Shown here: positions 1 to 64,000 of the stretch, piece by piece | Layout: each line of letters opens with the position of its first letter | Position numbering within the stretch: position 1 is the stretch's first letter | NCBI GenBank assembly: GCA_017405445.1 | Contig: JAFRAK010000011.1 | Location: 1 to 64,000, forward strand | Reading direction: 5' to 3' | DNA from: Bacilli bacterium | Lineage (GTDB): Bacteria; Bacillota_I; Bacilli_A; RF39; UBA660 | Length of the DNA stretch: 64,000 nt | Program-made: the position numbers and the translations under genes | The notes under the pieces: generated by a model | Told to the model about the DNA's origin: nothing | Databases searched by the model: none | Seen by the model: only the letters and a program-made list of their open reading frames with translations

Positions 1-93
1 ATATAATATAAATATTATATATAAATATAATATTATTTACTTAATCAGTCCTTTATTATTATATATAAATCGCAAATTGTTAATTAGCACTAT

Positions 94-201
94 CTTTAAT
101 AGCATCTTTAATATCACTTTTATTGTTTTGTTTAACTTTTTGTTTAATATTTTATTTAACATTAAGTTTAACATTAGCTTTAAAATAGTCTTTAACATAA
201 C
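94..201. repeat. 12-bp tandem repeat array, nine degenerate units
   Basis: Nine consecutive 12-bp units share a TTTAAyA core, for example GTTTAACATTAG at 166-177 and CTTTAACATAAC at 190-201. The period is exact from 94 to 201. The minus strand over the same bases can be read as a Leu/Met/Asn/Lys peptide with a four-residue period, which I regard as a by-product of the 12-bp period. It lies upstream of the early gene block. Iterons or a regulatory array are possible, but the function is unknown. Confidence 0.6.
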
Positions 202-218
202 AAAAATAATAAACAACA

Positions 219-401
219 ATGAAAACATCAAAGTTTTACATGACATTAGTTGCAATATTTTCTATAATTGCAGCTATATTACTTATCTGGGCAGAAGATA
301 AAACAACTTGTGGAGTAACAACAAAAGTTTTTGAGACAATGTTTATATTAATAGGTTTTATAGCTTATAATGAGTATAAAAATATTAATGTTAAACTTTA
401 A
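219..401 (+). CDS. small membrane protein
   Basis: A 60-residue protein. Residues 7-25 form a strongly hydrophobic helix after a short Lys-containing N-terminus, and a second weaker hydrophobic segment lies near residues 41-50. It fits a two-pass or signal-anchored inner-membrane protein. It follows the 12-bp tandem array and is the first plausible gene on the plus strand. I do not recognise a family and infer no function beyond a membrane location. Confidence 0.5.
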   Translation: MKTSKFYMTLVAIFSIIAAILLIWAEDKTTCGVTTKVFETMFILIGFIAYNEYKNINVKL

Positions 402-783
402 TCAAGTTGCCGTTTGCACACATGTTTGCGCAAATAACGAGCATTAAAGCTAAATTAAGGCAAATTAAGCTCAAATTAAGAACAAGTTGCGAAGTTTAAT
501 ATGTGTAGAAGTACTACTGGCACTTTCTCCACCTCTTCCTTTTTCTCTTTCTTTGCACAAACCTTTGCACACTTCTTCATATTTAATTCGTCCTTACTCT
601 CATCATTGACTACAACTTTCTTTTTAGTCTCTATTTCTCTTTCTCAATCTCTATCTTTTATATCATTTCTCACATCAATAGTCACAAATTCTATAAGTCC
701 AACTCTATAAACTTGGCACAACATCATATTTAGCTTTAGTGATTATGATACTTAAGATAATCTTCAACTTAACAACTACAACA
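402..783. other. gene-poor region with phased AAATTAAG repeats
   Basis: No convincing gene. AAATTAAG occurs at 452-459, 462-469 and 473-480, spaced 10 and 11 bp, so the copies lie on one face of the helix. A Ser/Phe/Thr-rich plus-strand ORF (501-710) has unlikely composition. A Lys/Glu-rich minus-strand reading (476-580, 34 codons after its ATG) is more protein-like, but its upstream extension contains an in-frame TGA. Confidence 0.35.
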
Positions 784-997
784 ATGAAAGCAATAGTTAA
801 AATAAAAAGATAGTGATGTTGTTCTAATAAAATATAATAACATTAATAAAGTCTATCAGAAAGACTTATGTATTGTAGTAGAGTGCAACGAACAGTATGA
901 AGTTAATGATAAAGAACTTGTTATAAACAACAATTGTTCTACTATTCCTTATAAACATGTTTATTACGATGCAAGAATAGTTTCGGCATATCAATAA
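784..997 (+). pseudogene. small hypothetical gene broken by a one-base frameshift
   Basis: ATG at 784 opens MKAIVKIK and then hits TAG at 811. The frame one base later is open from 806 to TAA at 995-997 and reads as a normal soluble protein of about 60 residues (KDSDVVLIKYNN... to ...RIVSAYQ). Removing one A from the A5 run at 804-808 joins the two parts into one protein of about 70 residues. The function is unknown. The break could be real decay, a slippage site or an assembly error. Confidence 0.5.
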
Positions 998-1016
998 TAT
1001 TAATATTCAACTATAC

Positions 1017-1040
1017 TAGCACGCCCGTAGAGAAGAATAT
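1017..1040 (+). repeat. dispersed GC-rich repeat, divergent copy
   Basis: Reads TAGCACGCCCGTAGAGAAGA, a variant of the core GCTCCCCCGTAGAAGAAAT with substitutions and an insertion. It is intergenic and is the most diverged copy I count. Confidence 0.5.
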
Positions 1041-1106
1041 AGCATTGATATTCTGCAAGTGTACTATTAATATTGTTTTCAACTTTAATCTTTAATACTT
1101 ACAACT

Positions 1107-1278
1107 ATGAAAGTAATAGTAACAAGTTGGATATACCACAAGAACAAGCAAACAATTCCGATAAAAGGTAAGTGAGTTCAATAAAGAGTTGTATGATGAA
1201 ATACTACAAGATAATGGTTGTCAATACGATTCTGAACTGCAAGGAGAAATAGCTAATTACTATTTATTTAGTGAATAA
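1107..1278 (+). pseudogene. small hypothetical gene broken by a one-base frameshift
   Basis: ATG at 1107 opens MKVIVTSWIYHKNKQTIPIK and soon reaches TGA at 1173. The next frame is open from 1165 to TAA at 1276-1278 (...SEFNKELYDEILQDNG... ending YYLFSE). Deleting one A from the A4 run at 1163-1166 restores one reading frame of about 56 residues. The N-terminus (MKxIV) resembles that of the broken gene at 784, so the two may be related. The function is unknown. Confidence 0.5.
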
Positions 1279-1279
1279 C

Positions 1280-1362
1280 ATTATAATCTCAGTTATGATT
1301 TTGATAATATGAATCAAAGCCATTAGGTAAAGTATTATCATTATTATAGCTGAGATTATAAT
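1280..1362. other. nested inverted repeat, candidate structured RNA or terminator
   Basis: A perfect 13-bp outer stem, ATTATAATCTCAG (1280-1292) with CTGAGATTATAAT (1350-1362), encloses a perfect 8-bp inner stem, TGATAATA (1302-1309) with TATTATCA (1333-1340). The internal loop is symmetric, 9 nt on each side. The apical loop has 23 nt. It lies between the broken gene ending at 1278 and the gene starting at 1381. There is no strong U tract, so it is not a textbook intrinsic terminator. Confidence 0.5.
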
Positions 1363-1380
1363 TGACTAAAATCTATTATT

Positions 1381-1497
1381 ATGGATACTAATAAAATATC
1401 TGATAAATGTTCTTATTGTGAAGCATATAAATATTGTGACGTGATAATTAGTTCAACAAAACTTTGTAATAAACTTAATAAAACTTCAAACTTATGA
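1381..1497 (+). CDS. small four-cysteine protein
   Basis: A 38-residue protein with Cys at positions 10, 13, 19 and 29. The CSYCEAYKYC arrangement (CxxC plus a further Cys) suggests a small metal-binding knuckle. It overlaps the next gene by 4 nt (ATGA), the usual sign of translational coupling. I do not recognise a family. Confidence 0.5.
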   Translation: MDTNKISDKCSYCEAYKYCDVIISSTKLCNKLNKTSNL

Positions 1498-1646
1498 TTT
1501 ACTTTTATCAATCAACAAGAAAGAGTGACAAACTTACTACTCCTGTAACTATTATGAGTTCTAATCCTCGTAGAGCTGATGCTTTTGCAGTTATTAAATT
1601 TCTTGAATGGGGCTATAAAGGAAGTCCTGTAAGAATTGAAGTATGA
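1494..1646 (+). CDS. small hypothetical protein, possible C-terminal extension past TGA
   Basis: A 50-residue soluble protein coupled to the gene before it by ATGA. After its TGA at 1644-1646 the same frame stays open to TAA at 1713-1715 and adds about 22 protein-like residues (EINITDKTLDYVNN...). The stop may therefore be a recent nonsense change, or the tail may be chance. The extension overlaps the next small gene (1702) in another frame. Function unknown. Confidence 0.5.
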   Translation: MIYFYQSTRKSDKLTTPVTIMSSNPRRADAFAVIKFLEWGYKGSPVRIEV

Positions 1647-1701
1647 GAAATAAATATTACAGATAAAACATTAGATTATGTTAATAATACAAGAAGAAAC
1701 T

Positions 1702-1779
1702 ATGGCAATAATTAAATCATATACAGAGTCAATCCGCATTGTTACAAAAGACAGAAAACATTATAAACTATATTTGTAA
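1702..1779 (+). CDS. very small hypothetical protein
   Basis: A 25-codon ORF, MAIIKSYTESIRIVTK..., basic and soluble, placed 5 nt before the next gene. Its length gives little statistical support. It is listed because it fits the tight gene packing and has a normal start and stop. Confidence 0.35.
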   Translation: MAIIKSYTESIRIVTKDRKHYKLYL

Positions 1780-1784
1780 TTGTT

Positions 1785-2042
1785 ATGGAAACAAAATCAG
1801 AAAGTCAGAAATACATAGACGAACACATCAAGTCTATTGTTATAGAAAGACATGGAAATAAGTTCTACGGCACTCTTACTGATAAAGACGGAAGAACTTT
1901 TAGGCTTAATAAAGATGTAATCGACATAGAAAGGCAATTCTCAAACACTCACAGAACATTACATGAAGATGCTAACCTCTACGAAACGATGCTTTTGAAA
2001 TATTTTCAACGGCTGCTTGTTTGCACATATGCAAACAGATGA
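1785..2042 (+). CDS. hypothetical protein
   Basis: An 85-residue soluble, charged protein. Residues 15-45 (SIVIERHGNKFYGTLTDKDG...) look like a small beta-rich fold, and the rest is likely helical. The last residues (LVCTYANR) come from sequence resembling a local TTTGCACA motif that also occurs near 415, so the natural C-terminus could have shifted. No family recognised. Confidence 0.55.
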   Translation: METKSESQKYIDEHIKSIVIERHGNKFYGTLTDKDGRTFRLNKDVIDIERQFSNTHRTLHEDANLYETMLLKYFQRLLVCTYANR

Positions 2043-2090
2043 CGTTCGGCAATTTGGAAAATATAGTACAATATTATAATAAGCATAACT

Positions 2091-2408
2091 ATGAAAATAA
2101 AGAAATACAGACCAAACTTCTTTAGTGGTTTTGAAGATGTTTACTATGAAGTAAATAGCAAAGAAGAACTATTGGAAAGCGAGCTATGTAAGTATAGTGT
2201 TGATAATAGATACGAAATTTGCTTTTCAAAAAACAAAGAGGATTATGGTTGTATTATGGCTATTAAGCCTACGAACAACGAAGAAGGTGCAGAATGGTGG
2301 GTGCTTGCAATAATATATAATGCACAAGACGTTGCAACACTTTCGGAGTGGCTACCAGATTGGAATTTGAAGTGTGAAGAATACAAAAATAAGTCAAACA
2401 AACAATAA
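2091..2408 (+). CDS. hypothetical protein
   Basis: A 105-residue acidic soluble protein containing EGAEWWVLAIIYNAQDVATLSEWLPDW in its C-terminal half. This resembles short phage proteins in which a small alpha/beta domain ends in a Trp-rich helix. An in-frame open stretch follows its TAA (see 2409-2579). No family recognised. Confidence 0.6.
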   Translation: MKIKKYRPNFFSGFEDVYYEVNSKEELLESELCKYSVDNRYEICFSKNKEDYGCIMAIKPTNNEEGAEWWVLAIIYNAQDVATLSEWLPDWNLKCEEYKNKSNKQ

Positions 2409-2579
2409 GGCTGTAAAGGAAAAGAATATCCTATTTTTATTTCTCCTAATGGTTCTTGTTTTATTATTAAAACAAGTAAAAAGACAGGTAAAGAATATAG
2501 ATATTATCTTGGTTCTGAAATCTCTTCTGATATTTGTAAACAATTAAATATTGAATATAAACCTCATAACAAAAAGTAA
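2409..2579 (+). pseudogene. start-less gene remnant or read-through extension
   Basis: Directly after the TAA of the previous gene the same frame is open for 56 codons (GCKGKEYPIFISPNGS... to ...EYKPHNKK) and looks coding: a beta-rich Lys/Tyr-rich small domain. It has no ATG of its own. It could be a truncated remnant or a C-terminal extension cut off by a new stop. Confidence 0.4.
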
Positions 2580-2580
2580 T

Positions 2581-2673
2581 ATGAAAAATATTAATGTTCT
2601 TATAATGCTAATGTTTCTTTGCCTAAATTCGTTTGGGCAAAGAAACTTTGTTAGACATGGTATTTTTTATTGA
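2581..2673 (+). CDS. short signal-peptide-bearing peptide
   Basis: Thirty codons. Residues 1-20 are a clear signal-peptide-like segment: MKN, a hydrophobic core VLIMLMFLCL, then NSFGQ, a cleavage context common in Bacteroidota. Only about ten residues follow, so it may be the start of a secreted protein cut short, or a true secreted peptide. Confidence 0.45.
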   Translation: MKNINVLIMLMFLCLNSFGQRNFVRHGIFY

Positions 2674-2685
2674 AAAGTAAATAAT

Positions 2686-2876
2686 ATGTTGACACAAGTA
2701 AAGTAGAAATAACAAATTATACTTTTACTGATAAAGAAGGTAAGACTTATATTATTTATCTTGATAATAAAGGTAAAGCTTTTATTTACAAAACAAATAA
2801 AGATAATTATAGACATAGGAAATACCTTCATAAAATAGGTAGAGAGATAAATCCTAAAGCTTATAGAAAAGAATAA
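2686..2876 (+). pseudogene. small hypothetical gene broken by a one-base frameshift
   Basis: ATG at 2686 opens MLTQVK and then meets TAG at 2704. The frame beginning at 2685 is open to TAA at 2874-2876 and reads VEITNYTFTDKEGKTYIIYL..., a normal basic protein. Adding one A to the AAA at 2700-2702 would give one protein of 63 residues. The remnant just upstream (2409-2579) has a similar lysine-rich beta-strand style, so the two may be paralogues. Confidence 0.5.
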
Positions 2877-2896
2877 CCATTTAAATAAATAATGTT

Positions 2897-3262
2897 ATGA
2901 TTACAAAAACACTTGCGTATAGTATTATAGAAAAAGCTTATGAAGATAACTTAAAAACTTTTGCTAAAACTGTTATTAATCATCTATTTGAAGATAATTG
3001 TTACGAAACAACAATAATAAAAAGTCTTGAAATATTATCTGGTGTAGGCTTTGAATATAAAGAAGAGCACATTGACAAAAATAAAGCTTTAAAGTATATT
3101 AATGATTATACATATAAAGGAGAAGATGTTAAAGAATTTACCATAGACCATATTGACAATCTTACAAATAGAGTTTATTTAAAATATGTATATGATAATG
3201 ATTCTAGTTATACTAACATTACTGACGTTGATATAAAGGAAGTTATTATAAATAACAAATAA
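2897..3262 (+). CDS. hypothetical protein
   Basis: A 121-residue soluble protein, helical in the first 70 residues (ITKTLAYSIIEKAYEDNLKTFAKTVINHL) and beta-rich after that, with many Asp/Asn near the C-terminus. A GC-rich repeat copy begins 22 nt after its stop. No family recognised. Confidence 0.65.
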   Translation: MITKTLAYSIIEKAYEDNLKTFAKTVINHLFEDNCYETTIIKSLEILSGVGFEYKEEHIDKNKALKYINDYTYKGEDVKEFTIDHIDNLTNRVYLKYVYDNDSSYTNITDVDIKEVIINNK

Positions 3263-3283
3263 AGTGTTAAAATTTTGTTAAAA

Positions 3284-3300
3284 TAGCTCCCCCGTAAAGT
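3284..3300 (+). repeat. dispersed GC-rich repeat, 3'-diverged copy
   Basis: TAGCTCCCCCGTAAAGT between the genes ending at 3262 and starting at 3358. The first 12 bases match the core exactly and the 3' end diverges. Confidence 0.7.
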
Positions 3301-3357
3301 AACTATAGATATTATTGTTATCTTTACAAAAGTTTATTAATAATAATATTTATTCTT

Positions 3358-3483
3358 ATGGAAGAAGCTTATATTGCTGAAATGGACGCTGAAACAGTAA
3401 ATCAAGATTTTGACGAAATAGACCTTTATGGTACTAAATTAGTTGAAGATAACTATGACGATTGTGATATAGAATTTGAATAA
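3358..3483 (+). CDS. small acidic protein
   Basis: A 41-residue, very acidic protein (MEEAYIAEMDAETVNQDFDE...), nearly one third Asp/Glu. Upstream, TATCTTTA (3319-3326) is close to the Bacteroides -7 box, but I see no good -33 partner. Its stop codon opens a perfect hairpin (3481-3500). Small acidic phage proteins sometimes mimic DNA, but nothing here shows that. Confidence 0.55.
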   Translation: MEEAYIAEMDAETVNQDFDEIDLYGTKLVEDNYDDCDIEFE

Positions 3484-3500
3484 CATAAAGCGTTATGTTA
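3481..3500 (+). terminator. hairpin starting on the stop codon
   Basis: TAACATAA-AGCG-TTATGTTA is a perfect 8-bp stem whose first three bases are the stop codon. A T-rich tract (TAGTTTTAC) follows. The hairpin at 5639-5658 has the same design and the same AGCG loop, also starting on a stop codon. Confidence 0.5.
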
Positions 3501-3637
3501 TAGTTTTACTTATAACTGTAAAAAATTTACAATTTTGTTTGCTTTAATGCTATTGCTTGTGAAAGTAGTAGCATTTCTAATAAGCAACTTGGTACTATGA
3601 TGAATAAATATAAATCAATTATTATACAATCAATACT

Positions 3638-3710
3638 GGAGCCATAGTTCAGTGGATAGAACAAAGCACTTCTAATGCTTAGGTCGAAGGTTCGAATCCT
3701 TCTGGCTTCA
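3638..3710 (+). tRNA. tRNA-Arg (UCU)
   Basis: A 73-nt cloverleaf with acceptor GGAGCCA/TGGCTTC, anticodon loop CTTCTAA on an AAGCA/TGCTT stem, and T-arm GGTTCGAATCC. The anticodon UCU reads AGA/AGG. CCA is not encoded. AGA is a dominant Arg codon in these genes. Confidence 0.93.
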
Positions 3711-3735
3711 CAAATAGATATTAAATATTAATATT

Positions 3736-3808
3736 GATACCATAGCTCAGCTAGTAGAGCACAACACTTTTAATGTTGGGGTCCTGGGTTCGAGTCTCAG
3801 TGGTATCA
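3736..3808 (+). tRNA. tRNA-Lys (UUU)
   Basis: A 73-nt cloverleaf with acceptor GATACCA/TGGTATC, anticodon loop CTTTTAA on CAACA/TGTTG, D-arm AGCTCAG...GAGC and T-arm GGTTCGAGTC. The anticodon UUU reads AAA/AAG, and AAA is the main Lys codon here. Confidence 0.93.
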
Positions 3809-3835
3809 CAACTCTTGGTTATAAATGTTAAGTTG

Positions 3836-3940
3836 ATGGATTTAGAGATACTCTTGCAGGGTATTGTTGAGTTAATCATCATTAAATTAGCAGAAACAGG
3901 CGCCTCTAAGCTTAATGTTTATCCTGAGCAAACTAAGTAA
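3836..3940 (+). CDS. small hypothetical protein between tRNAs
   Basis: A 34-codon ORF (MDLEILLQGIVELIIIKLAE...) with an amphipathic to hydrophobic helix at residues 3-20. It sits between the Lys and Glu tRNA genes. Weak support by length alone, but its composition is plausible. Confidence 0.35.
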   Translation: MDLEILLQGIVELIIIKLAETGASKLNVYPEQTK

Positions 3941-3980
3941 GTTACAGTTAAAATAACTAACATTTAATTACTTGGTTTAT

Positions 3981-4052
3981 AGTCTGTTCGTATATCGGTT
4001 AGTACGAGAGATTTTCATTCTCTAAAGAGGGGTTCGACTCCCCTACAGACTA
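3981..4052 (+). tRNA. tRNA-Glu (UUC)
   Basis: A 72-nt cloverleaf with acceptor AGTCTGT/ACAGACT, anticodon loop TTTTCAT on AGAGA/TCTCT, and T-arm GGGGTTCGACTCCCC. The anticodon UUC reads GAA/GAG, and GAA is the dominant Glu codon. Confidence 0.92.
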
Positions 4053-4085
4053 CTATTGCTGATGTATATTTATGTTCAGTTTCGT

Positions 4086-4123
4086 AGCATGGTTGATTAT
4101 AACATTAGTCATGCTCTGTTTTT
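4086..4123 (+). terminator. terminator after the tRNA cluster
   Basis: AGCATG (4086-4091) pairs with CATGCT (4110-4115), and CTGTTTTT follows. It is placed right after the first three tRNA genes and before the gene at 4184. Confidence 0.55.
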
Positions 4124-4183
4124 AAAAGAATACAAAGTCCTGTGACAACAGGCATGATTATTAACAATTAAAAATTTAAAGGT

Positions 4184-4600
4184 ATGGCTACAAATGCTAA
4201 AGAAAATTCTGCTATTAAAGGTAGACAAACAAAGTTAAGCAAGAAGTCTCATGAAGAACTTATTGCTATTGTTCTTAAAAAGGACAGAGTTGAACGTAAT
4301 CTTACACGACAGATTGGTAATCTTAAAGCTGAAGTAAATCATCTTGTATTTAGAGTTGAAAATTTTGATAGAGATATGGCTGGTGTTAATAAACAGCGTA
4401 ATATTCTTATAGATAAAAATAAAACTCTAAATGAACAACTTAATGCTATTAGAATGGAAAAAGAAGATACTGATAAAATGAATAAGACATATCATAATCT
4501 TCTTGAAGTTAAAGAAAAAGAAATTCATAATCTTTATAGACTTCTTGGTTTTAGTGGTACTCTCTTGCTTGGAGCTTGTATTTGTTTTATATTTTGTTAA
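4184..4600 (+). CDS. coiled-coil protein with C-terminal membrane anchor
   Basis: A 138-residue protein. The N-terminal 25 residues are basic and polar. Residues 35-115 are a long charged helix with heptad character (LKKDRVERNLTRQIGNLKAE..., KNKTLNEQLNAIRMEK). Residues 119-138 (LLGFSGTLLLGACICFIFC) form one C-terminal transmembrane helix. This is a tail-anchored coiled coil, with the long helix presumably in the cytoplasm. Such a layout is seen in some phage spanins and scaffolding proteins, but there is no lysis context here, so the role is open. Confidence 0.6.
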   Translation: MATNAKENSAIKGRQTKLSKKSHEELIAIVLKKDRVERNLTRQIGNLKAEVNHLVFRVENFDRDMAGVNKQRNILIDKNKTLNEQLNAIRMEKEDTDKMNKTYHNLLEVKEKEIHNLYRLLGFSGTLLLGACICFIFC

Positions 4601-4640
4601 AGTAGTTTTGTTGACATAGGTATTTAAGATTTGAAGTTGG

Positions 4641-4678
4641 GAGTGCTGTTGTTTGAGAAAATCGCAGCACTCATTTTT
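4641..4678 (+). terminator. rho-independent terminator
   Basis: A perfect 8-bp stem, GAGTGCTG (4641-4648) with CAGCACTC (4665-4672), is followed by ATTTTT. It lies between the genes ending at 4600 and starting at 4694. An upstream ATG at 4631 would place this terminator inside the next gene, which argues for the later start. Confidence 0.8.
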
Positions 4679-4693
4679 AATTATTTTGAATTT

Positions 4694-5062
4694 ATGGCTA
4701 AAATATATTATAATAACCAACAACATCTTGTAATTCAGATGAATGTTAACGAAGCTACAGAATTAAATTTTGGTATTCCTATTACAGGACTTCAAAATTT
4801 ATGTATTTGTGGAACTTGTAATAATGAATGTAAACCAGAAGAAATTTATTATGTTGCCGGTATAAACGAAGTTTTGTGTTGTGATTGTATTATAGACTTT
4901 TGTAAGAATATGAATCATTATACTGATGATAATTCTCTTGATTATGAACAAGCACATTTTAACAAAATAGCTGAAAAGTTAAATATGAAAGAACGTGCTA
5001 TTCGTACTACTGATGGAAAATTAATAATAATAAACAAAGATAACATTCCTGTAAAAGATTAA
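4694..5062 (+). CDS. cysteine-rich putative zinc-binding protein
   Basis: A 122-residue protein starting at ATG 4694 (MAKIYYNNQQ), chosen because the longer alternative from 4631 runs through a clear terminator. The middle holds CICGTCNNEC and then VLCCDCIIDFC, eight cysteines whose spacing resembles a paired zinc ribbon or treble-clef. The C-terminal third is helical and charged. DNA or RNA binding is a reasonable guess, but no family is recognised. Confidence 0.6.
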   Translation: MAKIYYNNQQHLVIQMNVNEATELNFGIPITGLQNLCICGTCNNECKPEEIYYVAGINEVLCCDCIIDFCKNMNHYTDDNSLDYEQAHFNKIAEKLNMKERAIRTTDGKLIIINKDNIPVKD

Positions 5063-5065
5063 GAT

Positions 5066-5173
5066 ATGAGTATATATGATGATTTATCTGATGCTGAACT
5101 TAATGCTCTTGCTAAAGATATAGAAGCTGATGCGTGGCTTTCAAGTATGGAAGCGCATGATAAATGCCAATAA
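5066..5173 (+). CDS. small acidic helical protein
   Basis: A 35-residue protein (MSIYDDLSDAELNALAKDIE...) that is probably a single amphipathic helix or helical hairpin. It starts 3 nt after the preceding stop, so the two are likely cotranslated. No family recognised. Confidence 0.5.
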   Translation: MSIYDDLSDAELNALAKDIEADAWLSSMEAHDKCQ

Positions 5174-5275
5174 CACGCTCAATTTAATCATTTGCTTTTA
5201 TTCTATTTTGAGTATTATATAAGAATGATTAATTAATAAGAATTCTAAATTGAAGGTCTAAAATTAAAACAAAAT

Positions 5276-5641
5276 ATGTCTAAGATATTAAACTCAAGTG
5301 AATATATTGCTTATCCTTGGCCAGAATATCAAGAGTTTATGGCTGAAGATTGGTTTAGAGAAGAATCTTATTATTGCGCTGATAAAGATACTTATTTTAT
5401 TCCTAAGAATAGAGTAAAGAAATCTTTTAACGTATATAAGATAATTCCTAATATAGAATATGCTGGAGGTTGTGCATTAATTGCAGCTAATTCAATAGAA
5501 GAAGCTATAAAGATGTTTTGTAGTGATGACTATAAGAGGTATAGCTACGAATCAAATATTTGTTCTTGTGGAATAGTGTATGGTATGAATTATGATACAG
5601 ATAAACCTTGTATTATATTTGATACTATATTTGTAGAATAA
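5276..5641 (+). CDS. hypothetical protein
   Basis: A 121-residue soluble protein with aromatic-rich N-terminal segments (YIAYPWPEYQEFMAEDWF) and a central segment GCALIAANSIEEAIKMFCSDDYK that resembles the small alpha/beta DUF1642-like or signal-transduction-like domains found in phages. Its stop codon opens a hairpin like that at 3481. Family assignment is not possible by eye. Confidence 0.6.
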   Translation: MSKILNSSEYIAYPWPEYQEFMAEDWFREESYYCADKDTYFIPKNRVKKSFNVYKIIPNIEYAGGCALIAANSIEEAIKMFCSDDYKRYSYESNICSCGIVYGMNYDTDKPCIIFDTIFVE

Positions 5642-5658
5642 TCTAAAGCGTTAGATTA
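5639..5658 (+). terminator. hairpin starting on the stop codon
   Basis: TAATCTAA-AGCG-TTAGATTA is a perfect 8-bp stem beginning with the TAA stop of the preceding gene. It has the same loop as 3481-3500 but a different stem sequence, so the structure rather than the sequence is kept. Confidence 0.5.
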
Positions 5659-5740
5659 TATATCATCCTTAATTTATTCGCAGAAAACATCTTAACTCTA
5701 CAGTCTGAGAAGATAGTAGAGTTTTAAATACTTCTTATAC

Positions 5741-5811
5741 TGGTCTATGGTGTAATGGTAACACAACAGGTTTTGGTTCTGTTATTCTTGGTTCGAATCC
5801 AAGTAGACCAA
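5741..5811 (+). tRNA. tRNA-Gln (UUG)
   Basis: A 71-nt cloverleaf with acceptor TGGTCTA/TAGACCA, anticodon loop TTTTGGT with anticodon UUG, and T-arm TTGGTTCGAATCCAA. It reads CAA, the main Gln codon in this phage. It is separated from the other three tRNAs by five genes. Confidence 0.92.
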
Positions 5812-5823
5812 CTTATAATCACA

Positions 5824-5845
5824 CATTTCTTCTACGGGGGAGCTA
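5824..5845 (-). repeat. dispersed GC-rich repeat, full-length copy
   Basis: ATTTCTTCTACGGGGGAGCT, an exact reverse-complement core copy. It is intergenic, 12 nt after the Gln tRNA and upstream of the gene at 5904. Confidence 0.9.
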
Positions 5846-5903
5846 TACAGCTTATCCGTTTATTGTTAAACTTATTATTAATTTAAAATTTGTTGTAAAG
5901 TGT

Positions 5904-6194
5904 ATGAAGCATGACGAAAACAAAGTTCTAAGAAGCGTTTCTAGAATTGCTAAAATTGATTATGGAAGTAAATCAATTAAATGTTCTAAAAATGCTACTA
6001 TTGGTATTCACATGTGGGGTAAAATTGATTATCTCACAAATTATTGTGGTTGGTATTTTAATTGGGATAACAGTGCTGGAGTAGGATATAATCCTTTTGC
6101 TACTGATTCTACATCTTCTGCTAGAGCTCAAAAGAAAGTTAAGAAAGAGCCTAAACTTACAGATAAGACTAAGAAAGTATCTAAGCATAAATAA
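5904..6194 (+). CDS. small basic protein
   Basis: A 96-residue protein with a structured N-terminal two thirds (Trp-rich IGIHMWGKIDYLTNYCGWYFNW) and a flexible basic tail from about residue 72 (ARAQKKVKKEPKLTDK...KVSKHK). The basic tail suggests nucleic-acid binding. It starts a tightly packed run leading into the helicase gene. No family recognised. Confidence 0.6.
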   Translation: MKHDENKVLRSVSRIAKIDYGSKSIKCSKNATIGIHMWGKIDYLTNYCGWYFNWDNSAGVGYNPFATDSTSSARAQKKVKKEPKLTDKTKKVSKHK

Positions 6195-6196
6195 TT

Positions 6197-6631
6197 ATGA
6201 CAATTGTTCTTCCTAAGTTTAGACTTAAAATTGCTGAACATAAAAAACGACCTTCTAAAGGATATACTAAAATAGGTAAAATTGTTAGAGGTGTTGTTAT
6301 AGAAGAAAATGATGTTCTCAAAGTTAAAGTTGAATTTGAGAATGAAAGTAAATTTATGGAGGTACATACTTTTAATTTTACTCCTCGTTCATTTGAAATT
6401 GAAGGTAGAGTAAATGTATTTACCAAAGCTAAAGATAAGTTTGGTAAAAGAGTTAGACTTTGTAGAGACCTTTGGAAAGCTAAATTTCATCCTGGAAGTA
6501 CAGATAACTATTTACCTTTTAATGTTAATTGGATAGTTAAAGGTTATATAGTTACAGATGGACTTTTAAGGTGGTTTGATTTTAAAGACTTAGTAAGTAT
6601 TAATGGTTATGATATTAAAGATATTTCTTAA
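6197..6631 (+). CDS. hypothetical basic protein upstream of the helicase
   Basis: A 144-residue beta-rich, basic protein placed 2 nt after the previous gene and 3 nt before the helicase start, so it is probably in one operon with both. Strand-like segments (KIVRGVVIEENDVLKVKVEFENE) suggest a small beta-barrel, perhaps SH3- or OB-like. A role with the helicase is inferred from position only. Confidence 0.6.
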   Translation: MTIVLPKFRLKIAEHKKRPSKGYTKIGKIVRGVVIEENDVLKVKVEFENESKFMEVHTFNFTPRSFEIEGRVNVFTKAKDKFGKRVRLCRDLWKAKFHPGSTDNYLPFNVNWIVKGYIVTDGLLRWFDFKDLVSINGYDIKDIS

Positions 6632-6634
6632 AAT

Positions 6635-7948
6635 ATGAATATTATTCCTATTTCTAGTGCATGTCAAAGTAATAGAGCTGACATATCAAATTTTACTAAT
6701 GACCAAAAAGAAGCATATAATGAACTTATAAGTTTCATTGATAAACCTTTTGATGCTAAAGACTATAAAAGAGCATTAGTTGGGGCTGCTGGTACTGGTA
6801 AAACTTATTTGGTTAGAGCTCTTATTATGAATAGTTCTATGAGTTATTCTATTATAGGACTTTCTGCACCAACTCATAAAGCATGTAGAGTATTAGGAGA
6901 AAGTATTCATATATCTGGTATTAAAGTTAATACTCTTCAATCTGATTTAGGATTAAGATTAAATTTTGATATTGAGAAATTTGACCCTAAGAATCCTCCT
7001 TTTGACCCAAAAGGTAAAATTAAGATTGGAAATTATAAACTTTATATTGTTGATGAAGCTTCTATGATAAATAGAGGTTTGTCTACTTTTCTTGAAAGAA
7101 CTTGTATATCTAATAAGTGTAAACTTTTATATATTGGTGATAGTTCTCAACTTGCTCCTGTAGGTGAAACTTATTCAACTGCATTTAAAGGAGTTAAGAC
7201 ATGTGCTCTAAAACAAATTGTTAGACAAGGTGAAGATAATCCTGTAAGTTATCTTCTTGAACTTCTTCGTTATGATATAGAACATAAATCTTATGAATTT
7301 ATTAAATATATTCAAAGAGTTAGAACTAAATTTAACGACGATTACACTAAAGGCTATCAAGTTTGTACTCCACAAGAGTTTAATCAAATTGTTTATAACA
7401 ATTTTAGTGATGAAGAAATTACACGTAACATAGATTATGCAAAAGTAATAGCATTTACTAATGCTGCTGTTTCTGGATGGAACAAATTTATTAGAAATGC
7501 TACTATAGCAGAATGTGATAGGTCTATACTTACAAAAAATGACCTTATAATTAGTTATGTAACTATAGTAAATCAGTTTAATGAGTGTATCATAAAAAAT
7601 TCAGAAGAATATATTATCAAAGACATTACAAATTATGTTGATGAAAAATATCAATTTAAAGGTTTTATGGTACGATTTCAAGCTATTCACGGAGGAGATA
7701 TAACTACATCGTTATTTGTTATAGACCATTCTGATAAATATACTATACAGAAATATATTGCTGTTAGTACTAATCTAATTGAATCAGCTAAAACTGCTCG
7801 TGCTGCTATTAAATCTCAAAAGTGGAAAGAATATTATACATTTAAAGAATCATATTTACTTCTTACTAATATCATAGACCCTATTACTCATAAGATACTA
7901 TACGATAGAGGACTTGATTATGGTTTTTCTCTTACTAGTCATAAGAGT
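6635..7948 (+). CDS. SF1 DNA helicase (Dda/RecD2-like), exon 1
   Basis: First 438 codons of an ATP-dependent DNA helicase acting in phage replication. Visible motifs: Q-motif TNDQKEAY (about 21-28), Walker A GAAGTGKT (50-57), Walker B DEAS (140-143) and motif III GDSSQL (168-173). The exon ends at AGT in HKS, and an in-frame TAG follows at 7949, which is the first base of a group I intron. Spliced to exon 2 (8999-9154) it gives HKS-QGST, the normal motif V region, and a 489-residue protein, close to other SF1B phage helicases. Confidence 0.88.
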
Positions 7949-8998
7949 TAGTAACTTGGCTCTTGTAAAATTCCTCTAATTGCTGGAAACTCGCGAAGAT
8001 AATAGTGCTACAACATAAGATGAAAATCTAAGTGTGAACGCTTGAAAAACTATTATTATGTGACAATCAGCAGCTAAGACTCTAAGAAATACTTGTGAAA
8101 GTATTACGAGTAAAGTTCATCGACTATCTCGGAAGAGAGTAGATTATATAAAGTGTTATATAATCGAAACGGGGAAATACTTTTCATAAAATTCATTTGG
8201 TATTTTGAAAAACTTTTCATAAATTTGTATAGGTTTTACTAAAAATAATGTAGTATGATTTATAATATTTATGGATTAGTTAGTCCTATTGATGGACAAA
8301 TAGTTTATGTTGGTGTTACTTCCCATAGTATAGAACACAGAGTTAAACAACATTATTGGCATTTAAATGAAGTAGATTATGGTAGACGAAATAACAATAA
8401 ACGTTTTGAATATCTCAAATCTATATTGCCATTAAAAGTTACTGGGGTTTTATTAAAACAAATAGATGACACAAAGTCTGCACTAAGTGTTAATTTTTGG
8501 GAAAAATATTATATTAATGAATATTTTAAACTTAATCCAAATCTTTTGAATGAAACTGATGGTGGAAGAGGTGGAAATACTCATAAATATAAAACAGATA
8601 CTGATATTAAAGCTATTGGTGAAAAAATATCAAAAGCCTTAAAAGGTAAACCTAAATCTAAAAACTTTGCAGATAATTTATCTGCAAGTAGAAAAGGATT
8701 AGGTAATCCAGCAACTAAAAAATTAAAACAACCTATTTATGCTATTAATTGTATTAGTAGAAAAAAACTTAGAAAGGTGTTTTACCATAGTTTTGAAATA
8801 AATGAATTTCTTAATAAAGTAAATGCTTGGTCTAATATTAAAAAAGCTATTAATCATTCTAATATGCGAGTTGGTAGTAATTTAGATTTTCAAGTTTGTT
8901 ATGGATATTATTGGTTGACTAAAGAATATGCTGATAATTATGAATTTATGTAAAGTATAAGATATAGTCAGACTGTATATGAAAGTATATAGATTATG
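7949..8998 (+). ncRNA. group I intron in the helicase gene, with homing endonuclease
   Basis: A 1050-nt intron. The 5' exon end AAGAGT pairs with the guide GCTCTT at 7960-7965 with the expected U-G at the splice site. The adjoining CTTG pairs with the 3' exon start CAAG (P10). The last intron base is G. Core signatures are AATCAGCAGC, GTTCATCGACTA and AGATATAGTCA, and a GAAA-capped P9 stem precedes the 3' splice site. Bases 7974-8126 are nearly identical to the second polymerase intron. Confidence 0.9.
8255..8953 (+). CDS. GIY-YIG homing endonuclease in the helicase intron
   Basis: A 232-residue intron-encoded endonuclease that would cut intron-less helicase alleles to spread the intron. The N-terminal domain opens with YGLVSPIDGQIVYVGVT, a GIY-YIG variant, and later has WEKYYINEY and LNETDGGRGG, as in the family. 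Around residues 125-145 ISKALKGKPKSKNFAD matches a NUMOD3-type DNA-binding repeat. A C-terminal segment (PIYAINCISRKKLR...) resembles NUMOD1-type modules. It is wholly inside the intron, after the P3-P8 part and just before the AGATATAGTC core element. Confidence 0.85.
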   Translation: MIYNIYGLVSPIDGQIVYVGVTSHSIEHRVKQHYWHLNEVDYGRRNNNKRFEYLKSILPLKVTGVLLKQIDDTKSALSVNFWEKYYINEYFKLNPNLLNETDGGRGGNTHKYKTDTDIKAIGEKISKALKGKPKSKNFADNLSASRKGLGNPATKKLKQPIYAINCISRKKLRKVFYHSFEINEFLNKVNAWSNIKKAINHSNMRVGSNLDFQVCYGYYWLTKEYADNYEFM

Positions 8999-9154
8999 CA
9001 AGGTTCAACATTTGATACTTCATTAGTTGATGTGAATGATATTGTGTATGATAAATATGGACAACCATATTCTAATGCTGAAGAAGTTAATCGTAGATTA
9101 TATGTAGCTTGCAGTAGATGTAAAAATAAACTTTATCTTAAATTTGGTAATTAA
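8999..9154 (+). CDS. SF1 DNA helicase, exon 2
   Basis: The final 51 codons of the helicase. It begins CAAGGTTCAACA (QGST) and contains the end of motif V and motif VI: EEVNRRLYVACSRCKNKLYLKF, with ACSR corresponding to the usual ALSR/AxTR arginine finger. It has no need for its own start; the ATG at 8996 is created by the intron end. The intron sits within the highly conserved HKSQGST motif. Confidence 0.85.
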   Translation, partial: QGSTFDTSLVDVNDIVYDKYGQPYSNAEEVNRRLYVACSRCKNKLYLKFGN

Positions 9155-9156
9155 CT

Positions 9157-9414
9157 ATGTGTCAAATAACTGTTGCTCCTGAATATACAGGAGAAAAGAA
9201 AACTTGTAAATGTTGTGGTAAAGAACTTCCTCTTAGTCATTTTAATAAAAGATGAACTGGTTATAGAACTATTTGTAACGACTATTTAAAGCGAGAAAGC
9301 GGTGCCACCGATAAGTTTAAAGATTTTACATCTAGAGAACTTATTGATGAACTTAAAGCTCGTGGATACGAAGAAACTATAACTAAGAAAGTAATTGAAA
9401 CTATTAAATTATAA
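9157..9414 (+). pseudogene. cysteine-motif protein interrupted by an in-frame TGA
   Basis: An 85-codon frame running from ATG 9157 to TAA 9412 with a single TGA at 9253-9255. The first part has CKCCGKELPLSHFNKR, a zinc-knuckle start common in phage proteins. After the TGA comes TGYRTICNDYLKRESG, where the usual partner pair would be CxxC, so one Cys appears replaced by Tyr. The C-terminal half is a basic helical domain. The nonsense codon plus the lost ligand point to decay. TGA ends other genes normally here, so recoding is unlikely. Confidence 0.6.
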
Positions 9415-9419
9415 GTAAC

Positions 9420-9542
9420 ATGAATAAAGAAAAAATTAATACTAGTCTTAGTGCTAGAATTAGACGTCGTAATAAACAAGGATTTACTAAGAGTAATAGA
9501 GTAATGTCTAAAAGATATTTCGATAATCACCAAAAACTTTAA
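9420..9542 (+). CDS. small basic protein
   Basis: A 40-residue, very basic protein (MNKEKINTSLSARIRRRNKQ...), likely binding nucleic acid. It lies between the broken zinc-knuckle gene and the DNA polymerase, 15 nt before the polymerase start. No family recognised. Confidence 0.5.
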   Translation: MNKEKINTSLSARIRRRNKQGFTKSNRVMSKRYFDNHQKL

Positions 9543-9557
9543 ATTATTGTTTAAGCT

Positions 9558-10814
9558 ATGATTAAATCTTGGGCAATGGATGTAGAGATTTTTCCAAATC
9601 TATTTAGTGTTACTTTTGTGAATCTTCAACATTATATGAAAGTATTTGCAGATTGTAATGATGGTAGCAATAAGAAAAATCCTATTGCTTTAACAGAAAA
9701 ACTTTCTGTTACTGAGATTAAGTCTAGGCTTGATAAAATTGAAAGTAAAATCTTTTGGATTAGTGATACAGATGATAGTCAACTTCTCGATATTGCTGCA
9801 TTTATTAATTCTATGCAAGCGTATTATGATACTAAGATTGATGAAAATGGTACTGTATCACAAATTCCTGTTAGAACTGATTTATTTGGTTTTAATAATC
9901 AAGGTTATGATGACCTTATGATTAAAGGTTTTATGATGCATTTTAATCGTTATGATAATACTAAGCATTTAATTACATATTTGTATAGTCTTAGTAAAAA
10001 AATTATTAATTTACAAAGCGATAAAGATGCATTTTATGGTGATAAAGATTTAGACTTACTTAGACATTACAAACTGCCTTATGCTACTGTTGACCTTCAG
10101 CAAATATTCGGTCTTCATTCTGCTAGTGTAGTAGTTGATAAAGAAGGTAATCGAAATAAGTTTGGTAAAAGTCTTAAACAAACGTCTATCAACTTAAAAT
10201 GGCACGAACTGCTTGACTTTAAACTTCCTCCTATTGATGAAGAAGAATATGAAGTTTATTGGAAGAAAAGAGATAACTACAGAGGAATGAGTCTTGCTCA
10301 TATAAATGAGCTTATTACAAATGACTTTGATAGATATGTTCTTCCTAAGTACATTGAACCAATGCTTTATTATAATAAAAATGATGTATTTCTTGTATGT
10401 GAAATGGCTCGTCAAAAACCTGATGAGATTAAACTTCGATATGCAATTACGTCAGTATTTGGTGTAAATGTGCTTTGTAGTGCTCGTGCTAATGTTGCTG
10501 ATAAACTTACAGTAAAGTTTTATTCTGATATGAGTGGATTGACTAAAGATAAGTTTATAAAAGGTAGAACTGATAGAACTCTTCTTAGTTTTAATAAAAT
10601 TATTTTTCCTCATATTCATTTTAAAACTCCTGAGCTTCAGCAAATGCTTGAAGAAATAAAAAAGATAAGTGTGTACCATACTAACAATAGTGATTTTTCT
10701 AAAGAAATTACGTTTAGAGGTACAACTTATAAACTTGCATGTGGTGGTATTCATAGTCAAGACCCTCCTAGAGTTTGTGTTTCAAATGATGATTTTGTAT
10801 ATCTTCACCACGAT
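9558..10814 (+). CDS. family B DNA polymerase, exon 1 (exonuclease domain to motif A Asp)
   Basis: First 419 codons of the replicative polymerase. The 3'-5' exonuclease domain shows DVE (Asp8, Glu10; Exo I) and YNKNDVFLVCE near residue 273-283 (Exo III, YxxxD). The exon ends in LHHD, where the last Asp is the metal-binding Asp of motif A. The TAA at 10815 is the first codon of a group I intron. Exons 1, 2 (11276-11488) and 3 (12512-13357) together encode 771 residues. Confidence 0.9.
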
Positions 10815-11275
10815 TAACGTATAGTCGTGGTTAAATTCCGAGAATTGCGGGAAACTCCTTAGAGACTATTACACCAAATATTCATAGTGATATAGAATAT
10901 GGCTTTAGTGAAAAACTTAAAGGTATGGTAAAAGTTAATAGTATTGGACAATCCGCAGCCGAGCATCTTTGTTATAAAGATGAAGGTTCAACGACTATCC
11001 CTTATGGGAGTAAATTTTAGAATTATTGACTAAAATTGAAGCACGGAACAGTTTGTTATTATCCAAAAAGATAGTATTGGATGTTATAATAGTTCTAAAA
11101 AATCAGGAGCTGGATATATTTGGTGTTATTTAGATAAAGATGATAATGCTATTTATGAAGGCAAAGGAAGGAATAGAACTGTTATAGAACAAATTGAAGA
11201 TATAGTCTGTCCTGCTCCGAAAGGTCCTAGGGTTAATCCTTTAAGTAAATATAAAATTACTATAAAGGTATAATG
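10815..11275 (+). ncRNA. group I intron A in the DNA polymerase gene
   Basis: A 461-nt intron. The 5' exon end CCACGAT pairs with the guide GTCGTGG (10828-10834) with U-G at the splice site, and the 3' exon start TATACG pairs with CGTATA just 5' of the guide (P10), so both splice sites are supported by pairing. The core contains GACAATCCGCAGCC-like P4/P6 sequence, GGTTCAACGACTATCCC and AGATATAGTC, and the last base is G. Its sequence differs from the other two introns. Confidence 0.85.
11040..11273 (+). pseudogene. GIY-YIG homing endonuclease remnant in intron A
   Basis: An open frame without ATG. GAGYIWCYLDKDDNAIYEGK followed by GRNRTVIEQ matches the GIY-YIG core (Y-x10-YxGKGRxxR) but the rest of the domain is missing. 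It runs straight into the intron core. This looks like a homing endonuclease reduced to a fragment while the intron itself stays foldable. Confidence 0.65.
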
Positions 11276-11488
11276 TATACGTCATATTATCCGAGTATCA
11301 TTATAAGTTATAACATTGCTCCTAAACATCTTCATAAACAAAGTTTTGTTAAGATGGTATCTTATCTTAAAAATACAAGAGTTAAATGTAAACATGGTGG
11401 TGATATTAATGTAATAGAAGGTGTACCAAATAAAATTGCAGCAGAAGCTCTTAAAATTGTAATTAATTCCATATATGGTAAACTGGGT
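11276..11488 (+). CDS. family B DNA polymerase, exon 2 (motifs A and B)
   Basis: 71 codons. It starts TATACGTCATATTATCC (YTSYYPSII), which with the Asp ending exon 1 rebuilds motif A as DYTSYYPS. Near its end AAEALKIVINSIYGKLG is motif B (KxxxNSxYG). The exon ends at GGT of KLG. An in-frame ATG at 11273 is intron sequence and not a real start. Confidence 0.88.
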
Positions 11489-11730
11489 AAAAGTATCACT
11501 GCTCAGTATAAATCGCTCTAATTGCTGGAAACTCGCGAAGATAATAGTGCTACAACATAAGATGAAAATCTAGGTGTGAACGCTTGAAAAACTATTATTA
11601 TGTGACAATCAGCAGCTAAGACTCTAAGAATTATCTGTGAAGATAATACGAGTAAAGTTCATCGACTAGTTTTTAACGTACTATAACTTAAAAAAGTTAT
11701 GGGAAACGGGCGAAATTGAATTATTTTTAT

Positions 11731-11738
11731 TATCTTTG
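11731..11738 (+). promoter_or_regulatory. -7 box inside intron B, before the endonuclease gene
   Basis: TATCTTTG, the Bacteroides -7 consensus, followed by CA and 24 nt later by the endonuclease ATG (11763). I see no clear TTG at the proper distance upstream. It could give the endonuclease its own transcript. Confidence 0.45.
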
Positions 11739-11762
11739 CAATGTACTTAAAATGTTATTGTT

Positions 11763-12470
11763 ATGTTAAAGTTTGAAATTAAAGTTAATCCATATGGTAA
11801 ACGTACGCATAAGGTTCATCGTAATGGTGAATCTCAAAAACGTTTTGGTCATCGCAAAGCAACCACTAGTCAAAATAAATTAAAAGATGTTCCTATAAAT
11901 CATGGGTATCATCTTGAAGATTATAATAGACATGTTGTTTATGAACATTATTATGATAATGAAGAAGTTCCTTTTTATGTAGGAGAAGGTACATTACAAC
12001 GTGCTTTCGTTTTATGTGGAAACAGAAGAACTTCTCATTATAATGAGAAGGCTAAAGATATAAATTTGATTAAAGTTAAGATTGTAGCTATTGATGTATC
12101 TACTAAAGAAGCATTAGAGCTAGAAACTAAACTTATAAACAAATATAAAAGAATATCTGATGGTGGTTCATTAATAAATGTTGATTATAAAAGAGGTGGT
12201 GGTAGACGAAAATCTCTGGAAAGAAGAATATATCAATATGACATTAAAGGAAACCTTTTAACTTCTTATTGTTCAGCTGCTGAGGCTGAACGTATTACTG
12301 GGATAAAAGCTAGTAATATAAGTTTATGTGCTAAAGGACATAAAGCTCATAATACAGCTGGAGGATATAAATGGAGATTTAATGACAGATTTGAAATAGA
12401 AGAAACAGAGTATAAATCTTATGTTAGAAAAGATAAAACTAACTTAAAGATGTCTATTAAATTCGATTAA
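11763..12470 (+). CDS. GIY-YIG homing endonuclease in intron B
   Basis: A 235-residue intron endonuclease. A basic N-terminal 50 residues precede VVYEHYYDNEEVPFYVGEGT (GIY-YIG variant, about residues 59-80) and LELETKLINKYKR, which carries the metal-binding Glu helix. The C-terminal IYQYDIKGNLLTSYCSAAEA plus KASNISLCAKGHKAHNTAGG is a NUMOD1 helix-turn-helix DNA-binding module. Its stop TAA directly abuts the intron core element AGATATAGTCA. It differs in sequence from the helicase-intron endonuclease although the ribozyme 5' halves are sisters. Confidence 0.85.
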   Translation: MLKFEIKVNPYGKRTHKVHRNGESQKRFGHRKATTSQNKLKDVPINHGYHLEDYNRHVVYEHYYDNEEVPFYVGEGTLQRAFVLCGNRRTSHYNEKAKDINLIKVKIVAIDVSTKEALELETKLINKYKRISDGGSLINVDYKRGGGRRKSLERRIYQYDIKGNLLTSYCSAAEAERITGIKASNISLCAKGHKAHNTAGGYKWRFNDRFEIEETEYKSYVRKDKTNLKMSIKFD

Positions 12471-12511
12471 GATATAGTCAGGTTTATAATGAAAGTTATA
12501 ATGTTAATAAG

Positions 12512-13357
12512 AGTGAACTATTCTTTCTTTATGATAGATTTGCACAATTACAAGTTACTATTAATGGTCAATTGATGACAATGACTCTTGTAGAAGAACT
12601 TGAACTTAATGGTATCCATGTTATTTCTGCTAATACTGACGGTATAGTAATAAAACTTCCTAGAGATAAATTTGATGTTTATAAAGAGATTACTGACCGT
12701 TGGAATGAAGTTAATAAAATGGGTGCTGATTTTGAAGAATATGAACGTCTTGTTAGTAGAGATATAAATAATTATTTTGCTATATTTGAAGGTGGAGAAG
12801 ATATAGAGTATAAAGGTGCTCTTGACCCTAAACAATATCTTAAAGATTTGAAGAAAGGTTATGATATGCCTATTGTTGCTCTTGCTGTTTTTGAATATTT
12901 TGCTCATAATATTCCTGTAATGGAAACTCTTCAAAAACATACTGATATTCTTGATTTTTGTAAAACTCAAAATGTTGGTAGACAATTTGAAGTAGTTTAT
13001 GATAAAATTGAAAACGGTAAAATCGTATCTGTTCATAGTCAAAGGCATGTAAGATTTTATGTTTCCACTAAAGGCGTTATAATTCAGAAAGAAAATGTGA
13101 ATGACCATAAAAGAAGTAAACTTGCTTCTGGTCTTCCAGTTCAAATTCTTAATTCTTTAGATGATGTTCCTATAGAAACTAGAAATATTAACTATAAGTA
13201 CTATTATGATGAAGCTTGGAAGATTATAAATCCTATTAAGTTAGGTATTAGTCCTACTACTAAAGCCAATTCTTTAAAAGGTACTAAATCTGGTAAATCT
13301 CTTCTTAAAAAATATGATAAAGATTATTTAATTCTATTCGATGAAGAAGATTATTAA
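12512..13357 (+). CDS. family B DNA polymerase, exon 3 (motif C and thumb)
   Basis: 281 codons plus stop. It begins SELFFLYDRFAQLQVTINGQ. Motif C is SANTDGIVI, with Asn-Thr-Asp in place of the usual Gly/Asp-Thr-Asp and Gly instead of Ser, keeping one catalytic Asp. The rest is thumb, with basic stretches such as KANSLKGTKSGKSLLKK near the C-terminus. The next gene starts 3 nt downstream. Confidence 0.88.
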   Translation, partial: SELFFLYDRFAQLQVTINGQLMTMTLVEELELNGIHVISANTDGIVIKLPRDKFDVYKEITDRWNEVNKMGADFEEYERLVSRDINNYFAIFEGGEDIEYKGALDPKQYLKDLKKGYDMPIVALAVFEYFAHNIPVMETLQKHTDILDFCKTQNVGRQFEVVYDKIENGKIVSVHSQRHVRFYVSTKGVIIQKENVNDHKRSKLASGLPVQILNSLDDVPIETRNINYKYYYDEAWKIINPIKLGISPTTKANSLKGTKSGKSLLKKYDKDYLILFDEEDY

Positions 13358-13360
13358 GTT

Positions 13361-14782
13361 ATGGTAGCTGATAAAATATTTGAACAAGCTGCACTTAATT
13401 GGAGAGATAATCATGGGGTTGGGACTGCTTTAGTTCCAACCCCTCTTAATGATAAAGTGTTAGTTTACAAAGTTCTTGCTAAAGTATATGCAAGAAGTCC
13501 TGATATGTCATGTGTTATAATTGTTCAATCTTTAGCCGATAGAACAAATATAATTGAGTTTCTAACTAATCAAGATTGTGAAGAAAACAATAATGAATTT
13601 AAGAATCTTATCTATAGAAAAACTATAAGAGTTCTTACTAAGGATTTCATTGTTACAGGAGGATGGCAAACTTATGCTATGCTTTGTATTCTTTATAATA
13701 TTGAGAATTATGATTTAGGAATAAATTTATATTTTTCTCAATGTCATTATAGATTAGCAATTATAAATAAACTTTATACTTCTGAAAATAATGAAGGTAA
13801 ATTGTATAATCATACTCCTATTTTGAGTTGTTTTAAACAATTAGAAGTTGACGAATTACGAGTTAACACCCCCGTAGAAGAAACATGGGTTGGAGTTACA
13901 ATCGACTTAACTAGTGAAGCTTGGAGACTTTATCAATATTATACTAAATATATTGAAACAAGCATTAATATATTTGGTAGTTTTGATATACTTAAGCAAG
14001 CTAGAATAGGAAATGAAACTCTTAACATATCTTCTGCAAGTATTTGTAATCAAATAGCTGAAGAAAATGGTTGGAATGACCATCTTGACATGTCTTTTGA
14101 TTTTAATAGAAGTATTGACGAGATGTATAATCCAAATAATCTTCGTGAAAGAGCAACAAATACTTATGAAATTATTCGTAATAGAAGCAATTTAATATCT
14201 GATTATGAATACAAGCTTGAAGTTATTTTGGAAGTTGTTAAAGACAATCCTGAGGATAAAATACTTATTATAAATAAACGTGGTGAATTTGCAAGTAAAG
14301 TTACAGATTATATAAATAGTCATTCTGATACTGATATTTGTGGAAACTATCATAATAAGGTAGATAATATTCCTGCTGTAGATATAAATGGAAATCCTAT
14401 ATTTATTAAGTCTGGAGTAGAAAAAGGCAAACGTAAATCTATGGGCTATTGTGCTCAAATGACTCTTAATGAGAAGAAATTCAATTTAGGTAAACTTAGA
14501 TGCCTTAGTCTATCTAATTCTCCTGATAAGTCTTTAAATGTTAGTTTTAATACAATTATTATTACTTCTCCTTTTTGTGAAGATATTAAATCTTATCTTT
14601 ATAGATTAACTCATATTTGTCCTATTAGTGATAAAATAAAATTATTTTCTATATTTTGTAAAAACACTATAGAGCAACAAAAGTTGATAAATAAACCAAT
14701 ATCGGAGACGCATGTAATTGTTAATAAAGATGAAATTATTGCTAATAATGAAAATAATTTTGACTTTCTTATTGTAGATTAA
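13361..14782 (+). CDS. SF2 (SNF2-like) helicase-related protein with degenerate motifs
   Basis: A 473-residue protein next to the polymerase, a position often held by an SF2/SNF2-type helicase in crAss-like phages. The opening FEQAALNWRDNHGVGTALVP resembles a motif Q/I region, but no GKT Walker A is visible. KILIINKRGEFASKVTDYIN and later SNSPDKSLNVSFNTIIITSP with YLYRLTHI are like helicase C-terminal motifs IV-VI, with R replacing the usual QRIGR arginine pair. It may be an ATPase-dead derivative. A GC-rich repeat copy is translated as NTPVEET near residue 170. Confidence 0.55.
   Translation: MVADKIFEQAALNWRDNHGVGTALVPTPLNDKVLVYKVLAKVYARSPDMSCVIIVQSLADRTNIIEFLTNQDCEENNNEFKNLIYRKTIRVLTKDFIVTGGWQTYAMLCILYNIENYDLGINLYFSQCHYRLAIINKLYTSENNEGKLYNHTPILSCFKQLEVDELRVNTPVEETWVGVTIDLTSEAWRLYQYYTKYIETSINIFGSFDILKQARIGNETLNISSASICNQIAEENGWNDHLDMSFDFNRSIDEMYNPNNLRERATNTYEIIRNRSNLISDYEYKLEVILEVVKDNPEDKILIINKRGEFASKVTDYINSHSDTDICGNYHNKVDNIPAVDINGNPIFIKSGVEKGKRKSMGYCAQMTLNEKKFNLGKLRCLSLSNSPDKSLNVSFNTIIITSPFCEDIKSYLYRLTHICPISDKIKLFSIFCKNTIEQQKLINKPISETHVIVNKDEIIANNENNFDFLIVD
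13415..13443. repeat. GC-rich hairpin inside the SF2-like gene
   Basis: GGGGTTGGGA (13415-13424) and TTCCAACCCC (13434-13443) pair over nine of ten positions around a 9-nt loop. It is strikingly GC-rich for this DNA and lies 18 codons into the gene. No U tract follows. Confidence 0.5.
13865..13884 (+). repeat. dispersed GC-rich repeat, copy inside a gene
   Basis: AACACCCCCGTAGAAGAAAC inside the SF2-like gene, translated as NTPVEET. The 5' AGCT is replaced by ACAC. Confidence 0.8.
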
Positions 14783-14801
14783 AATATTTTTCGTATCTTT
14801 G
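14772..14801 (+). promoter_or_regulatory. host-type promoter before the annealing-protein gene
   Basis: TTG (14772-14774), 19 bp, TATCTTTG (14794-14801), followed by CAGTG. This matches the Bacteroides sigma consensus. The gene starts at 14833, giving a short leader. The upstream gene ends at 14782, so the -33 box lies inside its last codons. Confidence 0.75.
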
Positions 14802-14832
14802 CAGTGTAATTAATAAAACGCTCTTTGAAATA

Positions 14833-15768
14833 ATGGACAAATCAAATGAAACTAAAGACAGTAGTAATGGTCGTACATTGACTGTTAGACATGATGATGC
14901 AGCTACTGGTCTTAAAGTTCTAAATCTTCTTGATGAAAAACAACTTGCTTCTGCTGAAGTTTTTCTAAAGAAAGTTATAGCAAGTCCTAAAAGTGGTATT
15001 ACCAACATTAATGATGGTCTAGCTATCTTAATGAGGGCACAAGATTTGCAACTACCTTTTAGTACTTGTATAGAACATATCCATGTTGTTAATGGAAAGA
15101 CTACTGCTGATATTCATATTATAAAGTCGTTATTATCGAGGGCAGGAGTAATTTGGGAATGCACTAAAGATTATACTCCTCAGTATCAATATACTGACGG
15201 TAATACGATTTATATTGAAACACAAATTCCTACTTATTGTGTTAAATGTCGTACTGCTGATGAAGCTGTTAGTATTACACAAGACAGTAATGGAGATAAA
15301 ATAGGAATTTATCCTATTAAGTGGTATGTAGACCTTGCAAATAAAAAGTATAATGAGTTTCAGATTAGTGATAAATGCAAAATTGCAATTAATCCTAGTC
15401 ATGCTCAAAAACTTAAAGCTGAAGGCTACTTCCCAGTTATTAGAGTTCCAGCAGTTCCTGTTGATTATGTGACTGAATATAAGTTTACTAGGTATAAGTT
15501 TAATCCTGTATTGAATAAACCTATTAAACAAATAGCTGTAAGTCATTTTAGTTATTCAGAAGCTCTTACTGCTCAATTCTTTGAAAAAGATACTTATAAG
15601 AAATACGCTAGAGTTATGATAGGACATAGAGCGTTTACTCTTGGGGCTAGAGACATTGCTAGTGATGTTCTTATGGGAGTACTTGAAGAAATTGAAAGTG
15701 CGCAAATCAATGGAGGTCTTGACTATGCCATTGAAAATGCAGAATATGAAGAAGTTAGTCAAGAATAA
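14833..15768 (+). CDS. RecT-like single-strand annealing protein (probable)
   Basis: A 311-residue protein. The segment LAILMRAQDLQLPFSTCIEH followed by IHVVNGKTTADIHIIKSLLSRAG strongly resembles RecT-type recombinases (xA...GLxP......I...GK.....S......RAG), and EALTAQFFEKDTYKKYARVMIGHRAFTLGARD near residues 240-275 matches their conserved C-terminal core. It would anneal single strands during recombination-dependent replication. It has its own host-type promoter and is followed by the SSB candidate two genes later. The N-terminal 25 residues are polar and probably flexible. Confidence 0.7.
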   Translation: MDKSNETKDSSNGRTLTVRHDDAATGLKVLNLLDEKQLASAEVFLKKVIASPKSGITNINDGLAILMRAQDLQLPFSTCIEHIHVVNGKTTADIHIIKSLLSRAGVIWECTKDYTPQYQYTDGNTIYIETQIPTYCVKCRTADEAVSITQDSNGDKIGIYPIKWYVDLANKKYNEFQISDKCKIAINPSHAQKLKAEGYFPVIRVPAVPVDYVTEYKFTRYKFNPVLNKPIKQIAVSHFSYSEALTAQFFEKDTYKKYARVMIGHRAFTLGARDIASDVLMGVLEEIESAQINGGLDYAIENAEYEEVSQE

Positions 15769-15837
15769 ACAATTTAAAGTAGTTTTAAACTACATATTTA
15801 ATTAACTTAATTATTAATTTTTAAAAACATTACAACT

Positions 15838-16671
15838 ATGAAACTTGGTATTAAGTTTGGAATTAATGCAGTCGTTGCAGGTCAGAAAACCGCTCTTGTT
15901 AATGCAACTCCTCAGCTGATTGTTAAGTCTACTCCTGGTCAGTTTACTATTACTTCTCCTGTAAGTAAGGCTCTTGGTATTGCTGTTGGTGAAAACGTTA
16001 TGTTTCTTAATAACATTAATGAAGTTGAGCGTGCTCTTCAGAATCCTTCTGATGCTATTATGAACTATTGCAATGCTAATGGTTGGGATATTAATACTCG
16101 TCAGGGTCAAGATGAATTTATTAAAGACCAGACTATTTGGTATATTGCTAAAGGCGTTCTTTTGTATAAGAGCAATGGTGAGCCTGTTCTTGGTACTGTT
16201 CGTATTACTAAGGAAGATAAGCTTGCTTACATTGCAGAAAAGGGTCTTGAATTCATTCAGAGTTTGAGTGATGAAGATAAAGCTGCTCTTGCTGCTGCTA
16301 AGAACATGGAAGATGCTTCTGATGAAGACCTTGCTGCTGCTCTTACCGCAGATGACATTGCTTCTCCTACATTCCATTCCGCTTCTGGTTCTAAGACCTC
16401 TGCTACTGCTAAGGCTACTGGTGTAGGTCTTCAGCTTAACTTTACTGATAGTTCTGTTTGGGATGCTCTCAAGACAGGTCTTGATGATAAGACTTCTGTG
16501 AATCGTGTCTTTGATGTTAAGCTCGATGAAGCTGAGCCATTTGACTATCGTAACGGTAAGGCTGGAGATGATGGTATTGAAAAGATTATGGTTTATCCTC
16601 TCAGCTTCGTAGAAGATAAGGCTCCTATCAGTCGTAATAAGAAAGATAGTGATGAAGTTGCTGAAGATTAA
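15838..16671 (+). CDS. abundant early protein of unknown function
   Basis: A 277-residue acidic protein. The N-terminal 60 residues (FTITSPVSKALGIAVGENVMFLNN) resemble a swapped-hairpin AbrB-like or small beta domain. Residues 140-190 are an acidic Ala-rich linker, and the last third is a beta-rich domain with an acidic tail (DSDEVAED). Codon use differs from the neighbours: many AAG, CAG, GCT and CTC/CTT codons and fewer A-ending ones, which suggests very high expression. It follows an AT-rich leader with a GTAGTTTTAAACTAC hairpin and ends at a terminator, so it is probably a single-gene transcript. Confidence 0.7.
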   Translation: MKLGIKFGINAVVAGQKTALVNATPQLIVKSTPGQFTITSPVSKALGIAVGENVMFLNNINEVERALQNPSDAIMNYCNANGWDINTRQGQDEFIKDQTIWYIAKGVLLYKSNGEPVLGTVRITKEDKLAYIAEKGLEFIQSLSDEDKAALAAAKNMEDASDEDLAAALTADDIASPTFHSASGSKTSATAKATGVGLQLNFTDSSVWDALKTGLDDKTSVNRVFDVKLDEAEPFDYRNGKAGDDGIEKIMVYPLSFVEDKAPISRNKKDSDEVAED

Positions 16672-16698
16672 TATTTGATTTGTCCTGCTACTTTTGTT

Positions 16699-16732
16699 GG
16701 GGAGGTTCTCCTATGAGTTCCTCCCCATTTTT
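16699..16732 (+). terminator. rho-independent terminator
   Basis: GGGGAGG (16699-16705) with CCTCCCC (16720-16726), then ATTTTT. It closes the highly expressed gene ending at 16671. Confidence 0.85.
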
Positions 16733-16767
16733 ATCTTTATAAATTCAAATAAAAACTTAATTAAGTT

Positions 16768-17694
16768 ATGAGTAAGATTAAAGAAAATGTTGAAGGAGCT
16801 TCTGCAGAGTCTCCTTCTAAGAAACTAAGAAGAGGTATTACTAATGAGACTCAAGCTGTTTCTAAACTCAGATTCCATGAGAAAGATGCAGCTCCTAATC
16901 GTTTATTTGTTGGTCATCTTCATAGTGTAAGTGTAGCATGGTCTGTTAATCCTGATGGTAAGCAATTTACTGGTGAAAAATGTCCTCGTCTTGTATTTGA
17001 GTTTGCTAGTAATACTGCTGATGCTAGTCAAATGAGATATGTAACTCATTCTATTTTCCCTATTGAAAGTAACGTTGATACTATTCCTGGAGGAAAAGAC
17101 GATTGGAAATTTAATCAAGCAATGAGGTTTATTAAACACATTCTTGACATTTATTATCTTAAAGGACGTCAGCTTACTTTAGAAGAAGAAGATGCTCTTA
17201 CTCTTAATTTCTGTGACTTTGATGATGACGGCAACTATGTTTCAGTAGATGTTAAAGATGTTCTTGCAAGCTATGCAGAACTATTTAATAACGTTGTTGC
17301 TATGATGAATGGTCAATTTAATCTTGCCGATGGAGAAACAGCTAAGTGTTGTTACCGTGATGAAAACGGTAGGTTTCTCCCTGCTTGGATTAAACTTCTT
17401 CGTCATAAGAAAGTTAAGGGTGAATGGAGGAATGTAGGTCAGAATGGAGACCTTGCTTTTGACCCATATGTTGGTACTGGTTGTGTTGAACTTCTTATTA
17501 GAGGTAAAGAACCTAGTATTCTTAATGTTGACGAAAGTAAAGAATCTATTACTCCTAAAGAAGTTAAGAAGACTCCTACTCTTCCTGGAATTGCTGATAT
17601 GGCTGGTGGAGTAATGGTTGGCGGTCCTGCTATTACTGGTGCTGCACCTGGTGGAGCATATAATGAAGCTGGCACCGATGAGATGCCATTTTAA
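16768..17694 (+). CDS. probable single-stranded DNA-binding protein
   Basis: A 308-residue protein whose C-terminal tip is TDEMPF after a Gly/Pro-rich flexible linker (GGVMVGGPAITGAAPGG). An acidic tip ending in Pro-Phe is the partner-binding signature of bacterial SSB and is also found on phage SSBs. The N-terminal 35 residues are basic and disordered, and the core (about 45-255) is beta-rich. It sits between the RecT-like gene and primase and is flanked by two terminators. The OB fold itself cannot be confirmed by eye. Confidence 0.65.
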   Translation: MSKIKENVEGASAESPSKKLRRGITNETQAVSKLRFHEKDAAPNRLFVGHLHSVSVAWSVNPDGKQFTGEKCPRLVFEFASNTADASQMRYVTHSIFPIESNVDTIPGGKDDWKFNQAMRFIKHILDIYYLKGRQLTLEEEDALTLNFCDFDDDGNYVSVDVKDVLASYAELFNNVVAMMNGQFNLADGETAKCCYRDENGRFLPAWIKLLRHKKVKGEWRNVGQNGDLAFDPYVGTGCVELLIRGKEPSILNVDESKESITPKEVKKTPTLPGIADMAGGVMVGGPAITGAAPGGAYNEAGTDEMPF

Positions 17695-17738
17695 GTTAAT
17701 GCTCTAACATATTAGCTAATGGTTTAATTGTTTATAAT

Positions 17739-17772
17739 AGGGCTGGCTTAACTATTAAGTCAGCCCTTCTTT
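17739..17772 (+). terminator. rho-independent terminator
   Basis: GGGCTG (17740-17745) with CAGCCC (17761-17766), extended inward by CTTAA/TTAAG, then TTCTTT. It ends the SSB-candidate transcript 15 nt before the primase start. Confidence 0.85.
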
Positions 17773-17786
17773 ATAGCTTAGAAGTT

Positions 17787-19013
17787 ATGAAAAGAAGTGT
17801 TGCTACTGCCAATCTTACAAAAGATTACATTGAATCAAAAATAAGTCAAGAATCTATAATGAGTAAGTATTTAAATATTCCTGTAGAAGTTATTATAGAT
17901 TGTATTGAGCATAATCATCTTATAACCTCTATATTTAGGGATGACGATATTAACAAAAGTATGGGTTTTGCTTATAATAGTAAAGGTAAACTTAAAGTTA
18001 GAGACTTTGGTGGCGTAGGTATGTTTATGGATATATACGATACAGTAGCATATGTACTTGGATTAGCTTTTGAAAGAAAGATTGAAACTAATAACAAACA
18101 AGATTTCTATTTTGTTCTAAAACATATAGCATATACATTTAGTGATGTTATTGACGGTAAAACTACAGACCCTAATTTACAACCTCTTATAGCAAATGCT
18201 ATAGCTAAAGGTAAAACTAGAAAAGCTATAATTGATATTGTAACAAGGTCTTGGAATAAATATGATAAAGATATATGGGGACATTGGGGTATTGATTTAA
18301 GTTATCTTAATACTCATTTCGTTGTTCCTGTTGACCAATATTATATAAACAGAACTGTAGATACAGACCCTAAATATTATTATAAAGCTAAAGACCCATG
18401 TTATGCTTATATGTTAGGAACTAATAGACAAGGTATTCGTCTTATTAAACTTTATTTTCCTCGTAGAAATCGTCGTACTGAATTAAAATTTATAACTAAT
18501 TGTAATGTTCTTGAAGGTTTACCTAATCTTGAACTTGATAATTATGATTATATTTTAATTACTAAAAGTAGTAAAGATAGACTTAGCATAGGCAATCACC
18601 TAATGCTACATCCTCTCTACGGGGGAGCTAATAAGCTAAACATTGGAATTATAAATCTTCCAAGTGAAAATTATAGACTACGACAAATAGAATATGATTG
18701 GCTTGTTAAAAAACTTGCTGATGATGGTATGATTCTTAGTCTTCTTGATTTTGATAGAACTGGTCGAGATGGTGCTAAATATCTTGAAGAAGAATACAAT
18801 ATTCCTTATCTTTTTATAACTCGTGGTGAATTTGGTCTACCTAATTTCCAATGTAAAGATTTTGCAGACCTTCACGATAAATTTAAAAAAGAACAAATTA
18901 ATAGATTTATTGAAGATACTAAAAAATATGTCGAAATTAGATTTAAAACCAAAAAAGATACCAATGCCTATGACGGATTTAAATTATCAAGTGATTTGCT
19001 CCCGTTCTATTAG
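17787..19013 (+). CDS. DnaG-type primase
   Basis: A 408-residue primase for lagging-strand RNA primers. The N-terminal catalytic region shows NSKGKLKVRDFGGVGMFMDI, the usual RNA-polymerase-basic-motif neighbourhood. The TOPRIM fold follows, with YDYILITKSSKD and then LSLLDFDRTGRDGAKYLEEE near residues 315-335 (DxD metal site), and ends with FADLHDKF. No N-terminal zinc ribbon cysteines are visible. It is shorter than bacterial DnaG (about 580) and lacks a fused helicase. A GC-rich repeat copy at 18613 is translated as LYGGAN. Confidence 0.85.
   Translation: MKRSVATANLTKDYIESKISQESIMSKYLNIPVEVIIDCIEHNHLITSIFRDDDINKSMGFAYNSKGKLKVRDFGGVGMFMDIYDTVAYVLGLAFERKIETNNKQDFYFVLKHIAYTFSDVIDGKTTDPNLQPLIANAIAKGKTRKAIIDIVTRSWNKYDKDIWGHWGIDLSYLNTHFVVPVDQYYINRTVDTDPKYYYKAKDPCYAYMLGTNRQGIRLIKLYFPRRNRRTELKFITNCNVLEGLPNLELDNYDYILITKSSKDRLSIGNHLMLHPLYGGANKLNIGIINLPSENYRLRQIEYDWLVKKLADDGMILSLLDFDRTGRDGAKYLEEEYNIPYLFITRGEFGLPNFQCKDFADLHDKFKKEQINRFIEDTKKYVEIRFKTKKDTNAYDGFKLSSDLLPFY
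18613..18630 (-). repeat. dispersed GC-rich repeat, copy inside primase
   Basis: CTCTCTACGGGGGAGCTA within the primase gene, read as LYGGAN. The TTCTTC part is changed to CTCTC. Confidence 0.85.
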
Positions 19014-19404
19014 TAAAACTGAAAAGGAAGTAATTATCATTATATCTATTACAGAAGAAGAAGAAAAAGCACTTGATAATGGATTTTTAAAAACTACTAA
19101 AGGAGGACAAACATTCACTATTCATGGATATGAAGTAATTTGTTATGGAGAAATAGATTTTGATACTAACTCTGAAGATTATCTTGTAATAGAAGATATG
19201 AACTGGCTTAATTATTTAGATGTTAAAGGTATATATATTCCAGCAGATTATAATTATGATGAACATTGTTGTTATCCTCCAGAAAGAAGAGTGAGATATA
19301 CAGAAACATTTAATCCAGCTGTTTTAACACAATATCTTTATGCTAAATTAGGTAAACCTAAACGATGTTGTATATTTAAAGAAAAAAGAAATGGAAGAAC
19401 TTAA
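18928..19404 (+). CDS. hypothetical protein overlapping primase
   Basis: Up to 158 residues from ATG 18928, overlapping the primase end by 86 nt in another frame. Later in-frame starts at 18964 and 18970 (MTDLNYQV) are equally possible. The body is acidic: SITEEEEKALDNGFLKTT, then a beta-rich part and a Cys-containing tail (EHCCYPPERRVRYTE). An upstream ATG at 18823 would overlap primase by far more and is unlikely. No family recognised. Confidence 0.6.
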   Translation: MSKLDLKPKKIPMPMTDLNYQVICSRSISKTEKEVIIIISITEEEEKALDNGFLKTTKGGQTFTIHGYEVICYGEIDFDTNSEDYLVIEDMNWLNYLDVKGIYIPADYNYDEHCCYPPERRVRYTETFNPAVLTQYLYAKLGKPKRCCIFKEKRNGRT

Positions 19405-19894
19405 TCAATATATTTGTTATCTTGATGATTCGGATAAGAAAATGATTGATGAACGTGTTGCTGAGAAAGGTATTGAGAATTATCTTTCTCAGCAACTTAT
19501 TTATCTTGATTGCTCTCGTATAATTAATGGTATGAGAATGATGCAAACTATTGGTTATCCTTATCAAAGAGAAATTACATCTTATCTTTATGCTTTACAA
19601 ACTAAAGCAGGAAATGATTTTGATTTTGACAAAGAATGGTTTGACAAACTTATTAAACAGCATCATGCCAATATTGAATATGAAAAGATTAATCCTCCTG
19701 TTTGGTATGGTGGTAAAAAAGCTAAAGATAAATGGTTAAAAGATAACAATAAACTCCCCCGTAGAAGAAAGGTTAAAGAACAATTTCTTTCTGGTATGGG
19801 TAAAGAAATATCTAATGTTGAAAGACTTAAACGTCTTAGTGCTGAATTTGGTAATTTAACATTTAAACTTAATCCTACAAAGAAATATGAGTAA
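19391..19894 (+). CDS. hypothetical helical protein
   Basis: A 167-residue basic helical protein overlapping the previous gene by 14 nt and the next by 8 nt, so it is cotranslated with both. A GC-rich repeat at 19753 is translated as KLPRRRK in a basic stretch. There are no recognised motifs. Its position between primase and ligase suggests a replication accessory, but that rests only on position. Confidence 0.6.
   Translation: MEELNQYICYLDDSDKKMIDERVAEKGIENYLSQQLIYLDCSRIINGMRMMQTIGYPYQREITSYLYALQTKAGNDFDFDKEWFDKLIKQHHANIEYEKINPPVWYGGKKAKDKWLKDNNKLPRRRKVKEQFLSGMGKEISNVERLKRLSAEFGNLTFKLNPTKKYE
19753..19770 (+). repeat. dispersed GC-rich repeat, copy inside a gene
   Basis: ACTCCCCCGTAGAAGAAA, read as LPRRRK. 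This is a different frame from the SSPVEE-type copies on the same relative strand. Confidence 0.85.
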
Positions 19895-20096
19895 AATAAG
19901 ATGTATAAAAAGCGAAAATGGAACTATTATTCCTATTCACAATATAGCTATTATATCTGCTGAAGATACATCTCATTACATTTGGACAAATTCTGATTGT
20001 GATAGTAATAATTGCGGTTATAAACTATCTGATAAAACATATAATATTTTATTAGAAGAATTAGATATTATAGATGAATTAGGTTTTAAAGATTAA
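19887..20096 (+). CDS. small hypothetical protein
   Basis: A 69-residue protein (MSKIRCIKSENGTIIPIHNI...) with a beta-rich start and an acidic helical end. It overlaps the preceding gene by 8 nt. The start looks like a small SH3-like beta barrel. No family recognised. Confidence 0.55.
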   Translation: MSKIRCIKSENGTIIPIHNIAIISAEDTSHYIWTNSDCDSNNCGYKLSDKTYNILLEELDIIDELGFKD

Positions 20097-20099
20097 ATT

Positions 20100-20221
20100 A
20101 TGTTTTTATAGAAAAATATTGTGTTGTTAAAAATTCTTCTGATAAAGTTAATAAAATTCATCTTAAAGATTATCAAAAGAAATTTATAATGTATATAAAT
20201 AAATTAAAAAAAAAAGAAATT
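20100..20221 (+). pseudogene. small gene broken near its start, running into the ligase
   Basis: ATG at 20100 gives MFL and then TAG. Dropping one T from the T5 run (20103-20107) restores IEKYCVVKNSSDKVNKIHLK and onward, a normal basic protein. That frame runs through a run of ten A (20206-20215) straight into the ligase frame. One more base change in the A10 run would instead stop it at TAG 20227, overlapping the ligase ATG. It is either a broken separate gene or a lost N-terminal extension of the ligase. Confidence 0.45.
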
Positions 20222-21433
20222 ATGATTAGCTTGTATAAACGTAACGCTCAATGTAAGCCTCTTGTTTGGTCCGGAGAAGAGAAAAATGGCAAACTTGAAG
20301 TTACTTACGGTCTTGTTGGTGGAACTATGCATACCGAAAGTATAATTATTACTAAAAAGAATGTAAATGAACTTCAAAGTAGAGTTAATGCTAAACGTAA
20401 AGAAGGCTATAAAGAACTTCATGAATTGAAAGATAATAACGGAAGCTATAAAATATTTAATGGTACAAAAGATGATATACTTCCGTATTTAAATGCGTAT
20501 CTTCCAAAGTATTCTACTACTTCTGAAGGTTTTGTTCTTCCTATGCTTGCTAAAGTATTAGAAGATAATAAACCTTTTGAAAAATGTGGTACTATGCTTG
20601 GTCAGTGGAAGATTGATGGTCTTAGATGTATTATAGGTGCTGAAGAAACTCATGGAGATTTATTTAATCCTTATCATCTAACTTATCATTCTCGTACTGG
20701 TGAAGATTGGACTGCTAAAATGTGTTGGATGGATGAACTTCTTCTTCCTAAAATAAGTAAAGAACTTCTTGATATGATGATAGAAGAAGGAGCTTGTCTT
20801 GATGGTGAACTTTATCTTCCTGGATATTCAGTAAATGATATTAATTCTTTTGTTAAGAATACTCAACTTGCACAGCATTATAAACTTCAATATTGGTGTT
20901 ATGATATTTGTTGTGAAAATATGAGTGCTTTACAAAGAAATATTTTTAGAATAAATAATATAGATTTAGAAGAAAAACAAATGACATATAACGACCATTT
21001 AAATAATAAATCTCAATTTGTTATTCTTCCAACTCTTAGTGTTGATTCTATAAGTAAAGCTACAATTATAAGAAATAATTTTATTGCTTTTGGTTTTGAA
21101 GGTCTTATTCTTCGTAATCCTTCTGCTGAATATCAATTTGGTAAACGTAATCAAGCTATGTTTAAGTTTAAGAAAATTGATGATGGTAAATTTATTATTG
21201 TTGATATTAAATCTGAACATAAACGTAGTGACCTTCCTCTTTTTGTATGTCGTAATGATATAAATGACGAACTTTTTGAGTGTAGTATTAATAAACCTCA
21301 AAATGAACAAAGAAATATTTTAATAAATAAAGATAAATATGTTGGTAAATATGCTTTTATAGAGTATAGACAACGTAGTGGAATAAATCAAGTACCATTT
21401 CACGCAAGGATAATAAATATATGTTTAGATTAA
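20222..21433 (+). CDS. ATP-dependent DNA ligase
   Basis: A 403-residue ligase from ATG 20222 (MISLYKRNAQ). It seals nicks using ATP and an enzyme-AMP intermediate. An N-terminal WGR-like stretch (VTYGLVGGTMHTES) precedes the catalytic domain. Motif I is WKIDGLR with the adenylated Lys near residue 130, motif III is CLDGELYLPG, motif IV is FEGLILR and motif V is AMFKFKK. A C-terminal OB domain follows. An upstream in-frame ATG at 20189 lies in the adjacent broken gene, so the start here is uncertain by a few codons. Confidence 0.87.
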   Translation: MISLYKRNAQCKPLVWSGEEKNGKLEVTYGLVGGTMHTESIIITKKNVNELQSRVNAKRKEGYKELHELKDNNGSYKIFNGTKDDILPYLNAYLPKYSTTSEGFVLPMLAKVLEDNKPFEKCGTMLGQWKIDGLRCIIGAEETHGDLFNPYHLTYHSRTGEDWTAKMCWMDELLLPKISKELLDMMIEEGACLDGELYLPGYSVNDINSFVKNTQLAQHYKLQYWCYDICCENMSALQRNIFRINNIDLEEKQMTYNDHLNNKSQFVILPTLSVDSISKATIIRNNFIAFGFEGLILRNPSAEYQFGKRNQAMFKFKKIDDGKFIIVDIKSEHKRSDLPLFVCRNDINDELFECSINKPQNEQRNILINKDKYVGKYAFIEYRQRSGINQVPFHARIINICLD

Positions 21434-22032
21434 AAATTAAAACAAATAAGAAAACTACATATAATTCTACTATAAAAATAAAAGAAGATTCTATTTTTAA
21501 ACCTGTTAAAGGATTTGAAGATTATTATGAAATTTCAAATTATGGTGTAGTAAGAAGTAAAGAAAGAATTGTAATATGTTCTGATGGACAAATAAAGCCT
21601 ATACATAGCAGATATTTAAAACCTAGAGATAACGGAAATGGTTATTTATTTGTTTATTTATGGCGTGATAATAAAAGTTATAGAAGATATGTACATAGAC
21701 TTGTAGCAGAATCTTTTATTTCTAACCCTGATAATTTAGAAGAAGTAAATCATATTAACGGTAATAAGAGTGATAATAACTTAAATAATTTAGAATGGTG
21801 TAATAGACTTTATAATGAAAAAGTTAAAACTAGAATATTAGCTAATTATGGTGGAATAAAAATATATCAAATAGATTATGAAGGTAATATAATAAACACT
21901 TTTGATTCTATAAAAGAATGTTGTAGAGTTTTACATCATACTTTTTGTACTGTACAAAAATTAATTACTTCTGATAAATATATTATTAGAAATAATATAA
22001 AATATAAATTAAGAAAAGATGATAATAAATAA
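21421..22032 (+). CDS. free-standing HNH homing endonuclease
   Basis: A 203-residue protein overlapping the ligase end by 13 nt. Domains in order: NUMOD4 at about 24-75 (FKPVKGFEDYYEISNYGVVR), HNH at about 90-125 (YVHRLVAESFI...EEVNHINGNKSDNNLNNLEW) and a C-terminal NUMOD1-like helix-turn-helix (IYQIDYEGNIINTFDSIKEC). It cuts DNA at homing sites. No intron surrounds it, so it is free-standing, perhaps inserted next to the ligase gene, which its overlap leaves intact. Confidence 0.88.
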   Translation: MFRLKIKTNKKTTYNSTIKIKEDSIFKPVKGFEDYYEISNYGVVRSKERIVICSDGQIKPIHSRYLKPRDNGNGYLFVYLWRDNKSYRRYVHRLVAESFISNPDNLEEVNHINGNKSDNNLNNLEWCNRLYNEKVKTRILANYGGIKIYQIDYEGNIINTFDSIKECCRVLHHTFCTVQKLITSDKYIIRNNIKYKLRKDDNK

Positions 22033-22351
22033 TATAATTATTACAATTACAACATTATTATTGTTAAAATTATTCTCCATGCTCGTGGTATTAATATTTA
22101 CGATAATATATAAGATAAAAGCTAAAGGAGAAACAGATAAAGAACTTTCTTATATAGAAAAGCAAACTAATGTTTATTGGGGTAATGGATATGGTGAATG
22201 GAATTTAATTCCTTGTATTAATATTGCTATAGCTAATTATTTTTCTATAAGTTTTAGTTGGCTTAAATTTAATTATAATAATACTTGGAAAGTAATTACA
22301 TTTGAAGAAGAAAGTATTAAAGCAGATGCTTTAAGAAATAATAAAACTTAA
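22019..22351 (+). CDS. membrane protein, 110 aa
   Basis: Residues 1-33 (IINNIIITITTLLLLKLFSMLVVLIFTIIY) are one long or two short transmembrane helices. The remainder is soluble with several Trp and Tyr (VYWGNGYGEWNLIP). It overlaps the HNH gene by 14 nt. No family recognised. Confidence 0.6.
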   Translation: MIINNIIITITTLLLLKLFSMLVVLIFTIIYKIKAKGETDKELSYIEKQTNVYWGNGYGEWNLIPCINIAIANYFSISFSWLKFNYNNTWKVITFEEESIKADALRNNKT

Positions 22352-22354
22352 ATT

Positions 22355-22714
22355 ATGAATCTTAGTGCGTATGATATAGTAAATGAAATTAATCATAGAA
22401 TGACATGGATTGATACTAAAGGTAAATATATAATAAGTAATAATCTACCTATTTATAAATATTATTTTATACTAAAAAGATATGATGAAAAATTAGGTAC
22501 TACTTATTATTTAGCATTAACTTCTACTTATAGTGATGACCCACAAGTTAGAAAAGTATATAATCCTAAAAATAATAGAACAAAGTATTATATAGCAGAT
22601 ATAATAAATAATATTATTAATAATAAATATTATGATAATAATGAAGTTCAAATTAGATTAGATAAAGTAGACGAGCAAGAAGATGGCATTATTTATGAAA
22701 TAGTGCTATTATAA
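22355..22714 (+). CDS. hypothetical protein
   Basis: A 119-residue Tyr/Asn-rich soluble protein (YKYYFILKRYDEKLGTTYYLAL) of likely alpha/beta fold, 3 nt after the previous gene. A strong inverted repeat follows its stop, so the transcript probably ends there. No family recognised. Confidence 0.6.
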   Translation: MNLSAYDIVNEINHRMTWIDTKGKYIISNNLPIYKYYFILKRYDEKLGTTYYLALTSTYSDDPQVRKVYNPKNNRTKYYIADIINNIINNKYYDNNEVQIRLDKVDEQEDGIIYEIVLL

Positions 22715-22739
22715 TATATAATTTGCTTGATTTGACCAT

Positions 22740-22794
22740 TTTTAGGCTTGTAGTTAAAAGTTTATATATCAGCTTATTAATTACAAGCCTAAAA
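22740..22794 (+). terminator. long-stem inverted repeat between transcripts
   Basis: TTTTAGGCTTGTAGTTAA (22740-22757) pairs with TTAATTACAAGCCTAAAA (22777-22794) over 18 bp with a single G-T wobble. It lies between the stop at 22714 and the promoter at 22850. TTTGACC words flank both sides. It probably terminates in both directions. Confidence 0.65.
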
Positions 22795-22849
22795 TTTTGA
22801 CCCTCTCAAATTCAATTTTAAAATATACAAAGTTTAACACTTAAAATTC

Positions 22850-22878
22850 TTGTATATAAAAATAATTGATTATCTTTG
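22850..22878 (+). promoter_or_regulatory. host-type promoter
   Basis: TTG (22850-22852), 18 bp, TATCTTTG (22871-22878), then TAAT and the ATG at 22883. The leader would be almost absent. It argues against an upstream in-frame ATG at 22850, which would lie in the promoter. Confidence 0.75.
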
Positions 22879-22882
22879 TAAT

Positions 22883-23089
22883 ATGGCAAAAGAAAATATT
22901 GAATTACATATAATACATAATCCTAGTATTAATATTGAAGATAACGGATTTGCTATTGCTATCTTTATAGATGGTGTAGATAAAAATGTATTAGAACTCT
23001 CTCAAGAACAAATGCTTCATATAGGAGCTATTCTTCTTAACGTTAGTAATAAATTTATTAAAAATGCTGATAAAATAATAGAGAAATGA
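22883..23089 (+). CDS. small hypothetical protein
   Basis: A 68-residue protein starting at ATG 22883, 4 nt after a promoter -7 box. It has a beta-rich N-terminus (NIELHIIHNPSINIEDNG) and a C-terminal helix with acidic spacing (LSQEQMLHIGAILLNVSNKF). It resembles short phage proteins that carry a single sheet and helix. Its TGA stop is followed in the same frame by an open extension (see 23086-23284). Confidence 0.55.
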   Translation: MAKENIELHIIHNPSINIEDNGFAIAIFIDGVDKNVLELSQEQMLHIGAILLNVSNKFIKNADKIIEK

Positions 23090-23284
23090 AAAAAATATAA
23101 TTCTAAAATTTATAATCTTCATCAACTTGCAAGTATACTAAATATAAATTATACAACTTTACACAATCATTATACTAAATATAAGAATTTACATTCTTAT
23201 AAATGTTATAATTCTTCTTATGAAAAATTTGTTGAACAATTAAATAAAGAATTAAACAATGGAATTAATATTGCCAAAAGCTGA
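23086..23284 (+). pseudogene. small helix-turn-helix-like gene with a one-base frameshift
   Basis: ATG 23086 (overlapping the previous TGA as ATGA) gives MKKI then TAA. Removing one A from the A7 run joins it to a 60-codon frame: YNSKIYNLHQLASILNINYT then TLHNHYTKYKNLH..., a likely helix-turn-helix (LHQLASILNINYTTLHNHY). It ends at TGA 23282-23284, overlapping thyX by 26 nt. Alternatively, read-through of the previous TGA would fuse it to that protein. Confidence 0.5.
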
Positions 23285-24230
23285 AATTTGGGAACAAGGT
23301 AATACTCTAGAAGATATGTGGAAACATATTGCTAGATGTACTAGAGTTTGTTATCAAAGTACTCCTAAAGAAAATGGTGAAACTGATGAAGAATTTGTTA
23401 AAAGAGTAATTCTTAGACCAGATTCTTCTACAGGGGAGCTTAATTTTGATAAGATACATGGTGCTATGCTTGAACATGGTACTGTTTATCTTTATGAATA
23501 TACTGAATATCATTCAAGTAGACTTAGTAAATATAAATATAACAAATATTCTAGATGTGTTGAAAAATATTCTCACAAAGAAGTTTGTCAAAGTGATAAA
23601 GATTATATGTATAACTATTATATAACAACTAATCTTCGTGTTATTTATGAAAATGGTTGGCTTGATGACTTAAAGTATATTTGTACTCCAACTAAACATC
23701 ATGCTAAAAGAGTTACTGTATCTTTTACTACTAATATAGGAGTATCTCGTGAATTTAATCGTCATAGAGTTAATTCTATAGCAGAAGAAAGTACTAGATA
23801 TTGTAATTATTCTCTTGATAAGTTTAATCACAATATTATATGTGTCAAACCTTCTTGGATAACAGAAGAAGATATGAACGAAATAAATAATGAAGACTCT
23901 CTTATTAGATTAGATGCTCTAATTAAAGAATACGGTACTGAATTTGAACATGGTTGGTCTGATATAGATTATTATTTATTTGCTTTAGAAACTTGTAATT
24001 ATTGTTACAATAATCTTATACTTAAAGGTTGGAAACCTCAACAAGCTAGAGAAGTTCTTCCTCTTGCAACTAAAAGTCAACTAATTCATACTGCTTTTAT
24101 AGATGATTGGAAACATTTCTTCGCTCTTAGAGCTGATGGTGTTTCAGGTCCTCCTCATCCTAATGCTAAATTTATTGCTGAGCCTCTTAAAGAAGAATTT
24201 ATTAAACGTGGTTATATAGAAAAATTATGA
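23259..24230 (+). CDS. thyX: flavin-dependent thymidylate synthase ThyX
   Basis: A 323-residue ThyX that makes dTMP from dUMP using FAD and methylene-tetrahydrofolate. The signature RHRVNSIAEESTR (RHRx7S) starts near residue 168. C-terminal LPLATKSQLIHTAFIDDWKH and FFALRADG...PHPNAK are typical. It is longer than bacterial ThyX (about 220-250), with insertions in the N-terminal half (KYKYNKYSRCVEKYSHKEVC). A GC-rich repeat at 23423 is translated as DSSTGEL inside it. With dUTPase downstream it keeps uracil out of phage DNA. Confidence 0.93.
   Translation: MELILPKAEIWEQGNTLEDMWKHIARCTRVCYQSTPKENGETDEEFVKRVILRPDSSTGELNFDKIHGAMLEHGTVYLYEYTEYHSSRLSKYKYNKYSRCVEKYSHKEVCQSDKDYMYNYYITTNLRVIYENGWLDDLKYICTPTKHHAKRVTVSFTTNIGVSREFNRHRVNSIAEESTRYCNYSLDKFNHNIICVKPSWITEEDMNEINNEDSLIRLDALIKEYGTEFEHGWSDIDYYLFALETCNYCYNNLILKGWKPQQAREVLPLATKSQLIHTAFIDDWKHFFALRADGVSGPPHPNAKFIAEPLKEEFIKRGYIEKL
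23423..23442 (-). repeat. dispersed GC-rich repeat, copy inside thyX
   Basis: TTCTTCTACAGGGGAGCTTA, with one G to A change in the G run. It is translated as SSTGEL. Confidence 0.8.
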
Positions 24231-24469
24231 TTGTATTAGCTGCATTAGTATTAGGTATATTCATTCTTTCTTCTACGGGGGTGCTAGTATATACTCTCCG
24301 TACTATGGATAAATCAGACGCTGCTCGTCATGCAGCTAAGTGTTGTCTTATTGATTTAGTTAACAAACTTAATGAGACATTTCCTGGCTCTAAACTTGTT
24401 ATTCAAGATTTAGGAGATTCTGTTAAAGTTATTGGTGAAATTAAATATTATAAACTTTCTAAAAATTAA
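24227..24469 (+). CDS. small membrane protein, tandem paralogue 1
   Basis: An 80-residue protein overlapping thyX by 4 nt. Residues 2-23 form a transmembrane helix (IVLAALVLGIFILSSTGVLV) with the translated GC-rich repeat (SSTGV) inside it. After a charged hinge, LIDLVNKLNETFPGSKL resembles the corresponding IIDFCNKFNDTYSNTEV of the next gene, so the two are probably paralogues from tandem duplication. Function unknown. Confidence 0.65.
   Translation: MIVLAALVLGIFILSSTGVLVYTLRTMDKSDAARHAAKCCLIDLVNKLNETFPGSKLVIQDLGDSVKVIGEIKYYKLSKN
24266..24286 (-). repeat. dispersed GC-rich repeat, copy inside a membrane-protein gene
   Basis: CTTTCTTCTACGGGGGTGCT, read as LSSTGVL within a transmembrane segment. 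One A to T difference from the core. Confidence 0.8.
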
Positions 24470-24473
24470 AATT

Positions 24474-24740
24474 ATGATTAGTATTGCAATTATCACATTA
24501 GGAATTTGTGCAGTAGTTTGCACAATGATTGTTTGTATTACAAAGTATTCTATTGATAGAGATTTAAGAGCTGCTATTAATAGGTCTATCGAGTATAAAA
24601 ATTGTATAATTGATTTCTGTAATAAATTTAATGATACTTATTCTAATACAGAAGTATATTTATTTTATGATTGTAACAATATTCCTAGTATAGAAGTAGA
24701 AGATGTTGAAAATTTAAATGACATAAATTATGGAGAATAA
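24474..24740 (+). CDS. small membrane protein, tandem paralogue 2
   Basis: An 88-residue protein from ATG 24474 (MISIAIITLGICAVVC). One N-terminal transmembrane helix is followed by DRDLRAAINRSIEYKNCIID, FCNKFNDTYSNTEVY and an acidic tail. The layout and the NKxNxT motif match the gene just upstream. An earlier in-frame ATG (24432) would overlap that gene and add a hydrophobic stretch, so I chose 24474. Confidence 0.65.
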   Translation: MISIAIITLGICAVVCTMIVCITKYSIDRDLRAAINRSIEYKNCIIDFCNKFNDTYSNTEVYLFYDCNNIPSIEVEDVENLNDINYGE

Positions 24741-24882
24741 ATTTAATGTTTATCGTTTTAGTGCTACAGGACAAGAGCCTAAAATAATTGTTGCTTCTGA
24801 TGTTGCTACTGCTGCTAAGTATGTAGATTTTGAATGGGAAAATATCAAATGTGTTTATAAAGACGTAACTATTGCTAATTAA
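24730..24882 (+). CDS. small hypothetical protein
   Basis: A 50-residue protein overlapping its neighbours by 11 nt and 1 nt. NVYRFSATGQEPKIIVASDV followed by ATAAKYVDFEWENIKCV fits a small two-strand, one-helix fold that senses or mimics a ligand-binding domain. No family recognised. Confidence 0.6.
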   Translation: MENKFNVYRFSATGQEPKIIVASDVATAAKYVDFEWENIKCVYKDVTIAN

Positions 24883-25088
24883 TGGTAACAAGTTTATATA
24901 CTGCTGATGTTAAGCTAAATAAAACTGATAAAGATTATCATAAATATCTTATGGTTTACAATCATACTGAAGGTATTTTATTAATTAATAGAGGTTTATT
25001 TAGTATTTCTTTTGATAATGAAGATGCTTTAGCATCAAGTGGTGCTGAAATTATTAATAAAAGACACATAGGAGATATTAATTTATGA
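24882..25088 (+). CDS. small hypothetical protein
   Basis: A 68-residue soluble protein (TADVKLNKTDKDYHKYLMVY...) coupled to its neighbours by a 1-nt overlap before and a 4-nt overlap after. Likely beta-rich. No family recognised. Confidence 0.55.
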   Translation: MVTSLYTADVKLNKTDKDYHKYLMVYNHTEGILLINRGLFSISFDNEDALASSGAEIINKRHIGDINL

Positions 25089-25783
25089 ATATTTTCCAAA
25101 TTAGTCAAGAAATTCTTGATATATTTCAAGAACTTGAAGAAAATGGTGGAGAATTAACTGAAGAACTTGAGGCTCAGCTTGCTATTACGCAGGCTGACTT
25201 CAAGTCAAAGGTTAAATCTTATATTGATGTTATCAAATATAATGAGTCTAATATAGGTTTGATAGACCAAGAAATAGCTCGTCTTAAAGAATTAAAAGAT
25301 TCTAAAAATAAATCTATTGCTCGTCTTGAAAAAGTAATTATTTGGGCTGTAGAAACGTTTGGTGAAACTAATAAATCTGGCGGAAAATTTGTTGATTATG
25401 GAACAGGTAAGATTACTGTTCGTAATACACAAAAAGTAGAAGTTGATGAAGATTTCGCTTCTGCTAGAGTAAATTATTTCATGGAAGGTATAAGAGAATT
25501 AGCATTTACTAAAGAAATATATTACAATGAACTTAAAGATATAATTCCTAAATCTAAAGACATTGATGGATTATCAGTTAATGTATCTGTTGATGTTCCT
25601 TTAACTGATATTTATAATGAAAGTGGATATAATATATTAAAAACTTTATATCAATATAACAAAGCATTTAAAGCTAAAGCTGCTGTTAGTAAAACTATGC
25701 TTAAAGATGCTTTGAAAGAAAATCCTGATGCTTATCCTAAACTTGCACATATTATAACAAATAAAACACTAACGATAAAATGA
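25085..25783 (+). CDS. Gp157-family phage protein
   Basis: A 232-residue protein of the Siphovirus Gp157 family. The opening FQELEENGGELTEELEAQL, the long coiled coil FKSKVKSYIDVIKYNESNIG...DQEIARLKELKDSK and the short beta hairpin GKITVRNTQKVEVDE are characteristic. In Streptococcus phages members are linked to phage resistance or recombination functions, but the molecular role is unclear. It is longer than most members, with an extra C-terminal helical part from about residue 150. Coupled to DUF932 downstream. Confidence 0.82.
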   Translation: MNIFQISQEILDIFQELEENGGELTEELEAQLAITQADFKSKVKSYIDVIKYNESNIGLIDQEIARLKELKDSKNKSIARLEKVIIWAVETFGETNKSGGKFVDYGTGKITVRNTQKVEVDEDFASARVNYFMEGIRELAFTKEIYYNELKDIIPKSKDIDGLSVNVSVDVPLTDIYNESGYNILKTLYQYNKAFKAKAAVSKTMLKDALKENPDAYPKLAHIITNKTLTIK

Positions 25784-25965
25784 TTTTAAATGACCTTGAA
25801 AAATTAGTAAAAGAAGCTAAAGAGCATTGTGTTCCTGGAAATACTAAAGTAAATGTTTATAAAACAGACCCTTATTCTATTAAAAGACCAGATAAATTAA
25901 CTGGTATTTTATATGATGTTGATTATGATAATAACGGATTGAATTTATATTACGAAGAATTATGA
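25780..25965 (+). CDS. small hypothetical protein between Gp157 and DUF932 genes
   Basis: A 61-residue protein overlapping both neighbours by 4 nt (ATGA). It starts with an amphipathic helix (ILNDLEKLVKEAKEHC) followed by short strands. It may act with one of the two flanking proteins. No family recognised. Confidence 0.6.
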   Translation: MILNDLEKLVKEAKEHCVPGNTKVNVYKTDPYSIKRPDKLTGILYDVDYDNNGLNLYYEEL

Positions 25966-27029
25966 GTACATACGTAGCTAATGGTCTTCCTTGGGGTAGT
26001 AAAGTTGGACGTGATGTTCAACATTGTACCACTTCTAGAGAAGTACTAGAAGAAGCCAAATTAGATTGGAATGTAGAAAAATGTGAACTTGTTGCTCGCA
26101 TGCCGTTTAGAATAGGAGCTGATAATGATATTAAATCAGGTTCTGGAGACTTTGTTTATGATGGAGAAATTTATCGTGAATGTCCTAACGGTTATGCTAC
26201 TTATCGTACCGATAAAAATATTCCTCTTGGAATAGTCAAATCTAAATACGAAGTTGTTCAAAATATTGATGCTTTTAATTTTATAGACAATGCTATCGGA
26301 GAAGGAAAAGCTGAATTTCAATATGCTGGATGTTTTGGTTTTGGACATAAAGTCTTTATAACTGCTAAACTTCCTGTTACTACTAAAGTTGGTGGTGAAC
26401 CAATTGATAATTATCTTGTATTTAGTACTTCACATGATGGAAGTGGAAGTATTGATATTCTTTTTACTCCTGTAAGAGTCTTTTGTCTTAATATGCTTAA
26501 TGCTGGTATTGAAGAAGCCAGTGCTCATATAAGAATTAGACATACAAAATCTGCACAAGATAAACTTGACTTTGGAGCAGAAATGCTTAAAATTGCATTA
26601 CAGTATGCAGATAATGCTAAAGACTTTTATGATAGTCTTTTGACTATAAACATGAATGATAATCAAGTAAGAGATTATATTTCTAGACTTGTATTATCTC
26701 CTTCGGAGTATGCTACTGTTATTTCTGAAACTAAAGATTATACTTTGAAAAGATTATTTGAAAAAGATTATCTTACTATGGAAAGAACAGGAATTAGTAC
26801 AAGAAAAACCAATATTATGAATACTATGTTTGATTATTATCAAACTGGTGTTGCACAAGAACATATAATTGGAACTGCTTGGGGTGCATATAATGCTATA
26901 ACAGGATATTATTGTAATGTTAAAGACCAGGTTGGTGAAAAGAGAATGAATAATCTTGTGTTTGGTGGTGATAGGCTTGCTATGAGTAAAGCTTTAAAAG
27001 AAGTTGTTACTTTTAGAGAGGCTGCATAA
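25962..27029 (+). CDS. DUF932 / phage-plasmid-like protein
   Basis: A 355-residue member of DUF932, a family common in phages and plasmids near recombination genes. YRTDKNIPLGIVKSKYEVVQ (near residues 80-100), FGHKVFITAKLP and TSHDGSGSIDILFTPVRVFC, then LNMLNAG are family hallmarks. The C-terminal half is helical and ends with TAWGAYNAITGYYCNVKD, also typical. Function is unknown but is linked by context to single-strand annealing and Gp157. Confidence 0.85.
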   Translation: MSTYVANGLPWGSKVGRDVQHCTTSREVLEEAKLDWNVEKCELVARMPFRIGADNDIKSGSGDFVYDGEIYRECPNGYATYRTDKNIPLGIVKSKYEVVQNIDAFNFIDNAIGEGKAEFQYAGCFGFGHKVFITAKLPVTTKVGGEPIDNYLVFSTSHDGSGSIDILFTPVRVFCLNMLNAGIEEASAHIRIRHTKSAQDKLDFGAEMLKIALQYADNAKDFYDSLLTINMNDNQVRDYISRLVLSPSEYATVISETKDYTLKRLFEKDYLTMERTGISTRKTNIMNTMFDYYQTGVAQEHIIGTAWGAYNAITGYYCNVKDQVGEKRMNNLVFGGDRLAMSKALKEVVTFREAA

Positions 27030-27033
27030 TCTA

Positions 27034-27087
27034 CATTCTTCTATGGGGGAGCTAGTTAGGCTAATTAGCTCCCCCGTAGAAGAAATG
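27034..27087. repeat. head-to-head pair of GC-rich repeats forming a hairpin
   Basis: Two copies in opposite orientation, 27034-27054 (ATTCTTCTATGGGGGAGCTA) and 27066-27087 (GCTCCCCCGTAGAAGAAATG), separated by 11 nt. Together they form an almost perfect stem of about 20 bp with one G-T pair and one bulge. It follows the DUF932 stop by 4 nt and could serve as a terminator in both directions, although the flank has no long U run. Confidence 0.8.
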
Positions 27088-27152
27088 TATGTGGTATTAC
27101 TAATGTTGTTAAAGACAGTTATAAAATAATTATGTTAAAAATGTTAATTTTA

Positions 27153-27183
27153 TTGATAGTATAAAAGATAATGTATATCTTTG
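27153..27183 (+). promoter_or_regulatory. host-type promoter
   Basis: TTG (27153-27155), 20 bp, TATCTTTG (27176-27183), then TAAATATAAG. It lies in the 310-nt gap before the gene at 27341, upstream of the operator array, so a transcript from it would cross the second promoter. No small gene starts between 27184 and 27340. Confidence 0.65.
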
Positions 27184-27260
27184 TAAATATAAGAGGTCTA
27201 TAATATAATATATTATTACTATTCTAACTACTTAATTTTCAACAAGTTAGAACCTAATTT

Positions 27261-27310
27261 GTTAGTCAACCGACTAACTTTTTAGGCAAAAATTTGGTCA
27301 ACTGACTAAC
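27261..27310 (+). promoter_or_regulatory. operator-like dyads over the 27.3 kb promoter
   Basis: GTTAGTC-AACC-GACTAAC (27261-27278) is a perfect 7-bp dyad. A second copy, GGTCAACTGACTAAC (27296-27310), keeps the right half GACTAAC and falls inside the -33 to -7 spacer. Both are followed by CTTTT. Further GTTAG/CTAAC words occur at 27211-27255. Promoter overlap suggests repression by a dimer, perhaps the product of the gene at 27341. Confidence 0.6.
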
Positions 27311-27323
27311 TTTTGTATATTTG
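27293..27323 (+). promoter_or_regulatory. consensus host-type promoter under the operator
   Basis: TTTG (27293-27296), 19 bp, TATATTTG (27316-27323), then CATAAA. This is an exact match to the Bacteroides TTTG/TAnnTTTG consensus. The gene at 27341 would have a leader of about 12 nt. Confidence 0.8.
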
Positions 27324-27340
27324 CATAAAAATTACTTATT

Positions 27341-27805
27341 ATGCTTATAGTTAATAATATTATTATAAATAAAGATTATCTTAAAAATTCTTTTGCTGAT
27401 TGTTTTAAGAAACGAACTATCACTGATGAAGATATTGATTCTAATCAATATAGAAAAGAAATAAGATACATGACAGACAAAGCTATTATAGATAACAATT
27501 TAATACTTTTTCTTCATTCTGAAAAGAAATATGTTGTACTATTAGTAGATTACATTGTTAGAAATCTTGTTTGGGGACACAATTATATATCTTTAGTTCC
27601 TGATAATATAATAAAAGATGCACATGGAAGTTTATCAAAAGGGGACGTTAGTAAAGCCATAAAAAGATGTATAGAACTTAACATTATTATTAGAACTAAA
27701 GATGACCTAGAAGAATATAAAAATATTAATAAGTATATTTATACTGTTAATCATAATTATATTTTTAAAGGAAATACTAAAAATTATTTAAAAGACACAA
27801 TGTGA
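27341..27805 (+). CDS. winged-helix-like DNA-binding protein, putative regulator
   Basis: A 154-residue protein. Residues 60-115 (VLLVDYIVRNLVWGHNYISL... DVSKAIKRCIELNIIIRTKD) fit a winged helix: two helices, a recognition helix, then a wing ending NKYIYTVNHNYIFKGN. Similar folds occur in plasmid replication initiators and in repressors. The gene has its own promoter with operator dyads, which would fit autoregulation. It heads an operon with dut. Function as repressor or initiator is inferred. Confidence 0.5.
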   Translation: MLIVNNIIINKDYLKNSFADCFKKRTITDEDIDSNQYRKEIRYMTDKAIIDNNLILFLHSEKKYVVLLVDYIVRNLVWGHNYISLVPDNIIKDAHGSLSKGDVSKAIKRCIELNIIIRTKDDLEEYKNINKYIYTVNHNYIFKGNTKNYLKDTM

Positions 27806-27808
27806 GTT

Positions 27809-28240
27809 ATGTTAGAAGTTAAATTTAAGAAACTTGTTCCAGAAGCAGTAATTCCTGCTTATGCTAAACCAGGTGATGCTGGGCTTGACCTTCGTGCTAC
27901 AAGTAAACATTGGAGTGATGATTTTCAATGTTGGATTTATGGTACTGGTCTTGCAGTTGAAATTCCAGAAGGTTATGTAGGTCTTATTTTTCCTCGTAGT
28001 TCTGTACGTAAATATTGTCTTGCTCTTACTAACTCTGTTGGTGTAATAGATTCAAGTTATAGAGGAGAAATTATGTGTACCTTTAGACCTCAAAGTAAAG
28101 GTACTACAGAAGTATATAATGTTGGTGATAGAGTTTGCCAACTTATTATTGTGCCTTATCCTGCTATTGCTCCTATTGAAGTTAAAGAACTTTCTGAAAC
28201 TGAAAGAGGTGTTAACGGCCATGGAAGTACAGGAGTTTAG
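27809..28240 (+). CDS. dut: dUTPase
   Basis: A 143-residue trimeric-type dUTP pyrophosphatase that makes dUMP for ThyX and limits uracil in DNA. All five motifs are visible: I AGLDL (24-28), II PRSSV, III GVIDSSYRGEI, IV GDRVCQLII and V RGVNGHGSTG, with His replacing the usual Phe in GFGSTG. The length is typical. It starts 3 nt after the putative regulator gene. Confidence 0.92.
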   Translation: MLEVKFKKLVPEAVIPAYAKPGDAGLDLRATSKHWSDDFQCWIYGTGLAVEIPEGYVGLIFPRSSVRKYCLALTNSVGVIDSSYRGEIMCTFRPQSKGTTEVYNVGDRVCQLIIVPYPAIAPIEVKELSETERGVNGHGSTGV

Positions 28241-28271
28241 TATATTATTAATTTCAAAATAAATAAACAAA

Positions 28272-28547
28272 ATGGGTATTAAAAACCTTATTAAAGTAAA
28301 TAAACTTGCTTGTGATAATATTGCAAGTTTAGAAAATGCAATTCGTTCTGCACAAATTCAGAATGACAAAGATAAAGCTAACTTTGGTAATCTTTGTGTT
28401 GCACTTCGTGGTTTCCGTATGGTAGCTGATGCTACAGAAGCCCTTCTTATTAACGAAAATGTTCTTAAAAGTGATGATGGTAATTTCTATCAAAAAGTAG
28501 ATGAAACTGTAGAAGAACATGAACAAAGTGGTTCTAATAACAACTAA
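28272..28547 (+). CDS. small helical hypothetical protein
   Basis: A 91-residue, mostly helical protein (NKLACDNIASLENAIRSAQI...) ending in an acidic, Gln/Asn-rich tail (ETVEEHEQSGSNNN). It overlaps the thioredoxin-like gene by 29 nt. No family recognised. Confidence 0.6.
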   Translation: MGIKNLIKVNKLACDNIASLENAIRSAQIQNDKDKANFGNLCVALRGFRMVADATEALLINENVLKSDDGNFYQKVDETVEEHEQSGSNNN

Positions 28548-28788
28548 AGGTTGTGAAGCTTGTAAAATAATGAGTAATAATATAGCTAAAGCTATAGATG
28601 TTTCTAAAAAAGATATTTGTATTCAGCAACTAGATATAAACAATCTAGATAGAAAGTATATTAGAACTTTTGGAATTTCAGATTGTCCTACAACTTTAAT
28701 TTTTAAAGATGGACAACTTAAAAGAAAAGAAGTTGGAACTAGACCTTATATTGTAATTGTTAGATGGTTTGATATTGATTTTAAGTAA
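28519..28788 (+). CDS. thioredoxin-like protein
   Basis: An 89-residue thioredoxin-fold protein. VVLITTKGCEACKIM carries the CxxC redox pair after the first strand, and GISDCPTTLIFKDGQ is the cis-Pro loop. It is shorter than classical thioredoxin and closer to glutaredoxin size. It may reduce ribonucleotide reductase or other disulfides during nucleotide synthesis, in line with thyX and dut nearby, but no reductase gene is in the window. The frame continues past the overlap with no start conflict. Confidence 0.8.
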   Translation: MNKVVLITTKGCEACKIMSNNIAKAIDVSKKDICIQQLDINNLDRKYIRTFGISDCPTTLIFKDGQLKRKEVGTRPYIVIVRWFDIDFK

Positions 28789-28823
28789 TGTTTTTTTTAG
28801 CTATTATTTATTTGTTTGGATGT

Positions 28824-28860
28824 GGGTGTCAGTAATACAGCTGACACCCTTAATTATTTT
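28824..28860 (+). terminator. rho-independent terminator
   Basis: GGGTGTCAG (28824-28832) with CTGACACCC (28841-28849), a perfect 9-bp stem, followed by TTAATTATTTT. It ends the dut/thioredoxin transcript. An ORF reading through it from 28757 is discounted for this reason. Confidence 0.85.
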
Positions 28861-28867
28861 AATTATA

Positions 28868-29089
28868 ATGAAAGACGTAATAATAGGTGTATTAGTATTA
28901 GCTGTAATAATATTCTGTTGGATATTAGTATTACAAAATAAAGATACTAGTAACACTAGCTCCCCCGTAGAAGAAATGTATCATAGAGAACTAGTTACTA
29001 TTCTTGATTCTATTCTTGATTCTCGTTTTGCTTGTGGTGTATATGCTGATGATAGTATTGATTATGTTTCGTCAGTAGATTCTTATTGA
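28868..29089 (+). CDS. small membrane protein carrying a translated repeat
   Basis: A 73-residue protein from ATG 28868. Residues 2-20 (KDVIIGVLVLAVIIFCWILVL) form a transmembrane helix, followed by the GC-rich repeat translated as SSPVEEM and an acidic tail (DSIDYVSSVDSY). The start is placed just after the terminator. No family recognised. Confidence 0.6.
   Translation: MKDVIIGVLVLAVIIFCWILVLQNKDTSNTSSPVEEMYHRELVTILDSILDSRFACGVYADDSIDYVSSVDSY
28957..28978 (+). repeat. dispersed GC-rich repeat, full-length copy inside a gene
   Basis: AGCTCCCCCGTAGAAGAAAT, an exact core match, read as SSPVEEM. Confidence 0.9.
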
Positions 29090-29232
29090 TTTTATAGCTT
29101 TATTTTATTATTAAACGCTCGATTTGCTGTCTTAAATGGTTTGCAATATAAGTAAATGTGAGTTATGAATAACTAATAAGGTTATTAAATTAAATGTCTC
29201 AAATTAAAACTTTAAATGTATAAAAAGTTATT
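29090..29232. other. short intergenic region
   Basis: 143 nt without a gene. It contains an AT-rich leader and no clear promoter; TTTGCAATATAAG near 29131 only partly resembles a -7 box. Confidence 0.4.
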
Positions 29233-29598
29233 ATGAAGGTTATTGTTAATGAATACATTCCTTTTAAAGGTTTTATTGCCTTTAACTTCTTTGGCATTAT
29301 CTTTGTTAGGTTAGACGAATATCTAAAGTTTGATAAGTTGCATAATAAGCATGCTTATGATGTCATACTTAACCATGAGAAAATACATACTGAACAGATG
29401 AAAGAGCTTCTATATATTTTCTTTTATCTTATTTATTGTGTTGAATACTTGATTAAGTTTATTTGTTGCTTTAACTTTCATAAAGCTTATCATAATGTAA
29501 GTTTTGAAAAAGAAGCATTTGATAATGAATTTAATCTAAAGTATTTAGAGAATAGAAAACGTTATAATTGGATTAAATATTTGTTTCATTGTTTTTAG
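29233..29598 (+). CDS. putative zinc metallopeptidase, membrane-associated
   Basis: A 121-residue protein with LNHEKIHTEQ at residues 47-54 (HExxH, His48, Glu49, His52) and FEKEAFDNE (about 91-99), whose Glu could be the third zinc ligand. Residues 62-80 (YIFFYLIYCVEYLIKFICCF) look like a membrane-inserted segment between the two. This arrangement (HExxH, hydrophobic segment, E) occurs in small Bacteroidota metallopeptidases. It is the last plus-strand gene before the convergent terminator. Target unknown. Confidence 0.6.
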   Translation: MKVIVNEYIPFKGFIAFNFFGIIFVRLDEYLKFDKLHNKHAYDVILNHEKIHTEQMKELLYIFFYLIYCVEYLIKFICCFNFHKAYHNVSFEKEAFDNEFNLKYLENRKRYNWIKYLFHCF

Positions 29599-29615
29599 TT
29601 TTAGGTTTATGTTAA

Positions 29616-29655
29616 GCCCCAAGTTGCTCGTGAGAGTAGCTTGGGGCATTTTTTT
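29616..29655. terminator. convergent terminator between the early and late blocks
   Basis: GCCCCAAG (29616-29623) pairs with CTTGGGGC (29640-29647), with an inner GCTC/GAGT stem around GTGA, followed by ATTTTTTT. It separates the plus-strand genes from the minus-strand block that ends at 29683. The minus side has a weaker A-rich upstream stretch, so it may act in both directions. Confidence 0.88.
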
Positions 29656-29682
29656 AACTATAAAGGGAGCTATAGAAGTAAC

Positions 29683-32600
29683 TTATTTTTTAATCCAATT
29701 TGCAATAGCTTCTATATCAACAATTCCTATAGGATTCTTTCCTAATTTATAATAATGATTATTATCAGGAGTATCAAGAAGATTTCTAATACCAGCCCAA
29801 ATAGGAGTTCTGCGTTGAATATAAACAGATAATTTATGTTCATCTGCAAATCGTCCGCTATGATAATACGGGTCATAATCTTCTCCTTTTAATATCATAT
29901 CTCCTACAACCATAGCAGTTTTAAACATATCACTTATAACTGATTGACCAGCAACAGGTGTACTCATAAGTTTCTTTGTTTCTACAACACCACCTATAGG
30001 ATTATACATAAAACTTTCAGAGGCAAGTCTATCTGCTTCATAAAGGGCTAAGTTATAGAAAAGGCTATCGTCATCGTCGTCTCCTCCAACTTGTAATGCT
30101 AATGCTACAAGTAATGCTATTAGAACACCGCTCAAATCTCCAGCATTTCTTCTTATATTAGCTTTATCATAGTCAGGAGTAATAGCCCATGTATCTTTAA
30201 TAGCGGCACAGAAGTCAAATATATGTCTAAGCATAAATTGAGCACTCTTTATAGCATCTGTTTGAGGTTGAGTTAATCCACAGTTTTTCTGAGCAACTTC
30301 AGCATTTAGTGAGAGAAAATCCATACAACTTGCTACAATACCTTTTTCAACAGTACCTCTAGTTTCATTATAATATCCTCTTCTACGCCAACGTTTAAGA
30401 ATACCTGTAGGAAGATGTTTATGATATTGCATTACTAATGCTCCCCACCATTTACTTTCTATATAAGCAGCTGCGTTTCTATTATAATTACCATGAATCT
30501 TGTTATTAACAAGTCTAACTCTATTAGATAATTGTCCTAGTATATGTTCAGCATAACTAATACCAGTTTCTGTAAATTCGTGGCTAAGTTTTTCAAGAAT
30601 ACTACCTTCAACAAATTTAAGTTTATGATTATCACCCAAATCTATTTGTGAATAAATATCAGGCATATTATCAAATTCGTCACTAAGTTTTTTCCTATTC
30701 TCTTCTACTTTTTTAGCCCATTCACTTCTTTGCTTCTTATCAAGATGTCTAGCAACCCATTCAGTTATATCATTTTTTCTAAACCAAGCATATTCTCTAA
30801 AATCGTTAGGAGTAGCTGATATTTCTTTTTTAAAGTTAGCAAATTCAGTTTGCTGTTCTTCATTTAAAATATCAGTTAAATATTCAGCTTCTTTTACTCG
30901 TATATACTCAGCTTTATTCATAAATGTAAACCCAATACCTCTAGCATCATCTTTATTTTCTACAAGTTTATGACTATGAAGCATAGCAAATAATACACTA
31001 TTTTGCATAAAATGTTCACCAATAGTTTGAGGACTAAACATACTGTCTCTAAGAATTTTAGAATATTTAGCATAATCTAATTCTCTAACAGTGCCTGTTT
31101 TTTCATCATAATCTACTGATTTAAAATATTTAATAGCAGCATCTTGTTTACTATAAGCCCAATCTTCATGTCCAGCAACTGTAGCAGCAAATCCTTGAGA
31201 ATAACTAAATACACCCATAGTCCATTCTAGAGTGCCAGTACCCCATTGCTCTTTATTAAAATATTCACTTGCAGCAGCTTCTGCTAAAATACCAGTTTCA
31301 CCAAGAGTAACATTAGCTATACCTCCTCTAAAGTTAAGCATCATGTAGTTAGCAGAAGTAAAACCTTGAAGATTTCTAGCAATACCTTGTTTAATATCTG
31401 GTCTGACCCACTGGTCATAAAGTAATCTTCTAACAACATTACTTAATTGTTCATAAAGATTTTTATCTACATCAGTATCATATATAGGATTATCATCACT
31501 ACTTTTTCGTGCATTACGTTGAAATTCTGGAGTTCTAGATACAAATTCCCTAGCTTGACTTTTAAGCTTCTTTGCAGTTTTAGTAATTTTACCTCTAGTA
31601 GACGTATCATTACTATTCTCTACGGGGGAGCCATCGTTTATAATATAAGTTTCTTGCTTTCTAACTTGGTCAAGAAGATAAAATAACTTTTGTTTGTTAT
31701 GAAGAATAGCATTATAATCACAGGCCTTATCTAAATATCTTTCAATAACATCTATCCAGTTTTTATCAAGTAAAGCTTTATGTATTTCTCTATTTTGTTC
31801 TTCAACTTGTTTCTTTTCATCTTTCCATTCAGCAAGAGCTCTTGTATAAGCAACTACATCTCCATCAAAAGCAGCAATTGTTGGTTTTGGTTTATCAAAA
31901 TATATGCTACCTTTATTAGAATCTTTAAGCATTTCTGTCATTGGCATAACAGGATTAAAATCTTCAGAATAACTAATGTCATTTTTCCATGCAATATCAG
32001 ATTCTTTAGCAAAAGTACCAATACCAGCTAATTTACCAAACTCTTTTACAACTTTTCCAAAAGTCATTTGATCAGCCTTTCTTGCAGCAGGAAGATTTCC
32101 TTGCTCAAAGTAATGTTTACCTTGATATGTTTTAGCTGAATTAATAAGAGTTTGTTTAAGATAATTTCTCATCTTAATTTCATATTCATTAAGTTCAGCT
32201 ACTTTAGGATTATCATATCTACCATCATAAGCACCAGGTCTATAGTTACCTAAAATATAAGTATTAGGTCTATATGCAAGATTCCTCATATCTGCTTCTG
32301 GAATATATAATCCATGTTTCATACCATCTTTTACTTTTCTTTCTCTTTGATGTCTACGAGGAACCCATTCACCATCAGCAGAATTTTCTTCAAAATTTTC
32401 ATATTTATATTCACTTCGTGTCCATATTTGTAGAGGCTCTACTTTTCTAGTATATGGATTCCAAACATGATTCTTTTCAATCCATTCTGCATAATAAGCG
32501 TTATTATCTTTTCTACGTTTAGATTCTAATTCTGCTTCACGTCTAGCATCATGATAATATTGAGTAGGAACAGTTCTATACAGCCCTTCAAGAATACGAT

Positions 32601-35600
32601 TAGCTTCTGTTCTTTCTTCATCAACCCATTTAGTATATTCAGGATTTAATTGTCCGTTAATATATTTCTCTGCTTTTGGTCTAATATAGTTAAATAATAG
32701 ACTATTAGCAACAAGTTCGTTATTTTTATCTCTTACATAATCACCAGTAACATCTACTTCGTATAAAATGCTAGCAAGAGCATTTTTGAAAGCTATACTT
32801 CTTCCATTTAAAGCACTTTTTTGAATAGCAAAAGCATCTTCATCTGGAACAGAAACTGTATTTTCTTCAATAAACTTAACTACTTCTTTCATATTAGTAG
32901 AACCTTCTTTACGTTTAAGGGTACGAAGTTTAAGAAGTTCAATACCTAAGTTAGTAAGAAGTTTAATGTTTTCTGCATTATCCTCTAACATAGTGAAGTC
33001 AAGTCTATCGGTAACAGGATTCCAACATCTTTCTAATAGAGCATTTATGTTTGTAACTTGTGTTCTATATTCAGAAGCTTTTACTCCATTACCTGTCATC
33101 TTCTCATAAAACTCTTTTTTAAATATATCACCGTTACCTTTAGCAGAATTTATAAGAACAGCATCAGAGAAAGGAGGATACACATCAAGCTGCATATTTT
33201 GTTCTTGAAGTTTCTTTACTCTTCTTACTTCATCTTCTGTAAATTCATTACCATTTAATACACCTCTATAATCTCTAACAGCTCTATTAGTATCAGTTTC
33301 AGCATTAGAAATTATACGGCTTATATCTAATGATTTTCTATTTTTACCGAGTTTTAATTTGTTTAATGCTTTATTTACTTTTTTTCCAAAATCGTCAACA
33401 TCATTATCATAGTTTACAATAAAAGCAGCATTATTTTTAACCCAGTTTCTAGCTTCTACATATCTTGCGTTTTGCATAAGTTGAGACATTGGTATAGTAG
33501 GAATACCATCAGGAGTTCTTTGTTCAGCTTTAGCTATAACATCAAGATTTATTTTAAGAAGTTCTTTGAATTTAGGAACAGGAACATACTCAAAAGTCCT
33601 TTCTCTTAATTCTTTCATGTTACCTAGGAAATTATTAAGAGCAGTAGCTGCTTCATCTCCATATAAAGCTAATTCTTTCTTTTGTGCTTCTGTATATGCA
33701 GCGCCGAATTGTTTTATAGGTCTACTAACAAAGTTTCCACTTTCATCAATATAATATCCAGGCCTATAAAGATTAATTATAGCTAAATCTAATTTCTTAA
33801 GTTTATTAGTTTGTTCATTAGAAGAACCTCTTTCTTGTATATATTGATTAAGAAGATTACGTTCATATAGAAATTTCATATATTCACTATAAATCTCAGG
33901 ATAGTTTTCAAGCATATCCTGTTCGAGATTTGTTTTTTGAATATAATATTCTGGTTTAGCTTCTTGATTAATAAATACTGCTTTAATTTGGTCAAAAGCT
34001 AATTTAGCTTTAAGATGTTCAATAGTACCATAACCTTGTTTAGAAGCTTCTATAACAGCATCTTCTAATTCGTCATATTTTACTTTAAAATCTCTAACAT
34101 AATCTTCTATAAATTCACCATCATCAGTAATAAATTTATTAATATTTATAGATAAACCTTTAGCAGCAGCTTCTTTTTCAAAAGTTTCTATTTGCTTTCT
34201 ATATTCTTCTTTATATCTTGCTTTAGCTAATCTTCTTTGCTCAATATCATCCATAACATCTCGCATAATAGTTTGAACAAGAGGATTTGAAGCATTCATT
34301 ATGTCATCATATTGCCACATAAACCCTTGAGTTCTATAATAACCGTTAATAAGAGGTATTTGTTTACCCTTAATAAGAGGATTAGTAGATATTGAAGTAA
34401 AATATCCTTCAGCTATTTTTTGTTCTATTTTATCAATAGGAAGTTTGGATATTTCTGTAATAGTCTTTTTTATTTCATCAATATAAAATTGAACTTCACT
34501 ATCTTCAGATGTTTGCTGATTATAATGAGCAAGTTTATCAAGAAGAGCATTTGCTAGATTACTAACTCTTATATATTCATTAAGAAGTTCAGGCTTTTTA
34601 CCCAATAGACTTTGAACCTTATCGTCAAGAATAGATAACCATTTATCTTCATCTTCTGGGTCTCTAGTAAAGTTTTCAATTTTATTTTTAAGAATATCAG
34701 TTACTTTACCAACATAAGCAGCTATTTCTCTCGTAACAAGAAGTTCATTATTTTTTGAAAATTCTACACTAGCAGAAACTTGTCCATCAGCAGCAAGTCT
34801 AATATGATTCATAAATTCTCTAGATACCGGGTCACTTTCTACACCAACTTGACCTTTCATAAAATCAAGAACTCCAGCATTTATATCAGGAAGAGATATA
34901 GCAGCTTCCGATGATTCCATATTTGGGTCGTCTTGAATATCAGAAGAATTTAAAATAGGTGTTATCTTATATAAATATCTAGAATTACCATTATTTAAAG
35001 TAGGAAGTTCTTCTTTTATTTTAGCATTAGGAGTAACTTTAGTTATTTGAACTTTAACAGATTCACCATTAGGATATGTTATAGTTTGTTGTAAACCATA
35101 TAGCTCCCCCGTAGAAGGAATATATGATTCTAATGAACTACAAATGACATATATAGGTTTACTATTAAGTTCATTAATAAATCTACTTCTAACTATATTT
35201 TTTAGATTATTTATACTAATATCATCTTTAAATTTAGTACTATTTATATTAAAATTAGTATCAGCTAATATTTTCCCTTTTATTGTAGCACGTTTCTTAT
35301 ATCTAAGTTCGTCATATTTTCCAGATTCTTTAAATTCTTCTTTAACCCCATCTGCTATTTCTGAAAAGAGAGTATTATCAAACAATTGATTACTATAAGC
35401 AGTTAGAATAGATTCATACCAACCTTTATCCATTGATTTTTTATTATTTTCTTCATTAGCACTCCATATACCAAATTCATTAGTTTCAAGAGTAATCAAC
35501 GGATACATAGCAATAAATCCACCTTTATTTATAATTCTATAGAGTCTTGTATCTCCATTAAAATCTACTATCTTTATATAAGAATTAGGATAATATGTAT

Positions 35601-38600
35601 TACTAGCATTATCTTTCTTTAGAATTTTAGCACTAGTAAGTTTGGAATTATATTCATCTTTTGCTTTTTTTAATTCTTCTTCTGTAGCATTATTTTTAGG
35701 ATTAAATTGACATATATACATTCCACGTTTTGGACCTTGTATATTATATTTAGCTCTTGTTGTTTTATTTAATTTTAATGTACCTATTTCGTTAATGTCC
35801 AAATGACTTCTGAGATACATTTCAGCCATTTCTCTAACTTCATCTTCAGCAATAGGTGACATATTTGTTCCTATAGCTTTAATTCTTCCAAGATAAGCTC
35901 CATTTATTCCAAGACCAATACCTTTAATATCATCTATACCAAAATCTTTATATAAAATTTCATTATCTATAACTTTATTAACAGCGTTTTTACTCATACG
36001 CATACCTTCAACAATAGTAGCATATTTAACCAAATCTACTGCTGTAGCAGCTATAAATGGGTTTTTAGAATTAGCAGCAAGCATAAACTCTAATCTAATA
36101 ACATTTATGTCTATGTTATTATCGTTAAAGTCTATAGTATGCATACCATTCTTTCCTCTTCTTTGCTGAACATTAAGATTAACATCTAAATATCCAAAAA
36201 TACCAGGATTTGTAGAATTAAGTTGAATCCATTTAACTTTTTGAGCTGGAGAAAGTTTTGAAAATTCAGAAAGTTCTTCATTTGTAGGATTATTCTTATC
36301 TTCAACTTTAAATATTTTTTCTTTTCTTTTTGTTTTCTCTACAACTTTTCCATCTTCTTCTACTGTATATTTTTCATATTCTATAGTAGCTATATTACTA
36401 GAAGCACCATAACCAAATATTCGTTGTTTTTCATCATAAGCACTTTTATTAATATCAAGACTCATAGAATATGTACCATCTTCATTAACAGTAAATGTAA
36501 TAGGATGTGCTATAACATCTAATGTGTTCAAAAGATAAGATAAAACATATTTTTTATAATCGTTTTGTAGTTCTTCACTAAGAGGTTTATTGAAATTATT
36601 AGTAAGAAGTGGAGCAAGTTTATCAATAATATCTACAAATTCTTTACGTTCTGTATCTAATACATGTTCTGAAAGCATTACATCAAATGCAGTAGCATAT
36701 TTAAGATTAGCAGTAAGAATAGGATAGCTACTAGTTGAATTATTTCTAACAAAACTAAATACACCTTCAGATATACCAGGATAAATGGATTCAAGAATAT
36801 GAACTCCATTAACAGATAATACAGGGTGAGTAACTTCTTTTTTAGTAAATGTATTCTTTCTATAAATAGAATTAGAAATATCATTTAATGTTTTTCTAGC
36901 TGCATAAATACTTTGTTTAGCACCAAATTTATCAGGATTACAGCATCTAGCAATAGCTCCTATTTCTGTAGCAGTATTATTTATTTTATAAAAAGCAAGC
37001 ATAACACCAAGGTCAAACAGAAGCTGAGTAGTAGTTGGTTTTGCTTCATTATCTTCTACAGGGGAGCTAAATTCTCCTTGGTTATTTAATCGTCTAAGTA
37101 ATTTACTTCCAATAATAGCAATATTCTTAAGATTATTATCACTAAGATTTATATGTGGGTCTTTATCATTTACTTTAAATATTTCAGTAAATTCAGCTCC
37201 ATACTTTTCTTGAAGTTTATTAAGAATATTAGTAATACTTTCTCCTTCAGTCGTAACTCCTAATTCTTTAGCTAATTCTTTTATAGCAATATTGAAAGGA
37301 GTAGAGAATGAATTGGAGAATATAGATTTATTTCCATTATAAGCTTTAACAATTCTTGTTATTGCAGGCTGCGTAATAAAAGAAATAATAGTATCATAAT
37401 CAACTCCAACATTTGCTAAAGTTTTATAAACACCAAAAGTAAATTCATTTACATTAGGAACAGCACCTTCTTTGATAGCATCAAGAATATGAGCAGTAGT
37501 TTCTGAACTATAAGCAGTAAGAATACGACCTATAATGTTTTTATTATTTTTAGAATGACCATAAGTGTTATGTGTAACAAGATAACCTTTTGGAACTCTA
37601 GCACTTGTTTTTAATTCAAAAGCATTTTCATCTATAAGATTTAATACTGTATCAGTATCATATATTACTAATATTTCATCACTAGGAGCAAGTAGAGGTC
37701 TAACTGTATTACATACAGAACAGAAAGTGTCAAGACTAACACTAATAGCTTTAAGTGTTGCTCCACTCATAGCATCATTTTGAAACTTAATCTGGTCATA
37801 TATATTATAAGAAGACCTTGCGTTTCTTTCTGCTCTAACTTCATCAGACATAGTTCTATTTAATGCAGCAATAATATCATCAAAGTTAGAACGAAGCATT
37901 TGCTCTTCAATAGCATTTGGGTCATTCATAATATCAATCATAATTTCTAGAATACGATTATTTCTAGCTCTACGATTGTTTATTTTATAATTAGGAAGAG
38001 TTTTAAATTCTTCAAACGTAGGAAGACCATTTTTCTTAGCTTCTGCTTCTAATCTTTCTTTATATTCATTATCAATAGCATATTTATGTTCAGCTCTTTC
38101 TCCTGGTTGAATATTTACTTCATTTACATAATCAATTAAAGCATTCAAATAAGTTTGAATATTTTGTTCATCTTGAATATGTTTATCTAAATATTTTTTA
38201 TTTTTAATAACATATTGTGTAGTATAATCAATAGCGGCTTTACCAAAAGCATATTCATATTCTGCAGCAGTAGCAGAACGACCTACTTTTTCTCTAGCTT
38301 TTTTTCTTAAATTATATAATCCTTTTTTGTAATGTTCTAATAGATTATCTTCTGCAACAGCTAGAGCTGTTTTATATTTTATATATCTGTCTTGTATAAG
38401 TGTATTAAATTCTTTTATTTTGCTCTTTTTATCTTCTTTACTTTCTTTTAACTCTTCTATATCTTCTATTTTACCTTTAAGATAATAAAAATAATCATCT
38501 AAAGTATATCCTTCTTTTTCGTAATCTTTATATTTTATTCTATGCTTAATGCCATTAGAATCTGTATAACTTTCAAAAGTAATAGCGTAAACAGAATCAA

Positions 38601-41600
38601 TATCAAAGTCGGAACCTGTTTGAGATACCCAGTCATTAGGAACTACAATAGTAGAGCCTTGAGCATCATTAAGTATTCCTACAACTTTCATAATAGCTAC
38701 AGATTGCTTACCTTCAGTAGGAATACGATAACCTATAAGCATGTCTAATCCTTCTTTACTTAATTCTTCAAGAATTTGAGTTTCAGACATGTTTCTATAA
38801 TGCTTGCTATTTTTATTAATTCCTAAATAAGAAAGAGGAACTTTAACTTCAATATAATGTTCTTGTTTTCCATTAACAATAGGATGGTATCTTAAATCAC
38901 TATCATAAGATACTTCAGTACCTTTTTCTTTAAGATATTCTTTAAATTCTTTTCTAAGTTTACTAGATACTTTGTCTTTTACTTCTTTATTATTTTCTGC
39001 AGCCCAAACTTTAAACTTTTCGTTTTCTATAAGTTTTTCATCAGGAAGAAGACTTAAATCTAAAGCAGTATAACCTACATTTGTAACCTGAGCAGCATGA
39101 AAACCAGGAAGAGTTTGTCTTGTTATATTTCTATTAATAAAACCCTGAATAATAGATTCATAAGTTGTAATGATACTATTTATACAAGGATTCATACGAG
39201 GTTGACCATTAACTAAAGTAACATAGTCATTCATATTTTTGTCAAGACCTCTTCTAACAAGTTCTCCTTTAAGTTTTGAAAGTAAAACTTTATTGTTAAT
39301 ATTAACAATTTCTCCTACTTCATTAAATTCTATATCTAAATCATTAACAAGTTTCTCATAAGAACCATATACATTTTCTACAAATAAATCAAAATATTCA
39401 AGTTTTTTATCATATAATTCTTTAGTAGAAATACCTTTAGTTATATTATCAATAATTTTCTTTACAATTTGAATACCAGCTTTATTTGTGCTATTCATGT
39501 GTTGAGGAGTTTCCTGTTGAGTGTAAAGATAATTGTAATCGTATAATTGCATAGCTTCTTTAGCTTCTGCAACAAAAGATTTAAATTTTTCTTTACTTAT
39601 TTGACCATCATTGTCCCAAAGAGTAAGAACTTTTTCATTTGCTGCTTTAGAAGTTTCAACAGTATTAAGCTGGTCAATTCCAGCTTCTTTCATCATATTA
39701 TAAACTTCTTCAAGTTGAGTACCTTTTATAAAATAAGGAACAAGAACAAGTTCTGCATTTTTAATCTGACGAGGAAGTTCTTCTTTATAATTTTCATCAT
39801 AATGTAAATCGTAATAGAAGTTCTTTTGAACTTGAATAAAAGCTTCAATATCTTTTGCAGTAAGAGTTTCAGGACTAAACATAAGTTTTTGAAGCATAGG
39901 AATATACTTTCTTAATTGTCCTTTAGCAGCAACTCTTCTAACAAATTCTTCTAAAGTTATATAAGATTGAGCATCATTTACCTTAGTTTCAGTAAAACCT
40001 CCTCGTCTAACTCCTTTTTCGTCTTTCGGACCATAAAGCATGTCATCAATTCTATCTTCAACTTTAGCTTTTTCTTCGGCATTTATATTGTGTTTTGACA
40101 TGTGTTTAAGAAGAAAAGCTTTAATGTTTTGTAGAGCTTCTTCATTAGTGGCTTGTGTATTTTTAACAGTAACAGCTCTAAATTTATTATAAATTTTAAG
40201 ACCTTCTAATTGAGTACCTGCAAATATTTCAGAAAAAGTCTTTTTAATAGGATTACCTTCTTCATCAACTCCTGTTGTAATTGTTCCTTTATCAAGAAGA
40301 GTTTTTTCTACAATTTCTGTTCTATACGGAAGTTCATTTATATAATCTACAACACCATAAGGTATACCAGAACCTTGATATTCTTTTGCTCTTTTAAGAA
40401 TTGTTTGAGCATTAGGATAAAATTTAGAATCTCCATCTAAAATACCATCGTGAGCACATAAAACTAAATGATAATTTATACTAAAATTAATAACATCATC
40501 ATAAGTTAGTTTTCTTTCTCCAAGAAAATCTTTATATTCTGATAAGAATTCATTACCACTATCTACATAATCTTTAATCCAAGAATCTAATCTTTCTTGA
40601 ATTGCAAAAAGTTGTGCTTCAGTTAGTTCTATATCAATAATATTATTAGTATTAGAATCTTTTTTAATATGTAATCCGTTTTCTTGTTTAGCTCCCCCGT
40701 AGAAGAAATCTATGATTACATTACCTGTTGCATCTTCTTTGAATAGGTCAGACATATAATTTCTAGTATATCCTTTACCATCTTTATCATGTGCAAATAA
40801 TGTAAATTTATTACTACCAAAAACTTTTCCACTTAATGAAAGTGTTTGACCTTTTTTAGTATAAACATTTCCTTCTTTATCAGTATGATAAAATTTAACA
40901 CCTGTTAGTTTAGTTCTAACAGGCACACCATTTTCTTTCTTTATACTACCATCGTTTTCACATTCAAATAGTACATCTCTAGCAACAGCAGCAGAAAGAA
41001 GTTCTTGCTTAAATTGGTTTAGTATAAGTTGATAAGCAGCACTATTATGATTAATTACTTTAGCTTGCTGACCATAAACTGTATCTCCTACAGTAACAGG
41101 GCCTTTTGCTAGTTGTTCTGTATAATAATTACTTAATAAAGATATTGTATCATCTTTGAGAGTAGCTTCAAATACTCTAATTCCTTCTTCTGTTTTTCTA
41201 TATTCAAAAGTTCCTTCGATATTTATATTACTAAAATATCCAAATTCATTTGACTTACCTGTTATTACAAAATATTTATTATCAGATTCATCTTGTAATA
41301 GAATATAATCTTTGTCCTTTTTATGAATAATATAGTTTTTATTTTTAACTTGAAGAGGAGTTTTCTTTGTTAATATATTATTAAGTAATGTATGAGAAAT
41401 TTTATATCCAGAAGCAAAACCTTCATCACCTTCAGTTACTATATCATATTGTTCTTTAGTAATTTTCTTTGTAACAGCAGACACTATGTCTTTAACAGTA
41501 TTAGCTACTGTGTTTTTATCAGCAAAAACAAATAAGTCACTAGTATCTATTCTAGGAGCTCTAATAGCAAAAGTTTTAGGAGCATCTGAAGGAGTTCTTA

Positions 41601-43842
41601 AATAGAATACTCCCATTTGTTTTTTAGTCTTAGTATATGGCTGGTTAAAATAAGCATTAAGTATTGTAGGAACAAAATCACCAGGAGTCATTTTATTATA
41701 TTTTGCTGCTTTTCCATTATCATAATTAATGCTTCCATTAAATAGATAGAATTTAAGAGTTTCTAGGGCATCTTCTTCCAACATAATAACACCATTATTA
41801 TATTTAAAAATGCCTTTACTTAATTCTCTTCCATTAGAATCTACTTGTGTAACAAAAATAGGATTATATCTATTTTTAATAGCTTTAAGTTTATTAGTAC
41901 CCCAATTAAGAACTTCTTCTTTATTTCCAGATTCTAATAATTTGATAAGATTAGTTATCATGCTATTATTAAGAATATCTGAAGATAAATTTTTATAAAC
42001 ATCAGCAGAATTAAATGTAGTTTGAACATAACTATAGTCCAAAAACATATCTCTTATCTCAAGAACTATATTTCTTGCTTTATCTAGAGGGTCTATGTCA
42101 TAGACCTTTTGCATATCTATATAGTCTTCTTCATCAGAATAGATTCCATTTTTAGCTTTTTCTAATAAAGAATTATTATAAGCTGTAACTTGTTGTTTTA
42201 ATATTTGTTGTTTGTTATAATCTTCCTTACAATTTTTTAAAGCATCATTAATACTACGGAACTTTGTAAACAAATCTTTTATAACATCAGCTTTATCAGA
42301 AATAGAATTACTTTTTGCTTTGTCATTTATATAAGAAAGTATAGCACCTTCTTCAATACTTGTAAAAAAAGATTTAACTACAGAAATAATATCTGATTCA
42401 AGTTTATTATATTCTTCTTCAAATATACTTCTTTGCTGTTCTCTATTTTCTTCATCTTTTATAGTATTTAATCTACTAGCCCTAACAGATAAACCAATAG
42501 CTTTTTCTTTACCACTACTTAAAAGTATTTCATTAGATTCTATATCAGACGACACAATAGTGTGTCTCATATCATTCTGAAGATTAAATAAAAATGATGA
42601 TTTTTTATCAGCATCAGAATTTGATTCTATAGAAGAAGATTTACCATTCTCAAATCTAACTTCTAATTTACTTACTTTAGTTTTAGCAAAAACAGTGAAA
42701 CATTCACACAGAAAATCAGGGTCAGCTTGCAAATCTTCTTTGAATTTAGCAAAAGATTGAAAACCATCAACAGTTTTAGAAATTCTATCAACAGCTTCTA
42801 TAAATTCATCTTGATTTCTAAACTGAGATTGAAGCAATATAGAACTACATGCTTCAACAGTCATTGTCTCAGCTATACCAAAATTATTATTTAAGTCCTC
42901 AGCGTAATTACCATTATTTGTTGTTCTAATAGATGTAAATTTTCTGAGAGCATTAAAATAATCTTGAAGTCTAGCACTTATATGAGATTTAAAATCTTTA
43001 TGTTCACCTGAGTGGTCAAATTGTTTCATATACTCATCTTGTTCAGAATGAGTTAAATCTTCTTCCGGTCTATTTCCATTTGATTCACTATCAGAATTTT
43101 CATATTCAACTTCATCTTCTTCCTCTATTTCTAAATTTCCTGTTCTAGCATTAGAAAGAATAGGATTAGCCATAACCTCAGAAATATAAGAATATAAATG
43201 TTCTTCTGTTCCATTAAGTTCTTTATAAACAGCTAGTCTGTTTTGGTTTTGAATAGTAAGCTCCCCCGTAGAAGAAATGTGTTTTGTAACATACGCCAGT
43301 TTATCTTCTGCTTGTTCCCATTCTTCTTTTACATCTTTTACAGTTTTATAATCTTCACTAGATTTAGCATTATCGTTATTAATTCTAGCAATTTCTTCAA
43401 ATATCAAATTATTCCATTTATCTTTAACAGCATTAGCATAATAATCAGTATTAGCATTATTTTTTGATATAACACCTTCTCTAATTTGATTAAATACATC
43501 TAGAACCATAACAGCACAATGCTGTTTTCCTTTTTCTCTATCAGAAATATTATAATAGCCATTATCATTTTTAGCCTGTTTCTTAGACATATTATTTATG
43601 TCCCAACGCTCATGTGCAAAGAAATCTATTGCTGCATCTGCTAATTTAATAGCAGATGCAGTGTTTATATTAAATCGTTTACCATAAAGCTTTTTACAAT
43701 GAGTTATAAAACCTGGTTTTATTTCACCATCTTCAGCAACAACAGCTATATACTTGAAAACATCTAAATTAGTTTTCTGAAAAGCTTTTTTAATCTTATT
43801 CAGAATTTCATTGTGATTAACACTTAAATAACAACTATCCAT
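29683..43842 (-). CDS. giant virion RNA polymerase protein (crAss-like, DFDID motif)
   Basis: A single uninterrupted 4719-residue ORF. WVSQTGSDFDIDSVYAI places DFDID at residues 1745-1749, the DxDxD metal site of the crAss-like, YonO-related single-chain RNA polymerases. In this family the enzyme is carried in the virion and injected to transcribe early genes. The remainder is mostly charged and helical, and near residues 4570-4588 LSGVLIALLVALALQVGGDDDDD is a hydrophobic patch that could insert into a membrane. Five GC-rich repeat copies are translated inside it. Related phages often split this region into several genes. It lies last in the late block, after the cargo genes. Confidence 0.85.
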   Translation of the reverse strand: MDSCYLSVNHNEILNKIKKAFQKTNLDVFKYIAVVAEDGEIKPGFITHCKKLYGKRFNINTASAIKLADAAIDFFAHERWDINNMSKKQAKNDNGYYNISDREKGKQHCAVMVLDVFNQIREGVISKNNANTDYYANAVKDKWNNLIFEEIARINNDNAKSSEDYKTVKDVKEEWEQAEDKLAYVTKHISSTGELTIQNQNRLAVYKELNGTEEHLYSYISEVMANPILSNARTGNLEIEEEDEVEYENSDSESNGNRPEEDLTHSEQDEYMKQFDHSGEHKDFKSHISARLQDYFNALRKFTSIRTTNNGNYAEDLNNNFGIAETMTVEACSSILLQSQFRNQDEFIEAVDRISKTVDGFQSFAKFKEDLQADPDFLCECFTVFAKTKVSKLEVRFENGKSSSIESNSDADKKSSFLFNLQNDMRHTIVSSDIESNEILLSSGKEKAIGLSVRASRLNTIKDEENREQQRSIFEEEYNKLESDIISVVKSFFTSIEEGAILSYINDKAKSNSISDKADVIKDLFTKFRSINDALKNCKEDYNKQQILKQQVTAYNNSLLEKAKNGIYSDEEDYIDMQKVYDIDPLDKARNIVLEIRDMFLDYSYVQTTFNSADVYKNLSSDILNNSMITNLIKLLESGNKEEVLNWGTNKLKAIKNRYNPIFVTQVDSNGRELSKGIFKYNNGVIMLEEDALETLKFYLFNGSINYDNGKAAKYNKMTPGDFVPTILNAYFNQPYTKTKKQMGVFYLRTPSDAPKTFAIRAPRIDTSDLFVFADKNTVANTVKDIVSAVTKKITKEQYDIVTEGDEGFASGYKISHTLLNNILTKKTPLQVKNKNYIIHKKDKDYILLQDESDNKYFVITGKSNEFGYFSNINIEGTFEYRKTEEGIRVFEATLKDDTISLLSNYYTEQLAKGPVTVGDTVYGQQAKVINHNSAAYQLILNQFKQELLSAAVARDVLFECENDGSIKKENGVPVRTKLTGVKFYHTDKEGNVYTKKGQTLSLSGKVFGSNKFTLFAHDKDGKGYTRNYMSDLFKEDATGNVIIDFFYGGAKQENGLHIKKDSNTNNIIDIELTEAQLFAIQERLDSWIKDYVDSGNEFLSEYKDFLGERKLTYDDVINFSINYHLVLCAHDGILDGDSKFYPNAQTILKRAKEYQGSGIPYGVVDYINELPYRTEIVEKTLLDKGTITTGVDEEGNPIKKTFSEIFAGTQLEGLKIYNKFRAVTVKNTQATNEEALQNIKAFLLKHMSKHNINAEEKAKVEDRIDDMLYGPKDEKGVRRGGFTETKVNDAQSYITLEEFVRRVAAKGQLRKYIPMLQKLMFSPETLTAKDIEAFIQVQKNFYYDLHYDENYKEELPRQIKNAELVLVPYFIKGTQLEEVYNMMKEAGIDQLNTVETSKAANEKVLTLWDNDGQISKEKFKSFVAEAKEAMQLYDYNYLYTQQETPQHMNSTNKAGIQIVKKIIDNITKGISTKELYDKKLEYFDLFVENVYGSYEKLVNDLDIEFNEVGEIVNINNKVLLSKLKGELVRRGLDKNMNDYVTLVNGQPRMNPCINSIITTYESIIQGFINRNITRQTLPGFHAAQVTNVGYTALDLSLLPDEKLIENEKFKVWAAENNKEVKDKVSSKLRKEFKEYLKEKGTEVSYDSDLRYHPIVNGKQEHYIEVKVPLSYLGINKNSKHYRNMSETQILEELSKEGLDMLIGYRIPTEGKQSVAIMKVVGILNDAQGSTIVVPNDWVSQTGSDFDIDSVYAITFESYTDSNGIKHRIKYKDYEKEGYTLDDYFYYLKGKIEDIEELKESKEDKKSKIKEFNTLIQDRYIKYKTALAVAEDNLLEHYKKGLYNLRKKAREKVGRSATAAEYEYAFGKAAIDYTTQYVIKNKKYLDKHIQDEQNIQTYLNALIDYVNEVNIQPGERAEHKYAIDNEYKERLEAEAKKNGLPTFEEFKTLPNYKINNRRARNNRILEIMIDIMNDPNAIEEQMLRSNFDDIIAALNRTMSDEVRAERNARSSYNIYDQIKFQNDAMSGATLKAISVSLDTFCSVCNTVRPLLAPSDEILVIYDTDTVLNLIDENAFELKTSARVPKGYLVTHNTYGHSKNNKNIIGRILTAYSSETTAHILDAIKEGAVPNVNEFTFGVYKTLANVGVDYDTIISFITQPAITRIVKAYNGNKSIFSNSFSTPFNIAIKELAKELGVTTEGESITNILNKLQEKYGAEFTEIFKVNDKDPHINLSDNNLKNIAIIGSKLLRRLNNQGEFSSPVEDNEAKPTTTQLLFDLGVMLAFYKINNTATEIGAIARCCNPDKFGAKQSIYAARKTLNDISNSIYRKNTFTKKEVTHPVLSVNGVHILESIYPGISEGVFSFVRNNSTSSYPILTANLKYATAFDVMLSEHVLDTERKEFVDIIDKLAPLLTNNFNKPLSEELQNDYKKYVLSYLLNTLDVIAHPITFTVNEDGTYSMSLDINKSAYDEKQRIFGYGASSNIATIEYEKYTVEEDGKVVEKTKRKEKIFKVEDKNNPTNEELSEFSKLSPAQKVKWIQLNSTNPGIFGYLDVNLNVQQRRGKNGMHTIDFNDNNIDINVIRLEFMLAANSKNPFIAATAVDLVKYATIVEGMRMSKNAVNKVIDNEILYKDFGIDDIKGIGLGINGAYLGRIKAIGTNMSPIAEDEVREMAEMYLRSHLDINEIGTLKLNKTTRAKYNIQGPKRGMYICQFNPKNNATEEELKKAKDEYNSKLTSAKILKKDNASNTYYPNSYIKIVDFNGDTRLYRIINKGGFIAMYPLITLETNEFGIWSANEENNKKSMDKGWYESILTAYSNQLFDNTLFSEIADGVKEEFKESGKYDELRYKKRATIKGKILADTNFNINSTKFKDDISINNLKNIVRSRFINELNSKPIYVICSSLESYIPSTGELYGLQQTITYPNGESVKVQITKVTPNAKIKEELPTLNNGNSRYLYKITPILNSSDIQDDPNMESSEAAISLPDINAGVLDFMKGQVGVESDPVSREFMNHIRLAADGQVSASVEFSKNNELLVTREIAAYVGKVTDILKNKIENFTRDPEDEDKWLSILDDKVQSLLGKKPELLNEYIRVSNLANALLDKLAHYNQQTSEDSEVQFYIDEIKKTITEISKLPIDKIEQKIAEGYFTSISTNPLIKGKQIPLINGYYRTQGFMWQYDDIMNASNPLVQTIMRDVMDDIEQRRLAKARYKEEYRKQIETFEKEAAAKGLSININKFITDDGEFIEDYVRDFKVKYDELEDAVIEASKQGYGTIEHLKAKLAFDQIKAVFINQEAKPEYYIQKTNLEQDMLENYPEIYSEYMKFLYERNLLNQYIQERGSSNEQTNKLKKLDLAIINLYRPGYYIDESGNFVSRPIKQFGAAYTEAQKKELALYGDEAATALNNFLGNMKELRERTFEYVPVPKFKELLKINLDVIAKAEQRTPDGIPTIPMSQLMQNARYVEARNWVKNNAAFIVNYDNDVDDFGKKVNKALNKLKLGKNRKSLDISRIISNAETDTNRAVRDYRGVLNGNEFTEDEVRRVKKLQEQNMQLDVYPPFSDAVLINSAKGNGDIFKKEFYEKMTGNGVKASEYRTQVTNINALLERCWNPVTDRLDFTMLEDNAENIKLLTNLGIELLKLRTLKRKEGSTNMKEVVKFIEENTVSVPDEDAFAIQKSALNGRSIAFKNALASILYEVDVTGDYVRDKNNELVANSLLFNYIRPKAEKYINGQLNPEYTKWVDEERTEANRILEGLYRTVPTQYYHDARREAELESKRRKDNNAYYAEWIEKNHVWNPYTRKVEPLQIWTRSEYKYENFEENSADGEWVPRRHQRERKVKDGMKHGLYIPEADMRNLAYRPNTYILGNYRPGAYDGRYDNPKVAELNEYEIKMRNYLKQTLINSAKTYQGKHYFEQGNLPAARKADQMTFGKVVKEFGKLAGIGTFAKESDIAWKNDISYSEDFNPVMPMTEMLKDSNKGSIYFDKPKPTIAAFDGDVVAYTRALAEWKDEKKQVEEQNREIHKALLDKNWIDVIERYLDKACDYNAILHNKQKLFYLLDQVRKQETYIINDGSPVENSNDTSTRGKITKTAKKLKSQAREFVSRTPEFQRNARKSSDDNPIYDTDVDKNLYEQLSNVVRRLLYDQWVRPDIKQGIARNLQGFTSANYMMLNFRGGIANVTLGETGILAEAAASEYFNKEQWGTGTLEWTMGVFSYSQGFAATVAGHEDWAYSKQDAAIKYFKSVDYDEKTGTVRELDYAKYSKILRDSMFSPQTIGEHFMQNSVLFAMLHSHKLVENKDDARGIGFTFMNKAEYIRVKEAEYLTDILNEEQQTEFANFKKEISATPNDFREYAWFRKNDITEWVARHLDKKQRSEWAKKVEENRKKLSDEFDNMPDIYSQIDLGDNHKLKFVEGSILEKLSHEFTETGISYAEHILGQLSNRVRLVNNKIHGNYNRNAAAYIESKWWGALVMQYHKHLPTGILKRWRRRGYYNETRGTVEKGIVASCMDFLSLNAEVAQKNCGLTQPQTDAIKSAQFMLRHIFDFCAAIKDTWAITPDYDKANIRRNAGDLSGVLIALLVALALQVGGDDDDDSLFYNLALYEADRLASESFMYNPIGGVVETKKLMSTPVAGQSVISDMFKTAMVVGDMILKGEDYDPYYHSGRFADEHKLSVYIQRRTPIWAGIRNLLDTPDNNHYYKLGKNPIGIVDIEAIANWIKK
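31616..31632 (-). repeat. dispersed GC-rich repeat, copy inside the RNA polymerase gene
   Basis: CTCTACGGGGGAGCC, in the minus-strand gene as GSPVEN. The 3' side is shortened. Confidence 0.75.
35101..35121 (+). repeat. dispersed GC-rich repeat, copy inside the RNA polymerase gene
   Basis: AGCTCCCCCGTAGAAGGAAT, one A to G change. The minus gene reads IPSTGELYG across it. Confidence 0.9.
37052..37069 (-). repeat. dispersed GC-rich repeat, copy inside the RNA polymerase gene
   Basis: TCTTCTACAGGGGAGCTA, with one change in the G run (the same change as at 23423). The minus gene reads SSPVED. Confidence 0.8.
40689..40709 (+). repeat. dispersed GC-rich repeat, copy inside the RNA polymerase gene
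   Basis: AGCTCCCCCGTAGAAGAAAT, an exact core. The minus gene reads DFFYGGAK. Confidence 0.92.
43258..43280 (+). repeat. dispersed GC-rich repeat, copy inside the RNA polymerase gene
   Basis: AGCTCCCCCGTAGAAGAAAT, an exact core. The minus gene reads HISSTGELT near residue 191. Confidence 0.92.
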
Positions 43843-43905
43843 ACTATTAGTTTTTTAATATATTTTTATTCAATTTGAAATGATTAAATTTTGTAGCTTA
43901 TTAAG

Positions 43906-46900
43906 TTATCGACAAGCGTATGAGATTGTGCCATCGGCCAAGCATTTACGCAAATCGAGCGTTTCTTGATGATTTAAACCTGCAAACACTTCATTTAAAG
44001 AAACCATATCCCGCAAAGAATCACTATTAACTTCTACATCATCTTCAGATATATCAGGTCTACTTGTTAAAGAATCAAATATAGCATAACCATTTTCATC
44101 AACACCAAATGATTCATCAAAGAAAGAATCTATATCATCAACGTCTAATAATTCATCTTCATCTTCAGATTCTTCTTCTTTGTCATTTTCAGTCTCTTTT
44201 TCAGTTTCAATATTAGCATTTAATGTTTCATTCTTACTTTCTTCTACGGGGGAGCTAGACTGTACTTCTTCTGTATTTGAAGTAATGTTTCCACTAACAA
44301 CATCTGCTAATATATTAAGTTCTTTTTTTAGCAGACTATTATCTTTAACTTTAAACTTATTTCCAAGATTAAATATAAACTTAGTTACAAAATTAAGAAT
44401 TTTATCAAATATAGATTCTTTTTTATTGTTAATATTTTTTAATTGAACTTCATTTGCAAAAAGCATAAATGAAGGACTAGTTAAAGTTTCAACAAGAAAT
44501 TCTTCTAATTTACGTTCATTATTAAGTTTATCATATATTTGTTTACTATAATGCTTTTTCCATTGCTCAATATATTCTCTTCCACGAAGAGCATTAGCAA
44601 CAGACATATCACCGTTATCAAATCTTTTACAATATTCATCAAACTTGTCAAAGAATGTAATATAAATATCTTGTATATTACTGAGTATAGTTTTAGCATC
44701 AAACTCTTTACTATTATTAATTATATAATGTAATCTTTCATGTATAAGCTTAACTATACCTTCTCTTTTTTCATTTATATTACCAGCAAGAAGATTTAAT
44801 AATCTATCTCCAACAACAACAGTTCCATGAGGTATAGTACCTCTAGAATAAGTTTGTTTTCCATTCTTAGTAGTTCTTTTTTGTCTGTATCTAAAATATC
44901 TTCCTGCATTTCTTGAATTTACTTGAGCAACAGGACCAACAAAATCAAAACCATCTTCTGTATTTACAACATCGTTATAATTTTCATCATAAACTATATT
45001 TGAAGGAAGAAGTTCATCAATCAGTTCTACAAGGTCAGGATTATCATCAAAGATATATTTTGGAGTAACAGCTTCAACTAAAGCTTTACCTTTATGTTTA
45101 ATAGTTGGATTTTGTGTAATATTAACATAATCAGCAAATTGACTAGAACTAGCATTTGGAAGAATATGAACTTCTTCAGCAGGTTTAGTTTGTTTAGCTT
45201 TAACATTTGCAGAAATACTAGCTTTTGGAACACTAGGTATATCTACTTTTATAATTTTATTGTTTATTTGATTTTTACCTTTTAGTCTAAAGTTATGTCC
45301 TTTTTCAACTTTAGTATTTACACGAAGCATATTATTAGACATCATAAAAGATTCATAAGAATCATATTCTCTTCTATAATCTCCAATTTCAATTACAAAT
45401 TTAGGCTTACCATTTACATTTTGTATTTTAAAATAAGCGTTAGCATCCGTTGTTTGACTAACTCCATTACTAATTCTTAAACCCTCATGAGAAAGACTTA
45501 TAGCTGTATTTTTAGCAATTAATTGTTTTAATTGTGCTTTAAGTAATGTAGCATCAGTAGTACCTGCTTTTAGTAATGTATTAGACACAGCTTTTACAGT
45601 ATCTCCTACTTGAACAGTTCCTAAAGCAGAAACGCTTGCAGTTTCAGTACCATATTGTCCTATTGTATTAAATATTACTGTAACAGTATTACCTTGATAA
45701 TTTGTAAATGTAAGAGTAGTTCTTGTAGGATTAGGATTATTAGAATTGTCTGTAGTAACTACTCTACACATGCCTCTATGGTCTTGAAGAACATTTATAT
45801 TATTCTTTTTAGTACCATCAAACAAATATGTCAAGAATCTATTAACTTCATTAATTCTTTCTGACATAGGTATAGATTTATCTACAAACTTATCACAAAC
45901 TCTATCTACTTCTTTATTTAAAGCTTCTATTATTTCATTAAGTACAGGATTGTTTAGTTCTGCATCATCTAATCTTACACCATAAGCTTTTACAGGAGTT
46001 CTTCTTGTAGTAGATTGGCTTATTTGAGTATTTAATATAAGAAGAGTAGAGCCAGAACTCATACCTTGTAAATCTATAGTTTCACCTCCACTAAGAATTA
46101 CTTTATCTGCTTGATATGGGTCTACGACACCTAACATAGCAGATTGACCGTTAGCAATAGCTGACGTTATAGGAGTAAGAGAAGAATAATTACCTTCAAT
46201 ATAATCAACTACTTGTACTAATTCTCCTTCTGAAGCTTTAGTTACAGTAACTGTTTCAACAGGACTTTGCTTTAATCTTATAGCTGCTTTGTAAGAATCA
46301 TATTGAGTATCAAAGTAAGAATCTATACTAGCTTTAATAAGAAGTTTATTTTTTTCATAATTTCCTTCATTTATACCAACAGTATATCTAAATACGTTTT
46401 TTAGATGTTCAAATATTTTATCATAATCAACAGTATCTTTACCATATTTAGTATACATATAAAGAGGACCGTGATAAAAACGTTTACCCTCTTTAGTTGT
46501 TTCTATATTAGCAACTGTTTGATTATATAACTCTACTATTATAGGATTTGTAACAAAAGCATCTGCTAAACCTATATCACTATAATCATAATACAATAAT
46601 CCTCTTAATGCAGCAGCATCTGCATCATCACTTAAAAATATTCTTTCAACTAAATCTTTTATACTACTAACAACTTTTCCATCCTTATCAGTATTTAAAT
46701 CCATTAAAAAGCCTTTTACAAGAGCAATCATAGCATTTCCTCTTACTTTATAGGGAGAAGGCATTCTTCCAACACAATAACCATCTTTATCAAAAAATGC
46801 TATTTCTCTATCAGAAGGAGAAACACGTAATACATCTCCTGCTTTTACAGCAGATACAGCTTTTGTATTTATTGGAGTGCTATAAGCTTTTTCTATTTCA

Positions 46901-49900
46901 AGTCTATATTCTGTAGAAGAATCATTTTCTGTTTTTGTATTAGTTAATTTACTATCTTTAGGATTTTCTAAATCTCCAATAACTTTATATTTTGTATTAT
47001 TAGGTGAAGTTAACCATCCTGTAATAACTTTAAATAAAGCATAAGGTTCAGTATTAAAATCTCTTTTTGCTATTTTATTACATAATGCAAATAAATCATT
47101 AACATAAATAGCTTGTTTTCCTTCTATAATAATAGTAGGAAGAGTATTTATGTATAATTCAATAAAATCACTAAATGTATTAGAAAATAAAGCAGAATAA
47201 AAACCGCTATTATAATCAGTAAATTTAGAGGCCATTGCCACTCCAACAGCAGCAGTCTCTAAAGCATCATCGTTGTTATTTTTCTTTTTATTTATTATGT
47301 CGCCAGATTCTATATAAAGGTTGGAATAATAATCAAATATCTTACCAAGAATATCAGGATTAAATACATTTGCATAAGTAGATACTATTCTTTGTTTTGC
47401 TTCAGCAATATCAAACTCTTTACCAAAATGGTCTATATATTGTTCAAAGCCATTTAATACAACATGAATAGCATCAGAATTAGTAGGGTCAGCTAATATA
47501 TCTTCTACTGTAGCTTCTGTTACAACGATTGTTTTTGCAGGAGTTGGCTCAGGTTCTGGTTCAGGTTCTGGCGTAACTTCTGACTCAGGAGTAACTTCTT
47601 GAACAGTCTCTTCTACGGGGGAGCTAACTTCTTTAAGTTTACCTTTTGAAACAATACTCCATTTATTTTTTTCTTTCTTTATAATAGGATTTGTTTCAAT
47701 GGTAAAATCTTTAGAAAGAATATCAAAGTCTGGAGCTTCAAAATATTCAGTAGAAAGAATTTTACCAATTTGGTCAAGAGGAATATTAGAATATATTAAT
47801 TCTATAGTTCCATCTTCGTTAATTCTACCTTCTATACCATTAGGGGAATTAGATACATGAACATTTCCTTTTTTATCTACTTTTACTTTAAAAAACTTTG
47901 TTTCTCTTTCATCATTAACAGGTTCTGTTTCAGTAGCTGTTTCTTCAACAGGTTGTTGTGTTTGTTGACTAACAGCAGCAGATGTAGCTTGGGTTATAAT
48001 TTGCTTTTCTTGATTCTTTCTATCTATTAATGCAGATATATATTTAAGAATTAAAGCATTTTCGTCATTAGAAAAATTGAAAATAGATATAGCATCTATA
48101 AGCTTATCTACATCTTCTTCTCTTATTGTATCTTTTGCAAGCTTTCTTGCATTATTAATACCATCTGTATATGCAGTTTTTATTACATCTATAACTTTAT
48201 CAAAATCGTCACCATATTTATTATATAGTTTATCGATTATTTCTGTAGCAGGAATAAGAGCTTGCTTTCTAGCTTCATTCATTTGATTATGAAGCTGACT
48301 AATTCTAGATTGAATTTCTTCTGTTGTTTGTTTAACATTAGAGCGTTCAACAGCAATATTCATATTTAATATTGATTCATCTGTAAAACGTTCTGCTAAT
48401 GTAGAACTTCTTCTTGCTAAAGCATCAGCTCCAAATTTATATTTATAATCTTCATAAACTTTTTGTGCTTCTGCCACTATGTCGTCTATAGTTTTATTAG
48501 AAGCAGAAAATCTAGTAAGTGTTTTACCGCTATTTCTTAAAAGTTTATCTATTTCTTGAAAATCAGCAAGTTTATCAAATTCTTTTATTAACTCGAAATC
48601 AGTTTTAGTTGCAAGATTATCATCAAACTTCATCGTATCTGGATTAATTCTATCAGCTAATCTTAATGCCATTAGAAGTTCTCCATGTCCGTATTTTCTT
48701 GTAAGTTCAGCTAAAACTATACGACGTCTACTATTAATATCCTCTATAACAATTTGCTTTTGGACAGAATTTAAAGATTTATCTTTTTTAACTCTTTCTA
48801 TTTGCGCAGTGAGTTGAGCATAATCAGTTGCTAAAGTATTCGAATCAATAGCTTGTCTATGAAGCTCTAAATTTTGTCTTGTAGCATCATCTAAATCTTC
48901 ACTATTTTCAAGACCTTGTAATACGTTAAGTCTATCTGTTAAATCTCTAACATTAAGAAGATGTTGAGTATTTTCTTTTGCTATAATTTGAATATATTCA
49001 GGTCTAACAGGATTAGAATTTTTTCTAGTATTTATATATGTTGCTTGGTTTCTAACATGTTCTAATTGTCCAGAATATATACGTTTAATATCTTCAAGTT
49101 TTGTAACAAGTTTATCACTAAAAACGTCAGCTTCTTCTTTTTTAGCAAAACCATTATCAATAAATACTTGCTTTACATTTGTGTCTCTTATATATTCTTT
49201 TAGTAAATCATAAGTTCCACTATTTATAGATTCAAGACCAACATCACTTATAAACTCATTTAAAACTCTCTCTTTAGCAAGAGCTTTTTGAGCTTCAATA
49301 TCCCCTTCAAATTCAGGAATTTCTTTTCCTGGTTCAGTAGCAAATATGTTTTTATTATTTTCTATTTGCTGAAGCTTTTTAATAGTGTTATCTAAAATGA
49401 CATTTCTATGTTTAATAGCTGCAACGGCAGCATGATTGTCTGCCATTTCCAAATAATCAATAAAGTCATCAGCTACAATACTTTCTCCTGTTTCTTTATT
49501 AAGGTCTCTTTTTGCTTTAGATTCTTTAGCCTTTTTGTACAACTGTCTAGCTTCAGCTATACTTCCAAATTCATGAAATATAACACCACCAATTGTACCC
49601 CAAAGAGTAGCATCATATAAATCTGGAGATTTAATATATTTTGTAAATCTATCACTAAAAGCTGTAGGAGTTTCAGTACCAAGTAATACTTTACCATAAG
49701 TAATACCTTCTTCTTGAGCAATGTAATTGACTGCTTCCTCTATACCTTCTGTACTTTCTACAAAAGCTGTTTTTACAAATTGTTTTCCTCCATATTTTAA
49801 GTACCTTAAATAAGTGGGGGTTTTATCAATTACTTCAGTTGCTATTTTAGTAGCTTCAGTAGCAGTTTTACCTGCAGTAGCAGTAGATATAGCTTGAGCT

Positions 49901-50976
49901 TCAGCAGCAGCTCTACTAGTATTTTTCTTAATAACACCTAAATTTTTAGCAAAGTTTCTTAGACCCCATAATTGAATAGCATCAAAAAATACATTACTAT
50001 AATCTAGTTTAAACGTTCTGTCTGCTGCTTCACCAGCAATAAATTTAGCTACATTGTTTCTTGATTTATCTGTAAGACTACCTACTAATTCTTCATGGTC
50101 TACAAGCCATTTTTCATATTCATCATCTTTAAGAGTTTTAAAATATTCTAAATTATCAGTATAAGTATCGTTAAAAGATTGTCTGGATTCCTGATAATTT
50201 TCCATAGTTCTCATAATTAGAGCACTAGTACCAAGTTCTACACCAGCATTAACTGTTGAAATACTAGTTGCACTATTTAATCCTCTTTGTATGGCATTAA
50301 GTTCTTCAAACTCTTTAGCTTTTCTTGCACCACTCAATGCTCTAACAGTTTTTCTTACTCCTTTACCGACCTTTAATGTATTAGCCAAAGCTTTAAGACC
50401 AACCATAGTAAGCTTTGTAGGATAAAGCAAAGTAAGAGTAGAAGCAATACTTGGAATATTGCTCATAACCCAAGCAAAATCTGGATTAGTTATACCACTG
50501 TCTGATTCTTTATATATAGGAGCAATTTCTGTATTAAACGTGTCTCTAGCTTTTTCTAAAGCTTCACTTACTGGATTTGTATAATCTTTATCAGATAATC
50601 CTGTAGCTTGAGCCATAGCATCAAGTATATCTGACATAGATTTTGGAATACCAATAAGAACTTCAGAAACAAGAGTTTGGCCTAAAGCATTAAAAGCCTT
50701 AGACCAATTAGATTGTGCGTCTGCAAGTATGTCATTATAACCTCCTCTTTCACTTTGAAGTTTACTAGGAGAAATATCATATTCTCCAACTTTCATAGCA
50801 AGAGGGTCTTTACTAAAATCATAATATTCTTCAGCAGCAGATTGTATTGATTTAGTCATTACATCAGGACCTCCACCATAAATACTCCTTATATATTTAG
50901 GTTGTCCATTATTTTTTCTATAATTAGGATTAGGAATTAAAGCACCTCCTAATTCAATTGTTTGTTGTATATCCAT
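43906..50976 (-). CDS. giant virion (cargo) protein with C-terminal HERLH metallopeptidase-like domain
   Basis: A 2356-residue protein. Long helical, charged regions make up most of it. A hydrophobic stretch near residues 175-200 (SIASTLTLLYPTKLTMVGL) might contact membrane. Around residue 1138 a Pro-Glu repeat (PEPEPEPEPTP) marks a flexible linker. Near the C-terminus KLIHERLHYIINN gives HExxH at residues 2079-2083, followed downstream by KLEEFLVETL with candidate Glu ligands, so a zinc metallopeptidase domain is plausible. The tail is acidic (EEESEDEDELLDVDD). By gene order it matches the internal cargo proteins ejected with the RNA polymerase in crAss-like phages. Confidence 0.65.
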   Translation of the reverse strand: MDIQQTIELGGALIPNPNYRKNNGQPKYIRSIYGGGPDVMTKSIQSAAEEYYDFSKDPLAMKVGEYDISPSKLQSERGGYNDILADAQSNWSKAFNALGQTLVSEVLIGIPKSMSDILDAMAQATGLSDKDYTNPVSEALEKARDTFNTEIAPIYKESDSGITNPDFAWVMSNIPSIASTLTLLYPTKLTMVGLKALANTLKVGKGVRKTVRALSGARKAKEFEELNAIQRGLNSATSISTVNAGVELGTSALIMRTMENYQESRQSFNDTYTDNLEYFKTLKDDEYEKWLVDHEELVGSLTDKSRNNVAKFIAGEAADRTFKLDYSNVFFDAIQLWGLRNFAKNLGVIKKNTSRAAAEAQAISTATAGKTATEATKIATEVIDKTPTYLRYLKYGGKQFVKTAFVESTEGIEEAVNYIAQEEGITYGKVLLGTETPTAFSDRFTKYIKSPDLYDATLWGTIGGVIFHEFGSIAEARQLYKKAKESKAKRDLNKETGESIVADDFIDYLEMADNHAAVAAIKHRNVILDNTIKKLQQIENNKNIFATEPGKEIPEFEGDIEAQKALAKERVLNEFISDVGLESINSGTYDLLKEYIRDTNVKQVFIDNGFAKKEEADVFSDKLVTKLEDIKRIYSGQLEHVRNQATYINTRKNSNPVRPEYIQIIAKENTQHLLNVRDLTDRLNVLQGLENSEDLDDATRQNLELHRQAIDSNTLATDYAQLTAQIERVKKDKSLNSVQKQIVIEDINSRRRIVLAELTRKYGHGELLMALRLADRINPDTMKFDDNLATKTDFELIKEFDKLADFQEIDKLLRNSGKTLTRFSASNKTIDDIVAEAQKVYEDYKYKFGADALARRSSTLAERFTDESILNMNIAVERSNVKQTTEEIQSRISQLHNQMNEARKQALIPATEIIDKLYNKYGDDFDKVIDVIKTAYTDGINNARKLAKDTIREEDVDKLIDAISIFNFSNDENALILKYISALIDRKNQEKQIITQATSAAVSQQTQQPVEETATETEPVNDERETKFFKVKVDKKGNVHVSNSPNGIEGRINEDGTIELIYSNIPLDQIGKILSTEYFEAPDFDILSKDFTIETNPIIKKEKNKWSIVSKGKLKEVSSPVEETVQEVTPESEVTPEPEPEPEPTPAKTIVVTEATVEDILADPTNSDAIHVVLNGFEQYIDHFGKEFDIAEAKQRIVSTYANVFNPDILGKIFDYYSNLYIESGDIINKKKNNNDDALETAAVGVAMASKFTDYNSGFYSALFSNTFSDFIELYINTLPTIIIEGKQAIYVNDLFALCNKIAKRDFNTEPYALFKVITGWLTSPNNTKYKVIGDLENPKDSKLTNTKTENDSSTEYRLEIEKAYSTPINTKAVSAVKAGDVLRVSPSDREIAFFDKDGYCVGRMPSPYKVRGNAMIALVKGFLMDLNTDKDGKVVSSIKDLVERIFLSDDADAAALRGLLYYDYSDIGLADAFVTNPIIVELYNQTVANIETTKEGKRFYHGPLYMYTKYGKDTVDYDKIFEHLKNVFRYTVGINEGNYEKNKLLIKASIDSYFDTQYDSYKAAIRLKQSPVETVTVTKASEGELVQVVDYIEGNYSSLTPITSAIANGQSAMLGVVDPYQADKVILSGGETIDLQGMSSGSTLLILNTQISQSTTRRTPVKAYGVRLDDAELNNPVLNEIIEALNKEVDRVCDKFVDKSIPMSERINEVNRFLTYLFDGTKKNNINVLQDHRGMCRVVTTDNSNNPNPTRTTLTFTNYQGNTVTVIFNTIGQYGTETASVSALGTVQVGDTVKAVSNTLLKAGTTDATLLKAQLKQLIAKNTAISLSHEGLRISNGVSQTTDANAYFKIQNVNGKPKFVIEIGDYRREYDSYESFMMSNNMLRVNTKVEKGHNFRLKGKNQINNKIIKVDIPSVPKASISANVKAKQTKPAEEVHILPNASSSQFADYVNITQNPTIKHKGKALVEAVTPKYIFDDNPDLVELIDELLPSNIVYDENYNDVVNTEDGFDFVGPVAQVNSRNAGRYFRYRQKRTTKNGKQTYSRGTIPHGTVVVGDRLLNLLAGNINEKREGIVKLIHERLHYIINNSKEFDAKTILSNIQDIYITFFDKFDEYCKRFDNGDMSVANALRGREYIEQWKKHYSKQIYDKLNNERKLEEFLVETLTSPSFMLFANEVQLKNINNKKESIFDKILNFVTKFIFNLGNKFKVKDNSLLKKELNILADVVSGNITSNTEEVQSSSPVEESKNETLNANIETEKETENDKEEESEDEDELLDVDDIDSFFDESFGVDENGYAIFDSLTSRPDISEDDVEVNSDSLRDMVSLNEVFAGLNHQETLDLRKCLADGTISYACR
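44239..44257 (-). repeat. dispersed GC-rich repeat, copy inside the 2356-aa gene
   Basis: TTTCTTCTACGGGGGAGCTA. The minus gene reads SSSPVEESKN in an acidic linker. Confidence 0.9.
47608..47626 (-). repeat. dispersed GC-rich repeat, copy inside the 2356-aa gene
   Basis: TCTCTTCTACGGGGGAGCTA. The minus gene reads EVSSPVEETVQ, in the flexible region just before the Pro-Glu repeat. Confidence 0.9.
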
Positions 50977-52643
50977 TACTCATTATTCTTCTTAGTGAAC
51001 ATTCTTTCTTTAGTATAACCAGCTCTATCAAGAAGAGTGTTATAAAGTCTAAATAATTCATCCCAATATTCAGGATTATCTTCTGAAAGATTAGGATTTA
51101 ATTCTTGAACAGCTCTTGTAGCAATAGTAAATGCTCTTTCATCAGTATTGCTTATTGGTTTTTTAACATTATAATCAGTACCTGATTTGCGAGCTTCTCT
51201 ATTATTAATTACTGATAAATAACCACTTCCATCAGAAATGATAATATCTTCATTAATACTTCTTCGTATTCCATCTTCATTAGTAGGCAGTTCAGTTCCA
51301 TCTTTATATCTATATGTCCAACCTGTTGGAGAAGTATGATCTCTAATTATTCTATCTCCATTAGATAAATCATAATCATAACCATAATTCATCATATCAA
51401 CAGTTTCCTTATAGGCTCTCCATTCAGTACGAGCATTAAAAGCTTTTTCAAGTTCTTTTGCAATAGCACCTTTTATAAATATTCTTTGTCCTGATTTGAA
51501 AGAATCTTCTTTGTATGGATTACCTTTAGTATCTGTATCATCTGCAATTGTTATATAAACTCCTACATTTTTGCCAGCAATAGCTGCATTTATACCTTCT
51601 ATTTTATTATTATTTATAGCATTAACAAGTTTTCTTCCAAGAAGATGTTTTTCTTCTGGAGATACAAGAGTAAATACAGGATTATCTTCATGGTCTGCAT
51701 AAATATCATATTGAGTAAGATTATCAAGACCAATTGCGTTCATTATTATTTTATATTCTTCCTCTCTCCACTTTTTATAAGCTTCTTCCTTTATAAAACC
51801 ATTATTATATCTCTCTTGCACATCAGCTTCATTTTGCGTTATATAAGGAAGAACTGTAATATTAGTAGTAAACTCTTCTTGAGTTGTATCTAAGTCTTTA
51901 ATAGCTTGTTGCGCTTGAGCATAATAATTATAAGGAGTTATCATAAGGTCGTTTTTAAAACCACCTCGTTCTTTAACACTTATTAATTTTCCATCTTTAT
52001 CATATCCATTTACAATAACAGGAGCTGCATATTTAGTATATCCAATTGAAGCTGTATTTCCTGAAGGATAACTATTAAGTATAAGTTTATTTTGTTTTAA
52101 ATTATAAATATCACCAAGTATATCAATAAATATAGGATTAGCTTTATCTATTGTTAAGCTAGGTTTACTTCCTTTATATCCAAGAGTAACTCCATTATTT
52201 TGTAAATCATAAATTGTATGCTTTTTTAAAAACTCATTATAATCATCTTTATTATCTAATACAAATTCTATAGTAGTAGCATCGTTAGTGGTTCCGTCGC
52301 TATATTTTACACTACCAAAATTTCTTAAAGCTTCACTGTATTCTTTCCAATAGTCTCTACCGTCTGGAGTTATTTCTCCAGTACCAGGCTGTCTATTATT
52401 TTTAATAGCTTCTACAGTATAATAAGCATTTTGCACATCAGGACTTTTTCCATAAAGTATTGCTCTTTCTTTATTAAGTTCATTATTTAGCATAGCAATT
52501 TCTTTATTAAGATTATTAATCTCAGAGAAATCATCTATGTTATCTCTAACTTCTTTCATATAATTAAGAAGTTTATATCTATCTCCACTTTTAACTATGT
52601 TGTCGTAAACATATTTGTTTACATAATCTTTAATTGTAGGCAT
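50976..52643 (-). CDS. late virion protein, probable internal cargo protein
   Basis: A 555-residue protein with no recognised motif. It has a helical N-terminus with a coiled-coil stretch (INNLNKEIAMLNNELNKERA, about 42-61), a mixed middle, and a C-terminal 100 residues rich in Asn and Asp. The stop overlaps the 2356-aa start by one base (TAATG). Its position between the 423-aa and 2356-aa proteins suggests a packaged internal protein, but no sequence evidence proves this. Confidence 0.6.
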   Translation of the reverse strand: MPTIKDYVNKYVYDNIVKSGDRYKLLNYMKEVRDNIDDFSEINNLNKEIAMLNNELNKERAILYGKSPDVQNAYYTVEAIKNNRQPGTGEITPDGRDYWKEYSEALRNFGSVKYSDGTTNDATTIEFVLDNKDDYNEFLKKHTIYDLQNNGVTLGYKGSKPSLTIDKANPIFIDILGDIYNLKQNKLILNSYPSGNTASIGYTKYAAPVIVNGYDKDGKLISVKERGGFKNDLMITPYNYYAQAQQAIKDLDTTQEEFTTNITVLPYITQNEADVQERYNNGFIKEEAYKKWREEEYKIIMNAIGLDNLTQYDIYADHEDNPVFTLVSPEEKHLLGRKLVNAINNNKIEGINAAIAGKNVGVYITIADDTDTKGNPYKEDSFKSGQRIFIKGAIAKELEKAFNARTEWRAYKETVDMMNYGYDYDLSNGDRIIRDHTSPTGWTYRYKDGTELPTNEDGIRRSINEDIIISDGSGYLSVINNREARKSGTDYNVKKPISNTDERAFTIATRAVQELNPNLSEDNPEYWDELFRLYNTLLDRAGYTKERMFTKKNNE

Positions 52644-52644
52644 A

Positions 52645-53916
52645 CTATTTAATTTTTGTATTAGTATTAGGTTTTCTATATTGTGACCATGCTTGGTTTA
52701 AAACATTATCTATTGTAGAACTTTTATTAGTTCTATCCTCTTTAATATAACTAGTTCCGCTTATTACACCACCTTGAGTATTAATATTTGTATGTGGTAC
52801 ACTAACTTCACTATCTGGTCCATCACCATTACCTTGTCCACTTCTACCAATAGGAGAACTTTGTTGAGTAGTTTGTGTGTTTCTATATGCCATACCTCCA
52901 AGAGATTCTTTTGTAAGATTACTTAGAAACTCTGGTACAGATATAGGATTAGCACCTTTAAACATTTCTCTTTGAAGTTGATTAACTCTATCTATAGTAG
53001 CTTGGTCCGCAGTACCTGCATCTACTTTTTGTTTTTTAGTATCATATTCCCACAATGCATCTTTATACATTTGTTCTATATAAGCACCAGCATTAGGGTC
53101 TTGTCTTTTAACTTCATCAAATATTTGTTTAAGAACTTTTTCTTCTTTTTGATGAACTTGCCAACCGGTATTTATACCAGCAGCTGCAGAAGCATCATAA
53201 ACTTGAACTGTATTTCCTTGAGAATCTTTATATGTTTCTCTAGTTCCTGCGTTTACTCTTTCTTTATAAAGCTTATCAGCAAGAATAAGAGATTGAGCAA
53301 TAGAAGTTTTTGGTACTGGAGTTTCTACTCTTCCACCATTAAGTCCTCCGACTTCAAGCCAATTTTTAATACCTGTAACATCACCGTTATTATTTCTTTC
53401 TTCTACAGATTTATATTGATTTTGAGCGAGAAGCCTATCTCTAGTGATATCATCTAATAAACCTTGTTTAACTTGATTATTTAAATCAGAACTCCATTCT
53501 TCATATCTTTTATTTTCTCTTTCTCTACCAAGAAGTTCAGGACTTGTAGATAATGAAGCTAAATCAGTAGCTATAGTTAAAGCAGTAGAATAATCTCCTG
53601 TTCTTGCAGCTGCATCAATTTGATTACTAATATCATCTACAAATTGACGTCTCCAATTTTCGTCAACAGAGTTTAACTGAACTTTATTAATAGCAGCCTG
53701 AATAGCAGCTTTTTGCTGATTAGTTTTTTCTTTATGTTCTTCCATTTTATTAAAAGCACGTTCAAGAATACTATTATCTACTTGAACAGGAGTATAAGTC
53801 AACGTAGGTTGATATACCGCTGGAGTGTAACTTCCAGCAGTAAAATCTATATTCGGAATATCACTACTTTTTCTACCTGTAAGTAATGATGCTAAATTAT
53901 TATAATTTCTAGGCAT
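52645..53916 (-). CDS. late virion protein, probable internal cargo protein
   Basis: A 423-residue protein. The first 60 residues are Pro/Thr/Tyr-rich and probably extended (SYTPAVYQPTLTYTPVQV), followed by a long helical region with heptads (ILERAFNKMEEHKEKTNQ...) and a Gly/Ser/Gln-rich C-terminal tail (QQSSPIGRSGQGNGDGPDSE). It resembles flexible tether or ejection proteins. It sits directly between the 615-aa and 555-aa genes. No family recognised. Confidence 0.6.
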   Translation of the reverse strand: MPRNYNNLASLLTGRKSSDIPNIDFTAGSYTPAVYQPTLTYTPVQVDNSILERAFNKMEEHKEKTNQQKAAIQAAINKVQLNSVDENWRRQFVDDISNQIDAAARTGDYSTALTIATDLASLSTSPELLGRERENKRYEEWSSDLNNQVKQGLLDDITRDRLLAQNQYKSVEERNNNGDVTGIKNWLEVGGLNGGRVETPVPKTSIAQSLILADKLYKERVNAGTRETYKDSQGNTVQVYDASAAAGINTGWQVHQKEEKVLKQIFDEVKRQDPNAGAYIEQMYKDALWEYDTKKQKVDAGTADQATIDRVNQLQREMFKGANPISVPEFLSNLTKESLGGMAYRNTQTTQQSSPIGRSGQGNGDGPDSEVSVPHTNINTQGGVISGTSYIKEDRTNKSSTIDNVLNQAWSQYRKPNTNTKIK

Positions 53917-53936
53917 AATATCAATATTTATTAATT

Positions 53937-55784
53937 CTAACCTAATGCTGCGTCAATCCAAGCTAACCTTGATTTAAGTGTTTCTTTAAGTCTACCTGTA
54001 GCACCAACTAATTGTTGTTCTACATTTCTTTTTTCAGAAATGAGACCTTTCCTATTTCCACTTTGTATATAATAATTTATTCTAGACTCAGGGTCAGCAG
54101 TTAATAAAGTATTTCTTAAATTATACATTCTACTAGCAACACCACTAAGAGTATTACCAGCAAGATTACCAATTCCAGAAATAGTATTAGCCCAACTTTG
54201 AGCATTAGCCTGAGCAGTACTAGCATTAACTTGTGCAGATTGAGTTAAAGCTCCGCTTCTAGCACTTGCAATACCAGCAATCTTTTGATTTTCTATATTA
54301 TTATTATATTCAAGTAATTCACGTTTAGATTGATTATAATCTGCCATAGCCTGCATATCAAGAGCGGCGTTCTTTTCAGCAGCCTGATTAATAGCTGCAT
54401 TATTAGCCTGCTTAATCTTTTCAGATTCTTGTTCAGCAATATCATAAGCTTGTGCTAATTGACTAATTTTTGCATCTTCAATATTAGCCATTCTATTTAA
54501 AGCCGCTGCAGAACTAAGACTACGATTCTTAATTGCTTTTATATTTCTATTAGCACTTCTATTTATAATATTTGTTTTAGGAGCAGCACTTACTTGATAA
54601 TTTCTCAAAGCAGGAAGATAATGAGCGGCTGCATAATCATCTTTATTAAGAGTATCCATACTAATGCCTGACATTCTACTATAAGCATCTGCCATTATAT
54701 CACCTGCTTGGTCATAAGCATTAGTCAAAATACCAGCAGCTTTTCTGTTGCCCCGTGTAGTAAGATAACTTCCTAATACACTTCCAAGAGCACCAACACC
54801 AGCTCCAGCTACATCATACCAACCACCAACATCAGAAAATCCACCAACTAATTTCTTTCTACGGGGAGTTGCACAGCCTCCATTTTTAAGTTTTCTAACT
54901 CCACTTCCAATTCCCACAACAGCATCATCTGTCATAATATTATCTTCTCCTTGTCTAAGAAGATTATCTTGGAATATAGTAGAATTACCTCCAAGGAATC
55001 TAAGTTTTCTTTTTCCCATATTGTGTTTAATTGCTTCTTGCATTTCAAAAGCAGTTAAAGGATTAACACCTTGTTTAACAGCTTCAGAAGGATTAAAACC
55101 GTTTATATTATGTTTAGATATAAATAATAAGTCTCCAGGAACTGCAAGCGCGTATTCTCCACCTTCAGCTTCTATATCTGCATCACCTCCGTATTGTTTA
55201 TGTCCTCTACTATTAGAATTAGGTTTAGTTATATCTACACCTACTCCAGTAGCTTTTTTACCATTTGGCAATGTATGAGTTTGATTATGAGTATCACCAA
55301 CAAATTGATAAAGTTCAAATCCTTCAGGAGTAAATCCTTTAAATCTAACTCCACCACCATCAGTAACTCTAAAATCAACATTATCACTCCCCCGTAGAGA
55401 GAATTTGTTGCCTGCATAACCTCCATATTTAACAGCTTGAAGTGCATCTCTTTTTCTATCTTCAAAATTTTGAGAACCTGTAAGCATTTGAAGATTCATT
55501 TGAATTTCTCTTTGTTTGTCCTGCTGTTGCTTATGTAATTCAGAAGTAAGTTGCATAGACCTAGTTTGCATAGCATTATTATTTGCAGTTTGCTGTCTAA
55601 TAGCGTCAGCTTGGTCTTTTGAAGCTTTTTCAATAGCAGCAGCCTGTGCTCTTGCAGAATCTTCTGCTACATTTTTAGACATTAAGCCTGATATTACATT
55701 TCCTAAAAGACCAATTCCAGCACCAGCAAGAATAGCAGCTCCTAATCCTGCTTTAGGGCGTTGTTTAATAGATTGCTTTCTCAT
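53937..55784 (-). CDS. late virion protein with Ala/Gln-rich coiled coil, putative ejection protein
   Basis: A 615-residue protein. Residues 12-35 (GLGAAILAGAGIGLLGNVIS) and about 318-342 (VGGWYDVAGAGVGALGSVLG) are Gly/Ala-rich hydrophobic segments like those in phage internal and ejection proteins that enter the membrane. Residues 38-110 and 440-520 are Ala/Gln/Asn-rich coiled coils. The N-terminus is basic (MRKQSIKQRPKAG). It overlaps the 1560-aa tail gene by 20 nt. Two GC-rich repeat copies lie in it. The role in DNA ejection is inferred from composition and position. Confidence 0.6.
   Translation of the reverse strand: MRKQSIKQRPKAGLGAAILAGAGIGLLGNVISGLMSKNVAEDSARAQAAAIEKASKDQADAIRQQTANNNAMQTRSMQLTSELHKQQQDKQREIQMNLQMLTGSQNFEDRKRDALQAVKYGGYAGNKFSLRGSDNVDFRVTDGGGVRFKGFTPEGFELYQFVGDTHNQTHTLPNGKKATGVGVDITKPNSNSRGHKQYGGDADIEAEGGEYALAVPGDLLFISKHNINGFNPSEAVKQGVNPLTAFEMQEAIKHNMGKRKLRFLGGNSTIFQDNLLRQGEDNIMTDDAVVGIGSGVRKLKNGGCATPRRKKLVGGFSDVGGWYDVAGAGVGALGSVLGSYLTTRGNRKAAGILTNAYDQAGDIMADAYSRMSGISMDTLNKDDYAAAHYLPALRNYQVSAAPKTNIINRSANRNIKAIKNRSLSSAAALNRMANIEDAKISQLAQAYDIAEQESEKIKQANNAAINQAAEKNAALDMQAMADYNQSKRELLEYNNNIENQKIAGIASARSGALTQSAQVNASTAQANAQSWANTISGIGNLAGNTLSGVASRMYNLRNTLLTADPESRINYYIQSGNRKGLISEKRNVEQQLVGATGRLKETLKSRLAWIDAALG
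54853..54869 (-). repeat. dispersed GC-rich repeat, shortened copy
   Basis: TTTCTTTCTACGGGGAGTTG, with one G fewer and a T for C. The minus gene reads ATPRRKK. Confidence 0.7.
55385..55405 (+). repeat. dispersed GC-rich repeat, copy inside the 615-aa gene
   Basis: CACTCCCCCGTAGAGAGAAT. The minus gene reads FSLRGSD, the only copy found in this frame. Confidence 0.85.
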
Positions 55785-58700
55785 ATTCTTTACTATAATT
55801 TATATTTAAGTTTTCAAATTTAAAATTAATGTCATAATCAAAAATAAATCTAACAACAATGTAATTACCATATATTAAAGATTTATTATCTGAATTATTA
55901 TAACCTTTAGTGTTCAATACATTTCTAAACCAATTAAAACTCCATTTACCACAATAATAATTAGGCTTATCTTTTTCAAGTATATTACTATAAAGAACTC
56001 TATTTATTTTATCTATAGTATCTATATTTGTTTGAGGATTTAACAATATTATATTTGTAGAAGTTTCATTAGTATAAATTTGTATTGCATAAGGAAGATA
56101 TTTATCAATATCTTCTTCTGCTATATTATAAGCTCTTATAGCATCATCTCCTGTAACATTTATATCTCTAACAAACTTTGTTATTTGTTTAGACATCCAA
56201 TTAATATAGTTAAGAGTCTTAATTTGTTCATATTCGTTAGGAATTACAACATCTATATAAGGTCTACTATAACTAATAGCTATGTCTGTAAACGCAGGAT
56301 ATATGTTAGAATAAGCTGCTAAACTATAAAAATCATCAGTACTTTCAAATATTAACGACTTTACATATATATTATTGTTAGAATCTATAAAATAACACCT
56401 TGTTTTTGTGTTAAATGATGTTTTAAATACAAAGTCATGTAAACTAACAAAACTTTTAGTTCTTATGTTATAACTAAGAGTAACAAACGTATTATCTTCA
56501 AATTGAACATATACAAAAACTCTATCATTATAATAATCACTTGCAAATTTAACATCAACTACATTATCATGGTCTAATAACTTTCTAATATTATCAGAAA
56601 TACATTTAAAGTCTCCTTGATTTTTAATTATATAAAAATTATTAGAATCAGCATCATAAAACATATAATTATCTTCTGACGTGACATGATGATGTTTCTG
56701 TCTTAAACCGCCAAATCCTAATTCAGAACCAAATAATTGAGTAATACCAGTATCAAAAATATCTGTTTCTTGAAGTGAAACTTCTTCTCCACCGTTAGAG
56801 GATAAAGAATTATTTCCAGTAAATCTATACATACTAGATTGTGTATGTACTAACATTATATTGCCAGCAGCTTTAAGATTTATGATAATACCTTTATCTG
56901 TTGGACAATTATAATAATCAGTAGCATTAAATTTATATATTCTAACATCTTCTTCATCACTGTAAAGCTCACTACTTCTAATTGTATTATCAAATTTTAC
57001 CTTAACATCATTTCTATATATATCATACATTTTCTTAGTAAAATTATAAAATCTACTATCTAGTGTATATATAGAAGATAGATTTGCACTATCTACAGAA
57101 GTAAGAAGCTTATATCTATTGTTATCATAAGAATTGCTTGATGAACTATCTTCTTCAACATCATTTTTCTTTATATCTACAATCTTAGGATAAAGAGTAA
57201 TAGTTAAACTAAGATAATCTAAATTATAATTAGAATATATTTCGTGAACATTAGTACTTTTATGAGAGTATCTAGTATCATTAGATGTAATAGGAAGCAA
57301 GTTTATATATTTATCTTGGCCTTCACCATCTACTTGTGTTTTTTGATAAAAATCAGTATTGGAAATATATGTGTTATATTCATTTGCTGTAGGTTTAGTA
57401 ACAGAGCATAAATATCCATTTGTATCTAAATCTATATAGTTGTCATAAATATAATTAATATTATCTATAGTAGGAACTATATACGGAGTTAACTTAGTAA
57501 CTAATATATTATTAATATTTGCTTCAAAAGGAAGTATTACATAAGCACCATCTTTAGAAAGATGAATATTATCATCTCCAGAATCTATTTCTAAATTACC
57601 ACTAGCGCCAAATGTTTCAAAATTATCAGGATAAGATGAAGGATAATATTTACCTGTATAATCTGTATTATTAAGTTTTACAGGTATATTGTCTAATGCT
57701 CCTTCTAATAATGTATCTAATTCTAAACAATCAACATAATTATTACTTGTACCTTTACCGTTGCCAATTACATCAAGAACTTTATTCTTAACATGATATA
57801 TACTTATAAAACAAGCGCAATATCCATCAGGAAGTGCTCTTGTGAAAGCAAATGTAGGATAAAGTATTCTTTTATTAGTATAACTTGTTCCTTCGGTATG
57901 ATACCCACTTTCATCATATTTTTTATAATCGTCTATTTCAGCGGTATTACCAATTTTATATCCATTAGTTATTTCACCTGTATTTTTAACAAAATGAATA
58001 TAAAAATTATAATGTTGATAAGGAATTAAAGTTTTATTTGTAAGACTATTGTCAAGTACTTTAAACTTCCATATATCTACTTCATATTTTAATTTAAAAG
58101 CATGGTAGTTACTATAAATTAAAATATATGATAACTTATAATTATTGTTACCATCTACAACATTAATAGAACCGTTAAGGTTATCATCAGATTTTATAAA
58201 ACTTTTAATATATTTAGTTCTATACTGTATATTGTTAATTAAACTAGTATATGGGTCTGTAAAATATCCTTGAATTACAAATTCTTCTTTAACTACAGGA
58301 ATATTTGCAGTTTCTCCCTGCGTTATATCATATCCAAAAATTTCTATTTTATATTCATAAGAATTTAATGCTCTATTTATATTTTCAGTTGGTATATAAT
58401 AATCTGCTTTAGTTTGTAAATATTCTAAAGTATATCTAAGACCACGTGCTTTATCATACTCACTACTTATAGGGTCAGAATTTTGAACTAACTCAAATCC
58501 TGCAGTTATATCATTATTAATAATATTTGCTAATAAATCACTTAGCTCACTTCCTCCTATTTTATCTATAATAAAATCATTACCAGATTCTATATAATTA
58601 CAATAATGAGTATTTTTATAACTTATTGATTTGCCATAACGTACACCTTTTATATTATATCCTACACTAGCAGCATATTCACAAAGGCTATCAGGGTTAA

Positions 58701-60447
58701 AATTAGTTTCTATATAATTACTAATATATATTTTATTCTTAAAGTTTGCTACATTCTTAACATTATATATACCAAAAGTAAAAGAAGTTAGGTCAGTAAC
58801 TTCAATTTCTTCCATATAATCTGGAGCATTATCAAAATAAATATATTCAGTATCTATATCAAATAGATTCCAACTTCTAGCAACAACTTGTCCTTCAGCA
58901 GAATGTAAATACCCTAATTGAAATCTCTTATAATTATATTCTTCTTTATAAATAGCTTTATCTACTCTAAGTACAATACCATCTGAAGAATTTTGACTTA
59001 AATCAACATAAGTTAAAGTACCTTGAACTGTATTTATACTCTTATGTGAAGCAGTAAATATACATCTACTTGCAGGAATCCATGATGTATAATTATTTTT
59101 AGATATTTCATATCTAATAAAGAATTGATATACACCAGCACTTATAGTAGCAGAATAATAGCCACTAAAAGAAAGATTTATTATATTAATATGAGGAATT
59201 TGTGTATAGCTATATTCGTTATCTAATGTAGAAGATTTATCTAAATTAATAGATTTAAACGGAATTAGAATATTATCATTTGCATATTCTCCAAAAGATA
59301 ATATAGTATCGCCTTTTAAAGTTAAATTACATACACCTGTAATTTCTCCATCAGAACTATTCCAATTACAATTACAAGGAGTTAATTTTTTAGAAAGTTC
59401 ATCATATTTTAATATAAGAGAAATATCAAACTCTTTATCATATACAAATAAATAAAAACAAGTGTTATTTGAGATAACACCTTTAATATCATAATCATCT
59501 ATTTGTAATAACTTTTCTAATAGTTTATTAAGACTATCTATTTCTTTATTAGCTTCTTCTCTTTTATTGTTATAAAGTTTATATAAATTTCTAAAAGAAT
59601 CAGAATCTCTACTTATATTATGAGTACGTTCCCATAATTCTAACAATTCATTAATTCTAGTTATATGATGAAAAAGAAAATAATAAATATATACAAGAAG
59701 ATATTTATCAATATAATATTTTGTAGAATTATCCACTTCTACTTGTTTATACAAGAGGTCTATGTCTATAAAATGTTCATTAAAGAAAGTATTATTTTCA
59801 ATCTTTATCTCATTAATTATATCCTCATAATCTCCCGTAATACCAATATTATCAACAATTTGATTTAACGCTCTATATCTGCTAGTATCAAAATATCCAT
59901 ATTCTTTACTATATAGTTCATAATAAGGTAAAATAGAAATAGGAAATAAAAGTTTATCATTACTAGTACCTTTTATCTCATTAATATAATTAAGTAATCC
60001 TTCTTTTGTTGTTATGGTTGTTTTATCAAGAAGACAATCAGCTGAAGTATCACCAGCAAAACCTGGGTCTTTAAGTATAAGAAAATCATTCTCTTCGTCA
60101 AACATATATTCTATAGTGTCAGTACCAACAACATCAGAAAGAATAAAATCATTATTAGTTACATAATCTATAACTACTTGTTTTCTACTATTAGTATCTT
60201 CTTGAACTATTCTTTCAATTTCTGCTCTATACTTTTCTACTTCTTGATTTAATTCAGCTTTTCTATTAGTTATATATCTAACACAATCAGTTCTTATTTT
60301 TTCTTTTATATCAATATCTAGTACTCCAGTATCAGGAGCTATACTTCCATCTTTAAGTACTTTTATATTTTTAGCACATATAAGACTATAAGGCTCCGCA
60401 AGTTGAGGAGCTTTATTTAAATCGAGAACAGGAGATATTTTACTCAT
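55765..60447 (-). CDS. large tail/nozzle protein
   Basis: A 1560-residue protein whose start MSKISPVLDLNKAPQLAEPY then SLICAKNIKVLKDGSIAPDT resembles the opening of P22 gp10 / T7 gp12-type tail nozzle proteins (N-terminal strand then an uninterrupted beta-propeller-like body). The middle and C-terminal parts are beta-rich with repeated Y/N/D blocks and a segment ELGFGGLRQKHHHVTSEDNY. It follows the ring-type genes in the order found in crAss-like phages, where this slot is a tail tube or muzzle protein. A hub role is equally possible. Confidence 0.55.
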   Translation of the reverse strand: MSKISPVLDLNKAPQLAEPYSLICAKNIKVLKDGSIAPDTGVLDIDIKEKIRTDCVRYITNRKAELNQEVEKYRAEIERIVQEDTNSRKQVVIDYVTNNDFILSDVVGTDTIEYMFDEENDFLILKDPGFAGDTSADCLLDKTTITTKEGLLNYINEIKGTSNDKLLFPISILPYYELYSKEYGYFDTSRYRALNQIVDNIGITGDYEDIINEIKIENNTFFNEHFIDIDLLYKQVEVDNSTKYYIDKYLLVYIYYFLFHHITRINELLELWERTHNISRDSDSFRNLYKLYNNKREEANKEIDSLNKLLEKLLQIDDYDIKGVISNNTCFYLFVYDKEFDISLILKYDELSKKLTPCNCNWNSSDGEITGVCNLTLKGDTILSFGEYANDNILIPFKSINLDKSSTLDNEYSYTQIPHINIINLSFSGYYSATISAGVYQFFIRYEISKNNYTSWIPASRCIFTASHKSINTVQGTLTYVDLSQNSSDGIVLRVDKAIYKEEYNYKRFQLGYLHSAEGQVVARSWNLFDIDTEYIYFDNAPDYMEEIEVTDLTSFTFGIYNVKNVANFKNKIYISNYIETNFNPDSLCEYAASVGYNIKGVRYGKSISYKNTHYCNYIESGNDFIIDKIGGSELSDLLANIINNDITAGFELVQNSDPISSEYDKARGLRYTLEYLQTKADYYIPTENINRALNSYEYKIEIFGYDITQGETANIPVVKEEFVIQGYFTDPYTSLINNIQYRTKYIKSFIKSDDNLNGSINVVDGNNNYKLSYILIYSNYHAFKLKYEVDIWKFKVLDNSLTNKTLIPYQHYNFYIHFVKNTGEITNGYKIGNTAEIDDYKKYDESGYHTEGTSYTNKRILYPTFAFTRALPDGYCACFISIYHVKNKVLDVIGNGKGTSNNYVDCLELDTLLEGALDNIPVKLNNTDYTGKYYPSSYPDNFETFGASGNLEIDSGDDNIHLSKDGAYVILPFEANINNILVTKLTPYIVPTIDNINYIYDNYIDLDTNGYLCSVTKPTANEYNTYISNTDFYQKTQVDGEGQDKYINLLPITSNDTRYSHKSTNVHEIYSNYNLDYLSLTITLYPKIVDIKKNDVEEDSSSSNSYDNNRYKLLTSVDSANLSSIYTLDSRFYNFTKKMYDIYRNDVKVKFDNTIRSSELYSDEEDVRIYKFNATDYYNCPTDKGIIINLKAAGNIMLVHTQSSMYRFTGNNSLSSNGGEEVSLQETDIFDTGITQLFGSELGFGGLRQKHHHVTSEDNYMFYDADSNNFYIIKNQGDFKCISDNIRKLLDHDNVVDVKFASDYYNDRVFVYVQFEDNTFVTLSYNIRTKSFVSLHDFVFKTSFNTKTRCYFIDSNNNIYVKSLIFESTDDFYSLAAYSNIYPAFTDIAISYSRPYIDVVIPNEYEQIKTLNYINWMSKQITKFVRDINVTGDDAIRAYNIAEEDIDKYLPYAIQIYTNETSTNIILLNPQTNIDTIDKINRVLYSNILEKDKPNYYCGKWSFNWFRNVLNTKGYNNSDNKSLIYGNYIVVRFIFDYDINFKFENLNINYSKEYEKAIY

Positions 60448-60450
60448 AAC

Positions 60451-61197
60451 TTAACCTCTAGGTAAAAATGTCCAATTATAAAAGAAATTATTCCAACCAT
60501 CTTTAGCATTACCTATTTTAGATTTAACAGATGCTGCTGCTTTTGGTCTAAGAGTATTCCATTGAATATATGGATTAGTTACAGGATTGTTTGATTTCAA
60601 ATCATAAACAGCATGATGACTTCCTCTACTAAGATATTTAAAAAGAATATACCATGAAAGAGCTTCTAAAAGAAGACCATCATCATAAATATAAGGACAT
60701 TCACAATCATAATAATCATCATGATATGTAGCAACTTCATAACTTTCTACTTCAATTTTATCTGTATCAAAATTAAGTTCTATACAATTACCATTAAGAA
60801 CAAAATTTCTACCAGAAGGATTAACTATATTTGCTACTTGAACAGTTTCCCATCCATTTTTAGCAGAAGAGTCAGTTATACCAATTAGCTCCCCCGTAGA
60901 AGAAAGTGTAGATTGTCTACATCCACATTCTTTTTCTCTATTATAAACAGGTATTTCATTACCATTAGAATCAAACACTTTAAGTTCTGTAGCATTAAGT
61001 TCACAAGGAAATTGTGCAATCTTATCTGAAACTTCAAGTTCTCTACGTTTACGTTCCATAGGAAGAACTTTCATTTGAGATAAAGCATCTATAACCCATG
61101 CAGCAACTCTAGGAATCCAATCACTTTCACTAATATTAAAGTCATTGTCAACTTTTCCTATTAGCCTTTGGAGTTTTAACTGATTGTTGACCTTCAT
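60451..61197 (-). CDS. crAss-like connector/ring-type structural protein
   Basis: A 248-residue protein. WIPRVAAWVIDALSQMKVLP near residue 28 and the later YDDGLLLEALSWYILFKYLS are like the helical parts of head-tail adaptor or ring proteins. CGCRQ and DCECPYIYDD add four Cys in the middle that could bind a metal. A GC-rich repeat copy is translated as SSTGELIG. It overlaps the 317-aa gene by 50 nt. Structural role inferred from its place between connector-type and tail genes. Confidence 0.6.
   Translation of the reverse strand: MKVNNQLKLQRLIGKVDNDFNISESDWIPRVAAWVIDALSQMKVLPMERKRRELEVSDKIAQFPCELNATELKVFDSNGNEIPVYNREKECGCRQSTLSSTGELIGITDSSAKNGWETVQVANIVNPSGRNFVLNGNCIELNFDTDKIEVESYEVATYHDDYYDCECPYIYDDGLLLEALSWYILFKYLSRGSHHAVYDLKSNNPVTNPYIQWNTLRPKAAASVKSKIGNAKDGWNNFFYNWTFLPRG
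60886..60906 (+). repeat. dispersed GC-rich repeat, copy inside the connector-type gene
   Basis: AGCTCCCCCGTAGAAGAAAG, near-exact. The minus gene reads LSSTGELIG. Confidence 0.9.
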
Positions 61198-62101
61198 TTC
61201 TTATAAAATTTAAATATAATATATTATTAGCTTTAAGACACATAAAAAGTTTACGTCTTGGATTTATTTTAAGATTACATATTTTATTTAAATCTCCTCC
61301 ACATTCTTCTATTAAATCTTCATTTGTTTTACCTCCAAGAATAAGTCTATGACTATCTGTAACTTTAAATTGCATTTTAACTTCACCTTTTATTCTACAA
61401 TTTATAAGAGCAAATTCATAAACATATTCATCTTCTCTATACTTTCTATAATCTACTCCGTTATATTCTATTCCAACTCTAGCAGCATATTCAAATTCAT
61501 CTTGATTCCAAAGACGTTTACCTTCTTTAAGAAGTTTAGCTTTATTTTCTCTAGTAGCTTTAAAATCTAAAACTTTTCTTCCACCTTGAACAACTTTACA
61601 TCTATTAATACAAAGCCAACCTAACGGTTGTTCAAACATATAACCTTTACCTTCAACAATAAGTTGTCTACTAACTTCATTATAGAATTTTTCAAGAATA
61701 GCTTGATATTCAGTAACACTTAAATCTAATATTCTTTCCCATATATAAAGTTGATGCTTTTTATCTTTAAGTTCTTTTTGCAATCTAGCAAGTTTATAAA
61801 GTCTATATAAAGCATTAGTAGCAGTATAATTATGCTTTTTATTTATAAATAATCCTTTAGCATCATTATAAAATTTACCTATAGAATATTCATTATTATT
61901 AAATTCTTTATACTCTATAAGATTTATCTTATATGTTGTTTTATAATTATCTATATACGATTTAATTTCTGAATATAAAGCTTTTTCTTCTATAAGAAGT
62001 TTTTCATAGTCTTCAACTAATGCTTCATATTTTGGTCTAATAGCAGTATTTAGTGCTTTATAATAGACACGAAAGTTAGTTGGTATTTCTTTAATAGACA
62101 T
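61148..62101 (-). CDS. crAss-like structural protein, connector region
   Basis: A 317-residue protein. The N-terminal 130 residues are a long helical, charged segment (YEALVEDYEKLLIEEKALYS) and the C-terminal half is a mixed beta domain with basic patches (KINPRRKLFMCLKAN). A conserved-looking motif FKVTDSHRLILGGKTNEDL lies near residues 245-265. It is flanked by the 227-aa and 248-aa proteins, a trio that occurs as connector or ring proteins in crAss-like phages. No enzymatic motif. Confidence 0.6.
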   Translation of the reverse strand: MSIKEIPTNFRVYYKALNTAIRPKYEALVEDYEKLLIEEKALYSEIKSYIDNYKTTYKINLIEYKEFNNNEYSIGKFYNDAKGLFINKKHNYTATNALYRLYKLARLQKELKDKKHQLYIWERILDLSVTEYQAILEKFYNEVSRQLIVEGKGYMFEQPLGWLCINRCKVVQGGRKVLDFKATRENKAKLLKEGKRLWNQDEFEYAARVGIEYNGVDYRKYREDEYVYEFALINCRIKGEVKMQFKVTDSHRLILGGKTNEDLIEECGGDLNKICNLKINPRRKLFMCLKANNILYLNFIRNEGQQSVKTPKANRKS

Positions 62102-62104
62102 ATA

Positions 62105-62788
62105 TTAATATTTTATAGTGTTAGGAATTTCATCTGTTTCACGAGGATTATGAAGTAAATCTCTCTTGTATATAATTTCTTTAATTTGACCAATCATATC
62201 TTCACTAAGAATATATTCATTTTCATCAAGCCAAACTTTATCAATATCAGTTGTACCATTAGAAATAGCTATTTCATTTGGATGTTCAAATGCAGATTCT
62301 ATAATTATAGAATTAATATCAATAGATTTATTTTCAGGAGGAAATAAATAAATATATTCATTAATATAATCATAACACGGCATACCACAAAGTCCAGGAA
62401 CTGCAGTTCTAAACCTTGCGGAAGTTTCCTTAATAAAAGGAAATTCTCTGCTAGTAGCAAAACCAGCAGAGCTAACTCTATCAAAAGGAAGATTATTTGT
62501 TAATCTTACAGGTCTAGGAACTTTTTGAGTAGTTCTTTTAATTTTAGTAATATCCACATCTTCATAATCTTCAGGAAGTTGAATATCACCATCATTAACT
62601 GTAGTAAGAGTAACCTTAAAACGTTGAGTTAAAATCTTATCAACGTATCCATGATTTTCATAACTCCTACGAATAACTTCGTTACGTGTTTGAATAATAA
62701 GAAGTTTAATATTCTCACGTAGAGCATGATTATTTGGTTGTTTAACAGAGTGAGCAAGTTCACTAACTAGTTGTGCAATAGAAGCCAT
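62105..62788 (-). CDS. crAss-like ring/tail connector-type protein
   Basis: A 227-residue protein. An N-terminal helix (SIAQLVSELAHSVKQPN) precedes beta-rich segments; QRFKVTLTTVNDGDIQLPED and then AVPGLCGMPCYDYINEYIYL and FPPENKSIDINSII are typical of connector domains of tailed phages (T7 gp11 / P22 gp4-like). It is the first gene of the late operon after the promoter at 63155. The identification is by gene order and general features. Confidence 0.6.
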   Translation of the reverse strand: MASIAQLVSELAHSVKQPNNHALRENIKLLIIQTRNEVIRRSYENHGYVDKILTQRFKVTLTTVNDGDIQLPEDYEDVDITKIKRTTQKVPRPVRLTNNLPFDRVSSAGFATSREFPFIKETSARFRTAVPGLCGMPCYDYINEYIYLFPPENKSIDINSIIIESAFEHPNEIAISNGTTDIDKVWLDENEYILSEDMIGQIKEIIYKRDLLHNPRETDEIPNTIKY

Positions 62789-62812
62789 AATTTATTTATT
62801 GTTATTTACAAT

Positions 62813-62916
62813 AACTCCCCCGTAAAGAAGAATGTACTATATTACAACTAACTTTTCCTAACCACTAACCTAATTACTAACAAGTACACAACATACATTT
62901 CTTCTACGGGGGAGTT
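62813..62916. repeat. tail-to-tail pair of GC-rich repeats in the late leader
   Basis: AACTCCCCCGTAAAGAAGAA (62813-62832) faces ACATTTCTTCTACGGGGGAG (62895-62914), separated by about 60 nt. The two arms can pair into a stem of about 20 bp with a small bulge. The pair ends 25 nt upstream of the first late gene's ATG (62788) in the transcribed leader. Confidence 0.75.
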
Positions 62917-63154
62917 GATTTATATAATGTTTAACTGTATATTTTATATCATAAAAATTATTATCTTTAATATTTTAATTAATATAATTATAATTATTAA
63001 ATTAATATTTATTTTTATTATTAATAATATTATTTTTAATATTATAATTATATTTATTATTTTATTTATTTTTTTATTTATTCTAATATTACTGCGATGC
63101 ATTTTCACTAGTTGTCGATTAGCATTAGCAGCAACACTATCACCAGCATGAACA

Positions 63155-63185
63155 CAAAGATAGCGATTTTCTGCCAAACTCACAA
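63155..63185 (-). promoter_or_regulatory. host-type promoter of the late operon
   Basis: On the minus strand, TTG (63185-63183), 20 bp, TATCTTTG (63162-63155), followed by TGTTC. It fits the Bacteroides consensus. The first downstream gene starts at 62788, so the leader would be about 360 nt. Confidence 0.7.
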
Positions 63186-63222
63186 GGGTTGAGAAGTTAA
63201 ATAAACGTAATTTTACGAAAGT

Positions 63223-63615
63223 TTAACTTTTCAGCTTCATTACTATCTTTAACACTAGCATCTTCATAACCAAGAAACCTATAGTATATGCTGGAGCTTC
63301 TCCTTCATCATTAACTCTATATGCTTTTAGCATGGCTTGTTTTACATGTTCAGCTTCGTGAACAATTGTATTAATATAATCGTAATAGGTTTTATGTTTA
63401 TTAAATAATACTACACTAGTTTTATAATAAATACTTGTAATTGTAACTCCTTTAGCATAACCTTTAGACATATTATTATAAACATTATTTATTGTTTTAT
63501 TAGATATATCTATAGACTTTAAATCATTAACAATTACATCAAAAAAGTTATAGTTTACATTATAATAAACTATAACTTTCCAATAACCATCTATGTCAAT
63601 AGTTCTTTTAATCAT
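63223..63615 (-). CDS. small HExxH metallopeptidase-like protein
   Basis: A 130-residue protein. TIVHEAEHVKQAM gives HExxH at residues 86-90 and NDEGEAPAYTIGFL (about 102-115) supplies the Glu third ligand seen in small zinc peptidase families. After VMK the frame uses unusual G-ending codons (MLVLKIVMKLKS). The next frame (DASVKDSNEAEKLNFRKITF to a stop at 63197) uses this phage's normal codons, so a one-base frameshift may have changed the C-terminus. It overlaps the 124-aa gene by 4 nt. Function in virion or assembly is unknown. Confidence 0.6.
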   Translation of the reverse strand: MIKRTIDIDGYWKVIVYYNVNYNFFDVIVNDLKSIDISNKTINNVYNNMSKGYAKGVTITSIYYKTSVVLFNKHKTYYDYINTIVHEAEHVKQAMLKAYRVNDEGEAPAYTIGFLVMKMLVLKIVMKLKS

Positions 63616-63986
63616 ATAAAGTCATCCCAAGGAATAGGAATACCAAGCCATTTCATATCAGCAATCCAACGATTAAATGTAAGACCTTCTATACCATCTG
63701 GGTCATCAAGAGTATCTTTTATATACATTGCTAAATGTTGTTCATCTACAACACTTTTATTAAGATAATCGGCTTTACACATATTAGCAACATATACAGA
63801 ATCATAAAGCTTATTATTATCAATTTTAATATTATAATTCTGAAGTAAAGTTTTAACTTGTTCTCTATTCATAGGAACAAACTCTTTATCTTCATCAGTA
63901 TACATTTGACTAACAGCAAATTTACAAGCAGCTTTATTAAAATGAGGCCCATTATGACTTAGATATATAGCAAGGTCTTCAGGCAT
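63612..63986 (-). CDS. hypothetical late protein
   Basis: A 124-residue protein starting at ATG 63986. The frame stays open upstream to the window edge, so an earlier start cannot be excluded. It ends with MKWLGIPIPWDDFI. Mixed alpha/beta composition (NKAACKFAVSQMYTDEDKEF). It is coupled to the HExxH gene by ATGA. No family recognised. Confidence 0.6.
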   Translation of the reverse strand: MPEDLAIYLSHNGPHFNKAACKFAVSQMYTDEDKEFVPMNREQVKTLLQNYNIKIDNNKLYDSVYVANMCKADYLNKSVVDEQHLAMYIKDTLDDPDGIEGLTFNRWIADMKWLGIPIPWDDFI

Positions 63987-64000
63987 TGTTTCGTAAGCAG

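Follow-up and report, generated by a model that had tools for sequence, protein, structure and literature searches.

Evenly spaced, asymmetric DNA sites on both strands of Intestiviridae crAss-like phage genomes

Results

The window analysed here, a stretch of 64,000 nucleotides, belongs to a crAss-like phage contig of 93,767 bp (~93.8 kb) and carries genes for a helicase, a DNA primase, a tail ring protein and several very long products, with copies of one short site scattered in and between them (Table 1). An ungapped weight matrix finds 22 copies of this 23-bp site in the window, in early and late regions alike, and 33 in the whole contig. A sequence-only reading of the same DNA had listed about 23 copies of a 20-bp repeat; 22 of these were found again at scores of 21–40, its positions were correct to within a few bases, and the remaining copy (near 54853) is a weaker form. 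The length it gave was slightly short, as the conserved information spans ~23 bp, TTAG CTCCCCCGTAGA AGAAATG, with an asymmetric core. Its judgement that such a word is very unlikely to arise by chance holds: top matrix scores in 30 Markov-simulated genomes were only 13.7 and 14.6, and the strict core, allowing up to 3 mismatches, has 16 matches against 0.01 expected.

A pyrimidine-rich, G-poor tract lies 3' of the core on the same strand, from about +16 to +47, and the polarity of this flank is equal in intergenic, sense and antisense sites. No stable or conserved hairpin was seen in the two single sites folded; the inverted pair at the DUF932 gene folds into a long hairpin (−21.3 kcal/mol, z −9.5). 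An Rfam scan returned, at gathering level, nothing but tRNAs.

Table 1. Copies of the site, and genes of candidate partner proteins, in the window
Feature	Position	Strand	Evidence or remark
Site, intergenic	1016..1038	+	matrix score 23.4
Site, intergenic	3283..3305	+	matrix score 21.4
Site, intergenic, directly past tRNA-Gln	5824..5846	-	matrix score 38.4
Small Intestiviridae-only protein adjoining helicase, candidate recogniser	6197..6631	+	low-confidence OB fold
Dda/RecD-like helicase, candidate partner	6635..7951	+	PHROG_325 3.7e-59; exonuclease V PHROG_4412 2.5e-14; 20/20 genomes
Site within SNF2-type helicase gene, sense	13863..13885	+	position common to 20/20 Intestiviridae
DNA primase, candidate recogniser in rival model	17787..19013	+	PHROG_12622 5.7e-66
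Site within DNA primase gene, antisense	18609..18631	-	position common to 18/20 Intestiviridae
Site within ORF 19391-19894, sense	19750..19772	+	weight matrix
Site within thyX-like gene, antisense	23420..23442	-	weight matrix
Site within ORF 24227-24469, antisense	24265..24287	-	weight matrix
Inverted pair, left half; between DUF932 gene and ORF preceding dUTPase	27033..27055	-	weight matrix
Inverted pair, right half (partner of 27033..27055)	27065..27087	+	weight matrix
Site within ORF 28757-29089, sense	28956..28978	+	matrix score 40.5
Site within giant gene 29683-43842, sense	31612..31634	-	weight matrix
Site within giant gene 29683-43842, antisense	35100..35122	+	weight matrix
Site within giant gene 29683-43842, sense	37048..37070	-	position common to 11 genomes
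Site within giant gene 29683-43842, antisense	40688..40710	+	position common to 17 genomes
Site within giant gene 29683-43842, antisense	43257..43279	+	weight matrix
Site within gene 43906-50976, sense	44236..44258	-	weight matrix
Site within gene 43906-50976, sense	47605..47627	-	weight matrix
Weaker site, one C fewer, AACTCCCCGTAGAAAG	54855..54870	-	outside the 22 matrix sites
Site within gene 53937-55784, antisense	55383..55405	+	weight matrix
Site within tail ring protein gene, antisense	60885..60907	+	weight matrix
Site, intergenic, inverted pair left	62811..62833	+	weight matrix
Site, intergenic, inverted pair right (partner of 62811..62833)	62896..62918	-	weight matrix

All 20 Intestiviridae genomes examined carry the site set, at 20–36 copies each and each in its own drifted version: CTCCCCCGTAGAAG in this phage, GACTCCCCGTAGAGGA in p-crAssphage, TTCCCCCATAAAGG in crAss002 and CTGGCCCGTAAAGG in ctbg_1. 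This drift tracks phage lineage and not host. Within core genes, 200 of 288 sites match another genome in both position and strand (29 expected), and sites at common positions stand in the version of their own genome; in cr107, crAss002, cr11 and jaberico the primase-gene site has been formed anew in different reading frames, and an inverted pair is found repeatedly close to the DUF932-dUTPase junction. The earlier suggestion of a binding site for a phage protein of replication, packaging or chromosome organisation is thus borne out in kind by the lineage drift and by the orthologous positions, each in its own version; for the binder itself, the sequences offer candidates. Neither the occurrence across the family nor the even spacing along each strand had been noticed in the sequence-only reading, and we found no description of the site set in crAss-like phages in the literature searched, the coverage of which was incomplete.

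A host element is disfavoured, and with it the proposed decoy for host factors: none of the 56 other contigs in this assembly contains an exact copy of the 15-base core, the exact matches seen in other bacterial contigs are for the most part single occurrences in unrelated taxa, and the versions in phages of Bacteroides hosts are different. The same counts speak against a DNA-uptake sequence, which would be over-represented in the genome of its competent host.

Outside the family, when 913 8-mers of the Steigviridae phage crAss001 are ordered by evenness of spacing per strand, CTCCAGAAG words take first and third place; because this result does not replicate with the related words of cr106, cr85 and frurule, we treat it as a lead only. 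The cr127 motif, TGGCCACAAGGGCGAGAGG, occurs in 10 copies on both strands, too few for spacing tests, and no motif of this kind stood out in FpV4.

The earlier description of the spacing as irregular proved wrong once the strands were taken separately. Across the Intestiviridae genomes the sites are balanced between strands (271 plus, 291 minus; 10–19 per strand in most genomes), and those on the same strand are evenly spaced, with a mean of 6.6 kb. Gaps shorter than 0.3 of the mean make up 4% of same-strand gaps against 26% expected, and gaps longer than twice the mean 4% against 13.5% expected. The opposite strand is not avoided, and sites on it come as near as 24 bp: neighbours less than 1 kb apart number 128 on opposite strands and 4 on the same strand, where permutation of strands gives a mean of 64.6 same-strand pairs (~65 expected) and a minimum of 47. 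Restricted to 11 distinct lineages, the counts are 71 and 3. Inverted pairs 24–60 bp apart are common, and opposite-strand pairs at 24–120 bp are favoured. Because the sites are evenly spaced on each strand separately, their function should be directional.

Most sites lie within genes, yet intergenic sites are enriched (141 against 33 expected). The ratio of sense to antisense sites, 183:238, is compatible with 2:3 (p=0.15), the ratio predicted when one of the sense frames contains a stop. Orientation is therefore independent of transcription, and sense sites also occur within very long genes. The word does not reduce to a protein motif in one frame, which would have refuted the sequence-only reading: it is read in five of the six frames, and the sixth contains an in-frame stop.

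Families of the helicase, of a RecB/Cas4-like exonuclease and of RecT are present in 20 of 20 Intestiviridae genomes. A search of 4 Steigviridae genomes, among which crAss001 has a possible analogue of the site, detected neither the helicase nor the exonuclease family, and both are present in FpV4; a DNA primase was found in all outgroups except FpV4. Such co-occurrence is weak evidence, because the 20 genomes all have one family core in common. Of two AlphaFold models, one of the OB-like protein beside the helicase (pLDDT 63; best Z 7.5, within the common range) and one of a helical protein, neither pointed to a clear recogniser. IHF was rejected as the binder: frurule IHF_54 matches tail ring protein 2, and IHF_53 has no DNA-binding Pfam match. 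Cluster c1, tried as RepL, is dUTPase. A search for DnaB_C gave no match in six Intestiviridae records, an absence that is not firm because the same search missed frurule helicases annotated as DnaB.

Discussion

This pattern indicates polar DNA sites, shared across the family, that would be read by a phage-encoded factor and serve a polar process independent of transcription. The sites probably direct a virus-encoded machine that moves along DNA for copying, repair or packaging. Tentatively, and granting it somewhat less than an even chance, we favour a reading in which the site exerts Chi-like control over the phage's own machinery for DNA-end processing and recombination-replication. A phage helicase-nuclease would travel along DNA from an end, the candidates being the Dda/RecD-like helicase, the RecB/Cas4-like exonuclease and perhaps the small OB-fold protein; it would read the site in a single orientation and then alter its activity, limiting resection, and the phage RecT annealase would receive the 3' strand and use it in circularisation, in repair and in recombination-dependent replication. 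Packaged ends of crAss002 are predicted to fall anywhere in the genome (PMC10136315). In that case a site would have to lie within a few kb either way on each strand, and close redundant copies on the same strand would drift away, leaving the pattern observed.

By their spacing and orientation statistics the sites are asymmetric, orientation-dependent and dispersed on each strand, as Chi-like sites would be. In a weak test on 7 p-crAssphage strains, four-gamete incompatibility was ~0.24 within 1 kb of sites and 0.22 beyond, with no clear excess. Counting against the Chi-like reading are a core far longer than bacterial Chi, the failure to find either the helicase or the exonuclease family in the four Steigviridae, and the presence of both in FpV4, where no motif of this kind stood out.

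The main rival, which we consider unlikely, holds that the sites are single-strand initiation sites, at which a phage primase or loader would read the exposed strand and start complementary-strand synthesis. Each strand would then need a site every few kb (compare ssiA/ssiB of RSF1010 and primosome assembly sites), and strand-specific, even placement on both strands is what we see. The pyrimidine-rich, G-poor 3' flank also fits, as does the primase of nearly every outgroup, and the lack of DnaB_C matches makes a sequence-directed loading route plausible. Against this, the 6.6-kb mean spacing is long for lagging-strand priming, the single sites folded showed no conserved hairpin, and DnaG-type primases usually recognise ~3 nt. 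Among replicative genes, the primase alone has been described as conserved in every crAss-like phage (PMC10136315), which again favours initiation.

Sites for packaging, condensation or partition, which a virion or terminase-related protein would bind to mark self DNA genome-wide, are a rather improbable alternative. Early and late regions are covered alike, and a small helical family adjoins TerL in cr127 and lies near TerL in others. But compaction or marking requires neither separate spacing per strand nor opposite-strand pairs 24–120 bp apart, and no DNA-binding match came from the virion proteins that carry an IHF-subunit annotation, one of which is tail ring protein 2. Nick sites specific to one strand, comparable to the localized single-strand interruptions of T5, phiKMV and tf, are very unlikely: a dispersed, clade-conserved motif in and outside genes recalls tf and Rembedalsseter (PMC3517423, PMC11780129), but known nick motifs occupy one strand whereas these sites use both equally, and cutting both members of the common, closely set inverted pairs would break the genome.

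Control of transcription, through promoters, terminators or L5-type stoperators, is disfavoured and highly improbable. The intergenic enrichment and the strong hairpins of inverted pairs, one recurring near the DUF932-dUTPase junction, speak for it; but the sites are mainly intragenic, occur in sense within very long genes, and divide between sense and antisense as the frame constraint predicts, not in the orientation of stoperators, and the pairs that form hairpins may have taken on a terminator role secondarily. The mobile mini-element or self-spreading repeat raised earlier has hardly any chance of being right, despite many near-identical copies at non-orthologous places and a commoner occurrence of sites in indel-prone loops than at random positions, since at orthologous loci relatives without a site have indels of every length with no mode at site length, ~70% of them are ungapped at the centre of the site, most core-gene positions are common between genomes, and a mobile repeat would not produce even spacing along each strand.

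Beyond the Chi-like reading, we think it about an even bet that Crassvirales carry an evenly spaced, strand-alternating, virus-specific polar "address grid" that co-evolves with a virus-encoded reader and licenses a directional process on self DNA, whether end processing, recombination or strand initiation; it possibly extends to Steigviridae in another sequence form (CTCCAGAAG of crAss001). If true, the grid would be a new class of genome-wide viral element, p-crAssphage included. Crass-like phages, of which p-crAssphage is the best known, rank with the most abundant human gut viruses, and a recent review calls their replication mode unknown (PMC10136315); a conserved, lineage-tuned site set in every Intestiviridae genome examined suggests a central process on the DNA that is new to the literature searched. 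The site is a concrete DNA bait for finding its protein, and cultured phages allow tests now (jaberico on B. cellulosilyticus, crAss002 on B. xylanisolvens). Strand-wise spacing is, in addition, a general statistic for polar sites in other viruses.

Several known systems share features with these sites. Single-strand initiation (ssi) and primosome assembly sites are strand-specific sequences at which a primase or loader starts synthesis, usually one or two per plasmid and hairpin-forming; the crAss sites number 10–19 per strand in most genomes, and those folded singly showed no hairpin. The stoperators of mycobacteriophage L5 are likewise asymmetric and dispersed, number a few tens in a phage genome and have a phage protein as their reader, but they are mostly intergenic and follow transcription in orientation, whereas the crAss sites are mainly intragenic and independent of transcription. 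In Haemophilus and Neisseria, the DNA uptake sequences (USS/DUS) are dispersed, non-palindromic words in excess, equal on both strands, with an intergenic excess, some inverted pairs and a reported even spacing (PMC1939737), and the crAss sites match them in each respect. Uptake sequences, however, are read by the cell's uptake machinery with an effect independent of orientation, and spacing by strand is absent from that report (PMC1939737). The nick motifs of T5, phiKMV, tf and Rembedalsseter are clade-conserved and dispersed in and outside genes, on one strand (PMC3517423, PMC11780129). The crAss sites instead alternate between both strands, with close inverted pairs. Chi sites are short, asymmetric and dispersed, active in one orientation and needed at intervals on each strand by RecBCD or AddAB; in bacteria they measure 5–8 bp and are read by a host enzyme. 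The crAss core is longer, at ~23 bp, drifts with phage lineage, uses both strands equally and would be read by a phage enzyme, but like Chi it is asymmetric, dispersed and set at intervals along each strand.

A polar DNA word in Intestiviridae genomes

The dispersed GC-rich word is a polar, DNA-level, phage-specific site set. The repeat reported by the sequence-only reading is real: 22 window copies have matrix scores of 21-40, compared with top scores of 13.7 and 14.6 in simulated genomes (n = 30), and a matrix scan of the whole contig gives 33 sites. The copy it had placed near 54853 is present, but it lacks one C and is weaker. The core of the site is asymmetric and ~23 bp long, and ~30 G-poor, pyrimidine-rich bases lie 3' of it on that strand; because this flank is seen in intergenic, sense and antisense sites alike, coding does not account for it.

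When words were counted without supervision in 22 Crassvirales genomes (20 Intestiviridae and two Steigviridae), a site variant led the over-represented GC-rich words of nearly all the Intestiviridae, most weakly in genome G008, and of neither Steigviridae genome. Per-genome matrices, trained on the same genomes they scan but not on strand order or spacing, find 20-36 copies per Intestiviridae genome. The p-crAssphage version is GACTCCCCGTAGAGGA, and exact CCCCGTRGAGGA has 24-28 matches in each of six more p-crAssphage strains (South Africa, Mexico, Russia). Because crAss002 and jaberico, both phages of Bacteroides hosts, carry differing versions, the putative site reader would most simply be phage-encoded. 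Several compared genomes are metagenomic assemblies, and all are related, so that counts are not independent; we base our conclusions on effect sizes that are seen in distinct lineages too. The site set was not found in the literature searched, which was covered in part.

Selection acts on DNA rather than peptide

Intragenic sites translate, by strand and frame, as SSPVEE, LPRRR, STGE, YGGA or LRGS, and the sole reading frame never used is the one holding an in-frame TAG/TAA. In the SNF2-type helicase, the site lies at an identical alignment column in 20/20 genomes and follows each genome's own version (e.g., CACCCCCGTAGAAGAA, TCCCCCATAAAGGAG, TGGCCCGTAGAGG). The primase holds an antisense site at one place, yet in a different frame in four genomes. 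Selection therefore acts on the DNA, and the site is not a protein motif.

In aligned core genes, 200 of 288 sites match another genome's place (within 2 residues) and strand, against 29 (sd 6) expected. No fixed-length gap was found in relatives without a site, so insertion of a mobile mini-element, suggested earlier, is not their origin.

Site orientation is INDEPENDENCE from transcription. The sense:antisense ratio (183:238) fits the 2:3 expected because a stop closes one of three sense frames (p = 0.15). Intergenic sites number 141 versus 33 expected, a surplus that probably reflects tolerance of the sequence there. Some are inverted pairs and hairpins, which may have been co-opted as terminators; one pair, near the DUF932-dUTPase junction, recurs in about half of the genomes and is a possible terminator, regulator or origin.

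Strand geometry

Strand use is balanced (271:291), and across 40 genome-strand sets spacing along each strand is far more even than random (mean 6.6 kb, coefficient of variation down to 0.25-0.35). Among same-strand gaps, 4% are shorter than 0.3 of the mean, where 26% would be expected, and 4% exceed twice the mean, where 13.5% would be. Opposite-strand sites can be very close: neighbours within 1 kb comprise 128 opposite and 4 same-strand pairs, where strand permutation gives on average 65 same-strand pairs (minimum 47), and 11 distinct lineages give 71 versus 3. Control words in Steigviridae genomes are mostly clustered on one strand. Such geometry would be expected if a process recognised the site in a single orientation and reached over several kb; it would not be expected from compaction or simple binding.

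The source contig

The 93,767-bp contig belongs to a bacterial genome assembly and begins with the 64-kb window. Its genes (called as open reading frames, without a gene finder) and best matches place it near Intestiviridae, subfamily Obtuvirinae, in Crassvirales. A 159-nt direct repeat, its copies 94% identical, hints at a third, related insert in addition to the two probable introns.

Features of the window
Feature	Position	Remark
Four phage tRNA genes	3638-5812	Arg, Lys, Glu, Gln
159-nt repeat, first copy	7968-8126	Upstream of ORF 8255-8953; hint of third insert
ORF	8255-8953	
Two probable group I introns	10805-12499	DNA polymerase B gene
Rfam Intron_gpI match	10805-11229	Slightly below gathering score
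159-nt repeat, second copy	11510-11668	Within group I intron sequence
Rfam Intron_gpI match	11513-12499	Slightly below gathering score
NUMOD1-type endonuclease ORF	11763-12470	Inside second putative intron
Inverted pair with long hairpin	27033-27087	Near DUF932-dUTPase junction

Leads beyond Intestiviridae

In crAss001 (Steigviridae, MH675552), CTCCAGAAG words are over-represented, are evenly spaced by strand (ranking first and third of 913 words for this) and tend to alternate; the even spacing was not replicated in frurule or cr106. As a lead, they are a possible Steigviridae analogue of the site. An unrelated dispersed word in cr127 (Crevaviridae, MT774393), TGGCCACAAGGGCGAGAGGTGTTCCG, has ten copies on both strands, three of its close neighbours being oppositely oriented; as a counterpart it is likewise a lead only. 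Separately, the frurule (L411) virion protein IHF_54, whose annotation is that of an integration host factor subunit, has a Pfam match to tail ring protein 2.

Possible function

We favour a Chi-like role, in which the site would act on a phage end-processing complex. A Dda/RecD-like helicase, a RecB/Cas4-like exonuclease, RecT and a Gam-like end protector each occur in 20/20 genomes; a weak test for recombination in p-crAssphage gave no clear signal near sites. The strongest rival is that the phage primase initiates strands at the sites; its gene is described as the sole replication gene that all crass-like phages share (PMC10136315). Nick sites are less likely, since known ones are confined to one strand and cutting would break the genome at close inverted pairs. 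As regards the Chi-like role, crAss002 has been predicted to have circularly permuted genomes (PMC10136315), so DNA ends may fall anywhere, and each strand would then need a reachable site in both directions.
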